A stretch of 64,000 nt of DNA from Edaphochlamys debaryana. Lineage: Eukaryota > Chlorophyta > Chlorophyceae > Chlamydomonadales. Positions within the stretch are counted from its first letter, which is position 1, and each line of letters begins with the position of its first letter. Shown here piece by piece: positions 1-64,000 of the stretch. The position numbers and the translations under genes are program-made. Location of the stretch: positions 1,054,001 to 1,118,000 of the forward strand of contig JAEHOE010000025.1 in assembly GCA_016858145.1 (NCBI GenBank). Direction: 5' to 3'. The notes beneath the pieces were generated by a model, which had not been told where the DNA came from, did not search any database, and saw only the letters and a program-made list of their open reading frames with translations.

Positions 1-479
1 CAAGCCCGGTCGTACGCCAGCCGCGCGCGCAGAGGCTCCACCCCGGCCCACTCCGCAGCGCACACGCAGAAAGCGCTTTCCACAAGATACCACAGCAGCC
101 AAAGACCGGCTCCACTGCTCCACTTTCCAAGACAATTGCACCAGGACTGCGATTGCCACGTCTGAACGCAGCCTCGCCAAGCACCCGGAGCCCCACCACG
201 CCCCGCGTTGAGTCCAGGAGCTGCGCAGGCGCCCCAGGTGCGGGCCGGGAGCTGCTGGGAGGCCTTGGCGGCAACAGGCGCCCCGCGGGCTTCACGCTTC
301 AGCCGGGCTTGCAAGGCGGCAGGCCAGTGGGCCGCAGCCCCGGGCGTGGCTGCCGAGCTCCGCAGCCCCTTGTCGCTGCAGCCCCGATGCTTGTCTCTTT
401 GCCAGTGGCCTTGAAAAGGGTGGTTGTGTCCTGACCCTGCAGGTTCGATGCCTGTGCATATACGCTAAGCCGCAGCCTG
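1..479. other. Upstream region of gene 1, no confident gene
   Basis: No exon can be fixed here. An acceptor-like CAG lies at 440-442, and the frame of gene 1 is open from 443, so the first exon called from the ATG at 480 could be an internal exon starting at 443, with further exons to the left in this stretch or outside the window. Short open frames on both strands between 150 and 480 look like composition artefacts. Confidence 0.4.
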
Positions 480-3424
480 ATGCTCGAGCAGCTGCTCCAG
501 CCTGACGGTGGCCCGCTGCTGAGGCGGGAGCCGTCCTGGACGCTCACAACCTGGGCCGCTTGCGCGCCTCTGGCTCGCACACAAAGCCGCTCCATCGTGG
601 GAGGGAGTGGTTCCTCAGATTGTAACGGCGACGTCACAACCGATGCCTCCTCTAGCTTTGATGACGAGGAGGCCGACCAACCGGTAAGCCGGTGAAAGCG
701 CGAAAAGTGGATTATGCCCGCATGCGGGAACGGGCCTGGTTCTGCGCCTTCTGTGGCGCCCAAGTGTCAATTCAATGCAATATCTACCGGATTGTCTCAC
801 TGGCTTGGCTCGCGGCGCTTCGTGTGTCCCCGCAACACCCGGCTTTTCGGCACCTACCCGCGGCCTCTGCCTCGCAGCGTGCCACACGGCGCATCACCCT
901 CTGCAAGCAAATCCTGGCGGAGGCTACGGAGATGTTTGCCGGGTGCCCTGCCGTTGTGGACGCCCCGGTGTTGAAGAGCGCTGCCTGCCGGTGAGCTCGC
1001 GGGCTGAAGACGTGCTACGACTGCGGAGACTCTCGCGACGTATTGGGATGATGTGCATGCCGGCAAACCCTAGTTCGCAATGCAGAACAAAGAGCTTGAC
1101 GGTCCTGTGCGTGCTCCTGGCCTCGTCTTTGCTGACCCGCGCTTTCCTTCCGCGCCTTCCTGCCAGGAACTCCGGCGCGCTCCTGCCGCTGCTGACCATG
1201 CTCTCTGGCGAGCAGGACACGGGGCGTATGGTGCGGCAGCTGGACACGCTGTCGTTCCTGCTGCTGGACCGCCAGAATCGGCGTGCCTGCCTGGAGCTGC
1301 GGGCGCTGGACGGGGTGCTGGACGTGCTGCGCCGCGCCACGGAGCCCGCCGTGCTCTTCTCGGCGCTCGAGGTGCTGCAGGCGCTGTGCCGCCACTCGGC
1401 CGCCGACAAGCTCACGCTTTGGCAGCACCCCAACAAGGGCGCGCTCATGTCGATGCTCAGCAGCCGCCACTCGGCGCCCGTGATCGTGGAGGCGCTGCGC
1501 ACCTGCCGCCTGCTGGCCTTCGCCGTGGGCCAGGCGCCGCCGCACGGCTCCACGAGCTCGCTGGCGAGCTGGGCCGGGCAGGAGGGCAAGGGCAGCTGCG
1601 GCATGCCCTGCTGCGAGCCGGGCGACCACGACCACACGCACGCGCACGGCGACGCCGCCCACCCGCACCCGCACGGCCGCCACCACGGCCAGCACCGGCA
1701 CCCCCCGCACCACCACCACCACCACCACGGCCGCGGGCACCACGGCCACAGCCAGCTGGTGCTGCTGGAGCCTGCTCTGCTGACGGTGGTGGCGGAGCTG
1801 CTGCACCCCTCGTTCGACCGCCCCGTGCTGCTCAAGGCGCTCAAGCTGCTCACCAGCGCCTCGGGCATGGGCGCCATGGGCGTGGGCAGCGGCTCCAGCG
1901 TCAGCGGGGGCGGGGGCGGGGGCCTGGGCGGGGGCAGCTCGGCGCACCACTGGCACAATGCCGTGTTCCGGCTGGTACCGCTGCTCACGCACTGCGCCGA
2001 CGTAGACGTGGTGGAGGCGGCGCTGGCGGTGCTGGTCAACCTCAGCGAGCTGGATACCTTCCATAACATGTTCTTTGCTTCTGGTGAGAGGGGGTAAAAT
2101 GGGCAATAGTCATTGTACTAGCCGGGTACTAGCCGTGGAATGAATAGCAGTCTGCGTAAGGCATCGCGACACACATCGCAACCTTCGGAGTCTCGCCGGG
2201 CTTTCCGCTTGCTTACGGTTTCCTCGTTTCCTAACACTTCGCAACATGGGCATCGACATCGCAGCTGCCACAGCTGCAAACCTACTTCGATTTTGCCGCA
2301 AAGACTTGCTCGCGTATGATAGAAATCGGATGGTCGCGTCGCGCTTTGGGCCCTAGTTGGGCCCTGGAGGCCGCCAAGGCCGCCTACAGCCGTCCAGCCC
2401 GCACAACTCCTCCTCACCCCGCCCTCTCATGCCCCCGCTCCCCAGGCTGCATCCCGCCCCTGCTGCACCTGCTCAACCACAAGCGCTGCGCCATTAGCCA
2501 GTCAGCCTCGTGCGTGCTGAGCGCGCTGAGCGAGGGCGGCCTGTCCCGCGACAAGCTGTGCCAGGACACGGCGCTGCTGGCCATGCTGCGGGTGCTGCAG
2601 GCGGGGCACTGCGTGGTGGTGACGCTGGTGAGCGAGGAGGGCGGGCATAGGGGCGGTGGTAGGGGGAGCTCTCGCAGGTTTAATTTTACGAATTTCTCAA
2701 TGTGTTGTGCTTCTAAAGTCTTGGCCACAGGGGCTGACGCATATCGTGTTCCTTATCCCTCCCCTCCCTCCTTCCCCCGCTGCAGGGCGTGCTGTACATG
2801 CTGGGCCGCCTGGCCGCCTACCGCGCGCAGGTGGTGCGCTCGCTGCGGGGCTGGGGCGCGGTGCCGCTGCTGCAGCGCCTGCATGCCACGACACGGGATG
2901 AGGATGCGGCGGAGGGCTGCAGACAGCTGCTCAACGCCCTGGGTGTCACCGCCCCTCCCGTCGCCGCCCTCCCGCCGCCGCTGGGCGCCGCGGTGCCCCC
3001 GGGCGCCCTGGCCTTCCAGCCGGGCGGAGTGGTGCGGCTGCAGGGCGCGCTGGGCCTGGCGCCCGCGGCCACGCTGCCCTCGGGCGGCGACATGTTCGAC
3101 ACGCCCGGGCTCGTGCCCACCCACATCACCGGCGTCACGCCCGCACCCGGCGGGGGCCTGTGCCGGACCATCAGCGCTGCGGCGGCGGTTGCCGCAGCGT
3201 GCCTGGGGCCTGAGGGTCCCTCGTCGCGCGGCCACGGCCTCGGCCTGGCCGCGGGCGCTCCGGCGGGCTCGAACGGCGGCGCTGCGCCTGCCACTGCGTG
3301 CGACCCGCACCGCTCCAAGCCGCACTTCCACGCCAGCTTCCGCTTCTACGCGCCCGCGGGGGGCGCCAGCTGCGGCATGGCCGGCCCCATTGCCGCCGCG
3401 GTGCCGCCCGCCGCCGCGTATTAG
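480..3424 (+). CDS. Armadillo-repeat protein with histidine-rich insert
   Basis: Exons 480-683 (or from 443), 878-990, 1167-2083, 2446-2627 and 2786-3424 join in phase to give 684 residues from the ATG at 480. From about residue 70 the protein is a run of paired amphipathic helices of armadillo/HEAT type, for example the segments around ALLPLLTMLSG, CIPPLLHLLNHKRC and GVLYMLGRLAAYRAQ. ARM repeats form a solenoid that binds other proteins, so a scaffold or adaptor role is inferred; no catalytic motif is seen. A loop rich in His, with Gly, Asp and Pro (coded by 1618-1755), interrupts the solenoid. The last 130 residues are low complexity. No signal peptide or membrane span is evident, so it is probably cytosolic. 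Introns are GT-AG: 684-877, 991-1166, 2084-2445, 2628-2785. The N-terminus is the weak point of the model. Confidence 0.75.
1618..1755 (+). other. Histidine-rich low-complexity segment of gene 1
   Basis: Within the third exon, codons CAC dominate and encode a stretch with more than twenty histidines, including a run of seven, mixed with Gly, Asp, Ala and Pro. It sits between two ARM helices and follows a short Cys-containing motif (GMPCCEPG). Such segments often bind transition metals; that is inference here. Confidence 0.8.
2188..2238 (+). repeat. 51-base dispersed repeat, copy 1
   Basis: Lies inside intron 3 of gene 1. It matches 61448-61498 with four mismatches in 51 bases, over a core that includes CTTGCTTACGGTTTCC. 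The flanks do not match. It is probably a fragment of an interspersed element; no terminal repeats or coding capacity are visible. Confidence 0.7.
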
Positions 3425-5597
3425 GGGTTGTGGCGCCGAGGCAGCCTCCGGCCCTCCCCTCGTTAGTATCTATCCTCGAGTAGTGCGCGGCTTGTAGCCC
3501 GCTCCCAGTCGGGAGTCGGGGCAAGCCAGCATTCGAGCCCCTTGCGCTGCCGCTGTGCTGCTGCAAATATCACTTTTCCTCAACCTTTAACCCTATTGTT
3601 TCACTGTGGTGACCTGGCGACTCGTCAAGAACCCGTTGTCGCTATCAGAAGGCATCGCGCCCCTCGCATGCTGGGCCGCCGCGGCCCGCGTTTCCCTTCC
3701 GCACGTTCAGGTGGAAGGGGGCAGGGCACGCCGGCAGCCGGGGGTCTGTGCGTCGTACGGTAGATCGTGTTGTGAGCAAGAGTATGTGTGCTGCCCGGAG
3801 CCAGAAAGGTCTCAGGGCAGCGATGCGTGTGCGGACCCTCGTTACGGACGGGTAATGCTGTCGGGCATTGGGCGGTGGCCGCTCGGCCAAGTTGGCTTTA
3901 TTGAGCGCCGGCGGCCATCCCGGCCCTTAGTTTTGGATAACCTCCCCAAGAGGCATGGGCGTGGTTTCTGGCGGGGCTTCTGTCCCCTCAAAGCCTCAGT
4001 CGTATATGCTTCGGTTTATGGGAGGGACCGCTCCCGGTAGCGCATCGGATCGCGGATCGGGCCGGACCAACGTGCGGTGGTGTGCGTTGCGCAACAAGCG
4101 GTTCAGGCGGGTGCGGGGTGTGGCCGTTGCCGCCCGGGGATTGATAGCCCTGGGCAGCGGTCCACATTTTGCGACCCCGTACCGCCTGAATCGGCGTACG
4201 AGCATCCCGCTGAAGAGAGCCTTTCAAGCCGGGGATGTGCAGAGTTGGCGGATGGGCGGGCCCCGTGTGCTGTTGTTGCGGGGCCTTGCTTCCTTTGAGG
4301 TCGGGGGTACAGTGCCAAAGTGCGTTCGGATGTTTGGGGTGTAGGGGGTGTTGAGCCCTCGCAGGGCCTTGTTGGGGTCGGGGAGGCAGGGAATCGGAGT
4401 GTGTCGCAGCCCCCGCTTGTGCTGCCAGACAGGCGGTGTATCGTAGGGAGCCGCGGGGTGGCTGCTTGCAGTGGATCTATTTGGGCGGTGCCGCCGTGCA
4501 TTCGTTTTCATCTGTGCTGTGGTCTCCGGCCGCTGTTGAGGCCGAGGGGGCGCTTCGCCCACATTTAGATGCCGCTATTGACTTGGGGATTGGCTCGAAG
4601 GCGCGGAGCGGTGAGAGCTAGCCTGACGGCTCGAGCTGCTCCGCCAACCCTTGAGCCCCACCCAGCATAATTTGGAACCCAACCCTTGGCTGGAGCCGGG
4701 TCGCCGGCCGCGCTGGGGAGAGAGAGGGCATGCCTTACATTCTCGAGGCGAGGGCGAGTGTTACTAGCGTTGCAGGGCAAGGGGAGAGAGAGTTGCTTCA
4801 TGAGCCAACCAAATTCTATTTCTCAGTACTGTTGCTAGGAGTGTGAGCGGATCGGTAGGACGTCCAGTCGTGAGCACCGGATTTGTAAGGCATGGATGGG
4901 TCAACCTTGCCCTCCTGCGGCGAGTAACAGACCACTCAGCTCGGCCCCTGATTCTGGAGCTGAAGTAGAAACACACGTGTCTCGTGCAGACCTTTCCCAA
5001 CGCCCCGCAGCAGCAGCGTCCTCGACGGAGGGGGTGATGACGGGCCGGGGGGCGGAGGGCATAGCCTGCATGCAGTGCACAAGCAACAGGACTATCTAGC
5101 ACTACACGGAGCGGTATGCGCGGTAGATGTAGTCGGCGATGCGGCTGAGAACGGCTACGCTAGAGTAACCGGCATGCTGTTGCTGTTGCTGTCGATGACG
5201 TAGAGCTGTGCTGGTTACGTCTAGCAGGCTGGCCCACGGGCCGGGGGGCGAATGACTGTATCTCTGCAGGGCAGAATGAAATGGAACGCAATGCCCTAGA
5301 AGGATCAGGGATAAGTCGTGCGTGTCGGGCCCTGCAGACCGAGCACGTGAACTCTGCTTTGCCGATTGGCCCGACAAGCATGTCTCTGCATGAGCCTGGC
5401 ATGAGATCGTGTAGCTCACGGACCCGTCCGCGCGTGGGGTCTTCGCGTCTGGTCCCCTAGCCTTGTCCAACTATACGGTACCCGTGTGTGCTGGGCCACG
5501 CCAAGCGCACTCGTAGCATCGTTTGACAAGTGATGACCCTCAGTCCCACGCCATTGCCCACACCACTCCCCATCCAGCAAGTGCTTGTACCCCAAGC
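3425..5597. other. Convergent intergenic region / 3' UTRs
   Basis: No convincing gene. It separates the stop of gene 1 (+) from the stop of the giant gene (-). A TGTAA pentamer on the plus strand at 4884-4888 and its reverse complement TTACA at 4735-4739 could be poly-A signals for the two genes, which would make the two 3' UTRs overlap. A minus-strand open frame at 5102-5470 has no splice connection to the giant gene, whose frame ends at 5598. Confidence 0.5.
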
Positions 5598-8500
5598 TCA
5601 CTCGCCCAGGTCCCCCTGAGGCCCCGCCCGTGCCACGCTCACAATGCCTAGCCCCGCCAGCGCCATGAACAGCGCGTGCACCACCACCAGCGCTAGGCCC
5701 AGGCCCCGCACCGCCCCCGCATTGGACCCCTCCCCCTCCCCCTCCGCCCCCCCCGCCCCCCCAAGCGCCTCCATGAGCGCCAGCGCCGCCGCCGTGCAGC
5801 TCCCCAGCAGCAGCACGACCGCCTGCCACCCCGCGTCCGCGTCCAGCTCCTGCCGCGCCTGCTCCGCCACCGCCGCCACCAGCGCCACCGCCGCCAGCGC
5901 CAGCAGCGCCGCGCCCAGCTGCTGCGCCGCCGCCCCCGCCCCCGCCCCCGCATCGCACGGCCGCCACAGCGCCACCACCACGGCCAGCGCCAGCCGCACC
6001 CCCCAGTCCAGCAGCTCGGGCAGCGGCGACTGCACCAGGCCGCCGCACAGCAGCAGCAGCAGCGGAGGCCGCGGCGGGCCGCCCCGCAGCTTCCTTTTGG
6101 CCGCCGCCGAGCCGCCCGCCAGTGGTGCACCCGCCCGCTCCACGCCACCGCCGTCGTCGCCGTCGCCGTCGCCGCCCGCTGCCGCCTCCGCCAGCGCCGC
6201 CGCCCGTGCGTCCACCCTCCGCAGCAGCGCCGCCAGCGCCAGGTGCAGCGCCGGCAGCAGCCCCAGCCCCAGCACCGCCCCGGGCACCCCGAACGCCGCC
6301 TGCAGCAGCCCCCGAGCCGGCCACCCGCTCCAGCCCAGGCCGGGGACCACGCGGACCATGCTGGCGCCCGCCCCGGCCCCGTTGCCATCAGCTGACCAGC
6401 CATCGCTGAGGACTGACCGCTGCAGCGCCAGCGGCAGCAGCCTCAGCAGCGGGGCCCAGGCAGCGGCGGGCTGCTTCTGCGTCGCGCGGGTCCGCGGCAG
6501 GCAGGGCAGCAGCAGCGACAGCGCCTGCAGCGCCAGGAAGGGCCACACCACCTGCAGCGCCGCCAGCAGCCCCGCCAGAGCCAGGGTGCACACGGGCCGC
6601 CAGCGACCGCGTAGCCCCGGGGGCCACATGCGCCGGCCCGGGCCGGCGGCCGCCAGCACCGCAGCGAACAGCGCCGCGGTGGCCAGCAGGAGCGCTGCGG
6701 GTTTGGGGTGGGGGGCGGGGGGTGGGGCACCCTCGTGTCAGCAATGCAGGAAGGCGAAGCTCTCACGCACTTGACGCTTAAACAGCACACGCGCTCACCC
6801 GCCACCGCCCAGCCCCACAGCAGCATCCGCGCCGCCAGGTCGCTGGCGTCCACCGCCTGCCCCCAGCCCCCCGGGCCGGGGCGCGTGGGCGGGTCCAGGG
6901 CGCAGGCGGGGGACACGAGGCCGCCCCCGAGCAGGTCCACGCCTCCAAACAGGCCCAGGACCTGTGGGGTAGGGGGAGGAGGGTAGGGGGTTGGAAAGGT
7001 GGGGCTGCGCTTGCAAGCGGACTCTCGGCCGCAGCTACACACCGGAGCCCTCAATAACCCTGGGCGCTGACACTCTCATGCGGCAGTCGGGTGCGTTCCC
7101 CACTCCGCCCCGCGGTCCAAGGCCCCATCCCCCCGCCCCCACCTGCAGCATGCCCCGCAGCTCCGCCGGCCCCCTCCCCGCGCCCCGCATGCGCCCCAGC
7201 AGCCCCAGCACGCAGCAGTGCAGCAGCAGCGGCCGCAGGGGGTAGCGCCGACCGCCGCCCGCAGGCAGCGCCCGCCCACTGCCGCTGCCGCTGCCGCTAA
7301 CACTGCCCCCTCCCGGCGCTCGCTCATCCTCCCCGGCCGACCCCAGCGCCGCCACTGCCGCCACCGCCTTGGCAGAGCCGCTGCCGGGGCCCGGCAGGGG
7401 CGGGGCCTGGTCCTGCCTCAGGCCGTGGACGCTGATGGCACTGGCACTGGCACTGGCACTGGCACTGGCACTGGCACTGGCACTGGCACTGGCAGTGGGG
7501 GTGCGGGTGGGGGAGGGCGTGATGGAGGCGAAGGCGCCGCCGCCCTCGGCCCGGGCGCTCGTGGCTCTCAGTGGAGAGCCAAGGGGTTGGAGGGCGGCCG
7601 GTGCCGGCAGCGGTGCCGGGTCTGGGGTGGGGCCTGGGACCGTTAGAGCGGTGGCCGGCCCGTCCCCGCCCTGGGCACGCCCCGCTCGTGCCCCGGCAGT
7701 GGATGCACGCGACGATCCCGAGCTGCCGGGCTCGAGCCCGGGGGCGGTCACGTGCCGGGCCACCCACTCGAGCGTCTTGGAGCCACCGCCCGGCGCAGAG
7801 CCGTGCTGCGACTGAGCCTGGGGTGAAGAGCCCGGCCGCCCGTCGCCAGAGGCGGAGCCACTGGACCCCCGGCCGCGCTGCACCGCGGGAGGAGGCGGCC
7901 GGCTGCCTGCCGCAGCGTCTGCGCCGCTGCTGCCACCCGCCTCGCGGCCACTGGCGCTGAGCTCAAGAGCGGCGCCGGGGTCTGTCGGGGGCTGGGTTGA
8001 GTGGTGCCCATCGGTGGCGGTCCAGGGTGCCGGGGGCGAAGGGCCGGGAGGCGGGGGCAGCGGCGGCGGCGGGGGCGTAGGTGGCAGGGCGGACCCCGAC
8101 TCTTGCCCCCCCGCCTGGTCGGGCTGTGCAGCTCCGTGGCTGCAGCGCTCGCTGGGGCCGCTGCTGCCGGGGCCGTCAGCCGGCTGCGGGCCCGGCAGGT
8201 CGGCGAAGGCAGTAGCCCCGTTCGGGCCGTGCTGTGACGGGCTGCTCCCCCCGTTGCTGGGACTGCGGGACCCACTGCTCGACAGCTGGGCCGGGCGGGT
8301 GTAGAGGCCGTGGGCCGTCCGGCTGTACTCCGCGTTGCCAGCCTCTGCGCCACTGTCCTCGTCGTTGCCGCTACTGCTGCCCCTGACAAGGCCCCTCCCG
8401 CCGCTCTCGCTCGCGTCACCCCGGCTGGTGCCGCTGCTTCCGCTGCCCGTCTGCTCATGCCCCATACCCCCGTTGGCGCCGCCGCTGGGGCGGGGGCGCT

Positions 8501-8759
8501 TGGCGGATGCGCCCCAGCCCAGGTCTGCGGCGCTCAGTCCTAGGTGGGGGGGCAGGGGCGCCAGAGGAGTGGCCCGGCCCCGCCAGGCGCGCACCACCGC
8601 CTGCCCCCCCAGCACCCCCGCGGCCGCCATGGCCAGCGCCGCCGCCCCCGTGGCCGCCAGTGTGAGGGCCCACAGCAGGCCCGCCAGGGCCCGGGAGCCG
8701 CTGCCGCCGCCCAGGGGGCAGGCCACACAGGTGCCGTACATGGTGGGGCCTGCAGCGGG
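5598..8759 (-). other. Membrane helix, low-complexity loop, multi-span C-terminus
   Basis: Second half of exon 10474-7143, then 6961-6799 and 6694-5598. A hydrophobic helix (LLWALTLAATGAAALAMAAA, coded near 8600-8690) is followed by about 450 residues rich in Ser, Gly, Pro and Asp with an (Ala-Ser)n tract, presumably cytoplasmic. Then RPLLLHCCVLGLLGRM and MLQVLGLFGGVDLLGGGL lead into several hydrophobic segments, among them LLLATAALFAAVLAAA, TLALAGLLAALQVVWPFLAL, LAVVVALW, AALLALAAVALVAAVA and GLALVVVHALFMALAGLGIV. From memory this resembles the terminal membrane block of other beta-helix surface proteins of algae and oomycetes; its biochemical role is unknown to me. Confidence 0.65.
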
Positions 8760-11700
8760 CGGCACGCAGGGCTGGGCGCAGGCGGCGGCGGCCTGCGGCG
8801 CTGCGGCGGCACACAGTGCTGTGTGCTGCATCAGGCGGTCTAGGGAGGCCAGCGCGGAGGCGGGGCCGGGGGCGGTGAGCGGCTGGGCGCTGCCCTGCTG
8901 CCGCCGCCGCGCCTCCAGCGCCAGCTGCTCCGCCGCCGCCAGCGCCCACGCAGCGGCACTGCCGGCGGGGGGGCACGCGCCCGGCTGCGCACAGGCGGCG
9001 GCGGCGGGGTCTGAGCTGCTGAGCCCCTCCGCCACCACGGTCAGGGTGGCTAGCGGCCGGGCAGCGGCACACGGCGACCCGCAGGAGCCGGCAGCGGCTG
9101 CCGGGCCCAGCAGCGCCCAGGTGGTGTTGGCCGGAGCCTCGGCGGTGGCGACCGCTCCGGAGCCGATTGGGGAGGGGCCAGTGGATACCCTGCTGCCCGC
9201 CGCCCCCAGCGCCGCCCCCAGTCCCCCCAGCAGCTGTAGCGGCCCCGCGACACCGCCGCCGCAGCGGCTGCCATTGCCGCTGCCGCCGCTTGCTAGCAGC
9301 GAGTTCAGCACCCAGCCTCCAGCGGGCGCCGCAGTGCCTTCGCTTGCCAGGCCGCCCTGAGCCGAGCGCCAGAGGGCAAAAAGCCGAGGGTCTGGCTCGG
9401 GCGCCGAGGGGCTCCACTGGGTCCCAGGTGGGCCCGACAGCAGTTGCCCTAGCGCGTCCCGGCGCAGCAGCACAGCGGGGGCCGCACCTGCCGCCCCGGC
9501 AGCTCCCCCCTGCCCGGGCGCCAAGTGGATGACGGCGGGGGACAGCAGCAGGTCGGAGGCGGGGGCGCCCTCACCGCTGACGGCGGCAATGGGGCCGCCA
9601 CCAACGGTGTCCAGGCCGCATGCTCCGCCGGCCCCCGCGTCCGCGCGGTTGCCGGCGGCCCATGCGGCGCACAGGGGCAGGCGCTCCGGGCTGCGCCCGG
9701 GGGTGGCGGCCTGCGCCCCCGCCCCCGCCCCCGCCTCCGCCACTGCCTGCGAGGCGCGCAGCAGCAGGGCGGCGGCCGCCTCCGCAGCGGCGCCCGCGTC
9801 CAGGGGGTCCCAGCGCCCCGGCCCTGCGGCCCCCGCCGCCCGCTGCATCCAGGGCTGCAGGGCCGCTCCCTCGGCCGAGAGCTCGGGGGGCGCGGGGCCG
9901 CAGCCCACCAGGGGCAGGGGCGCCCCTGCGGCCCAGTGCAGCCCGCCCCCCGGCGCCCCCGCGTTACCGCTCAGCTCCACTCCCAGCAGCGCCACCTCAG
10001 GGGTGGACGGGGGTGGGTAGAGGGCTCCACCGGGGGCCGCTCCGCCGCCGCCCCTGCCCACGTGCATGGCGCCCCCCGCGCCCTGGGCTTTGTTGCTTTG
10101 CAGCCGGCAGCCCACCAGGAGCACGGAGGCAGCGCTAGCGTTGCCGCCGGCAGCGGCCGGGCCTTGCTGCGGCGGGGCTGGCGCGAGCCGGAGGAGCAGC
10201 GCCCCACCCGCTGCCGCTGCCGCTGCCGCTGCCGCTGCCGCCGGTGCCAGGGCTGCCCGGGCGGTGTTGGCCTCCAGGCTGCAGCCCGCCAGCACCACGG
10301 CCGCCGCGGGCTGCTCCAGCGCCACTGCTCCGCCGCCGCCGCCTGCACCGCTGGCCGTGTTCCAGCCCAGCCTGCAGGCCGCCAGCAGCAGGGGGCCGCA
10401 GCGGTCGCAGCCCAGGGCGCCGCCCGCCTGCCCCGCGCTGTTGCCCGACAGGTCCGACTCCCACAGCGCCAGGCCTGGAGGCAGAGGGGGGAGGGGTGAA
10501 GGGGAGCGCAAGCTGGGCCATACTTGCTCTGGAATGCACGGACGCAGCTCAGGCATCGCTATCAATGCGGGCACAGCACGGCCAAGCAGGCGGTCTCCCG
10601 GGCTCACCGGCCGAGGGCCCCAGCGCCACCGCCCCGCCCCAGGCCGCCGTGTTGGCGGCGAAGGAGCAGCGCCAGGCGGTGGGGGGGCTCGGGGGGGCTG
10701 GGGAGGGCGAGGATGTGGGAGGAGAGGGCCCCCCGCCAGCCAGGTGCAGCGCCGGGCCCCGGGCTGCGTAGTTGCCGGCGAAGGCCACCCGGTGCAGGAC
10801 CACCAGGGCGCCGCCGGGGGACACCACCAGCGCAGCGCCGTCGCCCCTGCACACAGGAACATAGGTCGTAGTACCAAGCACGATCTGGCACCGGGGTGAA
10901 CGCAGGCCAGCCTCGCATGCGCCCCTCACCCCCCCCCCCGCGCCGCTCCTTACCCCGGGTTGGCGTTGCCCGCCATCAGGCTGAGCGACAGCAGCCGCAG
11001 CGCCCCGCCGCCGCCCACCCGCAGCGCAGCGCCCCGGTTGCGCACAAACACGCTCCGCTCCACCACCGCCTCCCCCCGGACCAGAGACAGGGCGGCGCCT
11101 GCGGGCATCCAGGTAGGGGGTGGGAGTGCACGTCGTCAGTGGAATGCGGGGCCCCCGCGTAGGGCAGCCACCCACACAGTCACCACCCTGGGCCCCCCCC
11201 ACCCTGGCCCCACCCGCGTTGCCCTCGAACCAGCAGTCCGCCACCAGCAGCGGCGCAGCCCCCGCCCCGAGGGGTGCGGGGATGTCCAGTGCCACTGCCG
11301 CCTCGGAGCAGTTGACAAAGGCCTGGGGTGGGTGGGCGGGGGGGTGACGGGGATGGGGGCGAGGTGCGGTCTCAAGGCTTGTCACAGCAGCCGGCCCAGT
11401 GCTGAGGCTCTGCCCCCACATTGTTCGCACCAGCAGCATCCTCTCTTTCCTCCCCCAATCGCAAGCCCGCCCACCCACCAGCCCGCGCAGCTCCACCCCC
11501 GGTGCCGCTACGGTGAGGGCCCTGGGGCCCCCCCGGCAGTCCATCACCGCACGGCCCGGCCCCGCAGCCAGCCACTCGCGCAGAGCCCCGGGGGCCGGCA
11601 CGGCAGCCGCCGGCTGCTCGCCCAAGCCCCGGCGCCTGCCCCAGCCCTGCCCCTCCTGCTGCGGCGGGGCGCTGGATCCTGGTTGCTGCGGGGCGGTGGC

Positions 11701-14700
11701 TGAGGCGCGGAGGGTGAGGCCGGGGCGGGACACGAGCAGCCCCTCCGGCCCCGCGGGGGGGCTACAGCGGGGCGGCAGCAGTAGCACCCCACCCCCGCCC
11801 CCGCCTGCGCCCAGGGAGCCGTCCAGCACCGCACCCTCCGCCGCATCACCACTGCCGCCGGAGTCTGCGGGGGCCAGGGCGGGCTCCAGGCTCCACACCC
11901 GCAGCGCCTGGGGCCGGGGGCCAGGAGCGGAGGGAGGAAGGAAAGAGGCAGTGGAGGGGCAGGCGCGTGCCACCCGGCTCTTGCGAAGCACCTACAACTG
12001 GCTTCCGCCCCCCTGTGCCAGCCTGTGCACTCTCTTGTGCATCCCCTGCCCCCCCCCCCCCTGCACCCCCTCCCACCTGCCCCCCCCCTCCCACCTGCCC
12101 CTCCCCGAACACCAGCCGCGGCGCGTCCACTGGCGGCAGGAGGAGGGCCGCGGAGCCGCCCAGAGCTCCCGAGGCCCGCGCCAGGGAGGGCGGCGGCAGC
12201 AGCTCGGGACCGAGCGGCGCCTCCCCGCCGACCTCCCCCTCGCCTCCGTCCAGCCTGCGCCACGTCAGCAGCGGCAGCTCCAGGGCCTCCAATGCCCCCT
12301 CCACCTCCCCCGCCTCTGCCTCTGCCTCCTCCTCCGCGGCCGCCAGGGCCTCCAGCGCGGGCCCCAGCTCCAGCGCCCACACGCCCCCCGCAGCCCGCCA
12401 GCCCGGGGGCGCCCCGCCCCGCGCCAGCCCCCCCGTCAGCAGCAGCCGCGACCCCGCAAGCGCCAGGGCGGCGTCCAGGCGGGGGCCCGGGCCGCAGCCC
12501 AGCGTGCGCAGGGGCAGCCACCTGCAGGGGGGGAGTTGGCACAGACGCATCGGTCACTGCACGCGAGGTGCGCTGCTTGCTGGGGCACGGCTTACCCTCA
12601 TGCAGCCCCCCCACCCCCACCCCCTGCCCCCACACACCCGCCTCCACCCCCCGCCCCCGCCCCCGCCCCCAGCCCCTGCTCACCTGGTCCCCGCCGCGGC
12701 CCCCTCGGCCCGGTGCCTCAGCAGCCACGCGTCCCCCAGCAGCCCCGAGGCCTCCCCGGGGTCCACCGCACCGCTGCCCCCGAACACCGCCATCACCCAC
12801 CCCGCGGCCCGCACGGCCTCCGTCCCCGACCCCGACCCAGGCCCCGAGGGGGGCGCTGGGGGCCAGGGCAGTAGGGGCGAGGCCGCGTGGCGCTGGCGGG
12901 GCGGGGGCTGGGGCCCTCCCCCCGAGGGCCACAGGGGCGTGGCGGCGAGCAGCGGCCCCCCCTCGGGCCCCTCCAGGTCGGCGGCCAGGTCCCCCTCTGC
13001 CTGGGGAGGGCTGGGGGAGGGAGGCGGCGGCAAGGAGGGGGGAGGGGAGAGCAGAGGCGGAGGGGGCTCCACGGGTGGCGGGCGGGGGGGAGACAGCCGC
13101 GGCGGCGGCCTGCCCCAGCGGGGGGGCGGCGGGGGCGGGGCGGGGGCGGCCTCGGGGGGCTGGCTGGGGGCGGCCGGGCGGCGGGCCAGGGGCGGGGGCG
13201 CAGCTGCGGTGGGGCGCTTGCACACGAACACGCGCTCCGCCTCGCAGTCATCCGCCTGGGGTTGGGGTGGGATGAGGTGGGGTGGGGTGGGGGGCGTCAG
13301 AGGGGAGAGGGAGTTGATCGAAAGGGGCACAGCCGAGCAGGGCTCGTCAGCCGGAGGACTGATCTGGTTCCCCAACGCTCCCTCCTTGTCCTACCCCAGT
13401 CACCCACCGCCCAGGTCTGTGTGACCGAGTCCAGGCTGACACACAGGGAGGAGGGGGAGGAGGGGGAGGAGGGCGAGGCGCCGCCGGGGCCCTGAGAGGG
13501 GAGCTTGGGCTGCCCGGGCGCCTGAGCACAGGGGGGGGGGGGGCGGGTGTGTCTGGATGCAGCGCCTGCCGTTGGAGCCCTCTGCAGGCGCTGCAGGGGG
13601 GCACGTCCGCAGGGCCTCCGGACGGGCGGGAGCGGTGCAACGCATCCCTCTGTTCGTAGCAACAGGGGGGCACACCCGGCAGGCCCGCACCCACCCAGGC
13701 CTGGAAGACGAAGGGGCTGCCGTCCAGCCACCTGAGCCCCCGAGGAACACGGGGAACAAGGGAAGGCAGACATGCCCGACGTTGGCTGTACATAGGAAAT
13801 GCCCAGTCTCCCGCCCGCCTTCTCCCCAGCACGCGCACACGCGTGGCGACAGCCCGGGTGCAGGGGCGCCCACGCAGGCCGCACCTGAACTCGTCCACGA
13901 AGCGGCCGTTGTCCAGCCCCAGCAGCACAGCGAACGCAGCGCCGCCCCCCTCGGCCCCCGCCCCCTCCCCCTCCCCCAGCAGCGCCCCCAGCGCCCCCAG
14001 CAGCCAGGCCTGCTCCCCCGCGTCCGCCAGGGACAGCAGCGCCGCGCCCGCCGCCCCGCACACCGCCCGCGCCTGCGCCTGCGTGAAGCGGTGGGCGTAG
14101 AGCAGGAAGTCGTGGCCGCCGCGGGGGAGCAGGCGGTCGGGGGGGGGCCGGCCTGGGGGGAGAGGGGGCGGGGGAGATGGGCGTTGGGCAGGCCCCAACC
14201 AGGCATTCTCATTCTCCAGCGCATCCCCTCAGCACGGGCCTGTGTGTGGTGCAGAGGCGCAGCACAAGGGCGCAGCAGCCGCCGGCCCCGCCCCCCCCCC
14301 TCTCGGAGCACCCACGTGCGCACACGAAGCCCAGCTGCTCCTCGCACGCCGCCCCCTGCAGCGCCAGCAGCGCCCGGCCGTCGCTGCAGCGCCCCAGCGC
14401 CAGCGCCCCGCAGCCGCCGGGGGCGGAGCCGGGACCCGCGGCGGGTGGGGGCGCCGGTGCGGGGGGCAGCAGGGCCGCGGGGCGCCGGGGCTGCGCGGGG
14501 GCGGGGGGCGGGCGGAGCAGCCCCGCCCCGCCCCACCCCCCCGCCGCTGCGTCCCAGGCCTGCAGCTGCTCGGGCGTCAGGGGGCTGCCGTCGGGCCAGC
14601 GGGGCGGGCCGTCTGGGGGAGGGAGGGGCCCAAGGGGGAAGCAAGCCGTGTGTCCGCAAGGGTTCCAGAGGGCAACAACAGATGGCGTCGGTGAGGGAGG

Positions 14701-17700
14701 TCCGGATCGCATGATGGCTGCAGGCCTGGGACCTGGCTGGGGCCGCTACAGCGGCTGAGAGAGAGAGAGAGAGTTGCACCTCGGCACAGCCCCTCGGTCA
14801 TGCCCTCAGCGCGGCTGGTTGCAGCCCCCCCCCCCCCTCACCCGCCGGCAGCTGCATGCCGGTCCACAGCCGCACCAGGTCCCCCCCGGCCGCCTGGGGC
14901 AGCGGCAGCCGCGACCCCCGGCCCCCTCCGCACGCCGAGGTGTTGCCCCGCACCAGCCCCTGCGCCTCGGCCAGGCCCAGGGCGGCCTGGGGGGGAGGGT
15001 GGGTGGGTTAGGGGAGGGGTGGGGGGGAGGGGTGGGATGGAGGTGGCGGGCCTTCAGCATCGAGGTACAGATCACGTGGCTGTGCCGGGACAGTGGGCGG
15101 CGGTCCCCTCGCGGGGTCCAATGGTCTTACAGGTTTCCTTCCCACGCACGGCACGCGCACCCACCCTCCCCGCACCCACCATGGCTAGCGCCGTCTGCAG
15201 CTGCGGTGAGCCAACGGCCGCCAGCCAGCCGCCCAGCTGCGGGGGGGGGGGAGCCGGTCGTAAGGGCTGGTGAGGGGATGGTGGGGGAGGGAGTACTTGA
15301 GCGCTCACAATGACAGGCTGGTCGCTGGTGCAGTGGTGCAGTGGGCGGCCAAGGCGAACCCCACCCACCCGCCCGCACGCACGCACGCACCTGCTCGCAG
15401 CTGCTGGCAGCCACGTCCGCAGAGACCTATCGGGGCGGGAGGAGCGGAAGTATGGAAAGCCACAGGGCGCAGCGGGCCCTTGGAGCTTTGAGCACTGCCA
15501 AAGCCAGTGCCTCTATCCTCTTGGTTTCCGAGGTTCGCGGGAAGCCCGCAACGTCTCCTCCATACCCTCGCTTGCCCCCACCGGACCCCCCTCCCCGTCC
15601 CCCCCAAAGCTCTCCAATACGTCCAGAAGTCATCCCCCCCCCCCTCCCCCACCTGCATCTGCGCGGGGCTGGCCACCAGGTACTGCAGCCCCCCTCGGCC
15701 AAGCAGCGCCAGGGAGGAGGCGGGGGGGAGCGGCACGGCCAGGGGCACTGCGGGGGGGCGGGGCGCGTTGGAAGTAAGGGGACATTCTGGCCTGCATGGG
15801 CTTGCCAAGCGCCTGGGGGTTACAAGCGATGGGGCAGCTCTCGGGCAGCGCACGCTGGCGTGTAGCCCCACCCCACCCCACCCCGCTCACGCTCGCACAC
15901 AAAGGGCATCTCTGGGCCGCTGCAGGCCGCGGGGCGCCAGCGGAGCGAGGGCGAGCCGCCCGGGCCCTCCCCCGGTGCCAGCTGCCCGGCCGCACACGTG
16001 AGGAGCGAGGCCAGCCCTGGCGGCGACAGGGGGGGTGAGGAGGGGGCAGGTGGGGGTCACGCCCGCTCGCAGGGGCAGCACTAGCAGCGCTGCTGCCACC
16101 CTCTGACCCGCAACAGGGGTTCCCACCTGTGGCCGGCTCCCCTGTCGCCCAGGCCCGGTAGGCGCCCAGCGGGGTGGAGGCCGCGGGCCCCGCCTCGGCG
16201 GCCGCGCCCTGCCAGGCCCAGGCCCAGGCCCCCGGGCCCCCGGCGGGGTCGGCGGCCGCCCGCAGGCCCAGCCAGAACTGGGAGCGTGCGGGCATGGCCT
16301 GCGAGGGGGGAGGGCGGGAGGGCCGGGAGGGCAGACGGGAGGGGTCGGATGCTGCGCGCCATTGCGTCAACGCAGGCGGGAGAGCCGGAGGCCGGGGAGG
16401 CTGCAAGCGGGGACTACGCCAGGGACGGGCTCCGCCCAGCGGCCACGCGCTTCCGCTCCCCCCTCCTGCTCCTCAGCGGCGCTCGCGCACCTGAGTGACC
16501 AGCCCCGCCAGGAGCGCCGCCTCCGTGGCAGAGCCCGCAGAGGCCAGCGCCCCGGCCCCCAGCCCACCCCCATCCCCGCCCGCAGCGGCGCAGGTGGCCA
16601 TGGCCTGGTCCCGGGACAGGTCCTGGGGGGGGGGCGGGGAGTGAGCAGGAGCGTGGGGGCATGCGAGGGGATTGGGAGTGGGGGCAGGCGGGAGGCCGGA
16701 TAAGCTAGCCGGGGGCTGGGGGCATTCGCAGGGGGCGGCTGGTCGGTGGCACGTGTGGCTCAGCGCCTGGCTCACCTCCACAAAGACCAGGTACGCCGCG
16801 CGGTTGGAGGTGGCGGCCAGGTCGGGCTGGGGGTCGCCTGCGGGGCGGCGGCGGGGAGCTCTGGGCCGGGGCTGGCGGTCGACCTGGCCCCGCCGCCCCC
16901 CTCCAACACCAACACCTCCACCATCACCCTTACTTCCGGGTCCAGCCCGACCCCGCCCTCCCCCCTTGCTGCGCTCCCCCCTCCCGAGCCCCGCGCACAC
17001 CGCTGCAGGCGAAGGGCAGGCGCGTGTCGCAGGACAGCAGCACCAGCGCCCCCCCGCCCCCGGCCTCCCCGGCCTCCAGCGCCACGCAGGCCCGGCCGCC
17101 GGGCGCCGCCAGCAGCGGTGAGGTGGGGGCGGCGAAGGCAAGGGGCGGGCGCAGGGCGGCCTCCCCCGGCAGCCCCGCGGCCCAGTCGGGGCTGTAGGGC
17201 GCGTCGTCCCTCCAGCGGTAGGCGAACGCCACTACCGCCCCCCCACCGGGCCCTGCAGGCCCCGGCCCCTGCAGGCGCCCGGGGGGTGAGCCCGGACTGG
17301 CGCCCAGCGCTGTGACGGTGAGGCCGGTCCAGAAGAGGGTGGCGTTGGCAGGGGCGGGGGCGGAAAGGGAGGTGGAGGCGAGCAGGGGGGCCATGGCGGC
17401 TGCAACGGCCCGCGCTGCGGCGGGGGAGCGCAGGGTGGCGAGGCGGGAGGCGGGGGGCGGCAGGGGCAGGGGCGCCCGGGAAGCGCCCTGCGTGGGGCAA
17501 AGGGGCGCCAGGGGTGGGACGCTGCACGCGAGCGGCACGGGGGAGGGTGGGGGAGGCGGCCATGCAGGCACACCGGCGGCGGGGTCCCGGCGCCACAGCG
17601 CTCCTCACCTGCAGCACTGCAGCCGCCGCAAGGGCTGCGGCGGTGCAGGCGGCGTCCGCATCGTCTGAGGGCGGGGGTGGGGGGTGAGCCAAGGGGACAC

Positions 17701-20700
17701 GGGGAGGGTGTTCACGGGCTGCACGACGCATGCGAGCGACGCGTGGAACGCTCCCGGCCGCCCGCGGCCCCACCCGGGTTCCTCCACTGCGATGCGCCGC
17801 TGAAGAGGGCGAAGCGGACGCCGTCCCGCAGCAGTGCGCCGTTGGGCTGGCTGCTGGAGCCTGGGGGGGGGGCGGCACCGGCGGGTGAGCAGGAGGGGGC
17901 GGGATGATTTCAGGAACATCCTCCGGGGGGGCAAGGGAGCAAGGAGGCGCAGAGGGGAGGCGCATGCACAAACGCGGTGCGTTGCGTGCTGTGCACGGCA
18001 CGCGCAGGGTGCTGCATCAGGTTGCTGTGGAGCGGCCTCCACAACGCACGCCATACGTGTTGTGTGGAGTGCTCCAGCCTTCCACCTTCCCCATTCCCCG
18101 CCTCACGCTTGCACAGGGGTGGCAGCAGGGCGCTGCAGGGCGCCAGGCTGTAGGCCCCCGCGGCCCCTGAGGCGATGCGCGGCTGCCAGGCCACGCAGGC
18201 CAGGGGGGCGGGGGCGGGGGGGCCCGCGGGAGGGGGGCCCGAGGCGGCCGAGGCGTTGGGGGAGGCGGCAGGCGCCCCGGGCGGCGGCGGCGGAGCGGAG
18301 CGGGCGGCCGGCGGGGGCGTGAGCGCCAGGGCCAGGGTGGCGGCGGTGGGCCCCGCTCCGTCCCACAGCCGCTCCGAGCCGTCCACCAGCTCCACCCTCA
18401 CACCGCCCGAAGAGCCGGGGCCGGAGGGGGCCGCCACCACTCGCAGCCCCACCCACACCTGCAGCGGCGGCGCCTGGGCGGGGCGCTGCGCCGCAGCCGA
18501 GTCGGCCCAGGCCGCCAGGCCCTGGGAAGGTGGGTGGGGGAGGAAGAGGAACACATGAAGGGTGGGACTACAAGCCTAGCAACCCCTGCGCACGAGAGGT
18601 TTCAGGGCTGCGCGGGTGCATCCCACGCGCAAGCCGGCGGTGGGCGGTGGGCAGAGGGAAGGCCGGGGGAAGGCAGACGAGGTGTACCGGTAAGGGCCGG
18701 GGCCCAGGCCTCACCGCCAGCGCCGCCACGTGCTCCGCTGCGCTGTTGACCGCCGCCAGGTCCCCACCCAGGCGGGCGCAGGCGGCGCGGCCTTGCTCGA
18801 AGGACAGCCCGCCGCTGCCCGGCCCCCCCCCCGGCAGCCCCGGGGGCAGGTCCGGGGGCGCCAGCAGCAGGTACTCCCATCCCGACCAGGTCCATGCGGC
18901 GGAGGGGGCGGGCAGCGGGGCGGGAGCTGGGGGGAGAGGGGGAACGAGGGCAGGGGCGAGGCGGAACGGAGCAGAGCGACGCTGAGCTCAAGGCACGCAT
19001 CTGCTGGGCCGTGCAACGACGACTGCTGCACGCGCAGCTGGCCCCCGGCCCCCGTCAGTGCAGCCCGCCCGTCCCCCCTCCCCACTCCCCACCTGTGCAC
19101 ACGAAGGGCAGGCTCCGCTGTGCGCAGGCCTCCGCGTGCCACGCCCCGCCCTCGGCCAGGCTCAGCCGCGTGCAGGCGACGGCCGGGGCCTCGCCCTCGC
19201 CCTCCCCCGGGGCCAGCGCCCGCGGCTCCCCCGCCGCCCAGCGGCTAAGGGCCAGCGGGGAGCCGTCCGCGTGGGCGAAGGGCTGCCCGGGCGCGGGCTG
19301 CTGCACCCCGATCCACACGCTGCCCTCGGGCAGGACCTGCTCCCCCGCCTCCGCCTGGGCACTCGCCAGCAGCGCTAGCAGGGCGGCCTGGAGGGGTGGG
19401 GGTGGGGGGTGTGGGGTGCATGATGAGTGGAAGGGGTGTGTGATAAGGCATGCGGGGTACAGGAGGGCACACATCCACCCGACGCACCTCCTCTCCGGCG
19501 TTGCGCAGGGAGGCCAGCCACCCCCCCGAGGGGCCGGGGGCCAGCTCCGAGGCATTGCTAGCGCCGCCCGACTCCTGTGGGGCGGGGGGGGGGGGCAGGC
19601 AGGGCAGGGCCCGCAGCGAAGCCTTTGCATTGAAAGTCCGGCCCGGCGCTGGGTGGGGGCCTTGGCCTCCTCCCTCCCTCCCTCCTCCATTCCCCCCCCC
19701 CCGCCCCTGCCTGGTTGCTGGCGCACACGGTGGCCGCCAGCGATGCGGTGGCGGGCTCCCTGGGGCCGGGAGAGGTCGGGGGCGGGGGTTCAGGGGCCAG
19801 GGATTGTCCACGCCAGGCCTTCTGAGGGCTTACCCCACCCCACCCCCTAACCAGTGCGCAGCAGCGCAGCCCACAGGGCCCCCAGGCCAGGGCTGTCTCA
19901 CGGGAAGAAGGCCAGGCGGCGGCCGTCGTAGTCGATGTGGGCGGCGGGGGTGGTGCCGCCCTTGCACGCCACGAACAGACCCTCGGAGCAGTCGGCCACG
20001 TAGCCCCGACCCGCCAGGTCCCCCTCCCCCCCCTCCCCCTCCCCTCCCCCCAACTCCACAGCCACGCAGGCCCCCGGGCCCGCCTCCTCCGCCGGCGGCA
20101 GCCCCAGCCCCGCCTCCAGGTCCCACGCCACCGGGCCGCCGTCCGCCCAGGCGTACTCGTAGCGGCCGCCCCCGCCCCACCCAGCAGGCGAGGCGGCTCC
20201 GTCGGGCGCTGGGCTGCCCCGAGCAGAGGGCGAGGGCGAGGGCGAGGGCGAGGGCGCGGGGCCTGGGCCTGGGCCGTCCGCGGGGCTGCGCTCCCGCACC
20301 CCCAGCCCCGCCCACACCGCCGGCCGCCGCCCCCCCGCCAGCTCGAACAGCGCCACCTCCCGCAGTGCCGCCAGCACCTGTTCCAGCTCGGAGGCGGAGG
20401 CGAAGGAGGCGGGGGCGCGGCCGCTGGCGGCGCAGACCGCCTGGGCCTGGGCCCAGGTGGCGGGGTGCAGGGTGTGGAGGTAGAGGCTGAAGGCGCCGCG
20501 CATGGGGCGGCGGGAGGCGGGCATGGGCTGGGAGGGGTCGGGCACTGCGGGCAGAGGTGCGAGGGGGTGAGGGGGAGGGATTAAGTCGTCAGGACAGGTA
20601 GGAAGAGATGGACCAGCGCGGTATGGCATACACCCACTGCAGTCGCGGTTTCTCAAGAGTTGGCCCTTGAGCCCATGACCGTGTGCCTCTGAGCGCTGCA

Positions 20701-23700
20701 CGGACGCCCCAGCAGAACGCACCCTTGCAGGCGAAGGGCAGCTCCGAGGCGCAGGGCGTCTGCACCCAGCCGCCGCCCGACACCGCATAGCAGGCCGCGG
20801 GGCTGGCGGCGAGGGCGTAGGCGGACGCGGACGTTGGAGGGGCGGCTGCGGCGACAGGCGCGGGCAGGGGGCGCGGCGCCGGGGGCTGCGGCGGCGCGCG
20901 CAGGCGGGGGCTGGCGTAGTCGAGTGCGGTTCCGTCGAGCCAGCGGCTGACGGTGCTGTTGGGGGGGACGCCCGAGTCTGAAGCGGGGAGCACCTCCACC
21001 AGGCCCAGCCACATCCTGTGCGGGATTGGGGTTGGGGCGCGTCAGTGGACGGAGGGTGCACGAGAACCGCGGCAGGGGGGCCATGGGGGCCTGCACCTGC
21101 CCAGCACTGCTAGCACTGCAGCCCGTAGCCCTGTCCGATACCTCCCTACTCCGTCATCCCCTGACCCTCTCCATGCGTCCGTCCCCCGCCCCGACCCCCA
21201 CCCCCGGCCGTCCCCACCTGGGCGCCTGCCCAAGGTCCCCCAGCACCCCCTCCAGCGCCCCCCGCAGCGCCGCCGCCTCCGAGGGCGAGTGCAGCGACAG
21301 CAGCCGCCCCCCGCTGCCCCGGCACACGGCCTCCGCCGCCGCCTGCGCCGCGGGCAGCAGGTGCAGGTGCAGCGCGGCGCCCGGCAGCGCGGGGAGGGCC
21401 AGGGCCTGGTCGGGCGGGGGGGGGGACCCCGGGAGCGACTCACACAGGAAGGGCAGGCGCGCGGTGCAGGGCAGCACGGAGGCGGGGTCGCCGCTGGGCC
21501 CCGCGTCGGCTGCGGTGGCGTTGGCGGCGGTCGATGCTGGAGGCACGGTGGCTGTCAGGAGGCCCACGCAGCGCTCCGCGTAGGTCCCCGGCGCCAGGCC
21601 CGGCAGCAGCGCGGCGCCCGCCTCCGCCGCCCGCTGCAGCAGGCCGGAGCCGGAGCCGGGGCTGGAGCCGGGGCCCTGGCTGCCGCCGGGGGGTGGGGGC
21701 GGCCAGGCGCCCCCGGGCCCCAGCGTGGCGATGGGCGTCCCCGGCAGCCACAGCAGCAACACAGTGCCGCCGGGGGGGGCGGAGGTGGCGTTGGGGTTGG
21801 AGGTGCCGCTGGGGCTTGGTGGCGGCGGCGGAGGAGGTGGGGCGGAGGCGTTGGCGCTGCGCGGCGGCGAGGGCGGTGCGGCCTGCGCGGCCCCGCCTGC
21901 GCCCGCCACGGCCCGCACCAGGAGGCCGCTCCACAGCGCTGAGCCGGGGGCGGCCGCCGCCTCGGGGGGGCGCCAGGTGCGGCTCTGGGGGCCGTGCGGG
22001 CGGCGGCAGGGGGGGGCTGCGTCAGCGTCCATGGTCCCTGCACTGCACTGCACTGCACTGCACTGCAGGTGGTCTGCAGCACCCAGCCCTGGTCCCCATC
22101 CCCGCACCCACCGCTATCGCCGCCAGCTGTGCGGCCTCCCCGGGGGAGCTGGGCCGCACCAGGCTGGCCCCGCGGGCGGCGCACACCGCTGAGGCCTCCA
22201 GCGCGGGCAGCGGCAGCAGCTGCGAGGGGGGGAGGGGGGACGGAGGGAGGGGGAGGGGGCGGTCAGCGCGTGGTGCCGCACTGCATGGATCTGCCCGGCC
22301 GCGGTGCGGTGGCTCACCGGGAAGGCGGAGAGGCGCTGCGTGCCCCTCAGCAGGGAGAAGGCGGGCGTCCGCAGGGGTACTGGGGGGAAAGGGGGCAATA
22401 CGTATCACGCTCACCCGGGTTCTCTGCGCACATGCTCGTATGCTCTCTCGTTACCACCCTGCCTTGACCCTCCTCCCCCCCCCCCCCCCCTCACCCCTGC
22501 ACACGAAGGGCAGCTCCATGACGCAGGGCAGCATGCGCATGCGCCAGGCGGGGGCGGGGGCGGGGGGGGCCGAGGGGCTGGGGCTCGAGGGGGGCGCGTC
22601 CGCGTCCCCCGGCTCCTGCCGCGCCAGGGCCACGCACAGCCTCGGCAGCGCCCCCCGCCCCTGAGCCCCGCCCCCCGCAAGCAGCGGCTCTGGCTCCCCC
22701 GCCGCCCAGCGCACGTACAGCGGCTCTGCGCCGTCCGCGGAGCGCAGGCGGCCCCCCGCCCCCCGGCCCCCCGCGCCCCCCTGCTCGGGGCCGGCCTCCC
22801 AGAACAGGCCCGACCAGATCAGGCCTTTGGGGGCGGGAGGGGGGAGGGGGGAGGGAAGTGTGTGAAGGGATGCTCGAATGAGCCGGGGAGCCGGAGGCGC
22901 GGCATGGTGTGTGCGAGAGCGGAAGATGCGGGACACGGGGAGTGCCGAGTGCCGGTGTGCTCCAGCCCGACCCCCGCCCCCCCCCGGACCCCCACCTGCG
23001 TAGTCCCCCACCAGCCCCGCCACCGTGCGCCCCTCCAGGTCGCTGCGCAGGCTCAGCAGCTGGCCGCCGCCCTCGCCGCCTGCGGGCAGCCGAGGGGACG
23101 AGTGCAGGGAGGGTGTCAGGCCTGGGTAGGGTGGCGTGTACGGCACACAGCGCGTCAACCTGACCATAACAAGGGGTGTCTGCGGACCCCGCTGCCTGCC
23201 CTCCCACTGCAGCCCCCCACCCCCCCACCTCCCCCTTACCGCTGTCCGCCACTGCATCGCAGGCCCGTGCGGCGGTGCCTGCGTCCACGTGGCTGCCGTA
23301 CAGGGCGTAGGCGCAGTCCTCCCCGGGGCTGGCCAGGGGGCCCCCGGGGAGCAGCACGCGGGCGCGGGGCTGCAGAGGGCCTGGGGGGGGGGGGTCAGGG
23401 AGGGCGGGGGCAGAGTCGGCAAGGCCCGTGAGCGAGGGTGCACCAGGTACACACGCAGCGACCCGTACCGCAGTGCCGGTACCCACACCAGAGACGGGGG
23501 CAGGCGGGAATGCGGGAGGGCAGATTGACGGCACCCACACAGCCCCCTCCCCGCACTGCAGCGGTCGGCCCCTCCCTGCCTGCCCCTCTCACGAGAGCAC
23601 ACGAAGCGCAGTGCTGCGCCGCACTCCGCCGCCGCCAGCGTGCCCGCGGCAGTCAGCGCGCGGCAGCCCCTGCCCTCCGCCGCCGCCGCCGCGCTGGCTC

Positions 23701-26700
23701 CGGCCCCCTCCGCCCCCTCCGGCGCCCCCGTGTCGTCCAGCCACAGCAGGGGGGCGGTGCCGTCACCGTCCGCCACCACCGCCGCCAGGGAGGCCGCAAT
23801 GACGCCCAGCGCCCCGGGGCCCATGCGGCCACTGCCGCCCGCCCCCGCGCCCGGCCCCGCTGCGCCCTGCTCCGCCTCCGCCCAGGGCGCCGCCAGCCCA
23901 GCCCCCTCGCCCAGGGCCCCGCACGCCGCCTGCGCCTCCGTCCTGCTTGCCGCCTGGTGCAGGCCCGTGAGGAAGAGCAGCTCGCGGCCCCCCGCCACTC
24001 GGGCGAAGGCGGGGGCGCGGGCGGGGGGGCGGGCGCACACCACCGCGTGCGCCTCGGAGCAGGAGGCCACCACCTAAGGGGGGGAGCGGGGGAGGGGGAA
24101 GGGGAGGCACGCGGCGTGGTGGCAAGGCGAGAGGTGAAGGGGGCAGGGGGCAGGGGGCCATGGTGCGCGTGTCCGGCCCCACGGCCGCCCCCCCAACACG
24201 TCCCGCTTTCGCAAGCACCCACAGCCCGCCCCCTCCCGCCACCCCAGGGCCACGGCCCCTCCCCACCAGGTCCGCCAGGGGGGGCGCGGGCGGCGGCGGC
24301 CCCGAGCCCAGGGCGCTGGTGCGGAAGCAGAGCGCCCCGTCGCTGCCGCTGGCGGTGGCGGCGAGGGACAGCAGCGAGGCGGGCAGCGCCGTCAGGTCGC
24401 CCCCCGCCCCCGCCCCCGCCCCCGCCCCCTGCGGCATGGCTGCCGGATAGTCGTAGGGGGTGGCGTCGGCCCAGGCCAGGGGGGGGGGGGAGGCCAGGGA
24501 GGAGGCGCCGGCGAAGCTCACTGCGGGTCAGGGGGATGAAGGGTGGGGGTCGGGGGTGGCGGTCAGGAGGGAAGGAAGCCTTGACTGACGCCGGTGGAGG
24601 CGGGAGGCGCGAGGCACACAGCCCAGGGGCGGCACTGTGCGCCACTGTGCAGCTATGGGCCGCACGCGGGCTCCGCAGTGCACCCCCTTGGCCACACGTC
24701 CCTCGCAGCGGCCGTCCCTCGCAGGGCCACACGCCCGCACCTGCGTCCAGGGACGGCAGCGCCGCTGTGGGGGCGGTGTACCTGAGGCCGGTCCACCAGG
24801 TGACGTAGGGCGGTGGCACACGCAGGGAAGGCATGTTGCGCCTGGGGGGCGGGAGGTGGGGGGTTGGAGGAGGGCGGGAGGGGGTTGGACACGTGAGTCC
24901 TGCCTGCGCCTCACACACGTGTCCGCCCTGCCGCCCCTGCTCCACCCCACACAGCCCCCTTCCCCTCCCCCCCCCCCCACGCCTGCAGTGCGCCCACCTG
25001 TACTCCGCGTTGGCCAGGGCCGTGAGGTTGGCCAGCAGCTGCTGCTGGGGGGCCGAGTGCGCCGAGGGCAGGTGGCCCCCCAGGGCGCGGCAGGCGGCCT
25101 CAGCGTCCAGCGCCGCGGCGGAGGCGTTGAGGAAGAGCAGCTCGGGGGCGGAGGGGGCGGAGGGGTCCGAGTAGCGGAGCAGCACCGTGGGGCGCAGCTG
25201 CCCTGCAGGCGGTGGGGCGGGGAGTGGAGACGAGTGGGAGGGGTGTGGAGGCGTGCGGTCTGCAGGAGACCAACTGGGGCCCTCGGCGCTGCGCAGACTG
25301 CCCCAAGCCTCTCAGGTACATGACCGAGAGGCCGAGCGCTGTAAGACAGGTAGGAAGGCGTGCCTCTCTCCCCGGGGCCCAGCCCCCCCCCACCCCCCCG
25401 CTCACTCATGCACAGCGCGGGCAGCTGGTCGCTGCAGCGGCGGTTGGTCCATGCGTTGGCGGGGGTGGCGGAGGCGGCGGTGCAGTTGTTGGTGGGGGCG
25501 GAGGGCGTGGCCAGGGGCAGGCCGATGAGGGGGTCGAAGTGGTGGTAGGCGAGGCCCGGGTCGCGGCCGTCGGTCCAGCGGTAGCAGCCGGTGGGGGGCT
25601 GGTCGGGGGCGCAGCCGGGGCAGCAGCTGGGGGCGGAGCGGGGTGGGGGGAGACGGAGGTGGGGGAGACGGGTGGGAAAGGAGGCACGTCGGTTGAGCGC
25701 CGCCACCCAGCTCGCCGGCCCACACCCCACAACCCGCAGCCCGCAGCTACCCACTCTGATCGAGGCCCCCCCCCCCTTCTCCCCTTCCTCCCCACCGGTT
25801 GTCGTCCAGCCCTATCCAGAAGGCCGCCTGGGGCCCCAGCACCGAGGCCACCAGCCTGAGGGGGGGGGGGCAGGCAGGGTGCGGGAGCTGGGCGGGGGGG
25901 GTAGCGCCCAGGCGGGATGCGGCCGGACGGCTCAGGACCCAGACGTCCGGCCCTCACGCGCACAGCGCACTGCACGCGCCCACGACGCCGATGCGGCCCC
26001 CCGCTGCCCCGCCCGCACCTCGAGCCCGCCACCCTGGGCTCCTCCGCCGTGAGCGAGGCCAGGTGCCCCCCCAGCAGGCGGCAGGCGGCCTCGGCGTCAG
26101 TGTAGGCCAGGGCCTCCCCCAGCACCAGCAGCTCCTGCGCCCAGGGGGTCACGGAGGAGGCGCGGGGCTGCAGACCGCCTGGGGGGGGGGGGGGGAAGAG
26201 GGAGAGGGGGAGAGGAGGAGGGCGGGTTGATTGGGGGGCAAGAGGGCAAGTCAGTACAGGTGGCTAGGCAGGTGAAGGCGGGCGACGAAGGCCGAGCGAG
26301 CCCAGCGCCTGCCACTTACACCCTCAATTTCAAGTGTCCAGACGCCCCGGCCCCCGCCCCCTGGCCACCCCTTGAGGCACACGTCCTCGTCACACACGTC
26401 CTGCACGCACCCCCCGCCCCCCGCCCCCCGCCCCCCGCCCCCCGCCCCCCGCCCCCCGCCCCCCGCCCCCCGCCCCCCGCCCCCCTGCCCACCGAAGCAC
26501 ACGTACGGCAGGTCCCCGGCGCAGGCCCGCAGCTCCACGCGGCTGCTGTTGAGCTCCACCGCCCCGCACAGCACCGCGGGGGGGGAGGCGGCGGAGGGGG
26601 TGGGGGAGGGCGCGGACGGGGGCGGAGGAGGTGGGGCTGTGCCATAGGCATCAGACCCCAGCGCCCCCGGCCCCACCGCCGGCAGCACCCTCGCCGCCTC

Positions 26701-29700
26701 CCCCCAGGGCGCCCGCTGCACCGCCGCGGCCGCCTCCGAGGCGTTCCCCCCCGGCATGGCCGCCGCCAGCTGCTGCGGGCGCAGGCGCGTGCCGTTGGCC
26801 CACCACCAGGCCCCGTCCGCGGAGGCCGCCAGGCCCACCCAGGCCCACGCCACGGCCGAGCGCACCCCCACCAGCAGGGGCTCGGCGGCGGGAGTGGCAG
26901 GGGGGCCCGGGCCCGAACCCGGCGGGGAGGCGCCTGCCTGGGCCTGGGCCTGGGCCTGGGCCTGGGCCTGGGCCTGGGCCTGGGCCTGGCGGGTGAGTGT
27001 GCCGCTCTCCCATGCTGAGGCCAAGGAGGGGAGGGCAGGAATGCCGGTAAGCTGTGCACGGGGAGGTGGCATCGGCATGGCTCCGGCAGCTGGGAGCATC
27101 GGTGCAACGGACCCTATGGGCGCACACGCGAGGTCCCTTGGGGCCCAAAGCAGTGCCGACCACCCCAGTGGACTTCCCGCCCCCCCCCTGCCCCACCCGC
27201 CGCCAGGGCCAGCGCCTGCGTGTCCCCCAGCGCCGCCACGTCAGCGGAGGGCAGCAGCGCCGCCGCCCGCACGCCCCCCGCACAGGCCGCCGCCGCCCCC
27301 GCCCAGTCCAGCGGCACCGAGTGCAGTGCGGCGTAGGCGGTGCGGCCCACCACCACACCCTGCCAGTCCACGCCTGGGGGGGGGGCGGGTGATTGGAGGC
27401 AAGGGGGAAGGGTGGCACCTGGTCCGATGCTCAAGCGGATACCGGGAGACACAACCCTGCCCTCTCTCAGTGGACGCTCCCAGCCCGGTGACCTCTCATG
27501 GGCCGGCCCCCTCCATCCCTTCCCACTCCCCTCCCCTCCCCACGTCTGCAGGCGAAGGGCCGGGGCAGGTCGCAGGGCACCGAGGCCCACTTGAGCTCCA
27601 CTCGGGAGGCCAGCAGCGGCCGGGGGGGCTGGGGGGCAGGGGGGGAGGGGGGACAGGCGGCTGGTTCAGCCCACCGCCCACGCAGTAGAGATTAACCAGC
27701 TCTCCAGGAGGGTTCGCCCATCTCTGCGCATTCAACCCTGGCCTTGCCGTCAATGAATGCGCGCCTCGTCCCCAGGTCCCCGCCCCCGCCCCCCCCCCCG
27801 CCTAGCGGGCCCCTCGCCCCCCCCTGCCTGGTCCGTTCCGGAGCTGCTGGCGTCCGCCGCCGCCTGCAGTGCCGCTGCCGCCGCCGCCATGGGCACCGCA
27901 TCGAAGTAGAGGCGCGTGACGAGGCAGCAGGCGGGGGAGCGGCAGGTGGGCTCGTAGCCGCGGGACTGGTCGAAGTTGGAGTAGGAGGCGACGGCGACGG
28001 ACTGGGGGGGGGGAGGGGAGGGGAGGGCAGGGGGACAGGGCGGTCGTACACAGAAGAGCGGGTCCTACATTGACCTCCCGACGCCCTCCCAGCCCAGCTC
28101 CCTACACCCCCCTCGCCCCCTCCCGCCCCCCCTCACCCGCGTGGGCTCCAGCCAGCCGTAGGAGCCTCCGTCCCCCACTGCGGGGTTAAAGCGGAGCCCG
28201 ATCCACAGCCCGCGCAGCTCCAGCCACTCGGTCAGCTGGGGGGGCGGGAAGGGGGGAGAGGGGGGGCGGTGGAGGGGGCGGGAGAGGACGGGCTGGGGAG
28301 GAGGGCAGATAATGGCACCGGGCCCTGGGTCGTCCGATACTCGGAAGCGCCAGGTCTGCCACAGGAGGCAGCCCCCACTCCCCCCCCACCGCCCCCCCTC
28401 ACTCTGCTGCCTCCTTCCCGCCCCACCCCACCTGCTGTGCCGCTATGGACGAGAGGTAGGTGTCCTCCTCCCGGTCACGCAGCTGCGGGGGGGTGGGAGA
28501 GGGGGGGATGATGAGGGGGCCGTTGGGTGTGGGTCGGCACAGGAGCAAAAGAATCACTACCAAAGCTTACAGCCTGCGCGCTCCCGTTCCCGCCTCCCGG
28601 TCCAGGCCCCCACCGGCACCACGTGCCCCCCCATGTCCATGCATGCGGCCTCGGCGTCCGCGAAGGGCTGGGTGGGTGGGGTGGAGGGGCGATAGGGGGG
28701 AAGGTCAGGGGCGCCAGTGGTTGCAGTGGGCTGGGCTCACCTCCCCCCCACCCCCCTGCCCCCTGGTCACCAGGTTGGTGCGGAAGAAGGCGTAGGTGGC
28801 CCGGCGCTCGGTGGCCGGCGGGGGGGCGGCGGGGGTGGGGCCGGGGGCGGAGGGGGGCGGTGAGGGGGGCGGGGCGGCTGCCGGGGGGGCGTCGGGGCCT
28901 GCGGCGATGGTGCGCTGTGTGACCAGGTCGGGCAGCAGCAGGGCTGGGGGGGGGGGGGAAGGGGAGGGGGAGGTTGGAGGTGAGGCAGAGAAGAGGGGCG
29001 CCAGGCCATGGGATTGGAGAGGGCTTCACCCTCTACACAGGCCAGCGACCCGCCCTTCTCGCACGTATCCATGGGTGTCGGGAGGTCCACACAGCCCAGC
29101 CACCAGCTCCTTTCTCAACCAGCTGCTGCGCCCCCCCAGGCCCCGAACCCCCGCCCCGCCGCCCCCCCCCCCCTGCGCACCCGAGCACACGTACGGCAGG
29201 CGGGTGGCGCAGGGCCGCAGCCGCAGCCGCCCCGACCGCACCGACAGGGCCGTGCACACCCGCACGGCGGCGGACACGGGCGGCAGCGCCCCGCCCTCGA
29301 ACATGGCGGCCACAGGGCCCCGCCGCGCGGGCCAGTCCCCGGCCGCCCCCGCCCCCAACCCCGCCCCCAGCGGGCGGCCCCCCGGCTCCCCGGTGCCGCC
29401 GGCGTCCAGCCACGCCACCTCCGCCCGCAGCTCCGAGCCCCAGCCGTTGTCGCCCCCCACCCACACCAGCCCCTCCTCGTCAGCGCCCGAGGGCCTCGCG
29501 GAGGAGGCGTTGCCGGGGCTGCTGGGGGCGGGAGGGTCCGGGGCTGCGGGCGGGGCCCCCGCCCCCGTCTGCGCCGCCAGAGCGTCCCGTGCCGCCTGCG
29601 CCAGGTCCTGCAGGTGGGGGGCGGAGGGCGCGGGCGCCAGGCGGCCCCCGGAGCGCTGGCAGCCCACGTCGGCGTCGTCGAAGGGGGCGGCCGCGGAGGG

Positions 29701-32700
29701 GGCGGCCACGGCCCGCAGAACCCTGGCGCGGGGGAGGGGGGCAGAGGAGGGGGGCGGGTAGGGGGGGCCGGGGATGGGGTAGGCGGGGTGACCGGCGGTG
29801 TGCTGACGTGTGGTGCGCATGCGTCCTGCACCGTGGAAGGCCCCATGCACACGTCGCAGATGTGGGGTGTGCTGGGGCCCCGTCCCCCGCAACACCCTTC
29901 CCCCATTCCCCCGCCTCCCCCCCGCCCGCGCACCTGCCCCTGCGGTAGCGGACCACGTCCACGGGCGGGGGCGGGGGCACGGGCCGCTCGCAGATGAAGG
30001 CCAGGCGCAGGGAGCAGTCCTGGGGGGGAGGGGGGAGGTGTGTGTGTGTAAGGGAGAGGGGTGAAGGCAGTGTCCCGCGGAGGGCCGAGGCGCCAGGAGC
30101 CTCTGTCGGGCCAGGCACCCCCCCTGGAGCCCCCATCCCCCCCCCCGCCCCCACCAGGTTCATCCACCCCGAGGACTCTGTGAAGGTGGAGGCGGGCGCG
30201 GGCATGCCCAGCGCCCCGCACTGGGGCGTGCCGGTCCTGGGGTGGCGAGGGGTAAGGGGCAGGACCCGGGCTTCAAGGAGCGTGGGGTGCCCAGGCCAGC
30301 GCAGGGGTGGCGGACGAGGAGACGGGCGCTTGGAGGAGGCGTGCTGTACGGCAGGACCACTAAGTGGACCCCACCCGGCACCCCCCTCCCCCCCCCTCCC
30401 CCTTCCCCTTCCCCTCCATCCCCCGCCCCACCTCTGCGGGTAGTCGTTGGCCCAGGCCGTGAAGGCGCCCAGCGGCCCCCGCGCCCCGCCCGGGCCCCAG
30501 CCGTAGTCCGCCACGCCCCCCCCCTGCGCACTGTACAGCCCGAACCAGCAGCCGCCCGCGGTGGTGGACACACTGGAGCGGACTGGGGGGGAGAGGGGGG
30601 CAGGGAGAGGGGGGGGGGGCGAGGGAGGGAAGAGGGAGGTGCACGGGACGAGGTTGTGCCGGTCCTGACGGAGGGGGGGACGGAGAGCGTACGAGCACCA
30701 CGTTCCCGCCCCCAGTCCGCCCCGCCCCGCCCCACCTGGCGTCCGCACCCTCAGGCACAGCCGCATGGCGAGGTCGTGGACGTCGGCGGTGCGAGCCTCG
30801 ATCAGCCAGCCGCCGGCCTGGGGGGGAGGGGGGAGGATGCTGGCTGTTGCTGCCCCCCACCCCCTCGTCCCAAGCCCCGCGAGGGCGCCCGGGGCGGGTC
30901 CGCGCGGAAGGCCGTCCTGAGCCGGGTCCGCCCGACCTTACGACCCCCAGTGCACTCCCCCCCCCCGCTCACCTGCTTGCACACCTCGTTGGCCTCCTCC
31001 CAGGTGCGCAGGGGCCCCGGCACCCAGTACAGCCGCCCCCCGGACACCCTGCGCGGAGGCCGGCACCGGGCGGGCGCCCCCAGTCAGCTGCGGCCCAGCG
31101 CCCCCGACCCCAGCAGCCCCAGCGAGCTCCCGCCCCTCTCCCCCTCCCCCTCCCCCCCTCGAGGGCACCCCGCCACCGCCCATGCGCTGCGCCGCGGGCG
31201 CCGCTCACTCCTGGCTGCCCGCCCCGCTGTCCCCCGGCGGGCCGGTGAGAAAGGCGGCGGAGGAGTTGGAGGCGCCGCCCGCGTAGTCCAGGACCATGGG
31301 CCGGGAGCCTGGGGGGTGGGGGAGGGGGGTTGGGAGGGGGTGATGCAGGTGGGTGGCACCGAGGTGGGGGTCATGTGGACCTGCGGCCGCAACAGGAGCC
31401 GGGGCGCAACCCATGCCCCGGGGCCCCACCAGGCAGGGGTGTCAGCCCCACAGCGGGCCGCTTGCATGCGAAGGCCTGCAGCCGGGGTGGGGGCAGGCAG
31501 GCGGGAGGGCGGCACGGAGGTGGGCCGTTCAGAGCATCAATCGGGGCTGCGTTGACAGCACGACGTGGGCAGGAGGGGCAGGTGTCCGGGGTGTGCTCCT
31601 CGCCCGCTCCCCCTCCCCGCCCCTGCCCCACCTGCATGAGGCTGCAGGGCCGGTCCAGCCACTGCCCCGCCCCCGCCCCCTGCGCCTGCATGACCACGCA
31701 CTGTCCCTCGGCCCCCCCCGCGTTGTCCGGCTCCAGGCGGGCCCAGTTGGCCCAGGCGCTGGGGGGGGGGGGAGGGGAGGGGAGGGGAGGGGAGGGGGGG
31801 GGAGGGGAGGGGAGGGGAGGGGAGGGGACGGGGAGGGGACGGGGGAGCCTGTCAGGGCGTGGTTCCCTGGCACCGCTTGGTGTCTTGTGCGGGGGTGTGA
31901 GGGGCAGGGCACCGTGACCAGTGACGGAGCACAGGGGGGTCCTGGCGTGGTCGTACAAGTGTGCCGCTGCAGTTCTAGTGCGGTTTCGGAGAGCGCCCCG
32001 CCCCCTCCACAACTCCCTCACCCCCCCCCCTGCCGGCATCACCTCCTGTCCGCCAGGCTGGCGTTGCTTCCGTCCGCCCAGGTCCAGGCGAACGAGGGCG
32101 CGGGGCCGGAGCCGGGGCCCAGCGCGGGGCTGCCGGCGGCGGGGCCGTACGCCAGCAGCAGGGGGGCGGGCGGGGAGGGCAGCGAGGCAAGCGGGTCCTG
32201 GGGGGGGGGTTAGGCAAGAAGGAGAGGGGTGGGTGTCAGCGCAGACCGGGCCGCGCAGGCGTGCTACCGAGAGGAGCTTGGCGCCATGCCTCCATCGCCC
32301 CCCGCCGCCCTCCTCCCGGCCTCACCCCCGCCGCTGCCCCCGCCGCCGTCAGCGGTACCGCACTGCGCCCCAGCGCCAGCCACACGTCCCCCGCCGCCGC
32401 CAGCTCCGCCAGGCGCTGGTTGGCGGGGGCGTCGGGGAGGGAGGCCAGCGTGCCGCCTGGGGGGGGGGGGTATGGGTGAGGTGGATGCGCGGGCTTGCGG
32501 CAGAGAGCAAGGGGAGCGGAGCGGGACTGCGGAGAGGAGGCAAGGGGTCAGGCCGCAGGGCTGGTGATACAGTTGAGGGAGGCCATGCCCCGCAGCCCCT
32601 CCCCCCCCCGCCCCCGCGCACCCCTGGCGGCGCATATGGCTGCTGCGTCGGGCTGCGCCGCCCATGGGTCGGTGAACACCTCCAGAGCGGTACCACCCGC

Positions 32701-35700
32701 GGCCGCGTACACGGAGGGCACGGCTGAGGGGTTGGAGGGGGGGGATGGGAGGGGGTAGGCGGAGTGCGAGATGGGGATCAGACAGTCAGTAGGAGGGCTT
32801 GTAGGGTGGGACAACCCCCCTCACACCCACGCGTTCCCCCCTGTGTGCTCACACTGGTTGCGCAGGGCCTGGTACTTGAGCTGCCAGCGGGGGGGCGACT
32901 GGGGGTCCGCGGCCTCGGCGGAGGGCGGGGGCAGGGGGGGCGGCGGAGCCGAAACTGAGCCCTCGGCCAGAAGCCGCGCATGGCGCCCCGGGTCCCCGGG
33001 GGGATGCGACGCCTCCAGCCCCTCCACTAGGACCCGGCTCCGGCGCCGTGCCCCCGGTTGCGGGCCGGGGCTGGGGCTGGCGGGGCCGGGGTCCAGCCTC
33101 AGCGCCCAGAGCTCTGCGCTGGCGGCCAGGGCACCGTCTGCGGAAGGGGATGGGTGGGGCCGGGCAGTGCAAGCGCTCATGGGATAGCGCCAAGGCTAGA
33201 AGGGGGCCTTGTACCTAGGCCGTATGCTGCTGCCATGCAGGCCCCGGCCCCAGCCCTTGCTCCCCAGAGCTGGCCGCACCCGGCCCCAGCGCCACTCCGC
33301 CGAACAGCACCGCCTCCTCCACCGTCCCGCCGCCGCCCGGGCCGCCCTCGGGCGCCGCGGCGGCCGACAGACTGGCACCCGCGCGGGGCAGGGGCCAGGG
33401 ACGCGAGCGCAGCCCCGGGACGAGCCGCTGCACCACCCAGGCCCCAGCGCCCAGCCCTGAGGAATGAGGGGCACACAGGTAGGGGCGGGGGGTAGGGAAC
33501 CCACGTGGTGTCATTATGGGAAGATGGCAGGCTGCCGCTCCGGGCGCGCGCACCTGCACCGCCGCCCCCGCTGCTGTTGCCGGCGTCCCCCCCTGCGGGC
33601 TCCCGCCAGGTCAGGAGGAAGGCGTCCTCGAGCAGCTGGGGGGGCGGAGGGGGTGAGGCGGGGGGCGGCGCCGCGCCGTACCCCACCTCGAACACGTCCA
33701 CTCCGGCCCCGGGGCTGGGCACATCTGGGCCCTGCGCCTCCCCGTCTACGCCCCCCGGTGGTGCCACCGCGCCCCCCACCACCACCAGCAACCCGGGCTG
33801 CGAGGCGGGGCTGCCGGGCCCCGCCAGCCCCGAGGGCGGTGCGGCCCAGGGCGCCAGCGCCAGTGCGGGGTGCACCCGGGCCCGCAGCAGCGCCAGGGGG
33901 TCGGGGGCGGCGGCACCGGGCGCCTGGGGCCGGGGCAGGGGCCCCAGCAGCTGCTGCAGTCCGGCGGCGGTGGCGACCACACAGGATCCGTTGGGGGGCC
34001 GGGGGGCCGGGGCCCCGCTGGCCGACACGTAGGTGGTTGCGGCCGGGGGCGGCGGCCAGGGGGTGCAGCGGAGCAGGGCCCCGCTGGCCTCGGCGCCCGC
34101 GGCCCCCCGCCGCAGCAGCCCCAGGGCCAGGGCGTCCGGGGGCTGCCGAGCGCCCCACAGCAGGGCGCCCACGGTCCGCGTGGCGGCGGAGGCGGCGATC
34201 GGGAGGGGCCAGGGCCCCAGCACACGCATGGGGAGCGAGGAGCTGGCGGCGGAAGCCGGGGGAGTGCTGGCCGGCCCCATGAAGGGTCCCCCTGTCAGCA
34301 GCCAGGCGGGCAGGGCCGAGCCGTTCAGCGAGCCGGTGCCGCCTGCCTCGACCCCGGGGCCCGGGGCGCAGGGCGCGGGCCGCGGGTCTGCGGCCAGCTC
34401 CAGGGCGGCGAGGCGGGCGGGGTCCAGGAGCACGGCCCTCGCCGAGGGCTGCCGGGGGGCAGGCCCCGGGGGGGATGCATCGGGCGGGGGCTGCTGCTGG
34501 GAGCTTGGGGCGCTGGGCTCCCCACAGCCGGTCCCGGGGTCGGGGCCTCCGGTCTGCAGCCCCCCCATGACGAGGACGACCTGCTGTGCCTGAGGAGAGG
34601 CAGCGGGGGGGGGGGGGGAGGGCGGAGCGGGCCCCCAGGTCACCACGAGCGGCAGGGGCGGTGGGAGGGGCAGGAGGTGGGACACTGCGACGGGGCCCGC
34701 ATGCGTGTGCTCTGGCTCCCGAACCCAGGCCCCTGCGCCCCTCGAGGCAGCCCAGCTCACCTGCGCCTGGCCCCCTCGCAGCACAGCGGCGCTGGCCCAG
34801 CGGGCGGCGGGCTGGGGCCCTCGCTGGGCCCCCGGGGGCCGAGCCCAGGCGGGGTCTGGTGCCAACAGCGGGGGTAGCGGGGAAGCGCCAGGGTAGCCAG
34901 CCGCATCGGCGAACCGCCAGCGCAGCTCCAGCGCGGGCGGTTCCCATGACCCGCCTCCCGTTATCGCTTCCCTTGCCGCTGTGAGCGCGGCGGTCAGGTT
35001 GCCCACGGCCCAGGCCTCCAGGTGCCAGCCGGTGGATCGGGCAGGGGAGGAGAGGTTGCTGCAGTGGGGGCAACGTTGGCGAGGGGCGATGGGCTTACGG
35101 TATGCAAGGGACACTCCGACAGATTTATCGGCTGTGGCGGGTGGCTACCGTGGACATTGCCCCGCGGCAGCACAGCTCGTGTGCTGGATCCCCCTGCAGG
35201 GCCCCCTGCCGCCAAGCCCTGCCCGCGCCCCCACCTGCCCCCCGCCGCCCCGCTCCTCCCCAGGCGCTCCAGCACCAGCCCGGGCCCCGCCAGCCGCAGC
35301 GCACTGCCGCCCGCGTCCCAGCGCTGCAGCGGGGGCCCAGGCGTAGGGGCGCCCGAGGCCCCCGTTGGCACTGTGCTGCTGCTTGCGTCGCCCGCTGCCT
35401 CCAGAGACCCCAACCGGCGCCACACGGCGGTGGCCTCGCCCCCGGCTGGGATCAGGGCAAAGGCCAGGGCCTCCCCGGCCGTGTCGGGCAGCCCGGCTGT
35501 GCCGTCACCCGCCTCCCCCCCGGCCGCCTCCAGGCCCTGCCCCGGCGCCCCCAGCACCCCGTGCGCCAGCAGCACCACCCCGGGTGCGCCAGCCCCGCCC
35601 CCGCCATCCCCACCGCCGCCGCCAGCGGAGGCGGCGGAGGCTGCGGTGACGGCCAGCAGCGCCAGGGGCTGCAGCTGCACCGGGGGCGCCCCTCCGCCGG

Positions 35701-37127
35701 CAGCCTCCGGCGGGGCGCCAGGGCCCTGCTCCCCGTCCTCCCCACTCGGGGGTGGGGGCGCGGGCGCCCACGTCACGCCCAGCCGCCGCCACGCGCCCAG
35801 CGCCAGGTCGCAGGCCCACAGGTCCGTGAGCCTGGGGCGGGGAGTCCAAGGGACAGAGCGCGAATGCTTGGGCTGGCAGGAGACAGGCCCGTGCAAGTCT
35901 TCAGCCCGCCTCCGCCCTCGCCTCACCTCACGAGCGAGGCGCCTCCCACTGCATCCCCGCTGCCGCTGGCGGCCCCGGGCGCCCCAAAGCCCCCCGCCAC
36001 GAAGAGGGCGGGGCCCGGGGCCCACAGGGCCACGGCAGCACCCACACGGGGCGGGGGCTGGTCCCCCCCTCCACACAAGGTCTCCGCCGCGCCACTTCCC
36101 GGGTGAAGCAGGAGCACGTCGCCCCTCAGCTGCCAGCCACCGCTGCGGCTGCCTGCAAGCCCGGGATGGGGAAAGCAGGTCGAGGGCGGTCGAGCAGGCA
36201 GGTCGTCCCATTAGGTGCGCCCTCCGCCCTGAACTCCTTACCCGAGGCGCCCCCAAAGACCAGCAGCCGCCGGCCCCAGGCTGTAAGGCTGTGGCCCCAG
36301 CGGCCCGGCAGCGGTGACCCTGGCGGGCGCACGCATGCAGACGTCAGCGGACTCGATGGCCTGCACGCCCTCAAACACCATGGCACCCGCCCCCTGCGGC
36401 CCACCAGCGATGGAAGCGTTCAGGCGCAGGCTGGCCGCCGTCATGCCCCCCAGGTCATAGGCCCACAGCCGGTCGCCGGGCGCCAGCCGGGAGGTGTTGC
36501 CCGCGCCCTCCAGGCCCCCGTAGGCGTAGACCTGCCGGTGGAGCCGCGGGCGGGGGCGGGGCACACGATGACAGGTTGGGCTGGTGCTGGGGTGGCTGTC
36601 ACCGCAAGCTTATAGGCTTAGTCGCCATGGAGCTCATGGAATACGTCCTTAGCCTCAGCCAACACACGAGGCCCTGACTCGTTGGCGCCTGCCCACGTCT
36701 TGGATCAGCTGGTCAGTTGGACCGCCGGTGCGTGGTGCTGGACCGCCAGTGCGGCGGCGTCCCCGCCGACAACCTGCCTCCGGTGTGCCTGCCTGCCCTG
36801 ACGGGCCGCACCTGCCCTCCGACGGCAACCATAGCGTGTCCGTACAACGAGGGTACCGCAGGCCCACCAAGCGGCTGCAGCGGCTCACACCAGAGCGCAC
36901 CGCACCCCTTGAGTAGTACCATGGCGGTGCACGGGTGAGACGTGACCAAGGAGGGGGGGGGGGGGGAGGGAAGGCGGGAAAGCGCAGGCGAGTGCTCGAA
37001 CGCTGGAGGTCAGGCCGGTTCCCTCCCGACCCCCCGACACTCTCGCATGCATCAGGCTTACCAGCAGCCGCCAACCGATAAGCAGGTAAGAAACAGATAG
37101 TAGCCAGCCACCATTTGCCGACACCAT
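5598..37127 (-). CDS. Giant multi-CTLD, Kelch and beta-helix membrane protein
   Basis: Seventy-four exons from the ATG at 37127 to the stop ending at 5598 total 19,689 coding bases, exactly divisible by three, and each exon's entry and exit phase agrees with its neighbours. That agreement over about 31 kb is the main argument for one gene. Order by residue: signal/anchor 1-22; Kelch 23-981; eighteen C-type lectin-like domains 982-4407; Pro-rich linker; second Kelch-like unit to about 4725; right-handed beta-helix to about 5500; Cys-rich patch and one membrane helix near 5627-5657; a 450-residue Ser/Gly/Pro-rich loop; and a multi-span membrane block 6104-6562. Exon limits are given in the domain entries. 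Introns are GT-AG except two GC-AG. The lectin domains lack a clear EPN/QPD plus WND calcium site. A cell-surface or flagellar-membrane receptor or adhesin is inferred, not shown. Splitting into several genes is possible but would need start codons, which I did not find between modules. Confidence 0.85.
7437..7494 (+). repeat. CTGGCA hexanucleotide repeat (Ala-Ser tract)
   Basis: About nine copies of a CTGGCA unit lie inside the 3.3 kb exon of the giant gene. On the minus strand they encode alternating Ala and Ser in the cytoplasmic loop. The unit is six bases, so length changes keep frame. Confidence 0.9.
8760..11907 (-). other. Right-handed parallel beta-helix and Cys-rich patch
   Basis: Exons 11907-11479, 11322-11214, 11098-10954, 10846-10608 and the first half of 10474-7143. 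Short strands end in G-N or N-x-A turns in regular spacing: ADCWFEGNAG, RSVFVRNRGAAL, VAFAGNYAARGPALHL, CSFAANTAAWGGAVAL, SDLSGNSAGQAGGAL, CSLEANTARA, CRLQSNKAQGAGGAM, VELSGNAGAPGGGL. This is the pectin-lyase-like or polymorphic-membrane-protein type of repeat. It closes with Cys-rich sequence (CAQPCVPPAAGPTMYGTCVACP) just outside the first membrane helix, as in large algal and oomycete surface proteins. Confidence 0.75.
12095..13209 (-). other. Pro-rich linker and second Kelch-like unit
   Basis: Rest of exon 13255-12684 and exon 12521-12095. About 120 residues of Pro/Ala/Ser-rich linker (stretches such as PAPPPPPPRWGRPPP) lead to AGWVMAVFGGSG, GDAWLLRHRAEG, PRLDAALALAGSRLLLTGG and GGVWALELGP, which repeat the Kelch strand pattern of domain 1. 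Only about two blades are visible, so it is either a small partial propeller or closes with strands elsewhere. Confidence 0.6.
13210..14152 (-). other. CTLD 18 (residues ~4253-4407)
   Basis: Exons 14152-13885, 13731-13695, 13521-13408 and the start of 13255-12684. HDFLLYAHRFTQAQARAVCG, FAVLLGLDNGRF, WLDGSPFVFQAWAPGQP, LCVSLDSVTQTWAADDC, RVFVCKR. The TWAADDC strand is the nearest thing to a WND-type strand in the array. Confidence 0.8.
14316..15747 (-). other. CTLD 17 (residues ~4043-4252)
   Basis: Exons 15747-15653, 15426-15391, 15236-15180, 14986-14842, 14612-14316. GLQYLVASPAQMQ, ADVAASSCEQLGGWLAAV, VRLWTGMQLPAG, PRWPDGSPLTPEQL, GCGALALG, ACEEQLGFVCA. Exon 15426-15391 is only 36 bases and was placed because it supplies the helix with the first Cys in frame. 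Confidence 0.75.
15891..16837 (-). other. CTLD 16 (residues ~3879-4042)
   Basis: Exons 16837-16776, 16622-16491, 16298-16127, 16016-15891. RAAYLVFVE, RDQAMATCAAAGG, SQFWLGLRAAADP, YRAWATGEPATG, LLTCAAG, PEMPFVCE. The GEP motif of the long loop is kept. Confidence 0.8.
17001..17860 (-). other. CTLD 15 (residues ~3669-3878)
   Basis: Exons 17860-17774, 17664-17609, 17487-17001. VRFALFSGASQW, DADAACTAAALAAAA, ASRLATLRS, LFWTGLTVTALG, FAYRWRDDAPYSPDW, ACVALEAGE, DTRLPFACS. Confidence 0.75.
18107..18926 (-). other. CTLD 14 (residues ~3460-3668)
   Basis: Exons 18926-18715 and 18521-18107. WEYLLLAPP, GRAACARLGGDLAAVNS, LQVWVGLRVVAA, DGSERLWDG, ACVAWQPRI, LLPPLCK. Two exons only, with a Pro/Ser/Ala-rich long loop. 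Confidence 0.75.
19093..19965 (-). other. CTLD 13 (residues ~3295-3459)
   Basis: End of exon 20544-19902, then 19759-19711, 19574-19488, 19387-19093. IDYDGRRLAFFP, ATVCASNQ, GGWLASLRNAGE, GSVWIGVQQPAPGQP, WAAGEPRALA, ACTRLSL, QRSLPFVCT. The intron after 19711 starts with GC (GC-AG); only that junction keeps the frame. Confidence 0.8.
19966..20544 (-). other. CTLD 12 (residues ~3102-3294)
   Basis: Most of exon 20544-19902. FSLYLHTLHPATWAQAQAVC opening, AVWAGLGVRERS, a Ser-Pro repeat loop, YAWADGGPVAW, ACVAVELGGG, DCSEGLFVACK. It is followed in the same exon by the opening strand of CTLD 13. Confidence 0.75.
20227..20258 (+). repeat. GGGCGA repeat (Ser-Pro tract in CTLD 12)
   Basis: Five near-perfect hexamers within the CTLD 12 exon, read on the minus strand as alternating Ser and Pro in the long loop of the lectin domain. 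Confidence 0.8.
20723..21439 (-). other. CTLD 11 (residues ~2930-3101)
   Basis: End of exon 22062-21218 plus exon 21015-20723. AAAEAVCRGSGGRLLSLHS, RMWLGLVEVLPAS, SRWLDGTALDY, AACYAVSGGGW, CASELPFACK. The first part shares an exon with the end of CTLD 10. Confidence 0.75.
21440..22379 (-). other. CTLD 10 (residues ~2666-2929)
   Basis: Exons 22379-22318, 22219-22112 and most of 22062-21218. ASAVCAARGASLVRP, SALWSGLLVRAVAG, a long Pro/Ser/Asn-rich loop, ERCVGLL, and the closing ARLPFLCE. The third exon begins inside a TGCAG pentanucleotide array, so its exact start (22062 or 22047) is uncertain. Confidence 0.7.
22041..22066 (+). repeat. CACTG pentanucleotide array at a splice acceptor
   Basis: Five CACTG units. 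On the minus strand they read TGCAG five times, so the array offers a series of CAG acceptors. The frame fits an acceptor after the first (exon start 22062) or after three more units (22047). Confidence 0.85.
22495..23380 (-). other. CTLD 9 (residues ~2481-2665)
   Basis: Exons 23380-23240, 23079-22996, 22824-22495. AARACDAVADSG, GGQLLSLRSDLEG, LIWSGLFWEAGP, YVRWAAGEPEPLL, LCVALARQ, CVMELPFVCR. The WAAGEPEP loop holds the EP pair typical of the long loop, but a WND strand is missing. The acceptor before 22824 is AAAG, an untypical but frame-consistent choice. Confidence 0.75.
23593..24022 (-). other. CTLD 8 (residues ~2338-2480)
   Basis: Remainder of exon 24073-23593, fused without an intron to the end of CTLD 7. 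RELLFLTGLHQAASRTEA with AACGALG, APLLWLDDTG, GCRALTAAGT and the closing AALRFVCS. The WIGL strand is short or missing. Confidence 0.65.
24023..25202 (-). other. CTLD 7 (residues ~2134-2337)
   Basis: Exons 25202-24998, 24841-24741, 24520-24267 and the first 51 bases of 24073-23593. DAEAACRALGGHLPSAHS, VTWWTGLRYTAP, PPLAWADATPYDYPAA, ALCFRTS, and VVASCSEAHAVVCARP at the end. The boundary with CTLD 8 is inside an exon, without the usual phase-1 intron. Confidence 0.75.
25406..26178 (-). other. CTLD 6 (residues ~1987-2133)
   Basis: Exons 26178-26019, 25855-25796, 25626-25406. Compact domain: YTDAEAACRLLGGHLASL, AAFWIGLDDNR, GCYRWTDGRDPGLAYHHF, NNCTAAS, AWTNRRCSDQLPALCM. The WIGLDD strand and WTDG loop are close to the canonical pattern. 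Confidence 0.8.
26411..26486 (+). repeat. C6-7G intronic minisatellite
   Basis: About eleven units of a C-rich heptamer (CCCCCCG) fill most of the intron between exons 27014-26493 and 26178-26019 of the giant gene. No coding role; on the minus strand it is G-rich and could form quadruplex structure in the transcript. Confidence 0.85.
26493..27373 (-). other. CTLD 5 with Ala-Gln repeat (residues ~1754-1986)
   Basis: Exons 27373-27197 and 27014-26493. WAGAAAACAGGVRAAALLP helix, then an (Ala-Gln)n tract coded by a hexanucleotide repeat, AWAWVGLAASADGAWWWANG in place of the WIGL and W-x-DG region, AVLCGAVEL and the closing GDLPYVCF. Ends in phase 1. Confidence 0.75.
26937..26989 (+). repeat. GGCCTG hexanucleotide repeat (Ala-Gln tract in CTLD 5)
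   Basis: Nine tandem GGCCTG units inside exon 27014-26493, translated on the minus strand as alternating Ala and Gln. The tract lies between the first helix and the WVGL strand of CTLD 5. In-frame length variation is expected. Confidence 0.9.
27544..28943 (-). other. CTLD 4 (residues ~1542-1753)
   Basis: Exons 28943-28771, 28667-28614, 28482-28432, 28235-28137, 28001-27828, 27628-27544. Helix ADAEAACMDMGGHVV, then REEDTYLSSIAAQ, the strand GLWIGLRFNP, SYGWLEPT, CCLVTRLYFD and the closing PRPFACR. The exon ending at 27828 is followed by GC, not GT, so this intron is GC-AG; only that junction keeps the frame. Confidence 0.75.
29181..29722 (-). other. CTLD 3 (residues ~1361-1541)
   Basis: Coded by a single 542-base exon, unlike most neighbours. 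Shows FDDADVGCQRSGG, GLVWVGGDNGWGS, a WLDAGG loop, VCTALS and the closing RLPYVCS. The exon ends in phase 1 one base after the codon following the last Cys. Confidence 0.75.
29934..31308 (-). other. CTLD 2 (residues ~1169-1361)
   Basis: Exons 31308-31209, 31048-30973, 30817-30736, 30582-30432, 30236-30155, 30019-29934. Opening strand RLYWVPGPLRTWEEA with EVCK in the first helix, GGCWFGLYSAQ in place of the WIGL strand, AFTAWAN in the long loop, GWMNLDCS and the final AFICER. It ends in a VPPPPP linker to CTLD 3. Confidence 0.75.
31430..32723 (-). other. CTLD 1 (residues ~982-1168)
   Basis: Exons 32723-32622, 32456-32326, 32197-32043, 31758-31632, 31475-31430. Helix with AICAAR, strand DVWLALG, long loop with WADGSNAS, W-WARLEPDN, then CVVM, a WLDRPC strand and the closing AFACKR. 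This is one of the best matches to the C-type lectin pattern: W-x-D-G, EP motif, and four Cys in canonical order. EPDN resembles EPN, but no WND partner is visible. Confidence 0.8.
31761..31854 (+). repeat. Purine-only GGGGA array in an intron
   Basis: Around 90 bases of almost pure G with regular A, in GGGGA units, lie in the intron between exons 32197-32043 and 31758-31632. On the sense (minus) strand this is an extended polypyrimidine tract just upstream of the acceptor. Confidence 0.85.
32853..36874 (-). other. Kelch beta-propeller domain 1 (residues 23-981)
   Basis: Exons 36874-36812, 36531-36405, 36319-36242, 36152-35927, 35831-35235, 35058-34761, 34580-33554, 33456-33280, 33137-32853. 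Kelch signatures recur: YGHAMVAVGGQVYAYGG, GRWGHSLTAWGRRLLVFGG, ALFVAGGFG, VVLVMGGLQTGG, LLVVVGGAV and AVLFGGVALG, each with a paired Gly after hydrophobic residues and followed by a D-L-W or LWAL strand. Six to seven blades are likely, with long Ala/Gly/Pro loops between strands. Extracellular Kelch propellers usually bind proteins or glycans. The same order, propeller then lectin domains, is unusual. Confidence 0.75.
37062..37127 (-). other. Giant gene exon 1: signal peptide or anchor
   Basis: ATG at 37127-37125, then 22 codons ending at a GTAAGC donor (intron starts 37061). The peptide is hydrophobic (core WLLSVSYLLIGWRLL) and joins in phase 0 to the first Kelch exon at 36874. A secreted or membrane topology is what the lectin and beta-helix domains require. 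The exon is inferred from one ATG, one donor and the hydrophobic core, so it is less certain than the exons that follow. Confidence 0.5.
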
Positions 37128-38299
37128 TTCGGCAAGCCTTCGCACGCGGGCTTGGCCTACATGACATTACGGTGCCTCATTGATTTTTCGGAAGCCTGGA
37201 TTATCGTTTCACCACCGTTCCGTGGTCCATGCCCTCAACCAGCCGACCAACCCTGGGGTGTAAGCAACATTTAAAGTTGTGCATATCGTCATTAGTGGAG
37301 ACCATTTGCATGTTGACAAGGCATCGGTTATGCGGCGACCGGCCAGTTGTGGCTCTGTGTACTCCCGCGCTTGGATTGTACGCGTGAAGCTGACAGTGGT
37401 GCCACCCCCACTCCTGTCCATTGCATATACCAACTATTAGAAGGCGTATACAACACCAGACGTGGTTCCCGCTGAGACTGACCAGTAAAAGCAGTGCGCA
37501 GTGCGAGCGGCCACCTGCAGTCGTCACCCACGCAATGCTGCCAAGGTTCTGAATACACAGGATCCTGCGCTGGGCCGCCTTCCTGCCTGGTTGCTGGCGA
37601 GCCTCGCGTGTCCATCTAGTCCGCCGTAGGGCACGTAAGTCCACTTGAGGCTCTCTCGCTGGCATGAGGGAGACAGCCGGGAGTGTTAGCGGTCACGAGG
37701 TACTCGCCGGGCCGATTCCAATGCCGCCACTGCGCCACGCTCACGGCGCTGCGCGCGTGCGAACGGAATTCCTGCATACAACGTAGATTGTTGTCGTTCC
37801 ATGCGCCGTTGACGCGTTGGTAAGGATAGCGCACAAAACCGTGCCGTTATGGTCCCTTACCCCGGCACGGCACGTAGGAGATATTGCCAGCCATGTATGC
37901 GCAGAGCAACTCCAGCTGTCGTTCCCCGCATTCCCTACCCAAATTTGTTCTACTAGCGTTGCTGTGACCCTTGCTGGGTGCCTGCGTCCTTTGCTTGCTG
38001 TGGCTCAGACCCCGTAACTCTGCCGCCCGTGGCCACGTTACCCTTTCCCGCCCTTGATGAGTTGCTTCCCTTCCTTATATTTGAGTTCTACTTTATGCCA
38101 ATTACTAAATCTATGGTCGATGCGCCCTTGGATGGCAGTAGAAAGCAGTGTTAGGTCGACCTGAGCCACGCAAGCCACCCTCGTCGACCGTACCCCTTCT
38201 GCCTTCTCTGCACGCCTACCCGTGCCATCTCCTCGCCCCATACCTGCTTCCCCTGACCCCTCATACCCCACCCGCCCTGCCCGCTGCAGGCTGGGCCCC
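37128..38299. other. Divergent intergenic region, candidate shared promoter
   Basis: About 1.2 kb between the inferred start of the giant gene (-) and the start of gene 3 (+), clearly less GC-rich than the genes. No ORF here connects by splice phase to either gene. It must hold the promoters of both. A CAG acceptor just before 38290 suggests gene 3 has a 5' UTR intron within it. I see no secure TATA box. Confidence 0.5.
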
Positions 38300-41181
38300 A
38301 TGAAGGGTCAGCCCAAGGGCGATGCCTACGGGGGCTACAGCGCCCAGCCGCCGGGGCCGCGAGGCCGCGGCCGGGCGCAGGCTGACCACCTGTCGGCCGC
38401 CCCCCTGGTGCCGGGCGGCTACCAGCTGGTGAACCTCAGCGCGGCGGACCTGGGGGGCCTGGACGCAGCCACCCTGCAGGCGCTGGAGAGCGCGGGGCTG
38501 CTGGGCCTGGCCGGAGCAGGGGGGCTGGGCGCCGGGGCGCTGGCGGGGCTGGATGCAGCCACCCTGGCCGCCGCAGGGCTGGGGGTCGGGGGACTGGGGG
38601 GCGCGGGGATGGGGTGGGGCGGTGCAGGAGCCGGCGCGGCGGGCGGTGGCGGCGGCAAGGGGGGCCGCAGGGGCACGGGTGGTGCCTCTGTGGGCGCCAC
38701 CCTCAACCTGGACGCGGGGCTGGGGCCCGGCAGCTCCCGCCACGGGGCAGGGGCGGGGGCGGGCGGCTCCCGGAGCGCCTGGCCTGCGGCAGGCGGGGGC
38801 GGGGGGGGCCGCAACGGCTCCCGGGGCTTCGACGCCAGCCAGGTGTACACCGTGGCACCGGCGGGGGGCGGCCTGGTGGGGGCGGACCCGGGCGGGGAGC
38901 TGCTGGGTGCGGCCCACGTGGAGGACGCTCTGCGGCTGCTCATGCGCAAGCGGCGGCTGCCGAGCGAGGGGGCGCTGGAGGGGCTGCTCATGGGCGGCGG
39001 CGGGGACGCGGAGGCCGACCTGCAGGCAGCGGTGGCCGCAGCAATGGCCGCTGGGGCCGGGGGCGACCCCTACCGCACACGGCCGGACGACGCCCTCAGC
39101 CTCCAGTACGCCAGCCAGCTGTCCGACCACGCCCTGCTGCACGCCCACCTGCAGGCGCAGGCGCAGCGCGGCGGCGCACGAGACGCCGGCCGCCTGGCCG
39201 CCGCGGGCTCCGGCGGCCTCTACGCCGCTGCGCCCCAGGGCCAGCGGAGCAAGGCGCAGGGCCGGGGGTCGCAGTCTGCGGGCTACGGGCGCCAGGGGTA
39301 CGACGAGGACGACCTGGGTGTGGAGCCGCACACCTTGTGGGCCCAGCCGCCTGCCGCCAAGGCCTCCCGCCTGCCCGAGCCCCCGGCGCCCGAGCCCGAG
39401 GCCTCCGGCATCCACGCGCAGCTGCTCAAGGCGCTGCTGCAGACCGAGTCGCAGCGCCGGGGCCGGGCGCCCGAGGACCAGCGGCTGCTGGACGCGGGGC
39501 TGTACGCGGTGGCAGCGGCGGAGGCGGAGGCGGCCGCGGCGGCGGAGGCGCAGCGCAGCCAGCGGGGGCAGGGGCAGGGGCAGCCGCGGCGGCGGGCTTC
39601 TGCGCTGGAGCTGGGCGCTGCCGATGCGGCTCCGCTGCAGATGCAGATGCAGCTGGTGCAGATGCACGAGGGGGACCCGGCGGCCGCCCGCGCCCCCGTG
39701 CGGCTCATGGGGTGGCCCACGCACGGAGCGCCGGCGCCGGCGGATAGCCTGGGGTCCGCGGGCACAGGGCGCCGCAGCAACCCCGGGCTACCGGCGGGGA
39801 GCTCCGGGGCTCCGGGCCGCACGGGCAGCCAGGGCGTGCCCCCGGTGGATGTGGCCCGGAGCCCCAGGCTGAGCGGCCCTCCACCAGCCGCAGCGGAGCC
39901 TGCGGTGCCGGACACCCGGCTCTTTGCCGACACGAGGCCAATGGACGGGGCGTCGGCGCAGGGCGCAGGTGCCGCCGCGGGTGCGGGGGCCGGGACGGTG
40001 CAGGGCACGTCGGTGCCGGACGTGGATGCGCTGCTGGCGGCCATTGAGCGCCTGTCTGCGCGGCCCCCGGTGAGAGCGGCAACGGGCTTGCGGGGCTTGG
40101 GACCATTCCGTGGGAGCTGTATCAGCGTTAAGAGCTTCACAACTGCACCGGCTTTACAGTGGCCAATTAACGTCTCCCCCTCCCCCCGCCCCCAGGCCTT
40201 CTGCGTGGTCAGCGTCACGGCTCTGCTGGGCATGCACGCGGCCGCCGCCGCACGGAGGGGCGCGCAGCCCACCCCCTGGGCGCTGGCGCAGGCGCGCGGC
40301 CTGGCCACGGCCCAGGCGGCGGCGGCCATGGCCGGCGCCAGCGCTGCCCAGGTGGCGGCGCTGGACCTCAAGCCGCTGCTGGTGCTGGACATGGGCGGCG
40401 GGGCGCGGGCGGCGGGGGGAGCAGCACCCGCTGCAGGGGATCGCTGGTTCGTGCTGCACCTGTGGCTGCACGAGGCGGGGGCGGGGGCGGGGGCGGGCGG
40501 CACGCCAGGGGCGCGAGGGCGGGGCCAGCTGGAGCCCCTGCGTGCCTTTGTGGCCCGCTTCTGCCCCGAGGCCCCGCTGGATGCAGCCGCAGCCGGCGGG
40601 GGCGGGGCAGGGGAGGGCGAGGCGCTCGCCTCAGCGGTGCTGGAGCTCGTCCGCGTGCTGGTGGGTGCGGGGCGGGCCGGCTGAGGCGCAGCGGGGGGCA
40701 GGCTCTGCTTGAGATTCTGCCCATGCTACTAATCACAAATCAATCGTATCGTTTCACTATCTGGGCCCTTACTCACCCTCTTGCCGTGCAATGCCCCCAT
40801 GCCCCCCTGCACCCTCTGCAGCCCACGCCCGCTGCCAGCGGCCTGGCGGGGCTGGAGGCGGTGCACGGGGCGCTGTCGGGCGGCGCGGTGCCGGGGGAGG
40901 CGACCCTGGGCGCCTGGCTGGGTGCCGCGGAGGGGGGCGAGCCCCTGCGCCTGAGCTGGGAGGCCTGGCTGGACGCCCCGGGCCCGGAGGCTGGCGGGGG
41001 CAGGGGTGCGGGCCTGGCCTCGTCCGCGGGGCCGATGGCGGGGGAGGACGCGCAGGCGCTCGCGGGCCACCGCGCGCTGCTGCTGCTGGCGGAGGCGGCG
41101 TCGGGCGCACACGGCAGGGCCTCGCCGGCGGCACCAGCGCCCGGCAGGCAGGGGAAGGCGGGCGGCGTTGGCGGGGCATAG
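38300..41181 (+). CDS. Unrecognised Ala/Gly-rich protein (864 aa)
   Basis: Exons 38300-40069, 40196-40660 and 40822-41181, all phase 0, give 864 residues. The ATG at 38300 is ten bases after a CAG acceptor, so an upstream non-coding exon is likely. The N-terminal 600 residues are low complexity with a few ordered-looking stretches, such as LNLSAADLGGLDAATLQALE, VEDALRLLMRKRRLPSEGAL and IHAQLLKALLQTESQRRG. A Gln/Met-rich segment (LQMQMQLVQMHEGD) follows. The last two exons read as a folded domain, DLKPLLVLDMGG, RWFVLHLWLHEAG and LRLSWEAWLDAPG. Exon layout and the helix before the first intron (DVDALLAAIERLSARPP) recall the modules of the next gene, so distant paralogy is possible. No family recognised, no signal peptide or membrane span. 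A TGTAA lies 584 bases past the stop. Confidence 0.7.
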
Positions 41182-42974
41182 GCTTGCGGCGCGCCGTGCT
41201 AGAGCTGGCTGAAGGCTGTGTAGCCGGGGAGGGGTGGACGACGTCTCGAAGGGTCGAGGTGGCTACGCGGTACGGGTGAGCCGTGTCATGAGCTAAACAG
41301 TGCTGACGTGCGTACCGGTACGAACCCCCCGCCCCCCGCCCGCGGGGCGCGGGACATGACCAGGACCGGCTGTGACAAGGGATGTCTCATCCGGATAAGG
41401 CCGAGACGATCCACGCCCTCCGGTAGGGACCTTACCCATGGGCTGACCTCAACCCTGTGTGCGTGTGCAAAACCGTCTGAATGCATCAGCGGAATGGACG
41501 AACCTATCTTCCAAACTTGAACGGTATGGCAGTGGGGCTGGCGCAGGGGACGGGGCTGTTGACGCCTGGGGTGAGGAAGAGTGGGGCCGGGATGAGCGTG
41601 AAACAGAACGTGCGGGACGCACAGGCTTTCAATCAGTCGTAGTGGTAGCCTACGGTCCCCACCTGGACCGGTCTGGGGGGGTTGGTCAGCTCACCCTTTT
41701 AATAATAAGTTCATTACTTGTGAGGCGCAGGGTTGTGGGTATGTGTGCTGACCCTGTGGGTATGTGTAAGGGCCTGTTTACGGGCTCCGTCAAAGTGGAG
41801 CCGGCCGCTTGGCTAACGTTGCTGAAGGCAGGTCCAGTCAGGACCACATCTGGGTTGCACTCCGCCTTTGATCTTGTCACGACAAGCCCAAGGGTGACGC
41901 CTATCGGTATCCAGAAGGCGGCCAGTGGCAGAAGCTGTGAAAGAGGGTCATGGACGGGTGGTGACGCCATGTTGCACTCCTCTGGGGCGGCTGTACGGCT
42001 AGAGCGGCGCCCTGTGTTTGAGAAGCTGCAGGCCGATTGGCCTGCGTACCTTGAACGCGGCGGCTGGATATGATTTGATCTGGCTTGAGTTGTAAGGATG
42101 CCAGTGGGCTGTGCCGAGGCGCCATTAGGCCCGTTTGGGCACTGATGTTAGTCTCTACCCTGCTCTCTCCCGCTCTGGGCTCCAGCTGCTTGCCCGGGCT
42201 TGGCCGGGGTCCAGGACGAGTACGGAGACGGACTGCTGCGTGTTGGTAGAAGGCCTTGACGCCATGCACAATTGGCACAGGGGCGAGGCAGTGGGCAAGG
42301 CATCGGTCCTTCCTTCCACCCTCGGGGCACGTTGACCAGCTGGTGTGCGGCGTCCTCTCCAGGCCCACACTGCATCGGCACCGGACGGGTGCTTCTGTAC
42401 TCGCAGGGGGCATGCAGCGTAGTCAGGACGACGCCGGGGGATGCAGCTGAGCGCGTCGGCATAGCCCCTGCCGAACGCGCGAGAAGAACTGGAGGGGAGA
42501 GCTATCCGGTCTGGCTCCCAGCCCGTACTGCGACGAGCAAAGCAACAGCCAAGATACCAGAGTGTGCAACCATAACCGTTGCAAGGGGGAGTGGAGCGAG
42601 GAAGGGGGTGGAGAACCCTGGTGCTTGGGTATTGGTCGCCTACGACCTCAAGGGCCTGAGGTCCGGTCACCACCCCTGCCGGTAACCAACACTTGAGCAC
42701 CGTGTGATGGTTAAGCTTTAAGGGACCAGCCCGAAAGTACGGAGGACATACATGCAGCTTGTGCGGTGTCAAACCTCTGCAATTGGTCATACGACGGCAA
42801 GAGACAAGCAAGTACGCCCCTCGGAGACGGCCCAACCCAACTGTCTCCGAAGGGGGTTTGACGAGAACGTCGTGGCAAGGGGGTGCGTGGGGGGGTGGGG
42901 CGGGTGGCGGGGTGGGATCGTGTAGGAAACTACGGAACTTACGTTCCTCTTCCCCTGGCTGAATTGCCGCATTG

Positions 42975-43160
42975 CCGCTGTTCGAGACCGATGGGTCCAG
43001 GGGGCCGTCAGGGCGGCTCTTAGGCGGTGCGCCGCGTGGCAACCAGAACGCTGTGGGCAGCAAGGGCGGGGATTGGCACGCCAACAAGAACTCGCACGAC
43101 TGCCCTGGGCCCAGGCCCGGACCACCGTGGGGAAGCGCGAGCGGAAGTGGATATGGATGA
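42975..43160 (+). other. Open frame with GxPxGNxNA-like motif
   Basis: A short frame without ATG contains GGAPRGNQNAVGSKGGDW. The GxPxGNxNA pattern is familiar from terminase small subunits, homing or mobile-element proteins, and transposon-derived algal proteins. The frame ends in a Gly/Ser-rich tail and stop. It could be a decayed mobile-element fragment or an exon of an unrecognised gene; chance is not excluded. Confidence 0.25.
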
Positions 43161-43340
43161 GGAGACTGATCCAGGTACGCAAAGGGCCGCCAAACCGCAA
43201 TTAGCAAGTAGGTACGCGGATGGGCTGGAGGCGGTGCCCGCAGCGCCCGGAGGGTGCCCGGGCGTGCCAAAGCCGGACTGAAGCCGGAGCCGCTTCTTCT
43301 CCCCTGACTCCGGCACCACTTGTGCACCCTCTACCTTTCT

Positions 43341-43700
43341 TTAATAGTACAGTCTTTGTTTGTGCCTGGTGCCTGTGAACTGCACGGTTTTGCGCGCCAA
43401 CTCGCGTCGTAAAATGAATCTCTCATCATACAGCGCCGCGTGGGCGCCAACCCAAAACCTCCCCTCACTTACCATTTGACAATCCAAATAAGGTTGAGCT
43501 GTCACCAGCCGGTTATCCGGCGCCGGCAACGCGGATGACACTGGCGTAGACCGCGCACAGGCCTGTCTCCCAGCGGCTGCTAATACTCTGTGAACGTAGC
43601 CGAAGTACAAAGCGAAATCAGACCTAGGGTAGCGCGTTGTGAAAAAGTCTCTTACTTGCGAGAAGTCTCGGCCAGCTGGCCAGGCTGAAGAGGGGCGCAC
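43341..43700 (-). CDS. Possible small or partial gene, natural-looking composition
   Basis: A frame of up to 119 codons, without a good ATG, reads unlike the surrounding GC-driven frames: aromatic and charged residues are mixed as in real proteins (VRDFFTTRYPRSDFALYFGY, SEGRFWVGAHAALYDERFIL). It begins 38 bases from the ATG of gene 4 on the opposite strand. It may be a terminal exon of a minus-strand gene or a remnant. I recognise no family. Confidence 0.2.
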   Translation of the reverse strand: MRPSSAWPAGRDFSQVRDFFTTRYPRSDFALYFGYVHRVLAAAGRQACARSTPVSSALPAPDNRLVTAQPYLDCQMVSEGRFWVGAHAALYDERFILRRELARKTVQFTGTRHKQRLYY

Positions 43701-43737
43701 GTAGCCCTAAACCCCTTATATAGCGTGCAAGATTAAG

Positions 43738-45100
43738 ATGGCAGACGCTGCTGGGCCGGTAGCTGAGGAGCCTGGCAGCGCATGCCCTGGCTCCGACGGA
43801 GAACGCACGGCTCAAGCTCCCATGAGCGTATACGAAGCAACGGCCATAGCGGAGACTACGGCGGGCTACCCGGCCGGTCGGAAGCGGCCGTCGACCGCAC
43901 TCGACGCGGAGCTGCCCGCGGCGGACGCCTCTGCCGGGGCCCCCCAAGCCGCCAAGCGAATCCGTGACCTGACGGCGCCGCGGAGTGAAGGGCAACCGCC
44001 AGTTACCGCGGATCAGAGGAACCACGGACCGGTCGGGGCCTTGACCAGGTGCCGGCCAGAGGACTTGGTCCGTGTCACGGCATGGAGCCCCCAGCAGGCG
44101 GCCGCAGTGCTGGCAGCAGCAGCGGCTACGGCGCAACCGGGAGCCCTGGCGACAAGGCTAGTAAGTTGATCTGAGGTAGACGGGTGTGGAGCGCTCACCG
44201 TTGCTAAGCGTTGCATTGGGCTTTTCCTGGGGGCAATAAGCCCCAAGCAGCGGTTGACTCATCATGGCAAGGCGCACCGTACGTTAGCTCCTCTCCACCC
44301 CCACACCGCTGCCCCCACCCATGCCCGTCATGCCCTCAGGCCTACGCCCAGCTGAGCCCCCACTTCGTCAGCGGCTTCCGGCTGCTGGCGGGCGCCTGCG
44401 GGGCCGCGGCGCTGGGCGGCTCCGGGGTGGACCTGGCGCGGGTGGTGTGCGGGGCGCCGCTGGAGCTGCTGCTGCTGAGCCCGGGCCCACGCCCGGGGCA
44501 GGGGCAGGGGCAGGGCTCGGGGCAGGGGCCCGGGGCCCAGGTGGCCTCGCTGGAAGAGTGGCGTGCGGTGCACGTGCTGACGGGGGACGGGGCGGGGACC
44601 GGGGGCGAGGAGGCGGTGGTGGAGGCGCTGCCTTCGCTGGCGGCCCGCGTGCTGGGGCTGCCGGGGGGGCGGGGGCCGGACGGAGTGCTGGCGGCGGCGG
44701 CGGCTCTGCAGCTGTGCCGGCAACTGAGGGTGGCGGTGAGTTGGAGAAGAGGGTGGATAAGAGGTGCACGCGGCGAGCACCCTGCCTTGGACGTACCAGC
44801 GGCGCCCAACGCTTGCTGTCCGTCCTCCCCGCCTGCCCCCGCAGGACCTCGAGTGGTGCTGCGCCCAGCCCGCAGCCCCTCCGGCCCTCAGCACGGGCTG
44901 GCGCACTCTGGCGCAGTGGGCCGCTGCCCCCGCAGCGCCGCACGCCGCTGGCACCACTGCCCCCAAGGCGCAGGCGCAGCCCCAGCGGGCGGTCGCGGCG
45001 CCAGCACCGCCTGCGCCCACGGACCAGCGCCCGGCCGCCCAGCCCAGCGGCGGCTCCCAGTGCTCGGCAGGGCCCGCTGCTGCAGGCCCCGCCCCGGCCG
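43738..45100 (+). other. Module copy 0 (degenerate) of gene 4
   Basis: Exons 43738-44160, 44340-44735 and the start of 44845-45288. Helix with WSPQQAAAVLAAAAATAQP before the intron, then AYAQLSPHFVSGFRLLAGAC, DLARVVCGAPLELLLLSPG and LEEWRAVHVL, with a closing TGWRTLAQW. It lacks the GDG strand block. Introns fall where they do in the later copies, phase 0. Confidence 0.45.
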
Positions 45101-48100
45101 TGGCCCCGGTCAAGCCCGCCCCAAGCCCCGACCCTGCCCTGGCTCCCGAGAGGGCCGCGGGCGATGCGGCCGGGGGCGCCGTTGCGGCCCTGGAGCTGTA
45201 CCGCCGGGTGGAGCCCGAGGGGGCGCGCCTGGCGGGGGAGGCGCTGCGGGAGCGGAAGGACTGGGTGCGGACCGGCCGCAACGCTCCGGTGCGTCGCAAC
45301 TGCAGGCCGCACCAATTGCACGCCTCTGCGTGGGGCGCCCTTGCCAAGCTCACCGCTAACCCTTGTCACGGTACCCGGCTCTGCGTGGAGCGATCTCACG
45401 TGCCACGAACTTGGTCTGCCCCCTCCCTCAAGCCCCTTCACAGCCGGCATACTGCATGCGCACTGAGGCGCCTGGCAACCCTCCGTCCCCTCGCAGACGC
45501 TCTGGCGCCTGGTCACCGGCAAGACCACGCACTACGGCCTCGCCTTCTGCCCCTCGGGGGCGCACTACGGCGACGGCCGCCCCGGCCGCGGCACCCGCGT
45601 GCGTGTGCTGCACCCGGGCCCCGGCCCCACCCCCGGCTCCGGCCCCCGGGCCCTCCGGGAGCTGGAGCCCTGGTCCTGGTTCGGACTGCACATGGGCCAG
45701 AGCTACGTGGCGCAGGTGGGGGGGCGAGGGAGGGGAAGGGGCAACGGGGAGGGGGACGGGGAGTGGTGCGATGGAGGAAGAAAGACCGGCGTGTTGCTTA
45801 CGTCAGCCAAAGGCGTGTGGGCCAGAGATGCACGTGACGCGTGGTCTCCATGCGTACCCCATCCGGCCCTCCCTCCCGCGCAGCGCTGGCCCAAGAAGGT
45901 GGAGATCGCGCTCACCCCCGAGCAGCTGCCGCTGGTGGAGGGGCGCAGGGAGCCGGGCGCAGCCAAGGTGCGCTGCCGCCCGGGGAGGGGCGGGCCGCAT
46001 GCGTCGAGCGGATGGGAGCGGGGCGAGGGCAGCGGCATCGTGTCCCGCATGTAGGCGTGGGCTTCAAGAGCCTTCCTTCCAGTTCTACCCCTCACCCTTT
46101 CGCCTTTCTCCCGCCCCCGCCCCAATTACCCCCGTCAGTCCCGGGAGCACGGCGGCATCCACTGGATGCGGTTCAAGGACTGGCTGGGCGCCGTGGCGGC
46201 CAGGGTGCGGCTGGTGGTGGGGGGGGGGACACAAGGGCGGGGAGGTTCAAGGGGGTTGGTGCAGGCCGTGATTGGAGCGGGGGACATATCACCGGGCGCA
46301 TGTGGCTCACCTGCTCCCCCCCCCCTGTGCCCCTGGCCTCCACCAGTTGGACGGCGAGGGCGCCAGCGACACGGGCAGCGGCAGCGAGGGCGAGGAGGCC
46401 CTGGGGCCAGAGCCCAGCGGCGGGGGCAGCGGCGCCAGGCAGGCCGCGTCCGCAGACGCGCCGCCGCCGCCCCGGCCCCGCGTGGGCCGCCCCAGCGCCC
46501 CCGCGGCAGGGGTCGCCACGGGCAGCGGGCCTGTGGGCGGCCCGGGGTCCGGTGCGTCCGGGTCGGGCGCTGCGCTGGCCCAGCTGCAGGCGGTGGACCC
46601 CGAGGGGGCGGAGCGGGTGGCGGAGGCCCTGGCGGTGCGCAGCGTGGAGGCGGCGGGGGACAACGCACCGGTGAGTAGGGGGGGGGGGGTCAGGCGGGGA
46701 GGCGTTGACCGGCTGGACCGCAGAGCCTCAGGACGTTGCGTGCCACTCCAAGCCCCGTTGCGCGCCATGCGCCCCCCCCTCCGTGCCCCGCCCAGACCCT
46801 GTGGCGCTGGAGCCTGTCCGGCGAGGCGCAGTACGCTGTGGCCTTCGTGGCCCGGGGCGCCTCCTACCTGGACGCAGCGCCCAACCGCCACGGGGGCACG
46901 CCCGTGCGCCTGCTGTGGGCGCCGCCGGCCGAGGCGACGGGGGCGGGCGGGCGGCGGTCCGCGCTGGAGCTGCCCCCGCGCGCCTGGTTCCACCAGTCTG
47001 CGGTGAGCACAGACGGCTTGGCGTGTGGCCGGGGGGGGGGGGGCTACTTGTGCTGGGAGGGCAGGAGCTGTACGATTGCGAACCGATGGGCCTCGTGAGG
47101 GGTTGGGTGAGTGGCGTGGTGGCTGGCTAGCTCGCCTTTGCACCGAGGAGCCCCGGCGCCTTGCTGCCATGCACCGCCTGGTCGCGGACCCCCCCCCCAC
47201 ACGCACACACCGTTCCGTTCGGGTGGGCTTCGGTCTCGCGGGCTGCTCGGTACGCATGCTTGCTCTGCTGTGCCCGTCTGCGCCGCCGGCGGGCCGCACC
47301 AGCTCTAGTCTACCTCATTATTACCAGCTACAAACTACGGCTCCGACGCGGCTCCAGCGGCGACACAACCGGAACGGGTCCGGGATGGGCGTGATGGGTC
47401 GGGCTTCGGTTTCCTCGGGCTTTCGGTTCTGTATCTATGGCCGGCTAATCACCGCGCCTAAGACTCCCAAACTCATGCGAGCAGCCCTTCACACACACAC
47501 ATACCTCCCCCCCCAATCCCTCAGGGCCAGCTCGCCCGGGGCCGGTGGCAGTTCAAGGTGGAGGTGGCGCTGCTGCCCTGGGAGGTGCCGCCGCCGGTGG
47601 CCAAGGTGGGACTGGACTAGCGGGGTGCAGGAAGGGGCAAGGCGCATGGGGAGGGGTGAAGGCATGGGCCTGGAGCCACCTGTCCGACTGCCCGGTGCCC
47701 CCGATCACGCCCTCACCCGCCCCCCCCCCCTGCCCTGCAGCCGGGGTTCGACGGGCTCACGTGGGTGCCCTTCCACAAGTGGCGTGGGTGCAACCTGCAG
47801 GCCGGCAGGGCCGCGGGCGGGGGAGCAGGCGGGGGCGAGTCGTCCGAGGGCGAGGAGGCAGAGGCGGAGGATGCAGAGGTGTACAAGCCCGCGGCCCGGG
47901 GTCGCCGCCGCGGCAGGGCCAAGCAGGCCGCCCCCGTGGACTCGGGCACTGAGGAGGAGGAGGCGGAGGAGGCGGGGGAGGAGGACGCGGAGGAGGAGGC
48001 GGGGGAGGAGGAGGACGCCGGCGGCGACGAGGCGGCCTCGGAGTCGGGCGGGGAGGGGGAGGAAGGGGAGCCTGCCGAGGAGGAGGACGCGGCTGCGGCC

Positions 48101-51100
48101 GGGGAGCCCCTGGGCGACGCGGCTCACAGCCTGGAGGCGGTGGGGCTGCTGCGGGCGCTGGACCCGGGGGCGGCGCGGCTGGTGGCGCTGGCGCTGACCC
48201 GGTGCCGGGTGCAGGCGCAGGGGGCCAACGCACCGGTGAGGCCGGGGAGACCTGGGTGGGGAGACGGCTGTGGGCGCGTGCATGGACCTCAAGACCTCAA
48301 GATCGCGTCACTGACCCCCGCACGTGTCGCCTCGGCCCCCCTCCCCTCTCCGCCACGCAGCGCGTGTTCGGCTTCCGCTTCCCCGAGCGCTCGGCCCTGT
48401 GTGTGGCCTTCTGCCCCCCCGGCATGTAGGGCGGGGCCCCGCTGATGCGGGGTAGCGGCTGCTGCGTGGCACCCCACCGCTGGGTGGGGCTGGCAAGTCT
48501 GCAAGACCACCCAGGATGCGGCAGGTAGAGCGCCATTGCACTCCCCGTCCTTCCCCTCACCCTGCCCCTCCCCCCCCCCTGCCCCCAGCTCCTTCAACGC
48601 CAGCCGCCAGGGCCGTGACTCGCTGGTGCGCTTCGTGGCGGTGATGCGGCGGCGGGGGGGCACCGAGGGCGGATCCAGCAGCGACGAGCGGGGCAGGGCG
48701 GGGGCCGGCGAGGCGGGGGGCAGCGAGGGGGAGGAGGACGGGGCCGACCTGCACAAAGGTGAGCGCGCGGCTGGGTTGGAGGGGGGGCAGCGGGCCTCTT
48801 AAGGCTTAGCTAAAGGGGAGCGGGGGTGGCTTGGTGAGGTAACCGGCAGCTTCAGGCCCTGGGTTGCTTTGCCCAGCCGTCAGGTCTGGCATGCTCTTGT
48901 GGGCCCAGGCGGTGGGCCTGCAACGGGCTCCAGGTGGTGCTGCTGCCTGTCGAGGCTTCCCCGCAGCCACATTGACCTTCCCCGATTCGTGTGCCCACCC
49001 GCCCCCAGGCAAGCGTAGGCGGCCCCACACTCGCGCGGAGGTCCTGCAGCCGTCCGCCTGGTTCAAGCGCCTGGCGGGGCGGTACGGCAGCACGTACAAG
49101 TGGCAGCACAAGGTGGAGGTGGCGCTGCTGGCGGGGGAGGGCGTGGACCGGGGCACGTCCCCGCCCAGACCCAAGGTGGGCGCGGCGGGAGGGTGGCGGA
49201 AGGGGAGGCGCGGGCGGACAGGCGCCAGTGCAGTGGAGGCGGGCTCCCTGCGCCTCAGCGCTACCAGGTTGCAACCGGGGGTAGGCGTCGCGGGGTCGGC
49301 CCTGCAGGTTGGACTTGGACTTTTCCTCGTGCAGCCAAGCCCCTGTTGCCCGTGCGCTCCCGCTCAGCTCTGAACACCGCCTTGCCGCCTCGCCCCTACC
49401 CTCCTCCGCCCCCTTCCTGCCCCCTTCCTGCCCAGAGCTTCACGTGGCGGGGCCTGCGCTGGGCCAAGTACCAGGACTGGCGCCTCACCCTCCCGCCCGC
49501 ACCCGGGGCGGCGCACTCGCCCCGCGGCGCCGCGCCCTCCAGCCCCGACAAGCCCCGCCGCCCGGCGCACGTCAAGCAGGAGCCGGACGCCGCCGTGGCC
49601 CAGGGGCCCACCGGCCCCACCACGGCCCGTGTGGCCCGCCCCACCACCCCCGGCATCGCCAGCATCTCCCCCCTCACGGTGCCCAAAGCAACGCCGGCAG
49701 CGTCCGTCACGGCCGCGCCGCTGGCAGCCCCGCCCCCAGCCGTGATCATCGCGGCCCCGAGCTCCCGCCCCGCCCCCACCGCCCCCTCCGCGACCCCCTC
49801 GGCCCTGGAGCTGCTGCAGCGCCTGGAGCCGGAGGCGGCGGAGGCGCTGGAGCGGGGGCGGCAGGGGCTGGCGGGGGCCGCGGCAGGGGGACTGGCCGCT
49901 GCGGTAAGGGCCTGCACAATGCGGGGGGTTGAGGTGAGGGGATACAGTCCGCCGGGGGCAGGTATCTTATACTCTTACCCTCACTGCCTCCCTCCCCACC
50001 CCAACCCGGCAGACGCTGTGGCGACTCGTCCTGCCCGATCCAGCCGGCGCAGGGCCGCCCCGCACGCACCTGGCCCTGGCCCTGCCCCCCGCGGCCGGCA
50101 GCGGAGGAGACGGCGCGGGCGAGCGGGCGGGGCCCAGGGTGCTGTGCTGGGAGGCGCAGGCAGCCCAAGCTGCCGCGGGGGCTGGCGCCGGGGGCGAGGC
50201 CGGGACGGGGGCGCCCACGCTGCGGCTCACTGTGCTCAGCCCGGCGCAGTGGTGCGAGCGAGCGGCGGGCGGGGAGCCTGCCCGGGGGAGCTGGGAGGAG
50301 GAGGTGGAGGTGGCGGAGGCGGCAAAGGTGGGTCGTGGGTGGGACAGCGGGCGCGAGGGGGGCAATCCTGCAGGTGTGGACCGCGTCTTCCGAGGAAGCG
50401 CACGCGGCGCGTCGCCCCTGAGTGCCGTACACCTGATCCCCCCTGTTCCTTGCCCTCTGGCACGCAGGCCGGCAGCTCCGCGCCCACCTGGGTAGGCTAT
50501 CGGGAGTGGAGGTCCCGGCAGCCAGCCACCACGCAGCCGCCTCGAGCCCCGCCCGCAGCGCCGGCCGAGGCCACCCGATCGGCGGGTGCCCCTGCCCCTG
50601 CCGGCGCCGGGGCGGCACCCGGACAGCCGGGTACGGCGCCCACACGCAGCCATGACGCGGAGGGCTTCCCAGCCCGCGGCGGTGTGGGCACGGGGTCGGG
50701 CGCTGGCGGCTCCACCCCGGGCCCCGCGCTGGCGCTGGGCAGTGACGCTGACGACAGCGGCGGCAGCCCCGACGGCGGCGGCAGCCCCGACGGCGGCGGC
50801 GCGTCCAAGCTGGACAGCGATGCGGTGCTTGACGCCCTGGAGGCGGCCTTCCTGCAGCACGTGCAGGTGGGGCGTGGGGTGGGAGGGGGTGGGAGGGGAG
50901 GCGGCGTGTTAGGCGCAGGATGGCAGAGGCGCGGAAGCGGAGGCGAGCGCAGGGCCTGTGTTGCTTGCGTCAAACTCAAGGGGAGGAGAAGTGCCCAGAG
51001 TACGAGAGGGGCCATGAGCCATGCCTTGGTCGAGGCTGGGCTGCCGCTCGTCTGAGTCCTGACCTTTCGCTGGGCGCGCCCTGCCATCACCCTCGCCCCC

Positions 51101-52179
51101 ACCCCCACCCCCCGCAGTCGGGCAAGGCCTCGGTGGCGGAGGGCGGCCAGGAGACGGCGCCGGTGGGGGCCGGGGCGGGCGGGGCGGAACCTCTCGGTGT
51201 TGGCGGGTGGCACCCAGGCAGGCCCTGCCACCTGCCGCGCATCCCCATCCCTCCTCTCCCCCCCCCCTGGCCGCGCAGGTGCTGATGCGGGTGCGGTGCT
51301 CGCGCAACAGCGAGGTCTTCAGGTGGGGCTGGGCGGGGAAGGGCGGCGCCCAGCCGTGGGCCCTGCGGCGCTTGGTGCTCGGGCCCGCCCCTCCACCGGG
51401 CTCTTGGTCCTCCTTCGCTTCGCATGTGCTTGCATTCGCCATACGCTGGCAACCTTCTCCCCGCTCTTCCCGTTCCCCCCTCCCCTGTCTCTGCCGCAGG
51501 TTCGGCATCGCCTACTGCCCCACCGGCGCCCGCCACGGCGACGGCGCCCCCGGCCGCGAGACGGGCGTGCGGGTGCTCTACGTGCCGGACGAGGCGCTGC
51601 CCAAGGCCCGGGAGCCGGGGGCGGAGGGGCCGGCGGCGCCCCCGCGGGACCCCGCGGACGTGTACGCACACGCGCAGGTGCGTGCGTGGGCGCAGGGGGC
51701 AAGGAGGGAGGACAGTGCGCGGCTTCCTGCTCTTGGCTGCCCGTATCAGGGTCTCCTCTGGAAGGCATACTCCTCCTCCCCTCACCCCCTGCCCCCCCGG
51801 CCCCAGGTTCTGACGCCCACTGTCTTCTGCCAGCGCGCCTCCGCGGGCGCCAGCGGCACCTACCCCTGGCGCTCCTGGGCGCAGGTGCTGGTGGCCTCGC
51901 CCCTGGCGCCCAACAGCGAGGCGAGTGCAGGGGCGGGGAGGGGAGAGGGGGGGCGGGGAGGGGAGAGGGGGGTGGCACTCGTGGACGCACGGGCGGCTTC
52001 TAGTGGAGACGCATGTTGGGTAGTGCCTTTCGAACACGGGGCCATGGGGCAACCGGCCGTCTCAGCTGTCGACAAGGCCTGGTCAGCTTGCGTTCGGCTC
52101 TCCGCCGTCCCTCCCCCCGCAGAGCACCTGGCGGCCCTACGGCGACTGGGTCAAGGAGCTCAAGGCGCGGAAACCCTGA
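43738..52179 (+). CDS. Novel tandem-module protein, about six repeats
   Basis: Twenty-one exons: 43738-44160, 44340-44735, 44845-45288, 45497-45715, 45884-45967, 46139-46204, 46347-46670, 46796-47002, 47525-47605, 47741-48235, 48361-48425, 48589-48758, 49009-49175, 49436-49903, 50013-50327, 50468-50866, 51118-51162, 51279-51322, 51500-51677, 51807-51920 and 52123-52179. They total 4,761 bases, or 1,586 residues, with consistent phases. ATG context is good (AAGATGGC). The protein repeats a module: a helix (LELLQRLEPEAAEALE type) ending in N-A-P; a TLWRL strand block with FCPSGAHYGDG and VRVL; a KVEVALLP strand; and a W-x-x-[FY]-x-x-W closing motif (WVPFHKWR, WRPYGDWV). Acidic, Gly/Pro-rich linkers separate modules. 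The intron after 51920 is GC-AG; the acceptor at 51807 could instead be 51834. No family recognised; the first exon has KR-rich patches, so a nuclear role is possible but unproven. Confidence 0.8.
45180..46204 (+). other. Module copy 1 of gene 4
   Basis: Helix AALELYRRVEPEGARLAGEA ending GRNAP; intron; TLWRLVTGKTTHYGLAFCP, SGAHYGDGRPGRGTRVRVL; intron; RWPKKVEIALTPEQLPLVEG; intron; GIHWMRFKDWLGAV. This is the clearest copy and can serve as the reference for the module. Confidence 0.75.
46560..47800 (+). other. Module copy 2 of gene 4
   Basis: Helix LAQLQAVDPEGAERVAEALA ending DNAP; TLWRWSLSGEAQYAVAFV with TPVRLLWAP; RGRWQFKVEVALLPWEV; LTWVPFHKWRGCNLQ. The intron 47003-47524 inside this copy is the longest of the gene (522 bases). 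Confidence 0.75.
48120..49500 (+). other. Module copy 3 of gene 4
   Basis: Preceded by a strongly acidic Glu/Asp/Ala/Gly linker coded at 47940-48100. Helix VGLLRALDPGAARLVALALT ending GANAP; RVFGFRFPERSALCVAFCPP, with an extra intron (48426-48588) splitting the strand block; SAWFKRLAGRYGSTYKWQHK then VEVALLAG; WRGLRWAKYQDWRL. Confidence 0.7.
49800..50530 (+). other. Module copy 4 of gene 4
   Basis: Helix ALELLQRLEPEAAEALERGR; TLWRLVLPDPAGAGPP with HLALALPP; a longer insert; SWEEEVEVAEAAK in the KVEVAL position; APTWVGYREWRSRQ closing. The GDG strand is replaced by a Gly-rich stretch. Confidence 0.65.
50800..52179 (+). other. Module copy 5 of gene 4 and C-terminus
   Basis: Helix LDSDAVLDALEAAFLQHVQ, then ETAP; VLMRVRCSRNSEVFRFGIAY with CPTGARHGDG and VRVLYVPD; TYPWRSWAQVLVASPL; STWRPYGDWVKELK. 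The FGIAYCPTGARHGDG block is very close to that of copy 1, making these two the least diverged pair there. The protein ends eight residues after the closing W motif. Confidence 0.7.
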
Positions 52180-54090
52180 GCGCAGCCCCCGGCCTCACCG
52201 TCTGCCCGCGGCGCCAAGGGCGCTGTCCTAGCCCTGCTTGACCGTGGCGCGGGTCTGCATGCGTGCCCTGTCCGTGCGCTTCTCTAATTGATGCAGCAAG
52301 GGATAACAGGGAGGCAAGTGGACCAGAAGCCACGCTGCCAGGCTTCGGCGCTTCGGCGAGATACCTCCGATAATCGGAAGAAAGGTTGGAAGGTTGTTGT
52401 TACACGCAGAAGGGCATCAGCCGTGTACTCCCATCCGGGCCGTGGGCCAAAGGGACGTGTAGGGTTGATGTGAGTGACGTGAGTGAGGGTTGATGGGACA
52501 GGCTGTGGCTCTGCGTCACTTGATGGCTGCATGCCGGCTCCTGGACTTGCGGGCAGTAGTGCCGCTGGCAGTCCTTGACCAGGTGGATAGGAATGGCCGT
52601 CCGGACGGGAAGGCAGCGAGGCATCACTTTGCCGCCAGGCGTGGGGGGCAGCAACGTGGTTGCTGGGGATGGAGGAACAATGGCGGAAGGTCCATTGGCA
52701 GGGTGCTCAATTACTCTCGACCCCCCGTTGGTAATGGTTGAGGCCAAGCGCATCGCTGGGAACAGCGCCAGCTGCGCCACAGCCAGGCGGGCCCAGTCGC
52801 GCTGAGCCGCAGTAGCCCAGGCACGGGGCACGGACCACTCGCTCGCTGCCGCCCACGCACTAGTGACCGGTGCCCCCTAGGTGACCTGCCCTCCCAGCGT
52901 GCGCCCTACATGTATGGCCCACAACCCTCAGGCCAACTGAGCTCAAGGTCGATTGATTGCTGCAACCTGTCTTGTCGGGCTACGGCACAGGCAGCTCCAC
53001 TGCGCAGCTGCGAAGCGCAAGTCAGCACACCTCTCTGCGGGAAGAACAGCAGCGGTGCGCACAGCCCCTTTGCAGCCCTGGGAGGGCCACATGCGTCCAC
53101 ACAGGCAACACTCCGCCCAACCGGACTGCTGACCGAGCCTCATCAAGAGAGGTATCTGTCTTCCTCACACAAGGAGAAGGAATGGAACTGGCAAAGACAT
53201 CAAAAAGGACTGGGCGGCTCGACTGCTTCAAAGGACCCAACACGTTCCTGCTCAAACACACGCCCTACAACGCCAGCGGCACCAGAAGAGCCTTACACCC
53301 CCGCACAGCACATGAACGGTACAGCACAGCAGCTCGTTTGCGGAGAAGATGATCTTTGCAGAAAGACATCGATGCCGTCACAACTCTGCACCCTACGGCC
53401 CGCTTATCGTACGCATGTAGCTAGTAAATATGCTAGGTCGGCCCGTGCATGTCTCATATATTACCTCAAAGCAGCACTACTACGCCAAGCCGCGAACGCT
53501 TTACCCAAATCAGGGCGGGTAAAAGTATCCCGCCTCGGCCGACGGCTTGCGCCCGAGTACGGGCCACGGGGCTGGGCACTGCAGGCGCCAGCACTCACAG
53601 CGTAGGGGGCGTGAGAGACCGAACGACATGACAACTCCAGGTTTCAACCACACATCGATAACCGTCACCCGCACTACAGCAATGCTGCCAGGCGGCCTTA
53701 ACCGGACAGTGGCAGCCGCGCAGTGGTGGGTGACCCCACCCTTTCAACAGCCTGTACCTACCGGCGTCCCATCACCGCTTGCCCCACACGTCACATCCGA
53801 GCCTGGCCTCAAAACACTTTCCCCCCTCGGGCCTGCTAAAGCCCAAATTCCCCTAAGCGCCAAAGGGGTTGCTCATACCTTGGTAACTCAGGACAGACTG
53901 CACTGTTACCCACAAATGCTTATTGCGGCTACGCCTGTGGCCTTCGCTCCGACCTCCGCATCGTTATGTACGGGCCCACGAGCCCTTGCTCCTTTAATGT
54001 CAGCTAGGTGAAACGCGCGCCCTTCCCCTTCAATAACCCTTAACCCGCCCAGTTGACAATTGGGTAGGGTGCGTGACTGCGTGTAGCCCC
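52180..54090. other. Convergent intergenic region
   Basis: Between the stop of gene 4 (+) and the stop of gene 5 (-). Clearly lower GC than the genes. TTACA at 53293-53297 (TGTAA on the minus strand) lies about 795 bases past the stop of gene 5 and could be its poly-A signal. A 231-codon plus frame at 52910-53605 begins with ATG but has no splice partners and no recognisable domain. Confidence 0.45.
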
Positions 54091-57000
54091 CTAGTCCACC
54101 TTCTTGCTGCCCGAGGGCCCCCTCGCCGCCAGCAGGGCGCTGCCGCCCGACCGCTCCCGCGCCGCCGCCTCCCGGGCCACTCGCATGTGCAGGTAGGCGT
54201 TGCAGACCAGGCAGGTGGCCTGCAGGCGTGCCGGGCGGAGGGGGCGGGAGGCGGGTCAGGGAGAAGCGGGGCCCGGCAGTGGTGCCGAGTGGAGAGGCTG
54301 CAGGGCAATGCCGTGGGCTGGCTCGCGCCCCGCTGTCGGTGTGCCTCCGCATGGAGCCCGCGTGCAGCGCACCGAACTCACCAGCGCCAGTGCCTCAATC
54401 CGCGCAGCGCAGGCCCACGCAATCCACGCCGGCTTGTTGAAGTGATTGATCATCATGACGGCTGGGGGGGGAGGTGCAGGAAGAGGAGGGCAAGAGGTGA
54501 TGGGGGTGCCCTGGCGGCGGGTTGCGGCCCGCATGCGCCCAACGCTGCCCCTCCTGACTTCCTCAGCCCCACGGCCCCACTGCCCACCGTTTGACACCAT
54601 CTTGAGGGCCGACACCACCATCGCAGCGGGCCACGACACCTGGGTGCGGGTGCGGGGGGGAATGGCAGTTGGGAGTCCGCACGTCAGGCGGTGCGGTCAG
54701 TGAAGCCCGAGGCCCACCGCAGGCACCGGTCCATGCGCCCCAACCCAGCAGCCCTCTGCGGGGCCCTGTGGCCCCATCCCACGCCCCCCTCGCCCCACCA
54801 GGATGCAGCCGGGGATGATGATGCCCTCCAGGAGCACCCCCCCAGCGCCGGAGACGTAGGAGGCAATGCCCGGGGGCGAGTGGAAGCCTGCGCGGTGTGG
54901 CGAGGCAGCCGTGGCGGACACCCTCAGCCCAGGATACGCCGTGGCAACAGCGGCCGCCCCATCGGTGACCCGGAATGGTCGTGCCCCTCCCCCTCCCCCC
55001 TCCCCTCCCTCACCCGCCACCGCAACCATGGCCTTGGCCACGATGTGCCCCGCGTAGCGCAGCGGGTGCACCCGCACCACCAGGGCCGCCCAGCGGGGGC
55101 CCGGCAGCAGCAGCCAGGCGCACAGCGTCACGAAGCCCAGCCCCACGCCCACGGCCACCACGCTGCCCGCCGACGTCACGTCGCCGTGCGCTGCTGCGCG
55201 GCAGGCCATGACCAGGAAGGCCATGCCCTCCACCGCCTGGCTGCGGGGCGGAGGGGGGGACGGGGGGAGGCATTTGAGCAGGGCACTGACGGCGAATGGA
55301 GGACTGGCCATGTCGGCAACGTGGGGGCAAGTAGGGCTAGATCCTTGTGGCGCAGTCATCCGCCCGGCAGCTGTGTCTCGGCGCGCAAGCACTCACAAGG
55401 GCACCGCCTGTGACAGGATCCACGCGCGCTTCTCTGCACGGAGGAGCGGGACCTGGGGGAGGGACACCAGGGGGCCCCGGGCGTGGGGCGCCGTCAGCAC
55501 AAAAACATGGTAAGCATATGACGACGACCAGGCTTCCGTCTGCAGCTTAACGCCGCCTTCGGGCCTCATACCGCAAGTGGTCCTCGGGCAGCTAGGCCTA
55601 ACTTGCTGACTTGTGTCAGACCCATGCGTTCGGGGCTTGGGCCCACCTGTGCCGCGGGGACCGCCTCCAGTCCCATGACCCGCGGCAGGACGCTCAGCAG
55701 CGGCCGCTCCTCGGCCTGCGCGCGGCCCTGCGCAGCGGCCGCCGCCCGCTGGTCCGCACGCGGGGTCTCCTCGACGTCGCCGCTCGACATCGGACCAGCG
55801 GCGCAGGTGGCGGCGGCGGCAGCGGAAGAGCCTGAGGTGGAGGCTCCCGCCTGAGCGTCTGCAGGCCGCTGCAGCGCCGCCATCGCCCGCCTCACGTGCG
55901 CCTCGGCCGCTTGCAGCCCCGCCGCCCCCAGGAACTCCGCGAGCGCGGGGCCCACGCTGGCCGCCACCCGCTGGTCCCCCGGCAGCCGCGCCCCCGCCGC
56001 CGCCGCCAGTGTGCCCAGGTCCATGAGCAGGTCGAAGCAGTCGGGGTCGGCCAGCAGCCCGCACGAGGACAGCTCGGAGGCCAGCGCTGGGGGGCGGGGG
56101 CGGGGGGGGGGGGGGGTTGGGACGCACATCCCCAGGGCGCGACGCATGCCCACTGCTGTGCGAGGCCAACAGCTTCTGGGGGCAGTGCAGATGCAGCGTG
56201 CCGGTTGAGGGGCTAATGCGGCTGTATGCTGGGCGCCTGCGCTCAAGAGCTCTGACTTTGCGAGGGAGCCCCTGGGGTCTTGGAGTCAAAGCTGCAGGCA
56301 AGGGGTTGGTTGCCCCAACGTTCGGCACCGACAAAGCCCAGCCCAGCCCAGCACGAGGCCCGCGCCTACCGAGAGCCCCGCCCTGGCGCCACCCAGGCCC
56401 CACCTGCATCGTCCGTGAGCAGTACGGGCAGCAGCGCGCGCGGGCAGCCTGGCGGGCATCCGGAGCAGCGGAACTCCACCTGCACGCAAGCAGCATGCAT
56501 GGGACGATTGAGACGGGCCGTGAGGGGGCACACGTGAGGACGGATACGACTTGTCACATAACCCAGGGGGGGGGCTGGATGCTAGGGCCCCTGCTACACC
56601 GGCAGGTCAAGCGCGGCGTATGGTGATGTCCACACCACCGGAGCTGCCGTGTAGCTCGCATGCAGCTTGGCTGGCCCTCAGTACTCACCAGCAGGGTGCC
56701 GGGCGCCTCGGGCAGGCGGGGCAGCTGGAGTGCATAGGCCCACGCGTCCACCTCGGCACCTCCACGCCCGCCCAGCACCGCCGACTCGTCCATGCCCCGC
56801 TCCCCCTGCAGCGGCAGGCGCTGCAGCCTGCACGGCAGGTACTCGTTGCCCGCCCGCACCAGCACCTCGAGCTCCGCACCCGCCGGGAGCCGCACCTCCG
56901 CCTCCAGAGTCGCGCCCCCCGCCCCGGGCCCCGCCGCGCTGGGCAGCAGCAGCACCCGGGGAGTGAGGCGCAGCACGGTGGGGGCCTCCTGTGCGGACCC

Positions 57001-59568
57001 GGCGCCCGAGCGTGGCGCCGCAAGGGGGAGCTGCGCCATGTGCAGCGCTGGTCCGCGGGCGCCCTCGCCGCCGCCGGCCCCCCCCTCGGGCGGCTGCAGG
57101 CCCAGCGCCTCGAGGACCTCGTCCCAGGGGGGCAGCCGCCATTCGCGGGAGGAGTCCGATGCGTTGTCTGCTCCTGCAGTCCGTGGGATAGCGATGTCGG
57201 GCTGCAAGGTGTGCGAAAAGGTGTGGGCCCCCGCCATGTGCGCGGTACACCCTGCAGTTCCCCCGCGTCCAGATGAGCCCCCGCACCCCCTCTCCGCCCC
57301 CCACCCCCCTCTCTGCCCCGCCCAGCACCCACCCTGGTTGTCGGCCGCCTGCTCCGCCTCCAGCACCATGAGCAGCTCCACACAGCCGGCGCGCACGTAC
57401 GCGCCCACCTGCAGGCAAACCACGTCGCAAACGCCAATCAGCTCACCCCAGGCACTCAGCCACACGCTCCCCTTGTGCCGGTACTCCCTCAGCCGCACCA
57501 GGCGCACGCTGCCCCCGCCCTCCTCCGTGCAGCTGCGATCCATGACGGCCGCCAGCGCGGAGCGGAAGTTGCCCGCCAGCTGCTCGGGCTCGGCCCAGGG
57601 GATCTGCGCGCGGGCCAGTACAAGAGTAAGCGCGTGTCTGGAGCTTGTCGGTTCTGCTAGCGTCAAGGGCGCCACAATTCTGTCCGGCCGTGTGACGGCG
57701 CCCTTGGTACCCATCTGCTGACCTTGACGTAGACGGTCCGCCGCGGCCGCGGGGTGCGGTAGGGTCGCTGCCGCAGCACCTGCTGGTAGGCGGCCAGCTT
57801 GGCTGCTTCTGCTTGGGTTACTGCGAGCGACGGAGCGGGGGAGGGTGGAGAGGGTGGAGCGAGGGAGGAGGGAGTGATGCGGAAGGGCTTTCTCAAGCAC
57901 AGGCACTATTCTCTCGCTGCCATAGCTCCTTTCGCTTTCGCTGCGCTCCAAGCATGGGCAAACAGCGCCTGAGCGCCAAGGGTACGCCCAAGCGGCGCCG
58001 CCGCGCTCCGCCTCGCGCTCGCTCTCGCCGCCGCTCCGGGGGAAGCGCCAGCGCGCCACCGACTTGTACGCGCCGACGGCCGTCTGCACCCACCCGTTGC
58101 CGACAGCGCAGACGCAGTGTACGCCTGAGCCTGCCCCAGCGAGCGGCAGGAGCCAACCAAGCAGCCCTGCGCCTGCGGATCCGGCTCGCCGGCCTGCTCC
58201 TCCTCAGCATCCTGCTGCTGAAGCGGCTGCAAGAGCAGAGCCTTGGCGCTGCAGGTGGGGCCCGCACAGCGCTGTGTCGAGGCCGCAGCGGGGCCTGGCG
58301 CAGACCGCTGCGACATGGGACCGCAGCAAAGGGGGCGACGGTGAAAGGCTGTTGGGGGCCCAGGGCCTGCGCTGACCGTGAGCCTGGCTCGACGGCTTCA
58401 GCCCTCCCCACCTGAGTTTGCCTTGACCCAGGCGACGAGAGGTAGAGGGCAGCTGCCGACACCGCTAGGCGCGCCGCCAGGTGGTATGCCGTATTGATGC
58501 CAAGCTCGGGCAGCGTGCGGCGCCACCAGGTGCACAGCAGAGCCATGGCCACCGTAGAGGCGATGGCACACAGTCCCTCCACCAGCATGAGCGGCTCCTG
58601 GGGATCAGGCGTTGGGGCAAACGGGGTTGGGGCAACGGATCCGTGGCGGGGCAGTGGGTACACACAGGCAGTACCGTAGCTTGCATGGACCCCTGGCGCA
58701 GCCCTCACATAGATTCCCAGCAGCGACGAAAAGAAGACCAGGTCGAAGACCGGGTAGGTCCCCAGGAGGCTGCGATATCGGAGAGGGGGAGGCGGTCAAA
58801 GGCTGGTGGTGGGTCTGGTGCTGAAACACACCTCATTCCCAGCTCCTTCCTGCCGCCCCGCCCGGGGCCGGGTTCCCCGCACACCAGTGCCGGGTCATGA
58901 ACGTTGGCACCGCCGAGGGGCCGAGGAATACGTTCCTGCGAGCGTATGAAGACGAACCCGGCCACGGACAGCAGGTGAGAACAGAAAGCTGCATTCGGCC
59001 GTCCGAAAGCAAATTCCTGCGAGCTCACCAGGCGGGTGCGATGAGCCGCTCGACGTAGATGGACAGCGGAGCTATAACCTGCACACCACCTTACGCGTGT
59101 GAAAGAAGAGAGAAGCGAAGACTAGACGTTCCCAATTGGACAACCATCGCAAAAGTAGTTCTCGGCCAGTTAAGCGCCTACCTGGTTGTGCAGCCGCGCT
59201 GGGGAGACAAAAGCAGACACGGCGCGCACCAGCAGGGCCACTTGGGCAGCGCTAACCCATGTGTCACCCCAGCTGCAGTGGGGAAGGCTCCAGACGAGTT
59301 CCTTGAAGACCAGGTGGGCGTTGCTCACAATGAAGGCGGAGCGCTGAGCTGCCGAGCCCTGGCACGGAAACCCGGGCAGAGCTTCGGGAAAGGCGGGGAC
59401 CACCCCCTCGACGGGCGCTGCACACGTAGGCGTGAGGATAGTGGCATAGCTGATGAGGCCCACGACCAACAGGGCCACAGCACAGAACCGCTCCGTTGCC
59501 GACACGCGCGAACACATGTCTGGTGCCGCAAGCCGCACTGGTGCGCGTATTCGCAACGATGCCATGGT
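54091..59568 (-). CDS. Multi-span membrane protein with SPL1/12-like central region
   Basis: Sixteen exons: 59568-59182, 59078-59029, 58769-58709, 58597-58412, 58226-58094, 57820-57723, 57603-57333, 57173-56689, 56479-56404, 56086-55647, 55452-55397, 55240-55014, 54887-54799, 54639-54588, 54461-54382, 54219-54091. They give 939 residues with consistent phases. Spans near residues 27-45 (FCAVALLVVGLISYATIL) and 147-230 (LLGTYPVFDLVFFSSLLGIY, LMLVEGLCAIASTVAMALLC) precede a soluble middle; more spans follow from about 760. The middle, TVYVKIPWAEPEQLAGNFRS, YVRAGCVELLMVLEA, RLPEAPGTLLVEF and ALLPVLLTDDAALASEL, matches in order the elements after the SBP domain of plant SPL1/12 proteins (KLF..P..LP, YIRPGC, GFVEVE, FPF.VAE). 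No SBP zinc domain is present. That likeness is from memory. Alternative ATGs lie at 59580 and 59634. Confidence 0.75.
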
Positions 59569-59636
59569 TGTGAGCATGATACCTGCTATGTGTGCGCTAG
59601 AGCATTGACCCCTGTCCCCCAGACTCGTGAGCATGT
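59201..59636 (-). repeat. Inverted repeat arm A (first exon of gene 5)
   Basis: 436 bases covering exon 1 of gene 5 and some 70 bases upstream. Its reverse complement matches 60861-61298 at an estimated 95% or more. The arms are separated by about 1.2 kb. Confidence 0.85.
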
Positions 59637-60860
59637 TGTGCGGCGGCCGTACAACTCCGTAGCAATCCGACAGGCGGTTGATGCCGTGACAATGCTTGGC
59701 AGCCGGCCCCTAACCCCTGAGGAACCCTGTCAGCAACCCATGGGGCGCGAGGGTGAGCGGAGGTGAAGAAGGTTTGGGCATTTGCAGCCGCCCTCCCGGG
59801 GTTAAAAGCAGGGTGTATGGGTTGGTGGGCATTAGGGTCGTCTGAAGCCGAGGTGCGGGCCCGCCGTCGGTTTGCCGGCCCAACCTGGGCCCCTCCTTTC
59901 CCCCCAGGCCCCCCTCCCCCCCTTGTACCTTACCATCTACCCAAGCACCGGCCGACCAGGTGGTTTGTGCTAGACGTGACATCACGCTCAGGGTTGCGCA
60001 TACCGGTCGGTATACTGGCAAGTGTGCGCATGAGAACCATACGTGTCCGCTCGTCCGTCTAGCGTACGACATTGAGGGGCGGTGTGGGTGGAGGGTGTGT
60101 GTCAAGAGCTGCTCGTGTAGTCGTGTAAGCCGGGGAAACCACTGAGCTGCGCAGCAGTCGGGGCTTGCCCCCTGTTCGTGTCGGCGGGGAGGCGGACACG
60201 GTCGCCATGACGGAGAGGGGCAGGGGAACACCGGCCGGAAAGCCTCCCGCCTCCGGCGAGATTGGGGCAGGATTGGGACAAGTCCCTGTAGGCGGGAGGA
60301 AGGGGGCAGGGGGGAGGGGGCGGGAGGTTGTCGAGCGTGTGTGTGTGTATTTTGGGGAAAGGGGCGAAGGGGGCAGGCAAAGGGGATGCAGGAGGGGGCG
60401 GGCGGGGGACGCGGTGAGGCGGGAAGTAGAGGGAAGAGCGAGCCGGCGAGGAGGGCAAGACAGGACCGGGGCCGATGGGGCAACCCTGATATTGTGCCGG
60501 CAATCCAACAAGTCAGGGCGGCTTCGAGCCATGTGCGCCATGTGCCCCTTTCCGGCCTTTCTGGGGCCCTACCTTCCAGTATCACCGGAGAGTGCCACCC
60601 GGTGCCAGTGCTCCTCTGCTGCAGAGCCAGAATGCCCGATGCCTACATGCAGCGCCCGCCAGCACACCTCTCAGTGGGCATGGGCGGTGGCATTGGGTGG
60701 GAGTAGACAGGGCAACAGAAGGGCTGTAGTAAGCACGGTCGGTGCAGAAGGGGTGGGGATTGCTGCAGGCGATGGAGACCTACTGATGTGGTTTCCGGTA
60801 GCCCCTGGTGATGTGGAAGGGCTCCGGGGCGGGGCGGCCGGGTGTCAGTTGGGGGGGACG
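59637..60860. other. Spacer between inverted repeat arms
   Basis: About 1.2 kb with no supported gene. A 291-codon minus frame at 59710-60585 has Pro/Ser-rich, composition-driven sequence. It contains purine-rich stretches (60215-60470) and a (GT)n run near 60340. As upstream DNA of gene 5 it may contain its promoter. Confidence 0.4.
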
Positions 60861-61298
60861 ACATGCTCACGAGTCGGGGGGACAGGGGTCATAGCGCACG
60901 CATAGCAGGTATCATGCTCACAACCATGGCATCGTTGCGAATACGCGCACCAGTGCGGCTTGCGGCGCCAGACATGTGTCCGCGCGTGTCGGCAACGGAG
61001 GGTTCTGTGCTGTGGGCGCTGTGGCCCTGTTGGTCGTGGGCCTCATCAGCTATGCGACTATCCTAACGCCTACGTGTGCAGCGCCCGTCGAGGGGGTGGT
61101 CCCCGCCTTTCCCGAAGCTCTGCCCGGGTTTCCATGCCAGGGCTCGGCAGCTCAGCGCTCCGCCTTCATTGTGAGCAACGCCCACCTGGTCTTCAAGGAA
61201 CTCGTCTGGAGCCTTCCCCACTGCAGCTGGGGTGACACATGGGTTAGCGCTGCCCAAGTGGCCCTGCTGGTGCGCGCCGTGTCTGCTTTTGTCTCCCC
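60861..61298 (+). repeat. Inverted repeat arm B
   Basis: Reverse-complement copy of 59201-59636. Compared with arm A it has a few substitutions, a short deletion upstream of the ATG, loss of one base after GCAACGGAG, and a nine-base insertion (GGGCGCTGT region) near 61013. Confidence 0.85.
60926..61298 (+). pseudogene. Frameshifted copy of exon 1 of gene 5
   Basis: Starts with an intact copy of the ATG and MASLRIRAPVRLAAPDMC, then loses one base at about 60999, so the original frame is broken before the membrane span. The span and downstream residues (LLVVGLISYATILTP through AVSAFVSP) are still legible in another frame. The copy stops before the donor of exon 1, and the remaining fifteen exons are missing. 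It is a dead fragment produced by local inverted duplication; whether its copied upstream region is still transcribed cannot be told. Confidence 0.8.
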
Positions 61299-61414
61299 GG
61301 CAATTCACACCCAAGCATCAGCCGCATGCTCAGGCACAAACATGCCCGCTCCCTCCTGCAGCTCACCACTCTGATCAAGGCTTCAGTCGCTCGATACCTT
61401 GAGAGCGCGAGTAC

Positions 61415-61507
61415 ACACTACTCCACTGTTGGCGCCTCACACCTCCGGGGTCTCGCCGGGCTTTCTGCTTGCTTACGGTTTCCACGTTACCTAACACTAC
61501 TCCACTG
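61415..61507 (+). repeat. 14-base direct repeats flanking the dispersed element
   Basis: ACACTACTCCACTG occurs at 61415-61428 and again at 61494-61507, on either side of the 51-base element. The second copy overlaps the end of the element by a few bases. Confidence 0.75.
61448..61498 (+). repeat. 51-base dispersed repeat, copy 2
   Basis: Same orientation as 2188-2238, four mismatches. Sits 150 bases beyond the end of inverted repeat arm B. Confidence 0.7.
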
Positions 61508-62087
61508 CTGAAGCACGGCAGGGCAGACCTCTGCCCTCCCCCTGTGCACGGTGGCCCAGTGTGAAGGCTACTGCATGGAGCCGAACCCGCAGGCAGTCAC
61601 CCGCCGCCTCACCGTCACGATACTCATGTGCACAAAAGCCAGGCTAAAGCGATCCAAGCTTATGCCCTATGTTCACGCTCTACATGCCCCAGCCCTCCAG
61701 CCCACTCGCTCGCAGAATCTGCACAAACCATTCCTATTGTGTGTGGTCACGTCACATAGCGCATTGCTGTAACCCATTGTTGCACAACTTAGCAAATCGT
61801 ATGGCCTCGGAGGCACTGCCCAGGGCTGCCCGTCCTGCACAGTCGTTTCCATGAGCCTCGTGCAAAATCCTGCCTGAACCCCGCCAGCGCAAAGCCGGAC
61901 TCCAGCTGGGATCATGTGCACTGCACAACCGTCTGTGTCGTGGCAGCTTGACCGGATGCACATTGTGCCGTGCCTCGCTTGGAGCTGCCCGCACGTGCAA
62001 CGTCACATCCACCCGAGATACAACCACGTCGAGAGCTCCTGGCCCCACGTCGTCGCCAACGCTCCCGGGCCGGCGCGCCCACAGGCC

Positions 62088-64000
62088 TTAAGGGCTGGCC
62101 AACGCCAGAACGCCGCCCGCCTCGGCTGCAGCCGTTGCGCGGACTTGTTGCCGCAGAGCCGCAGCCTCCGAGCAGTCCTGGTTCGGAAGAGAGAGGGAGG
62201 GGGCGTTGTTCTTGAAGGGCCGTACCGTACGGCCGAGGGGGCACGCCCCTGCCAGCAGCAGCAGCCTGGTGATCTCGGTCCACCTACCGTGAGCAGCACG
62301 TCGTAGAAGGCCACGGCGCTCTCCGCCTGCGGCATCAGCTCCGCCGTAAATGCGCGCCACTGCTTGCTGCCGGCGCCCATGAGGGAGGGCAGCTTCATGG
62401 CCTTGATGCAGTCCTGCACCAGCCCCTTGCAGGCGGCCTGGCAGGCGGCCACGTCCTCGGGCTCCAGGGAGCCGGGCGCAGAGGACAGCGCAGTGGTGGC
62501 CTAAGGAGGGGAAACCCAGGAGCAGGAGGCAGGGTGACGTGCCATCAGGGGGGCGGGGGGCATGCTACTCAAGAGCCCAGGCGCTCAAAAGCTTGAGTGA
62601 TGCTATCAATCTTCATACCCCCTCCCTCCTTTGCCTGTATCCTGAACATCCGGGCACGGCCGAACCCCGTCCTACTTTTGAGACGGCTTCAACCCGCTTG
62701 TGTATGGTGATGGGCAGCCGCTCCTGTTGAGGGGATGCGCGGTAGCTGGAGCTTAGCGCGTAATGGGGCACGGGCGAGCACAGGCACAAGGCAGCAGCGG
62801 CCCATGCTAGCAACAGCAAGCGCATGGTCTTATGAGTAAACTGCACAGGCTGGATGACTCGGCAACATTGTCATCGCCCACACAACCCAACCGAACGGTG
62901 TTCCTGCGCGCCAGACCCAGCGCTCTCACGTGCAGCTGCTTGCAGCGAGCGATGAGTTGCGCGCAGGCCGAAGCGGACAGGGGCGGTAGCGGCAGCTCCA
63001 GCGAGAACAGCTCCCGCTCCCAGCCCTCACCGAACAGCTGTGGGCAGGGGCAAAGGAGGGTGGGGGGTGGCGTCGACAAGAGAGTATGGGACGTTTTGGG
63101 AAGCGGCCAATTACGCAGCACGAAACCTCTACATAGATTGCGACACCATCAGTGCATGAACTCTGCCAGTGCGCGCTGCTACGAGCCCCAGCCGTGCCCG
63201 CCGTTACTAGGGAGCAGGCCGCTGCACTGAACTTGAAGCCCCGGGCCCAGCTTGGGATGTGAGCTGCCCACCTCCATCAGAGCCCCCTCCAGGAAGGGCC
63301 CCACCACCGCCTCCAGGGCCTGAACGCATACACAGACAGGGGGTCATCAGACCACTCAGCACTGTCAGCAGGCATGGCGGAGGCAGCAAGGCATGCGCAG
63401 GAGCAACCACCGGCAGGCGATTCTGAGCCTCCACGCATGGCTGGCAGCCAGGCCCCACACTGAGCCTGCGCACCTGGCAGCCAGCCTCCACCATGAGCGC
63501 CCAGCAGCTGCAGCTGTCGGTGCCTGCGGAGCATAATGACACAGCTCAAGTAGGAGAGATGGCAACGTGTGGGCTTCGCCAAAGTCTCCGCCTCTCACCC
63601 CAACGTCTCCGGCAGTCCCACTCGCCCATGTGCAGCCCCAGTCCCATGCGCCTGCGCTACGGACCCTCAGTCCCTCCCAGCCCGGCTTACGTGTCCGCGG
63701 CGGCTGCGGGAAGGCGGGCGTGAGGAAGTGGGGGTTGGTGGGGGCCTCGGGTTCCACCTCCGCCTCTGGCTTGGGTGATGCCGAACCGGAGCGAGCTGAC
63801 ACGGGAGCAGAGGCGGGAACACCCCGGTCCAGCAGCGAGTCACGGTCAACGGCAGCCGGGAGGGGGGCCTGGGCAGCCGTGCGCCGTCGCACGGAGGGGA
63901 CTCCCGAGGCTGCCCCTTGACCCGGGCGGTCAAAGGAGCTGCGGGGCCCTCCACCGTACTGGCTGACCGGGCCCTGCTGGGGCACACCGTAGGCTGATGG
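62088..64000 (-). CDS. Unrecognised protein, 5' end outside the window
   Basis: Exons beyond 64000 to 63691, then 63523-63474, 63319-63272, 63037-62930, 62500-62288 and 62177-62088 join with consistent phases. The visible N-terminal part is disordered, rich in Ser, Pro, Ala and Arg (GVPQQGPVSQYGGGPRSSFD and following), and its frame stays open to the window edge without ATG. After FLTPAFPQPPRT the protein turns helical and Cys-rich: DSCSCWALMVEAGCQALEAV, LFGEGWERELFSLELPLPPL, CAQLIARCKQLH, AACQAACKGLVQDCIKAMKL, KQWRAFTAELMPQAESAVAF. The end is Ala-rich. No membrane span and no family recognised; it reads as the C-terminal helical domain of a larger cytosolic protein. Confidence 0.65.

Follow-up and report, generated by a model that had tools for sequence, protein, structure and literature searches.

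The window analysed here is a 64,000-nucleotide stretch of the Edaphochlamys debaryana genome (assembly GCA_016858145.1, contig JAEHOE010000025.1 (C25), positions 1,054,001-1,118,000, forward strand), and its positions 5598 to 37127 are very probably one giant gene on the minus strand, with an ATG at 37127, a TGA stop at 5598-5600 and a single open spliced frame between them. Three models of this gene were built. Model 1, a splice-aware HMM with a self-trained codon model (started from a Chlamydomonas codon table) and with its ends fixed to those of the first-pass annotation, gave a stop-free frame of 78 exons and 6,309 aa. Model 2, a multi-gene HMM with free ends trained on eight stretches, also returned one gene, of 80 exons and 6,322 aa, with the same stop and a start at 36637 instead of 37127. 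The curated model includes one 63-nt exon added by hand and reads three in-frame predicted introns as coding, for a total of 76 exons and 6,495 aa. The first-pass annotation had described a single gene of 74 exons and 6,562 residues; the single minus-strand frame and its stop were recovered, but the exon number and length were not reproduced (76-80 exons and 6,309-6,495 residues over the three models). It had also pointed out that all 73 splice junctions keep phase, which is true but is guaranteed by construction in any such model and is no evidence alone.

The coding signal is strong on the strand of the gene, with a log-odds score against an all-intergenic reading of 2,465; the opposite strand scored 668, and five dinucleotide shuffles scored between 20.5 and 67.8. 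Intron retention would cause a frameshift or a stop for 62 of the 77 introns of model 1; the other 15 are doubtful, and three of these were merged into exons in the curated model. The composition of the encoded protein is extreme (A+G+P+L 59%, curated model). Coordinates of the gene and its features are listed in Table 1.

Table 1. Positions of the giant gene and its features in the window (CTLD, C-type-lectin-like domain; TM, transmembrane).
Feature	Position	Strand	Basis or remark
Giant gene, whole	5598..37127	-	Curated model, 76 exons, 6,495 aa; ends as in the first-pass annotation
Exon 1, with the ATG and a hydrophobic leader MVSANGGWLLSVSYLLIGWRLL	37062..37127	-	Model 1; signal peptide read by eye
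Exon 2, 63 nt, completing the first Kelch motif YGHAMVAVGGQ/VYAYGG	36812..36874	-	Added by hand
N-terminal Kelch region, residues 24-960	32875..36871	-	PF24681 at residues 19-214; remainder by eye
Array of 18 CTLDs, residues 985-4364	13211..32673	-	Lectin_C and our own CTLD HMM; domain edges by eye
CTLD 1	31455..32673	-	Only domain where an EPD...WLD pair lies close to the canonical Ca2+ site
First of 11 phase-1 introns located 4 nt past a last Cys codon, here that of CTLD 3	28944..29180	-	Curated model
CTLD 4	27246..28797	-	C-terminal cysteine pair and C-terminal half absent from the model; exons uncertain here
CTLD 18, strongest single match	13211..14102	-	iE 9.3e-16, seeds outside the giant gene
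Second Kelch block, residues 4449-4680	11842..12886	-	PF24681 17.9 bits, below the cut-off of 50
PMP-like beta-helix, residues about 4690-5170	9861..11814	-	Homology to P0001; edges by eye
Short Cys-containing segment ahead of first TM	8691..8882	-	By eye
First TM segment, residues 5563-5593	8592..8684	-	Hydropathy
Low-complexity Ser/Gly/Pro linker, about 470 residues	7191..8591	-	Predicted cytoplasmic; membrane side presumed
C-terminal block of 7-8 TM segments, residues 6066-6482	5640..7175	-	Hydropathy; TRP identity by position only

At the N-terminus, the proposed Kelch region was confirmed by profile search: PF24681 scored 63.8 bits (cut-off 50) with exon 2 included (385-aa query), versus 41.2 bits without it (2,640-aa query), and Kelch_1, _3, _4 and _6 also exceeded their own cut-offs. 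Exon 2 was missed by both HMMs; since it completes the first Kelch motif, the start at 37127 is favoured. The attractin-type Kelch profile PF24981 remained below its cut-off of 50 in this region (27.5 bits).

The central part of the protein is an array of CTLDs, for which the number of 18 put forward from the letters alone is in good agreement with our count of about 18, a figure that may be given fair confidence. When the model-1 protein was searched as two halves, these scored 118.4 and 88.1 bits with Lectin_C (PF00059, cut-off 22.6), and a CTLD HMM made from 12 seeds outside the giant gene gave the protein 283 bits, compared to -0.3 for the reversed and -1.3 for a shuffled sequence. This 12-seed HMM produced 17 matches with iE below 0.05, which fall in 16 domains, and none in the controls. 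When the domains of the protein itself were included in a second round, all 18 positions were filled, but the shuffled sequence also gave two weak matches (iE 0.0035 and 0.007), and CTLDs 5 and 8, the weakest, are therefore assigned by position. The CTLD fold has two conserved disulphide pairs (four cysteines), and exactly four cysteines were found in 11 of the 18 domains, with three to eight in the remaining seven. Sugar-binding C-type lectins have a canonical Ca2+/sugar motif consisting of EPN or QPD plus WND; by a simple pattern, the other 17 domains lack the near-canonical pair of CTLD 1, and 'lectin-like' is accordingly a safer designation than 'lectin'. The median pairwise identity among the 18 domains is 35% by global alignment, and they are alanine-rich, a composition too biased for dating the array. 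A protein search with the full array (4,343 aa, residues 930-4340; 1,446 candidates scored) found none at E 0.001. In a six-frame Lectin_C scan of the genome (141,892,200 bases, 502 contigs), 34 matches were obtained, 12 of them over the cut-off, and the giant gene was represented by one sub-threshold match (E 0.73). Six-frame searches can thus overlook such genes.

The introns provide an independent sign of this array, as the gene-finding HMM has no knowledge of domains. The last Cys could be placed in 17 CTLDs, and in 11 of these (CTLDs 3, 5, 6, 8, 9, 11, 13, 14, 15, 16 and 17; curated model) a phase-1 intron lies exactly 4 nt past its codon; in model 2 the number is 10 of 17. The intron preceding CTLD 1 (residue 968) is also in phase 1. 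When these 75 introns were placed at random, the mean was 0.23 and the maximum 4 in 20,000 trials, with any phase-1 intron 1 to 8 nt past the Cys codon accepted in this control, a wider target than +4. Elsewhere inside the CTLDs, introns recur at two profile columns only, 14 and 33 (phase 0), twice at each. These observations support the gene model and mark the CTLDs as phase-1 exon modules. Duplication of modules bounded in this way leaves the frame intact, so the array most likely expanded through duplication of exon groups. The rule is not shown to be general, being partial in another predicted CTLD gene of the same genome (C3, two of nine motif sites at +4 and one at +7) and nil in two others (C112, 0 of 4; C74, 0 of 3). 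A preference of mobile domains for phase-1 introns has been described for animals (PMC3488318).

Beyond the array, the second Kelch block aligns with Kelch sequences of two relatives, P0001 (BLAST E 1e-4) and P0002 (E 6e-5), which are described below. The beta-helix had no Pfam match at E 10 (neither PF13229 nor PF02415), and this element of the first-pass annotation is upheld by homology instead: in a phmmer search with the beta-helix part, P0001 was the sole protein at E 0.01 or below among 7,982 scored (E 3e-16), and BLAST gave 37% identity over 144 residues (E 2e-14; 1.6e-8 under stricter composition statistics). The beta-helix of P0001 itself passes PF13229 (35.5 bits, cut-off 25.9). Hydropathy then indicates one TM segment, a long loop and seven to eight further TM segments, consistent with the multi-span C-terminus that had been expected. 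The Cys-containing segment ahead of the first TM had no Pfam match and no significant alignment to the DUF7630-like sequence that relatives carry at the same place, and neither DUF7630 nor an EF-hand is visible in the giant protein. An SRCR domain is likewise absent from the spliced protein (Pfam), and among the 125 genomic SRCR matches listed, none lies in the window.

From its N-terminus, the giant protein runs through a Kelch region, an array of about 18 CTLDs and a second Kelch block to a beta-helix, a TM, a long loop and seven to eight further TMs. The first-pass annotation knew of no described protein with this order, but precedents exist. P0001, a 2,253-aa protein from a 9,135-bp contig with the source label 'lgn', joins CTLDs, an F5/8-type domain, Kelch, beta-helix, a Cys-rich stretch, TM, loop and a multi-TM block in one protein. 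It differs from the giant protein in its F5/8-type domain (29.7 bits, cut-off 27.8), in a sub-threshold DUF7630 (20.6 bits, cut-off 27) and in having only three Lectin_C stretches in the available piece, which begins inside a CTLD. The CTLDs of the two proteins match with a BLAST E of 2e-7 (5e-4 under stricter composition statistics), the Kelch match is dropped at E 0.001 under these statistics, and the best E in the reversed control was 3.5. Pfam gave no TRP match for P0001 at E 1, and its TM block stops early by eye.

A search with P0001 recovered 74 proteins (P0001 included) among 7,985 scored, six of which carry a precomputed PF06011 (TRP) assignment: Chlamydomonas schloesseri, Bryopsis, C. 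reinhardtii, C. incerta and two eukprot entries. The C. schloesseri protein, P0002 (HYH02_001630, 3,139 aa), contains PMP repeats and a TRP domain (PF06011, 36.8 bits, cut-off 28.5) in addition to two Kelch blocks, and no CTLD match was obtained in Pfam; an EF-hand-like tail was noted by eye. Compared directly with the giant protein, P0002 matches over the second Kelch block only, with the beta-helix at E 0.33. P0001 matches P0002 over the beta-helix and Cys-rich region (E 1e-51), the TM block (E 2e-19) and Kelch (E 2e-16, BLAST), and thus serves as a bridge between the giant protein and P0002. A third case, C58, lies at 111-132 kb of another contig of the same genome, where a first predicted gene contains Kelch (55.7 bits), F5/8-type (32.5) and Kelch (51.6) domains and a second one, 600 bases on, a beta-helix and Cys-rich stretch (by eye), a TM and a TRP block (32.6 bits). 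All four scores are above the Pfam cut-offs, an EF-hand is sub-threshold and no CTLDs were found in the two predictions, which are taken as one gene by analogy with P0002. A tblastn search of C58 with the giant protein gave no match at E 0.01. P0002 and C58 resemble the giant protein in their succession of Kelch, middle region, Kelch, beta-helix, Cys-rich stretch, TM, loop and TM block; unlike it, they yielded no CTLDs, pass Pfam for TRP and have an EF-hand-like tail, and C58 further differs in its F5/8-type middle and its prediction as two genes. The giant protein shares the Kelch/beta-helix/TM order of P0001 and P0002, with its TMs placed by hydropathy and with a middle that may be CTLD or other in this group. 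It is unusual in its size and its phase-1 lectin modules, and the order is common to its relatives.

Whether the terminal membrane block of the giant protein can be recognized as TRP by sequence was approached in several ways. Pfam returned no match on this block, PF06011 included, and a PF06011 profile search across the genome gave neither a match nor a control signal. Its score with family HMMs did not exceed that of shuffles over three rounds. When it was aligned globally with six relatives (300 shuffles each), the z values were 0.9, 0.8, 0.2, -0.8, 3.0 and 0.1, the 3.0 being the comparison with P0004, in which 1 of 300 shuffles was as good. With hhalign against two family alignments, 43 and 6 of 60 shuffles were as good; the corresponding numbers were 849 and 413 of 1,000 for local alignment, 2 of 60 for a PSSM, and 236 and 55 of 500 for the comparison with the C58 block (45 of 178 scored). 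Of 15 positions that do not vary among six relatives, the block retains about 6 by eye. An AlphaFold prediction of the last exon alone, made without an alignment, had a mean pLDDT of 51.6 and was uninformative. Taken together, these comparisons give no significant similarity in sequence to the TRP-like block; by position, on the analogy of its relatives, the block would be TRP-like.

Considering that the order has precedents in P0001, P0002 and C58, the giant protein is probably a relative of an algal Kelch/beta-helix/TRP-like family, and we lean moderately towards the reading that it is a divergent lectin-array member of this kind and perhaps a surface sensor channel. The first-pass annotation suggested a very large surface receptor or adhesin, for mating, self-recognition or contact with bacteria; our results agree with a surface protein of very large size that carries a lectin-type array, but 'sensor channel' appears to be a better lead than 'adhesin', as the membrane block is placed where relatives carry a TRP-like block. 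Channel function is a best guess. A giant receptor or adhesin whose C-terminal helices act as an anchor only, without channel activity, is somewhat unlikely in our judgement, although the divergence of the TM block, with no detectable TRP similarity, and the lack of a visible DUF7630 or EF-hand leave room for such a pore-less anchored receptor. It fits less well with the TRP-like position of the block in comparison to P0001, P0002 and C58, with a TM spacing that is similar by eye, and with a GxPG motif at the matching TM that is common to the giant protein, P0001, P0002 and P0033, a motif found in 3 of 23 family blocks that also arises in 97 of 2,000 composition shuffles.

The possibility that two or three same-strand neighbours (a Kelch gene, a lectin gene and a Kelch/beta-helix/TM gene) were joined by the gene finder is improbable. 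It is consistent with the low cost of some forced breaks, since a gene boundary imposed at 20 of the 79 introns of model 2 cost as little as 9.5 nats (36578), 11.2 (19009) and 13.9 (10900), and with the splitting of the homologous C58 region in two by the same HMM. Yet the score fell every time (9.5-78.3 nats), and the free multi-gene parse yields one gene. Moreover, P0001 is a single protein in which a TM block occurs together with CTLD, Kelch and beta-helix, and P0002, one annotated protein, combines PMP repeats and TRP with both Kelch blocks. The motif TGTAA, which we take to be the Chlamydomonas polyadenylation signal, occurs once about 860 nt beyond the stop (4735) and at four sites within the gene, the latter in favour of several genes, but with two to three estimated by hand from composition this signal is uninformative. 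That the gene is a decaying, non-functional paralogue of a C58-type gene, as the divergent TM block, the lack of a visible DUF7630 or EF-hand and the low-complexity expansion might suggest, is quite improbable given more than 6,000 codons open over 76 exons, a frame that depends on the splicing of most model-1 introns, and the presence of exactly four cysteines in 11 of the 18 CTLDs.

If the giant protein is indeed a divergent lectin-array relative of this family, the family frame would consist of Kelch, a variable middle, Kelch, a PMP-type beta-helix, a Cys-rich stretch, TM, a long loop and a TRP-like multi-TM block, and the variable middle would here be the roughly 18 CTLDs grown from phase-1-bounded exon modules. 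Kelch, CTLDs and beta-helix may form a long stalk directed outward from the cell, which could bind glycans or glycoproteins belonging to mates, to bacteria or to the alga's own wall, and binding to the stalk or a pull on it might gate a flow of cations via the membrane block. A more specific proposal, offered tentatively and with rather low confidence, is that this unicellular alga possesses a lectin-gated channel of TRP type, in which about 18 phase-1 CTLD modules would have multiplied within a Kelch/beta-helix/TRP scaffold to give a polycystin-like glycan sensor that arose independently of animals.

Several known systems resemble parts of this architecture. The macrophage mannose receptor family (MRC1/2, LY75, PLA2R), which provides the top PDB sequence matches of the P0001 CTLDs, also consists of membrane proteins with tandem CTLDs, and differs in having 8-10 CTLDs and a single TM without Kelch, beta-helix or multi-TM block. 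Attractin (ATRN) combines a Kelch propeller with one CTLD in a large surface protein; its single CTLD, its EGF, CUB and PSI domains and its single TM set it apart. Polycystin-1 has a giant ectodomain that includes a lectin-type domain and is joined to a multi-TM block related to TRP, but its domains are different, and the likeness is one of layout with no homology claimed. Algal lectin domains also occur in the volvocine SRCR/C-type-lectin proteins discussed by Craig et al. 2021 (PMC8226300), citing Wheeler et al. 2008. These proteins form the most expanded E. debaryana orthogroup, with 16 genes versus at most one in five other species (PMC8226300); they contain SRCR, which is absent from the giant protein, and the passage concerned names neither Kelch nor TRP (PMC8226300). 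A literature search, mostly outside subscription journals, found no description of the giant protein or its architecture.

If the sensor-channel reading is true, the abundant animal-type recognition domains of volvocine algae would gain a possible signalling output, a channel-like block within single giant proteins, and the array would show that domain modules bounded by phase-1 introns have multiplied in a green alga.

The two adjoining predictions on contig C58 of the same assembly (G000) probably represent a single gene, in which Kelch, an F5/8-type domain and a second Kelch part are followed by a beta-helix, a Cys-rich part, a TRP block and an EF-hand-like tail. Its membership in the algal Kelch/variable middle/Kelch/beta-helix family is clearer than that of the window's giant gene (5598..37127). 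The loci of a tandem cluster on C40 share 83-98% identity by exon with a piece of the transmembrane block of the E. debaryana protein HYH03_008749, and PMP and DUF7630 matches lie near this cluster.

Predicted genes with C-type-lectin-like domains (CTLDs) are also found on two other contigs. Several CTLDs occur in the gene on C3, together with a part that by eye resembles glycosyl hydrolase 18. In the C74 gene, of which a second copy lies in inverted orientation near 188 kb, PAN-like repeats, a transmembrane segment and a protein kinase part (HRDLKPDN) were also recognized by eye, and its architecture appears receptor-kinase-like.

Features within the window and elsewhere in G000
Feature	Position	Loci	Details
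Adjoining predictions	C58:111230-132661	L034-L036	two
Tandem cluster of loci	C40:575-693 kb		
Predicted gene	C3:1468001-1498000	L017-L019	103 exons, 4,223 aa
Predicted CTLD gene	C74:173-182 kb	L014, L015	
Hexamer repeat	window 26936-26989		9 copies, 100% matches
Hexamer repeat	window 7436-7498		10.5 copies, 98% matches

GC content is lower at both edges of the window's gene, and ten selected open frames outside it (688-3497 and 38165-60642) gave no Pfam match at E 0.001. Both hexamer repeats inside the gene are read as lying in coding linkers (Gln-Ala and Ser-Ala runs), whereas the splice-aware gene model places the 7436-7498 repeat in an intron. The two repeats possibly vary in length from strain to strain.
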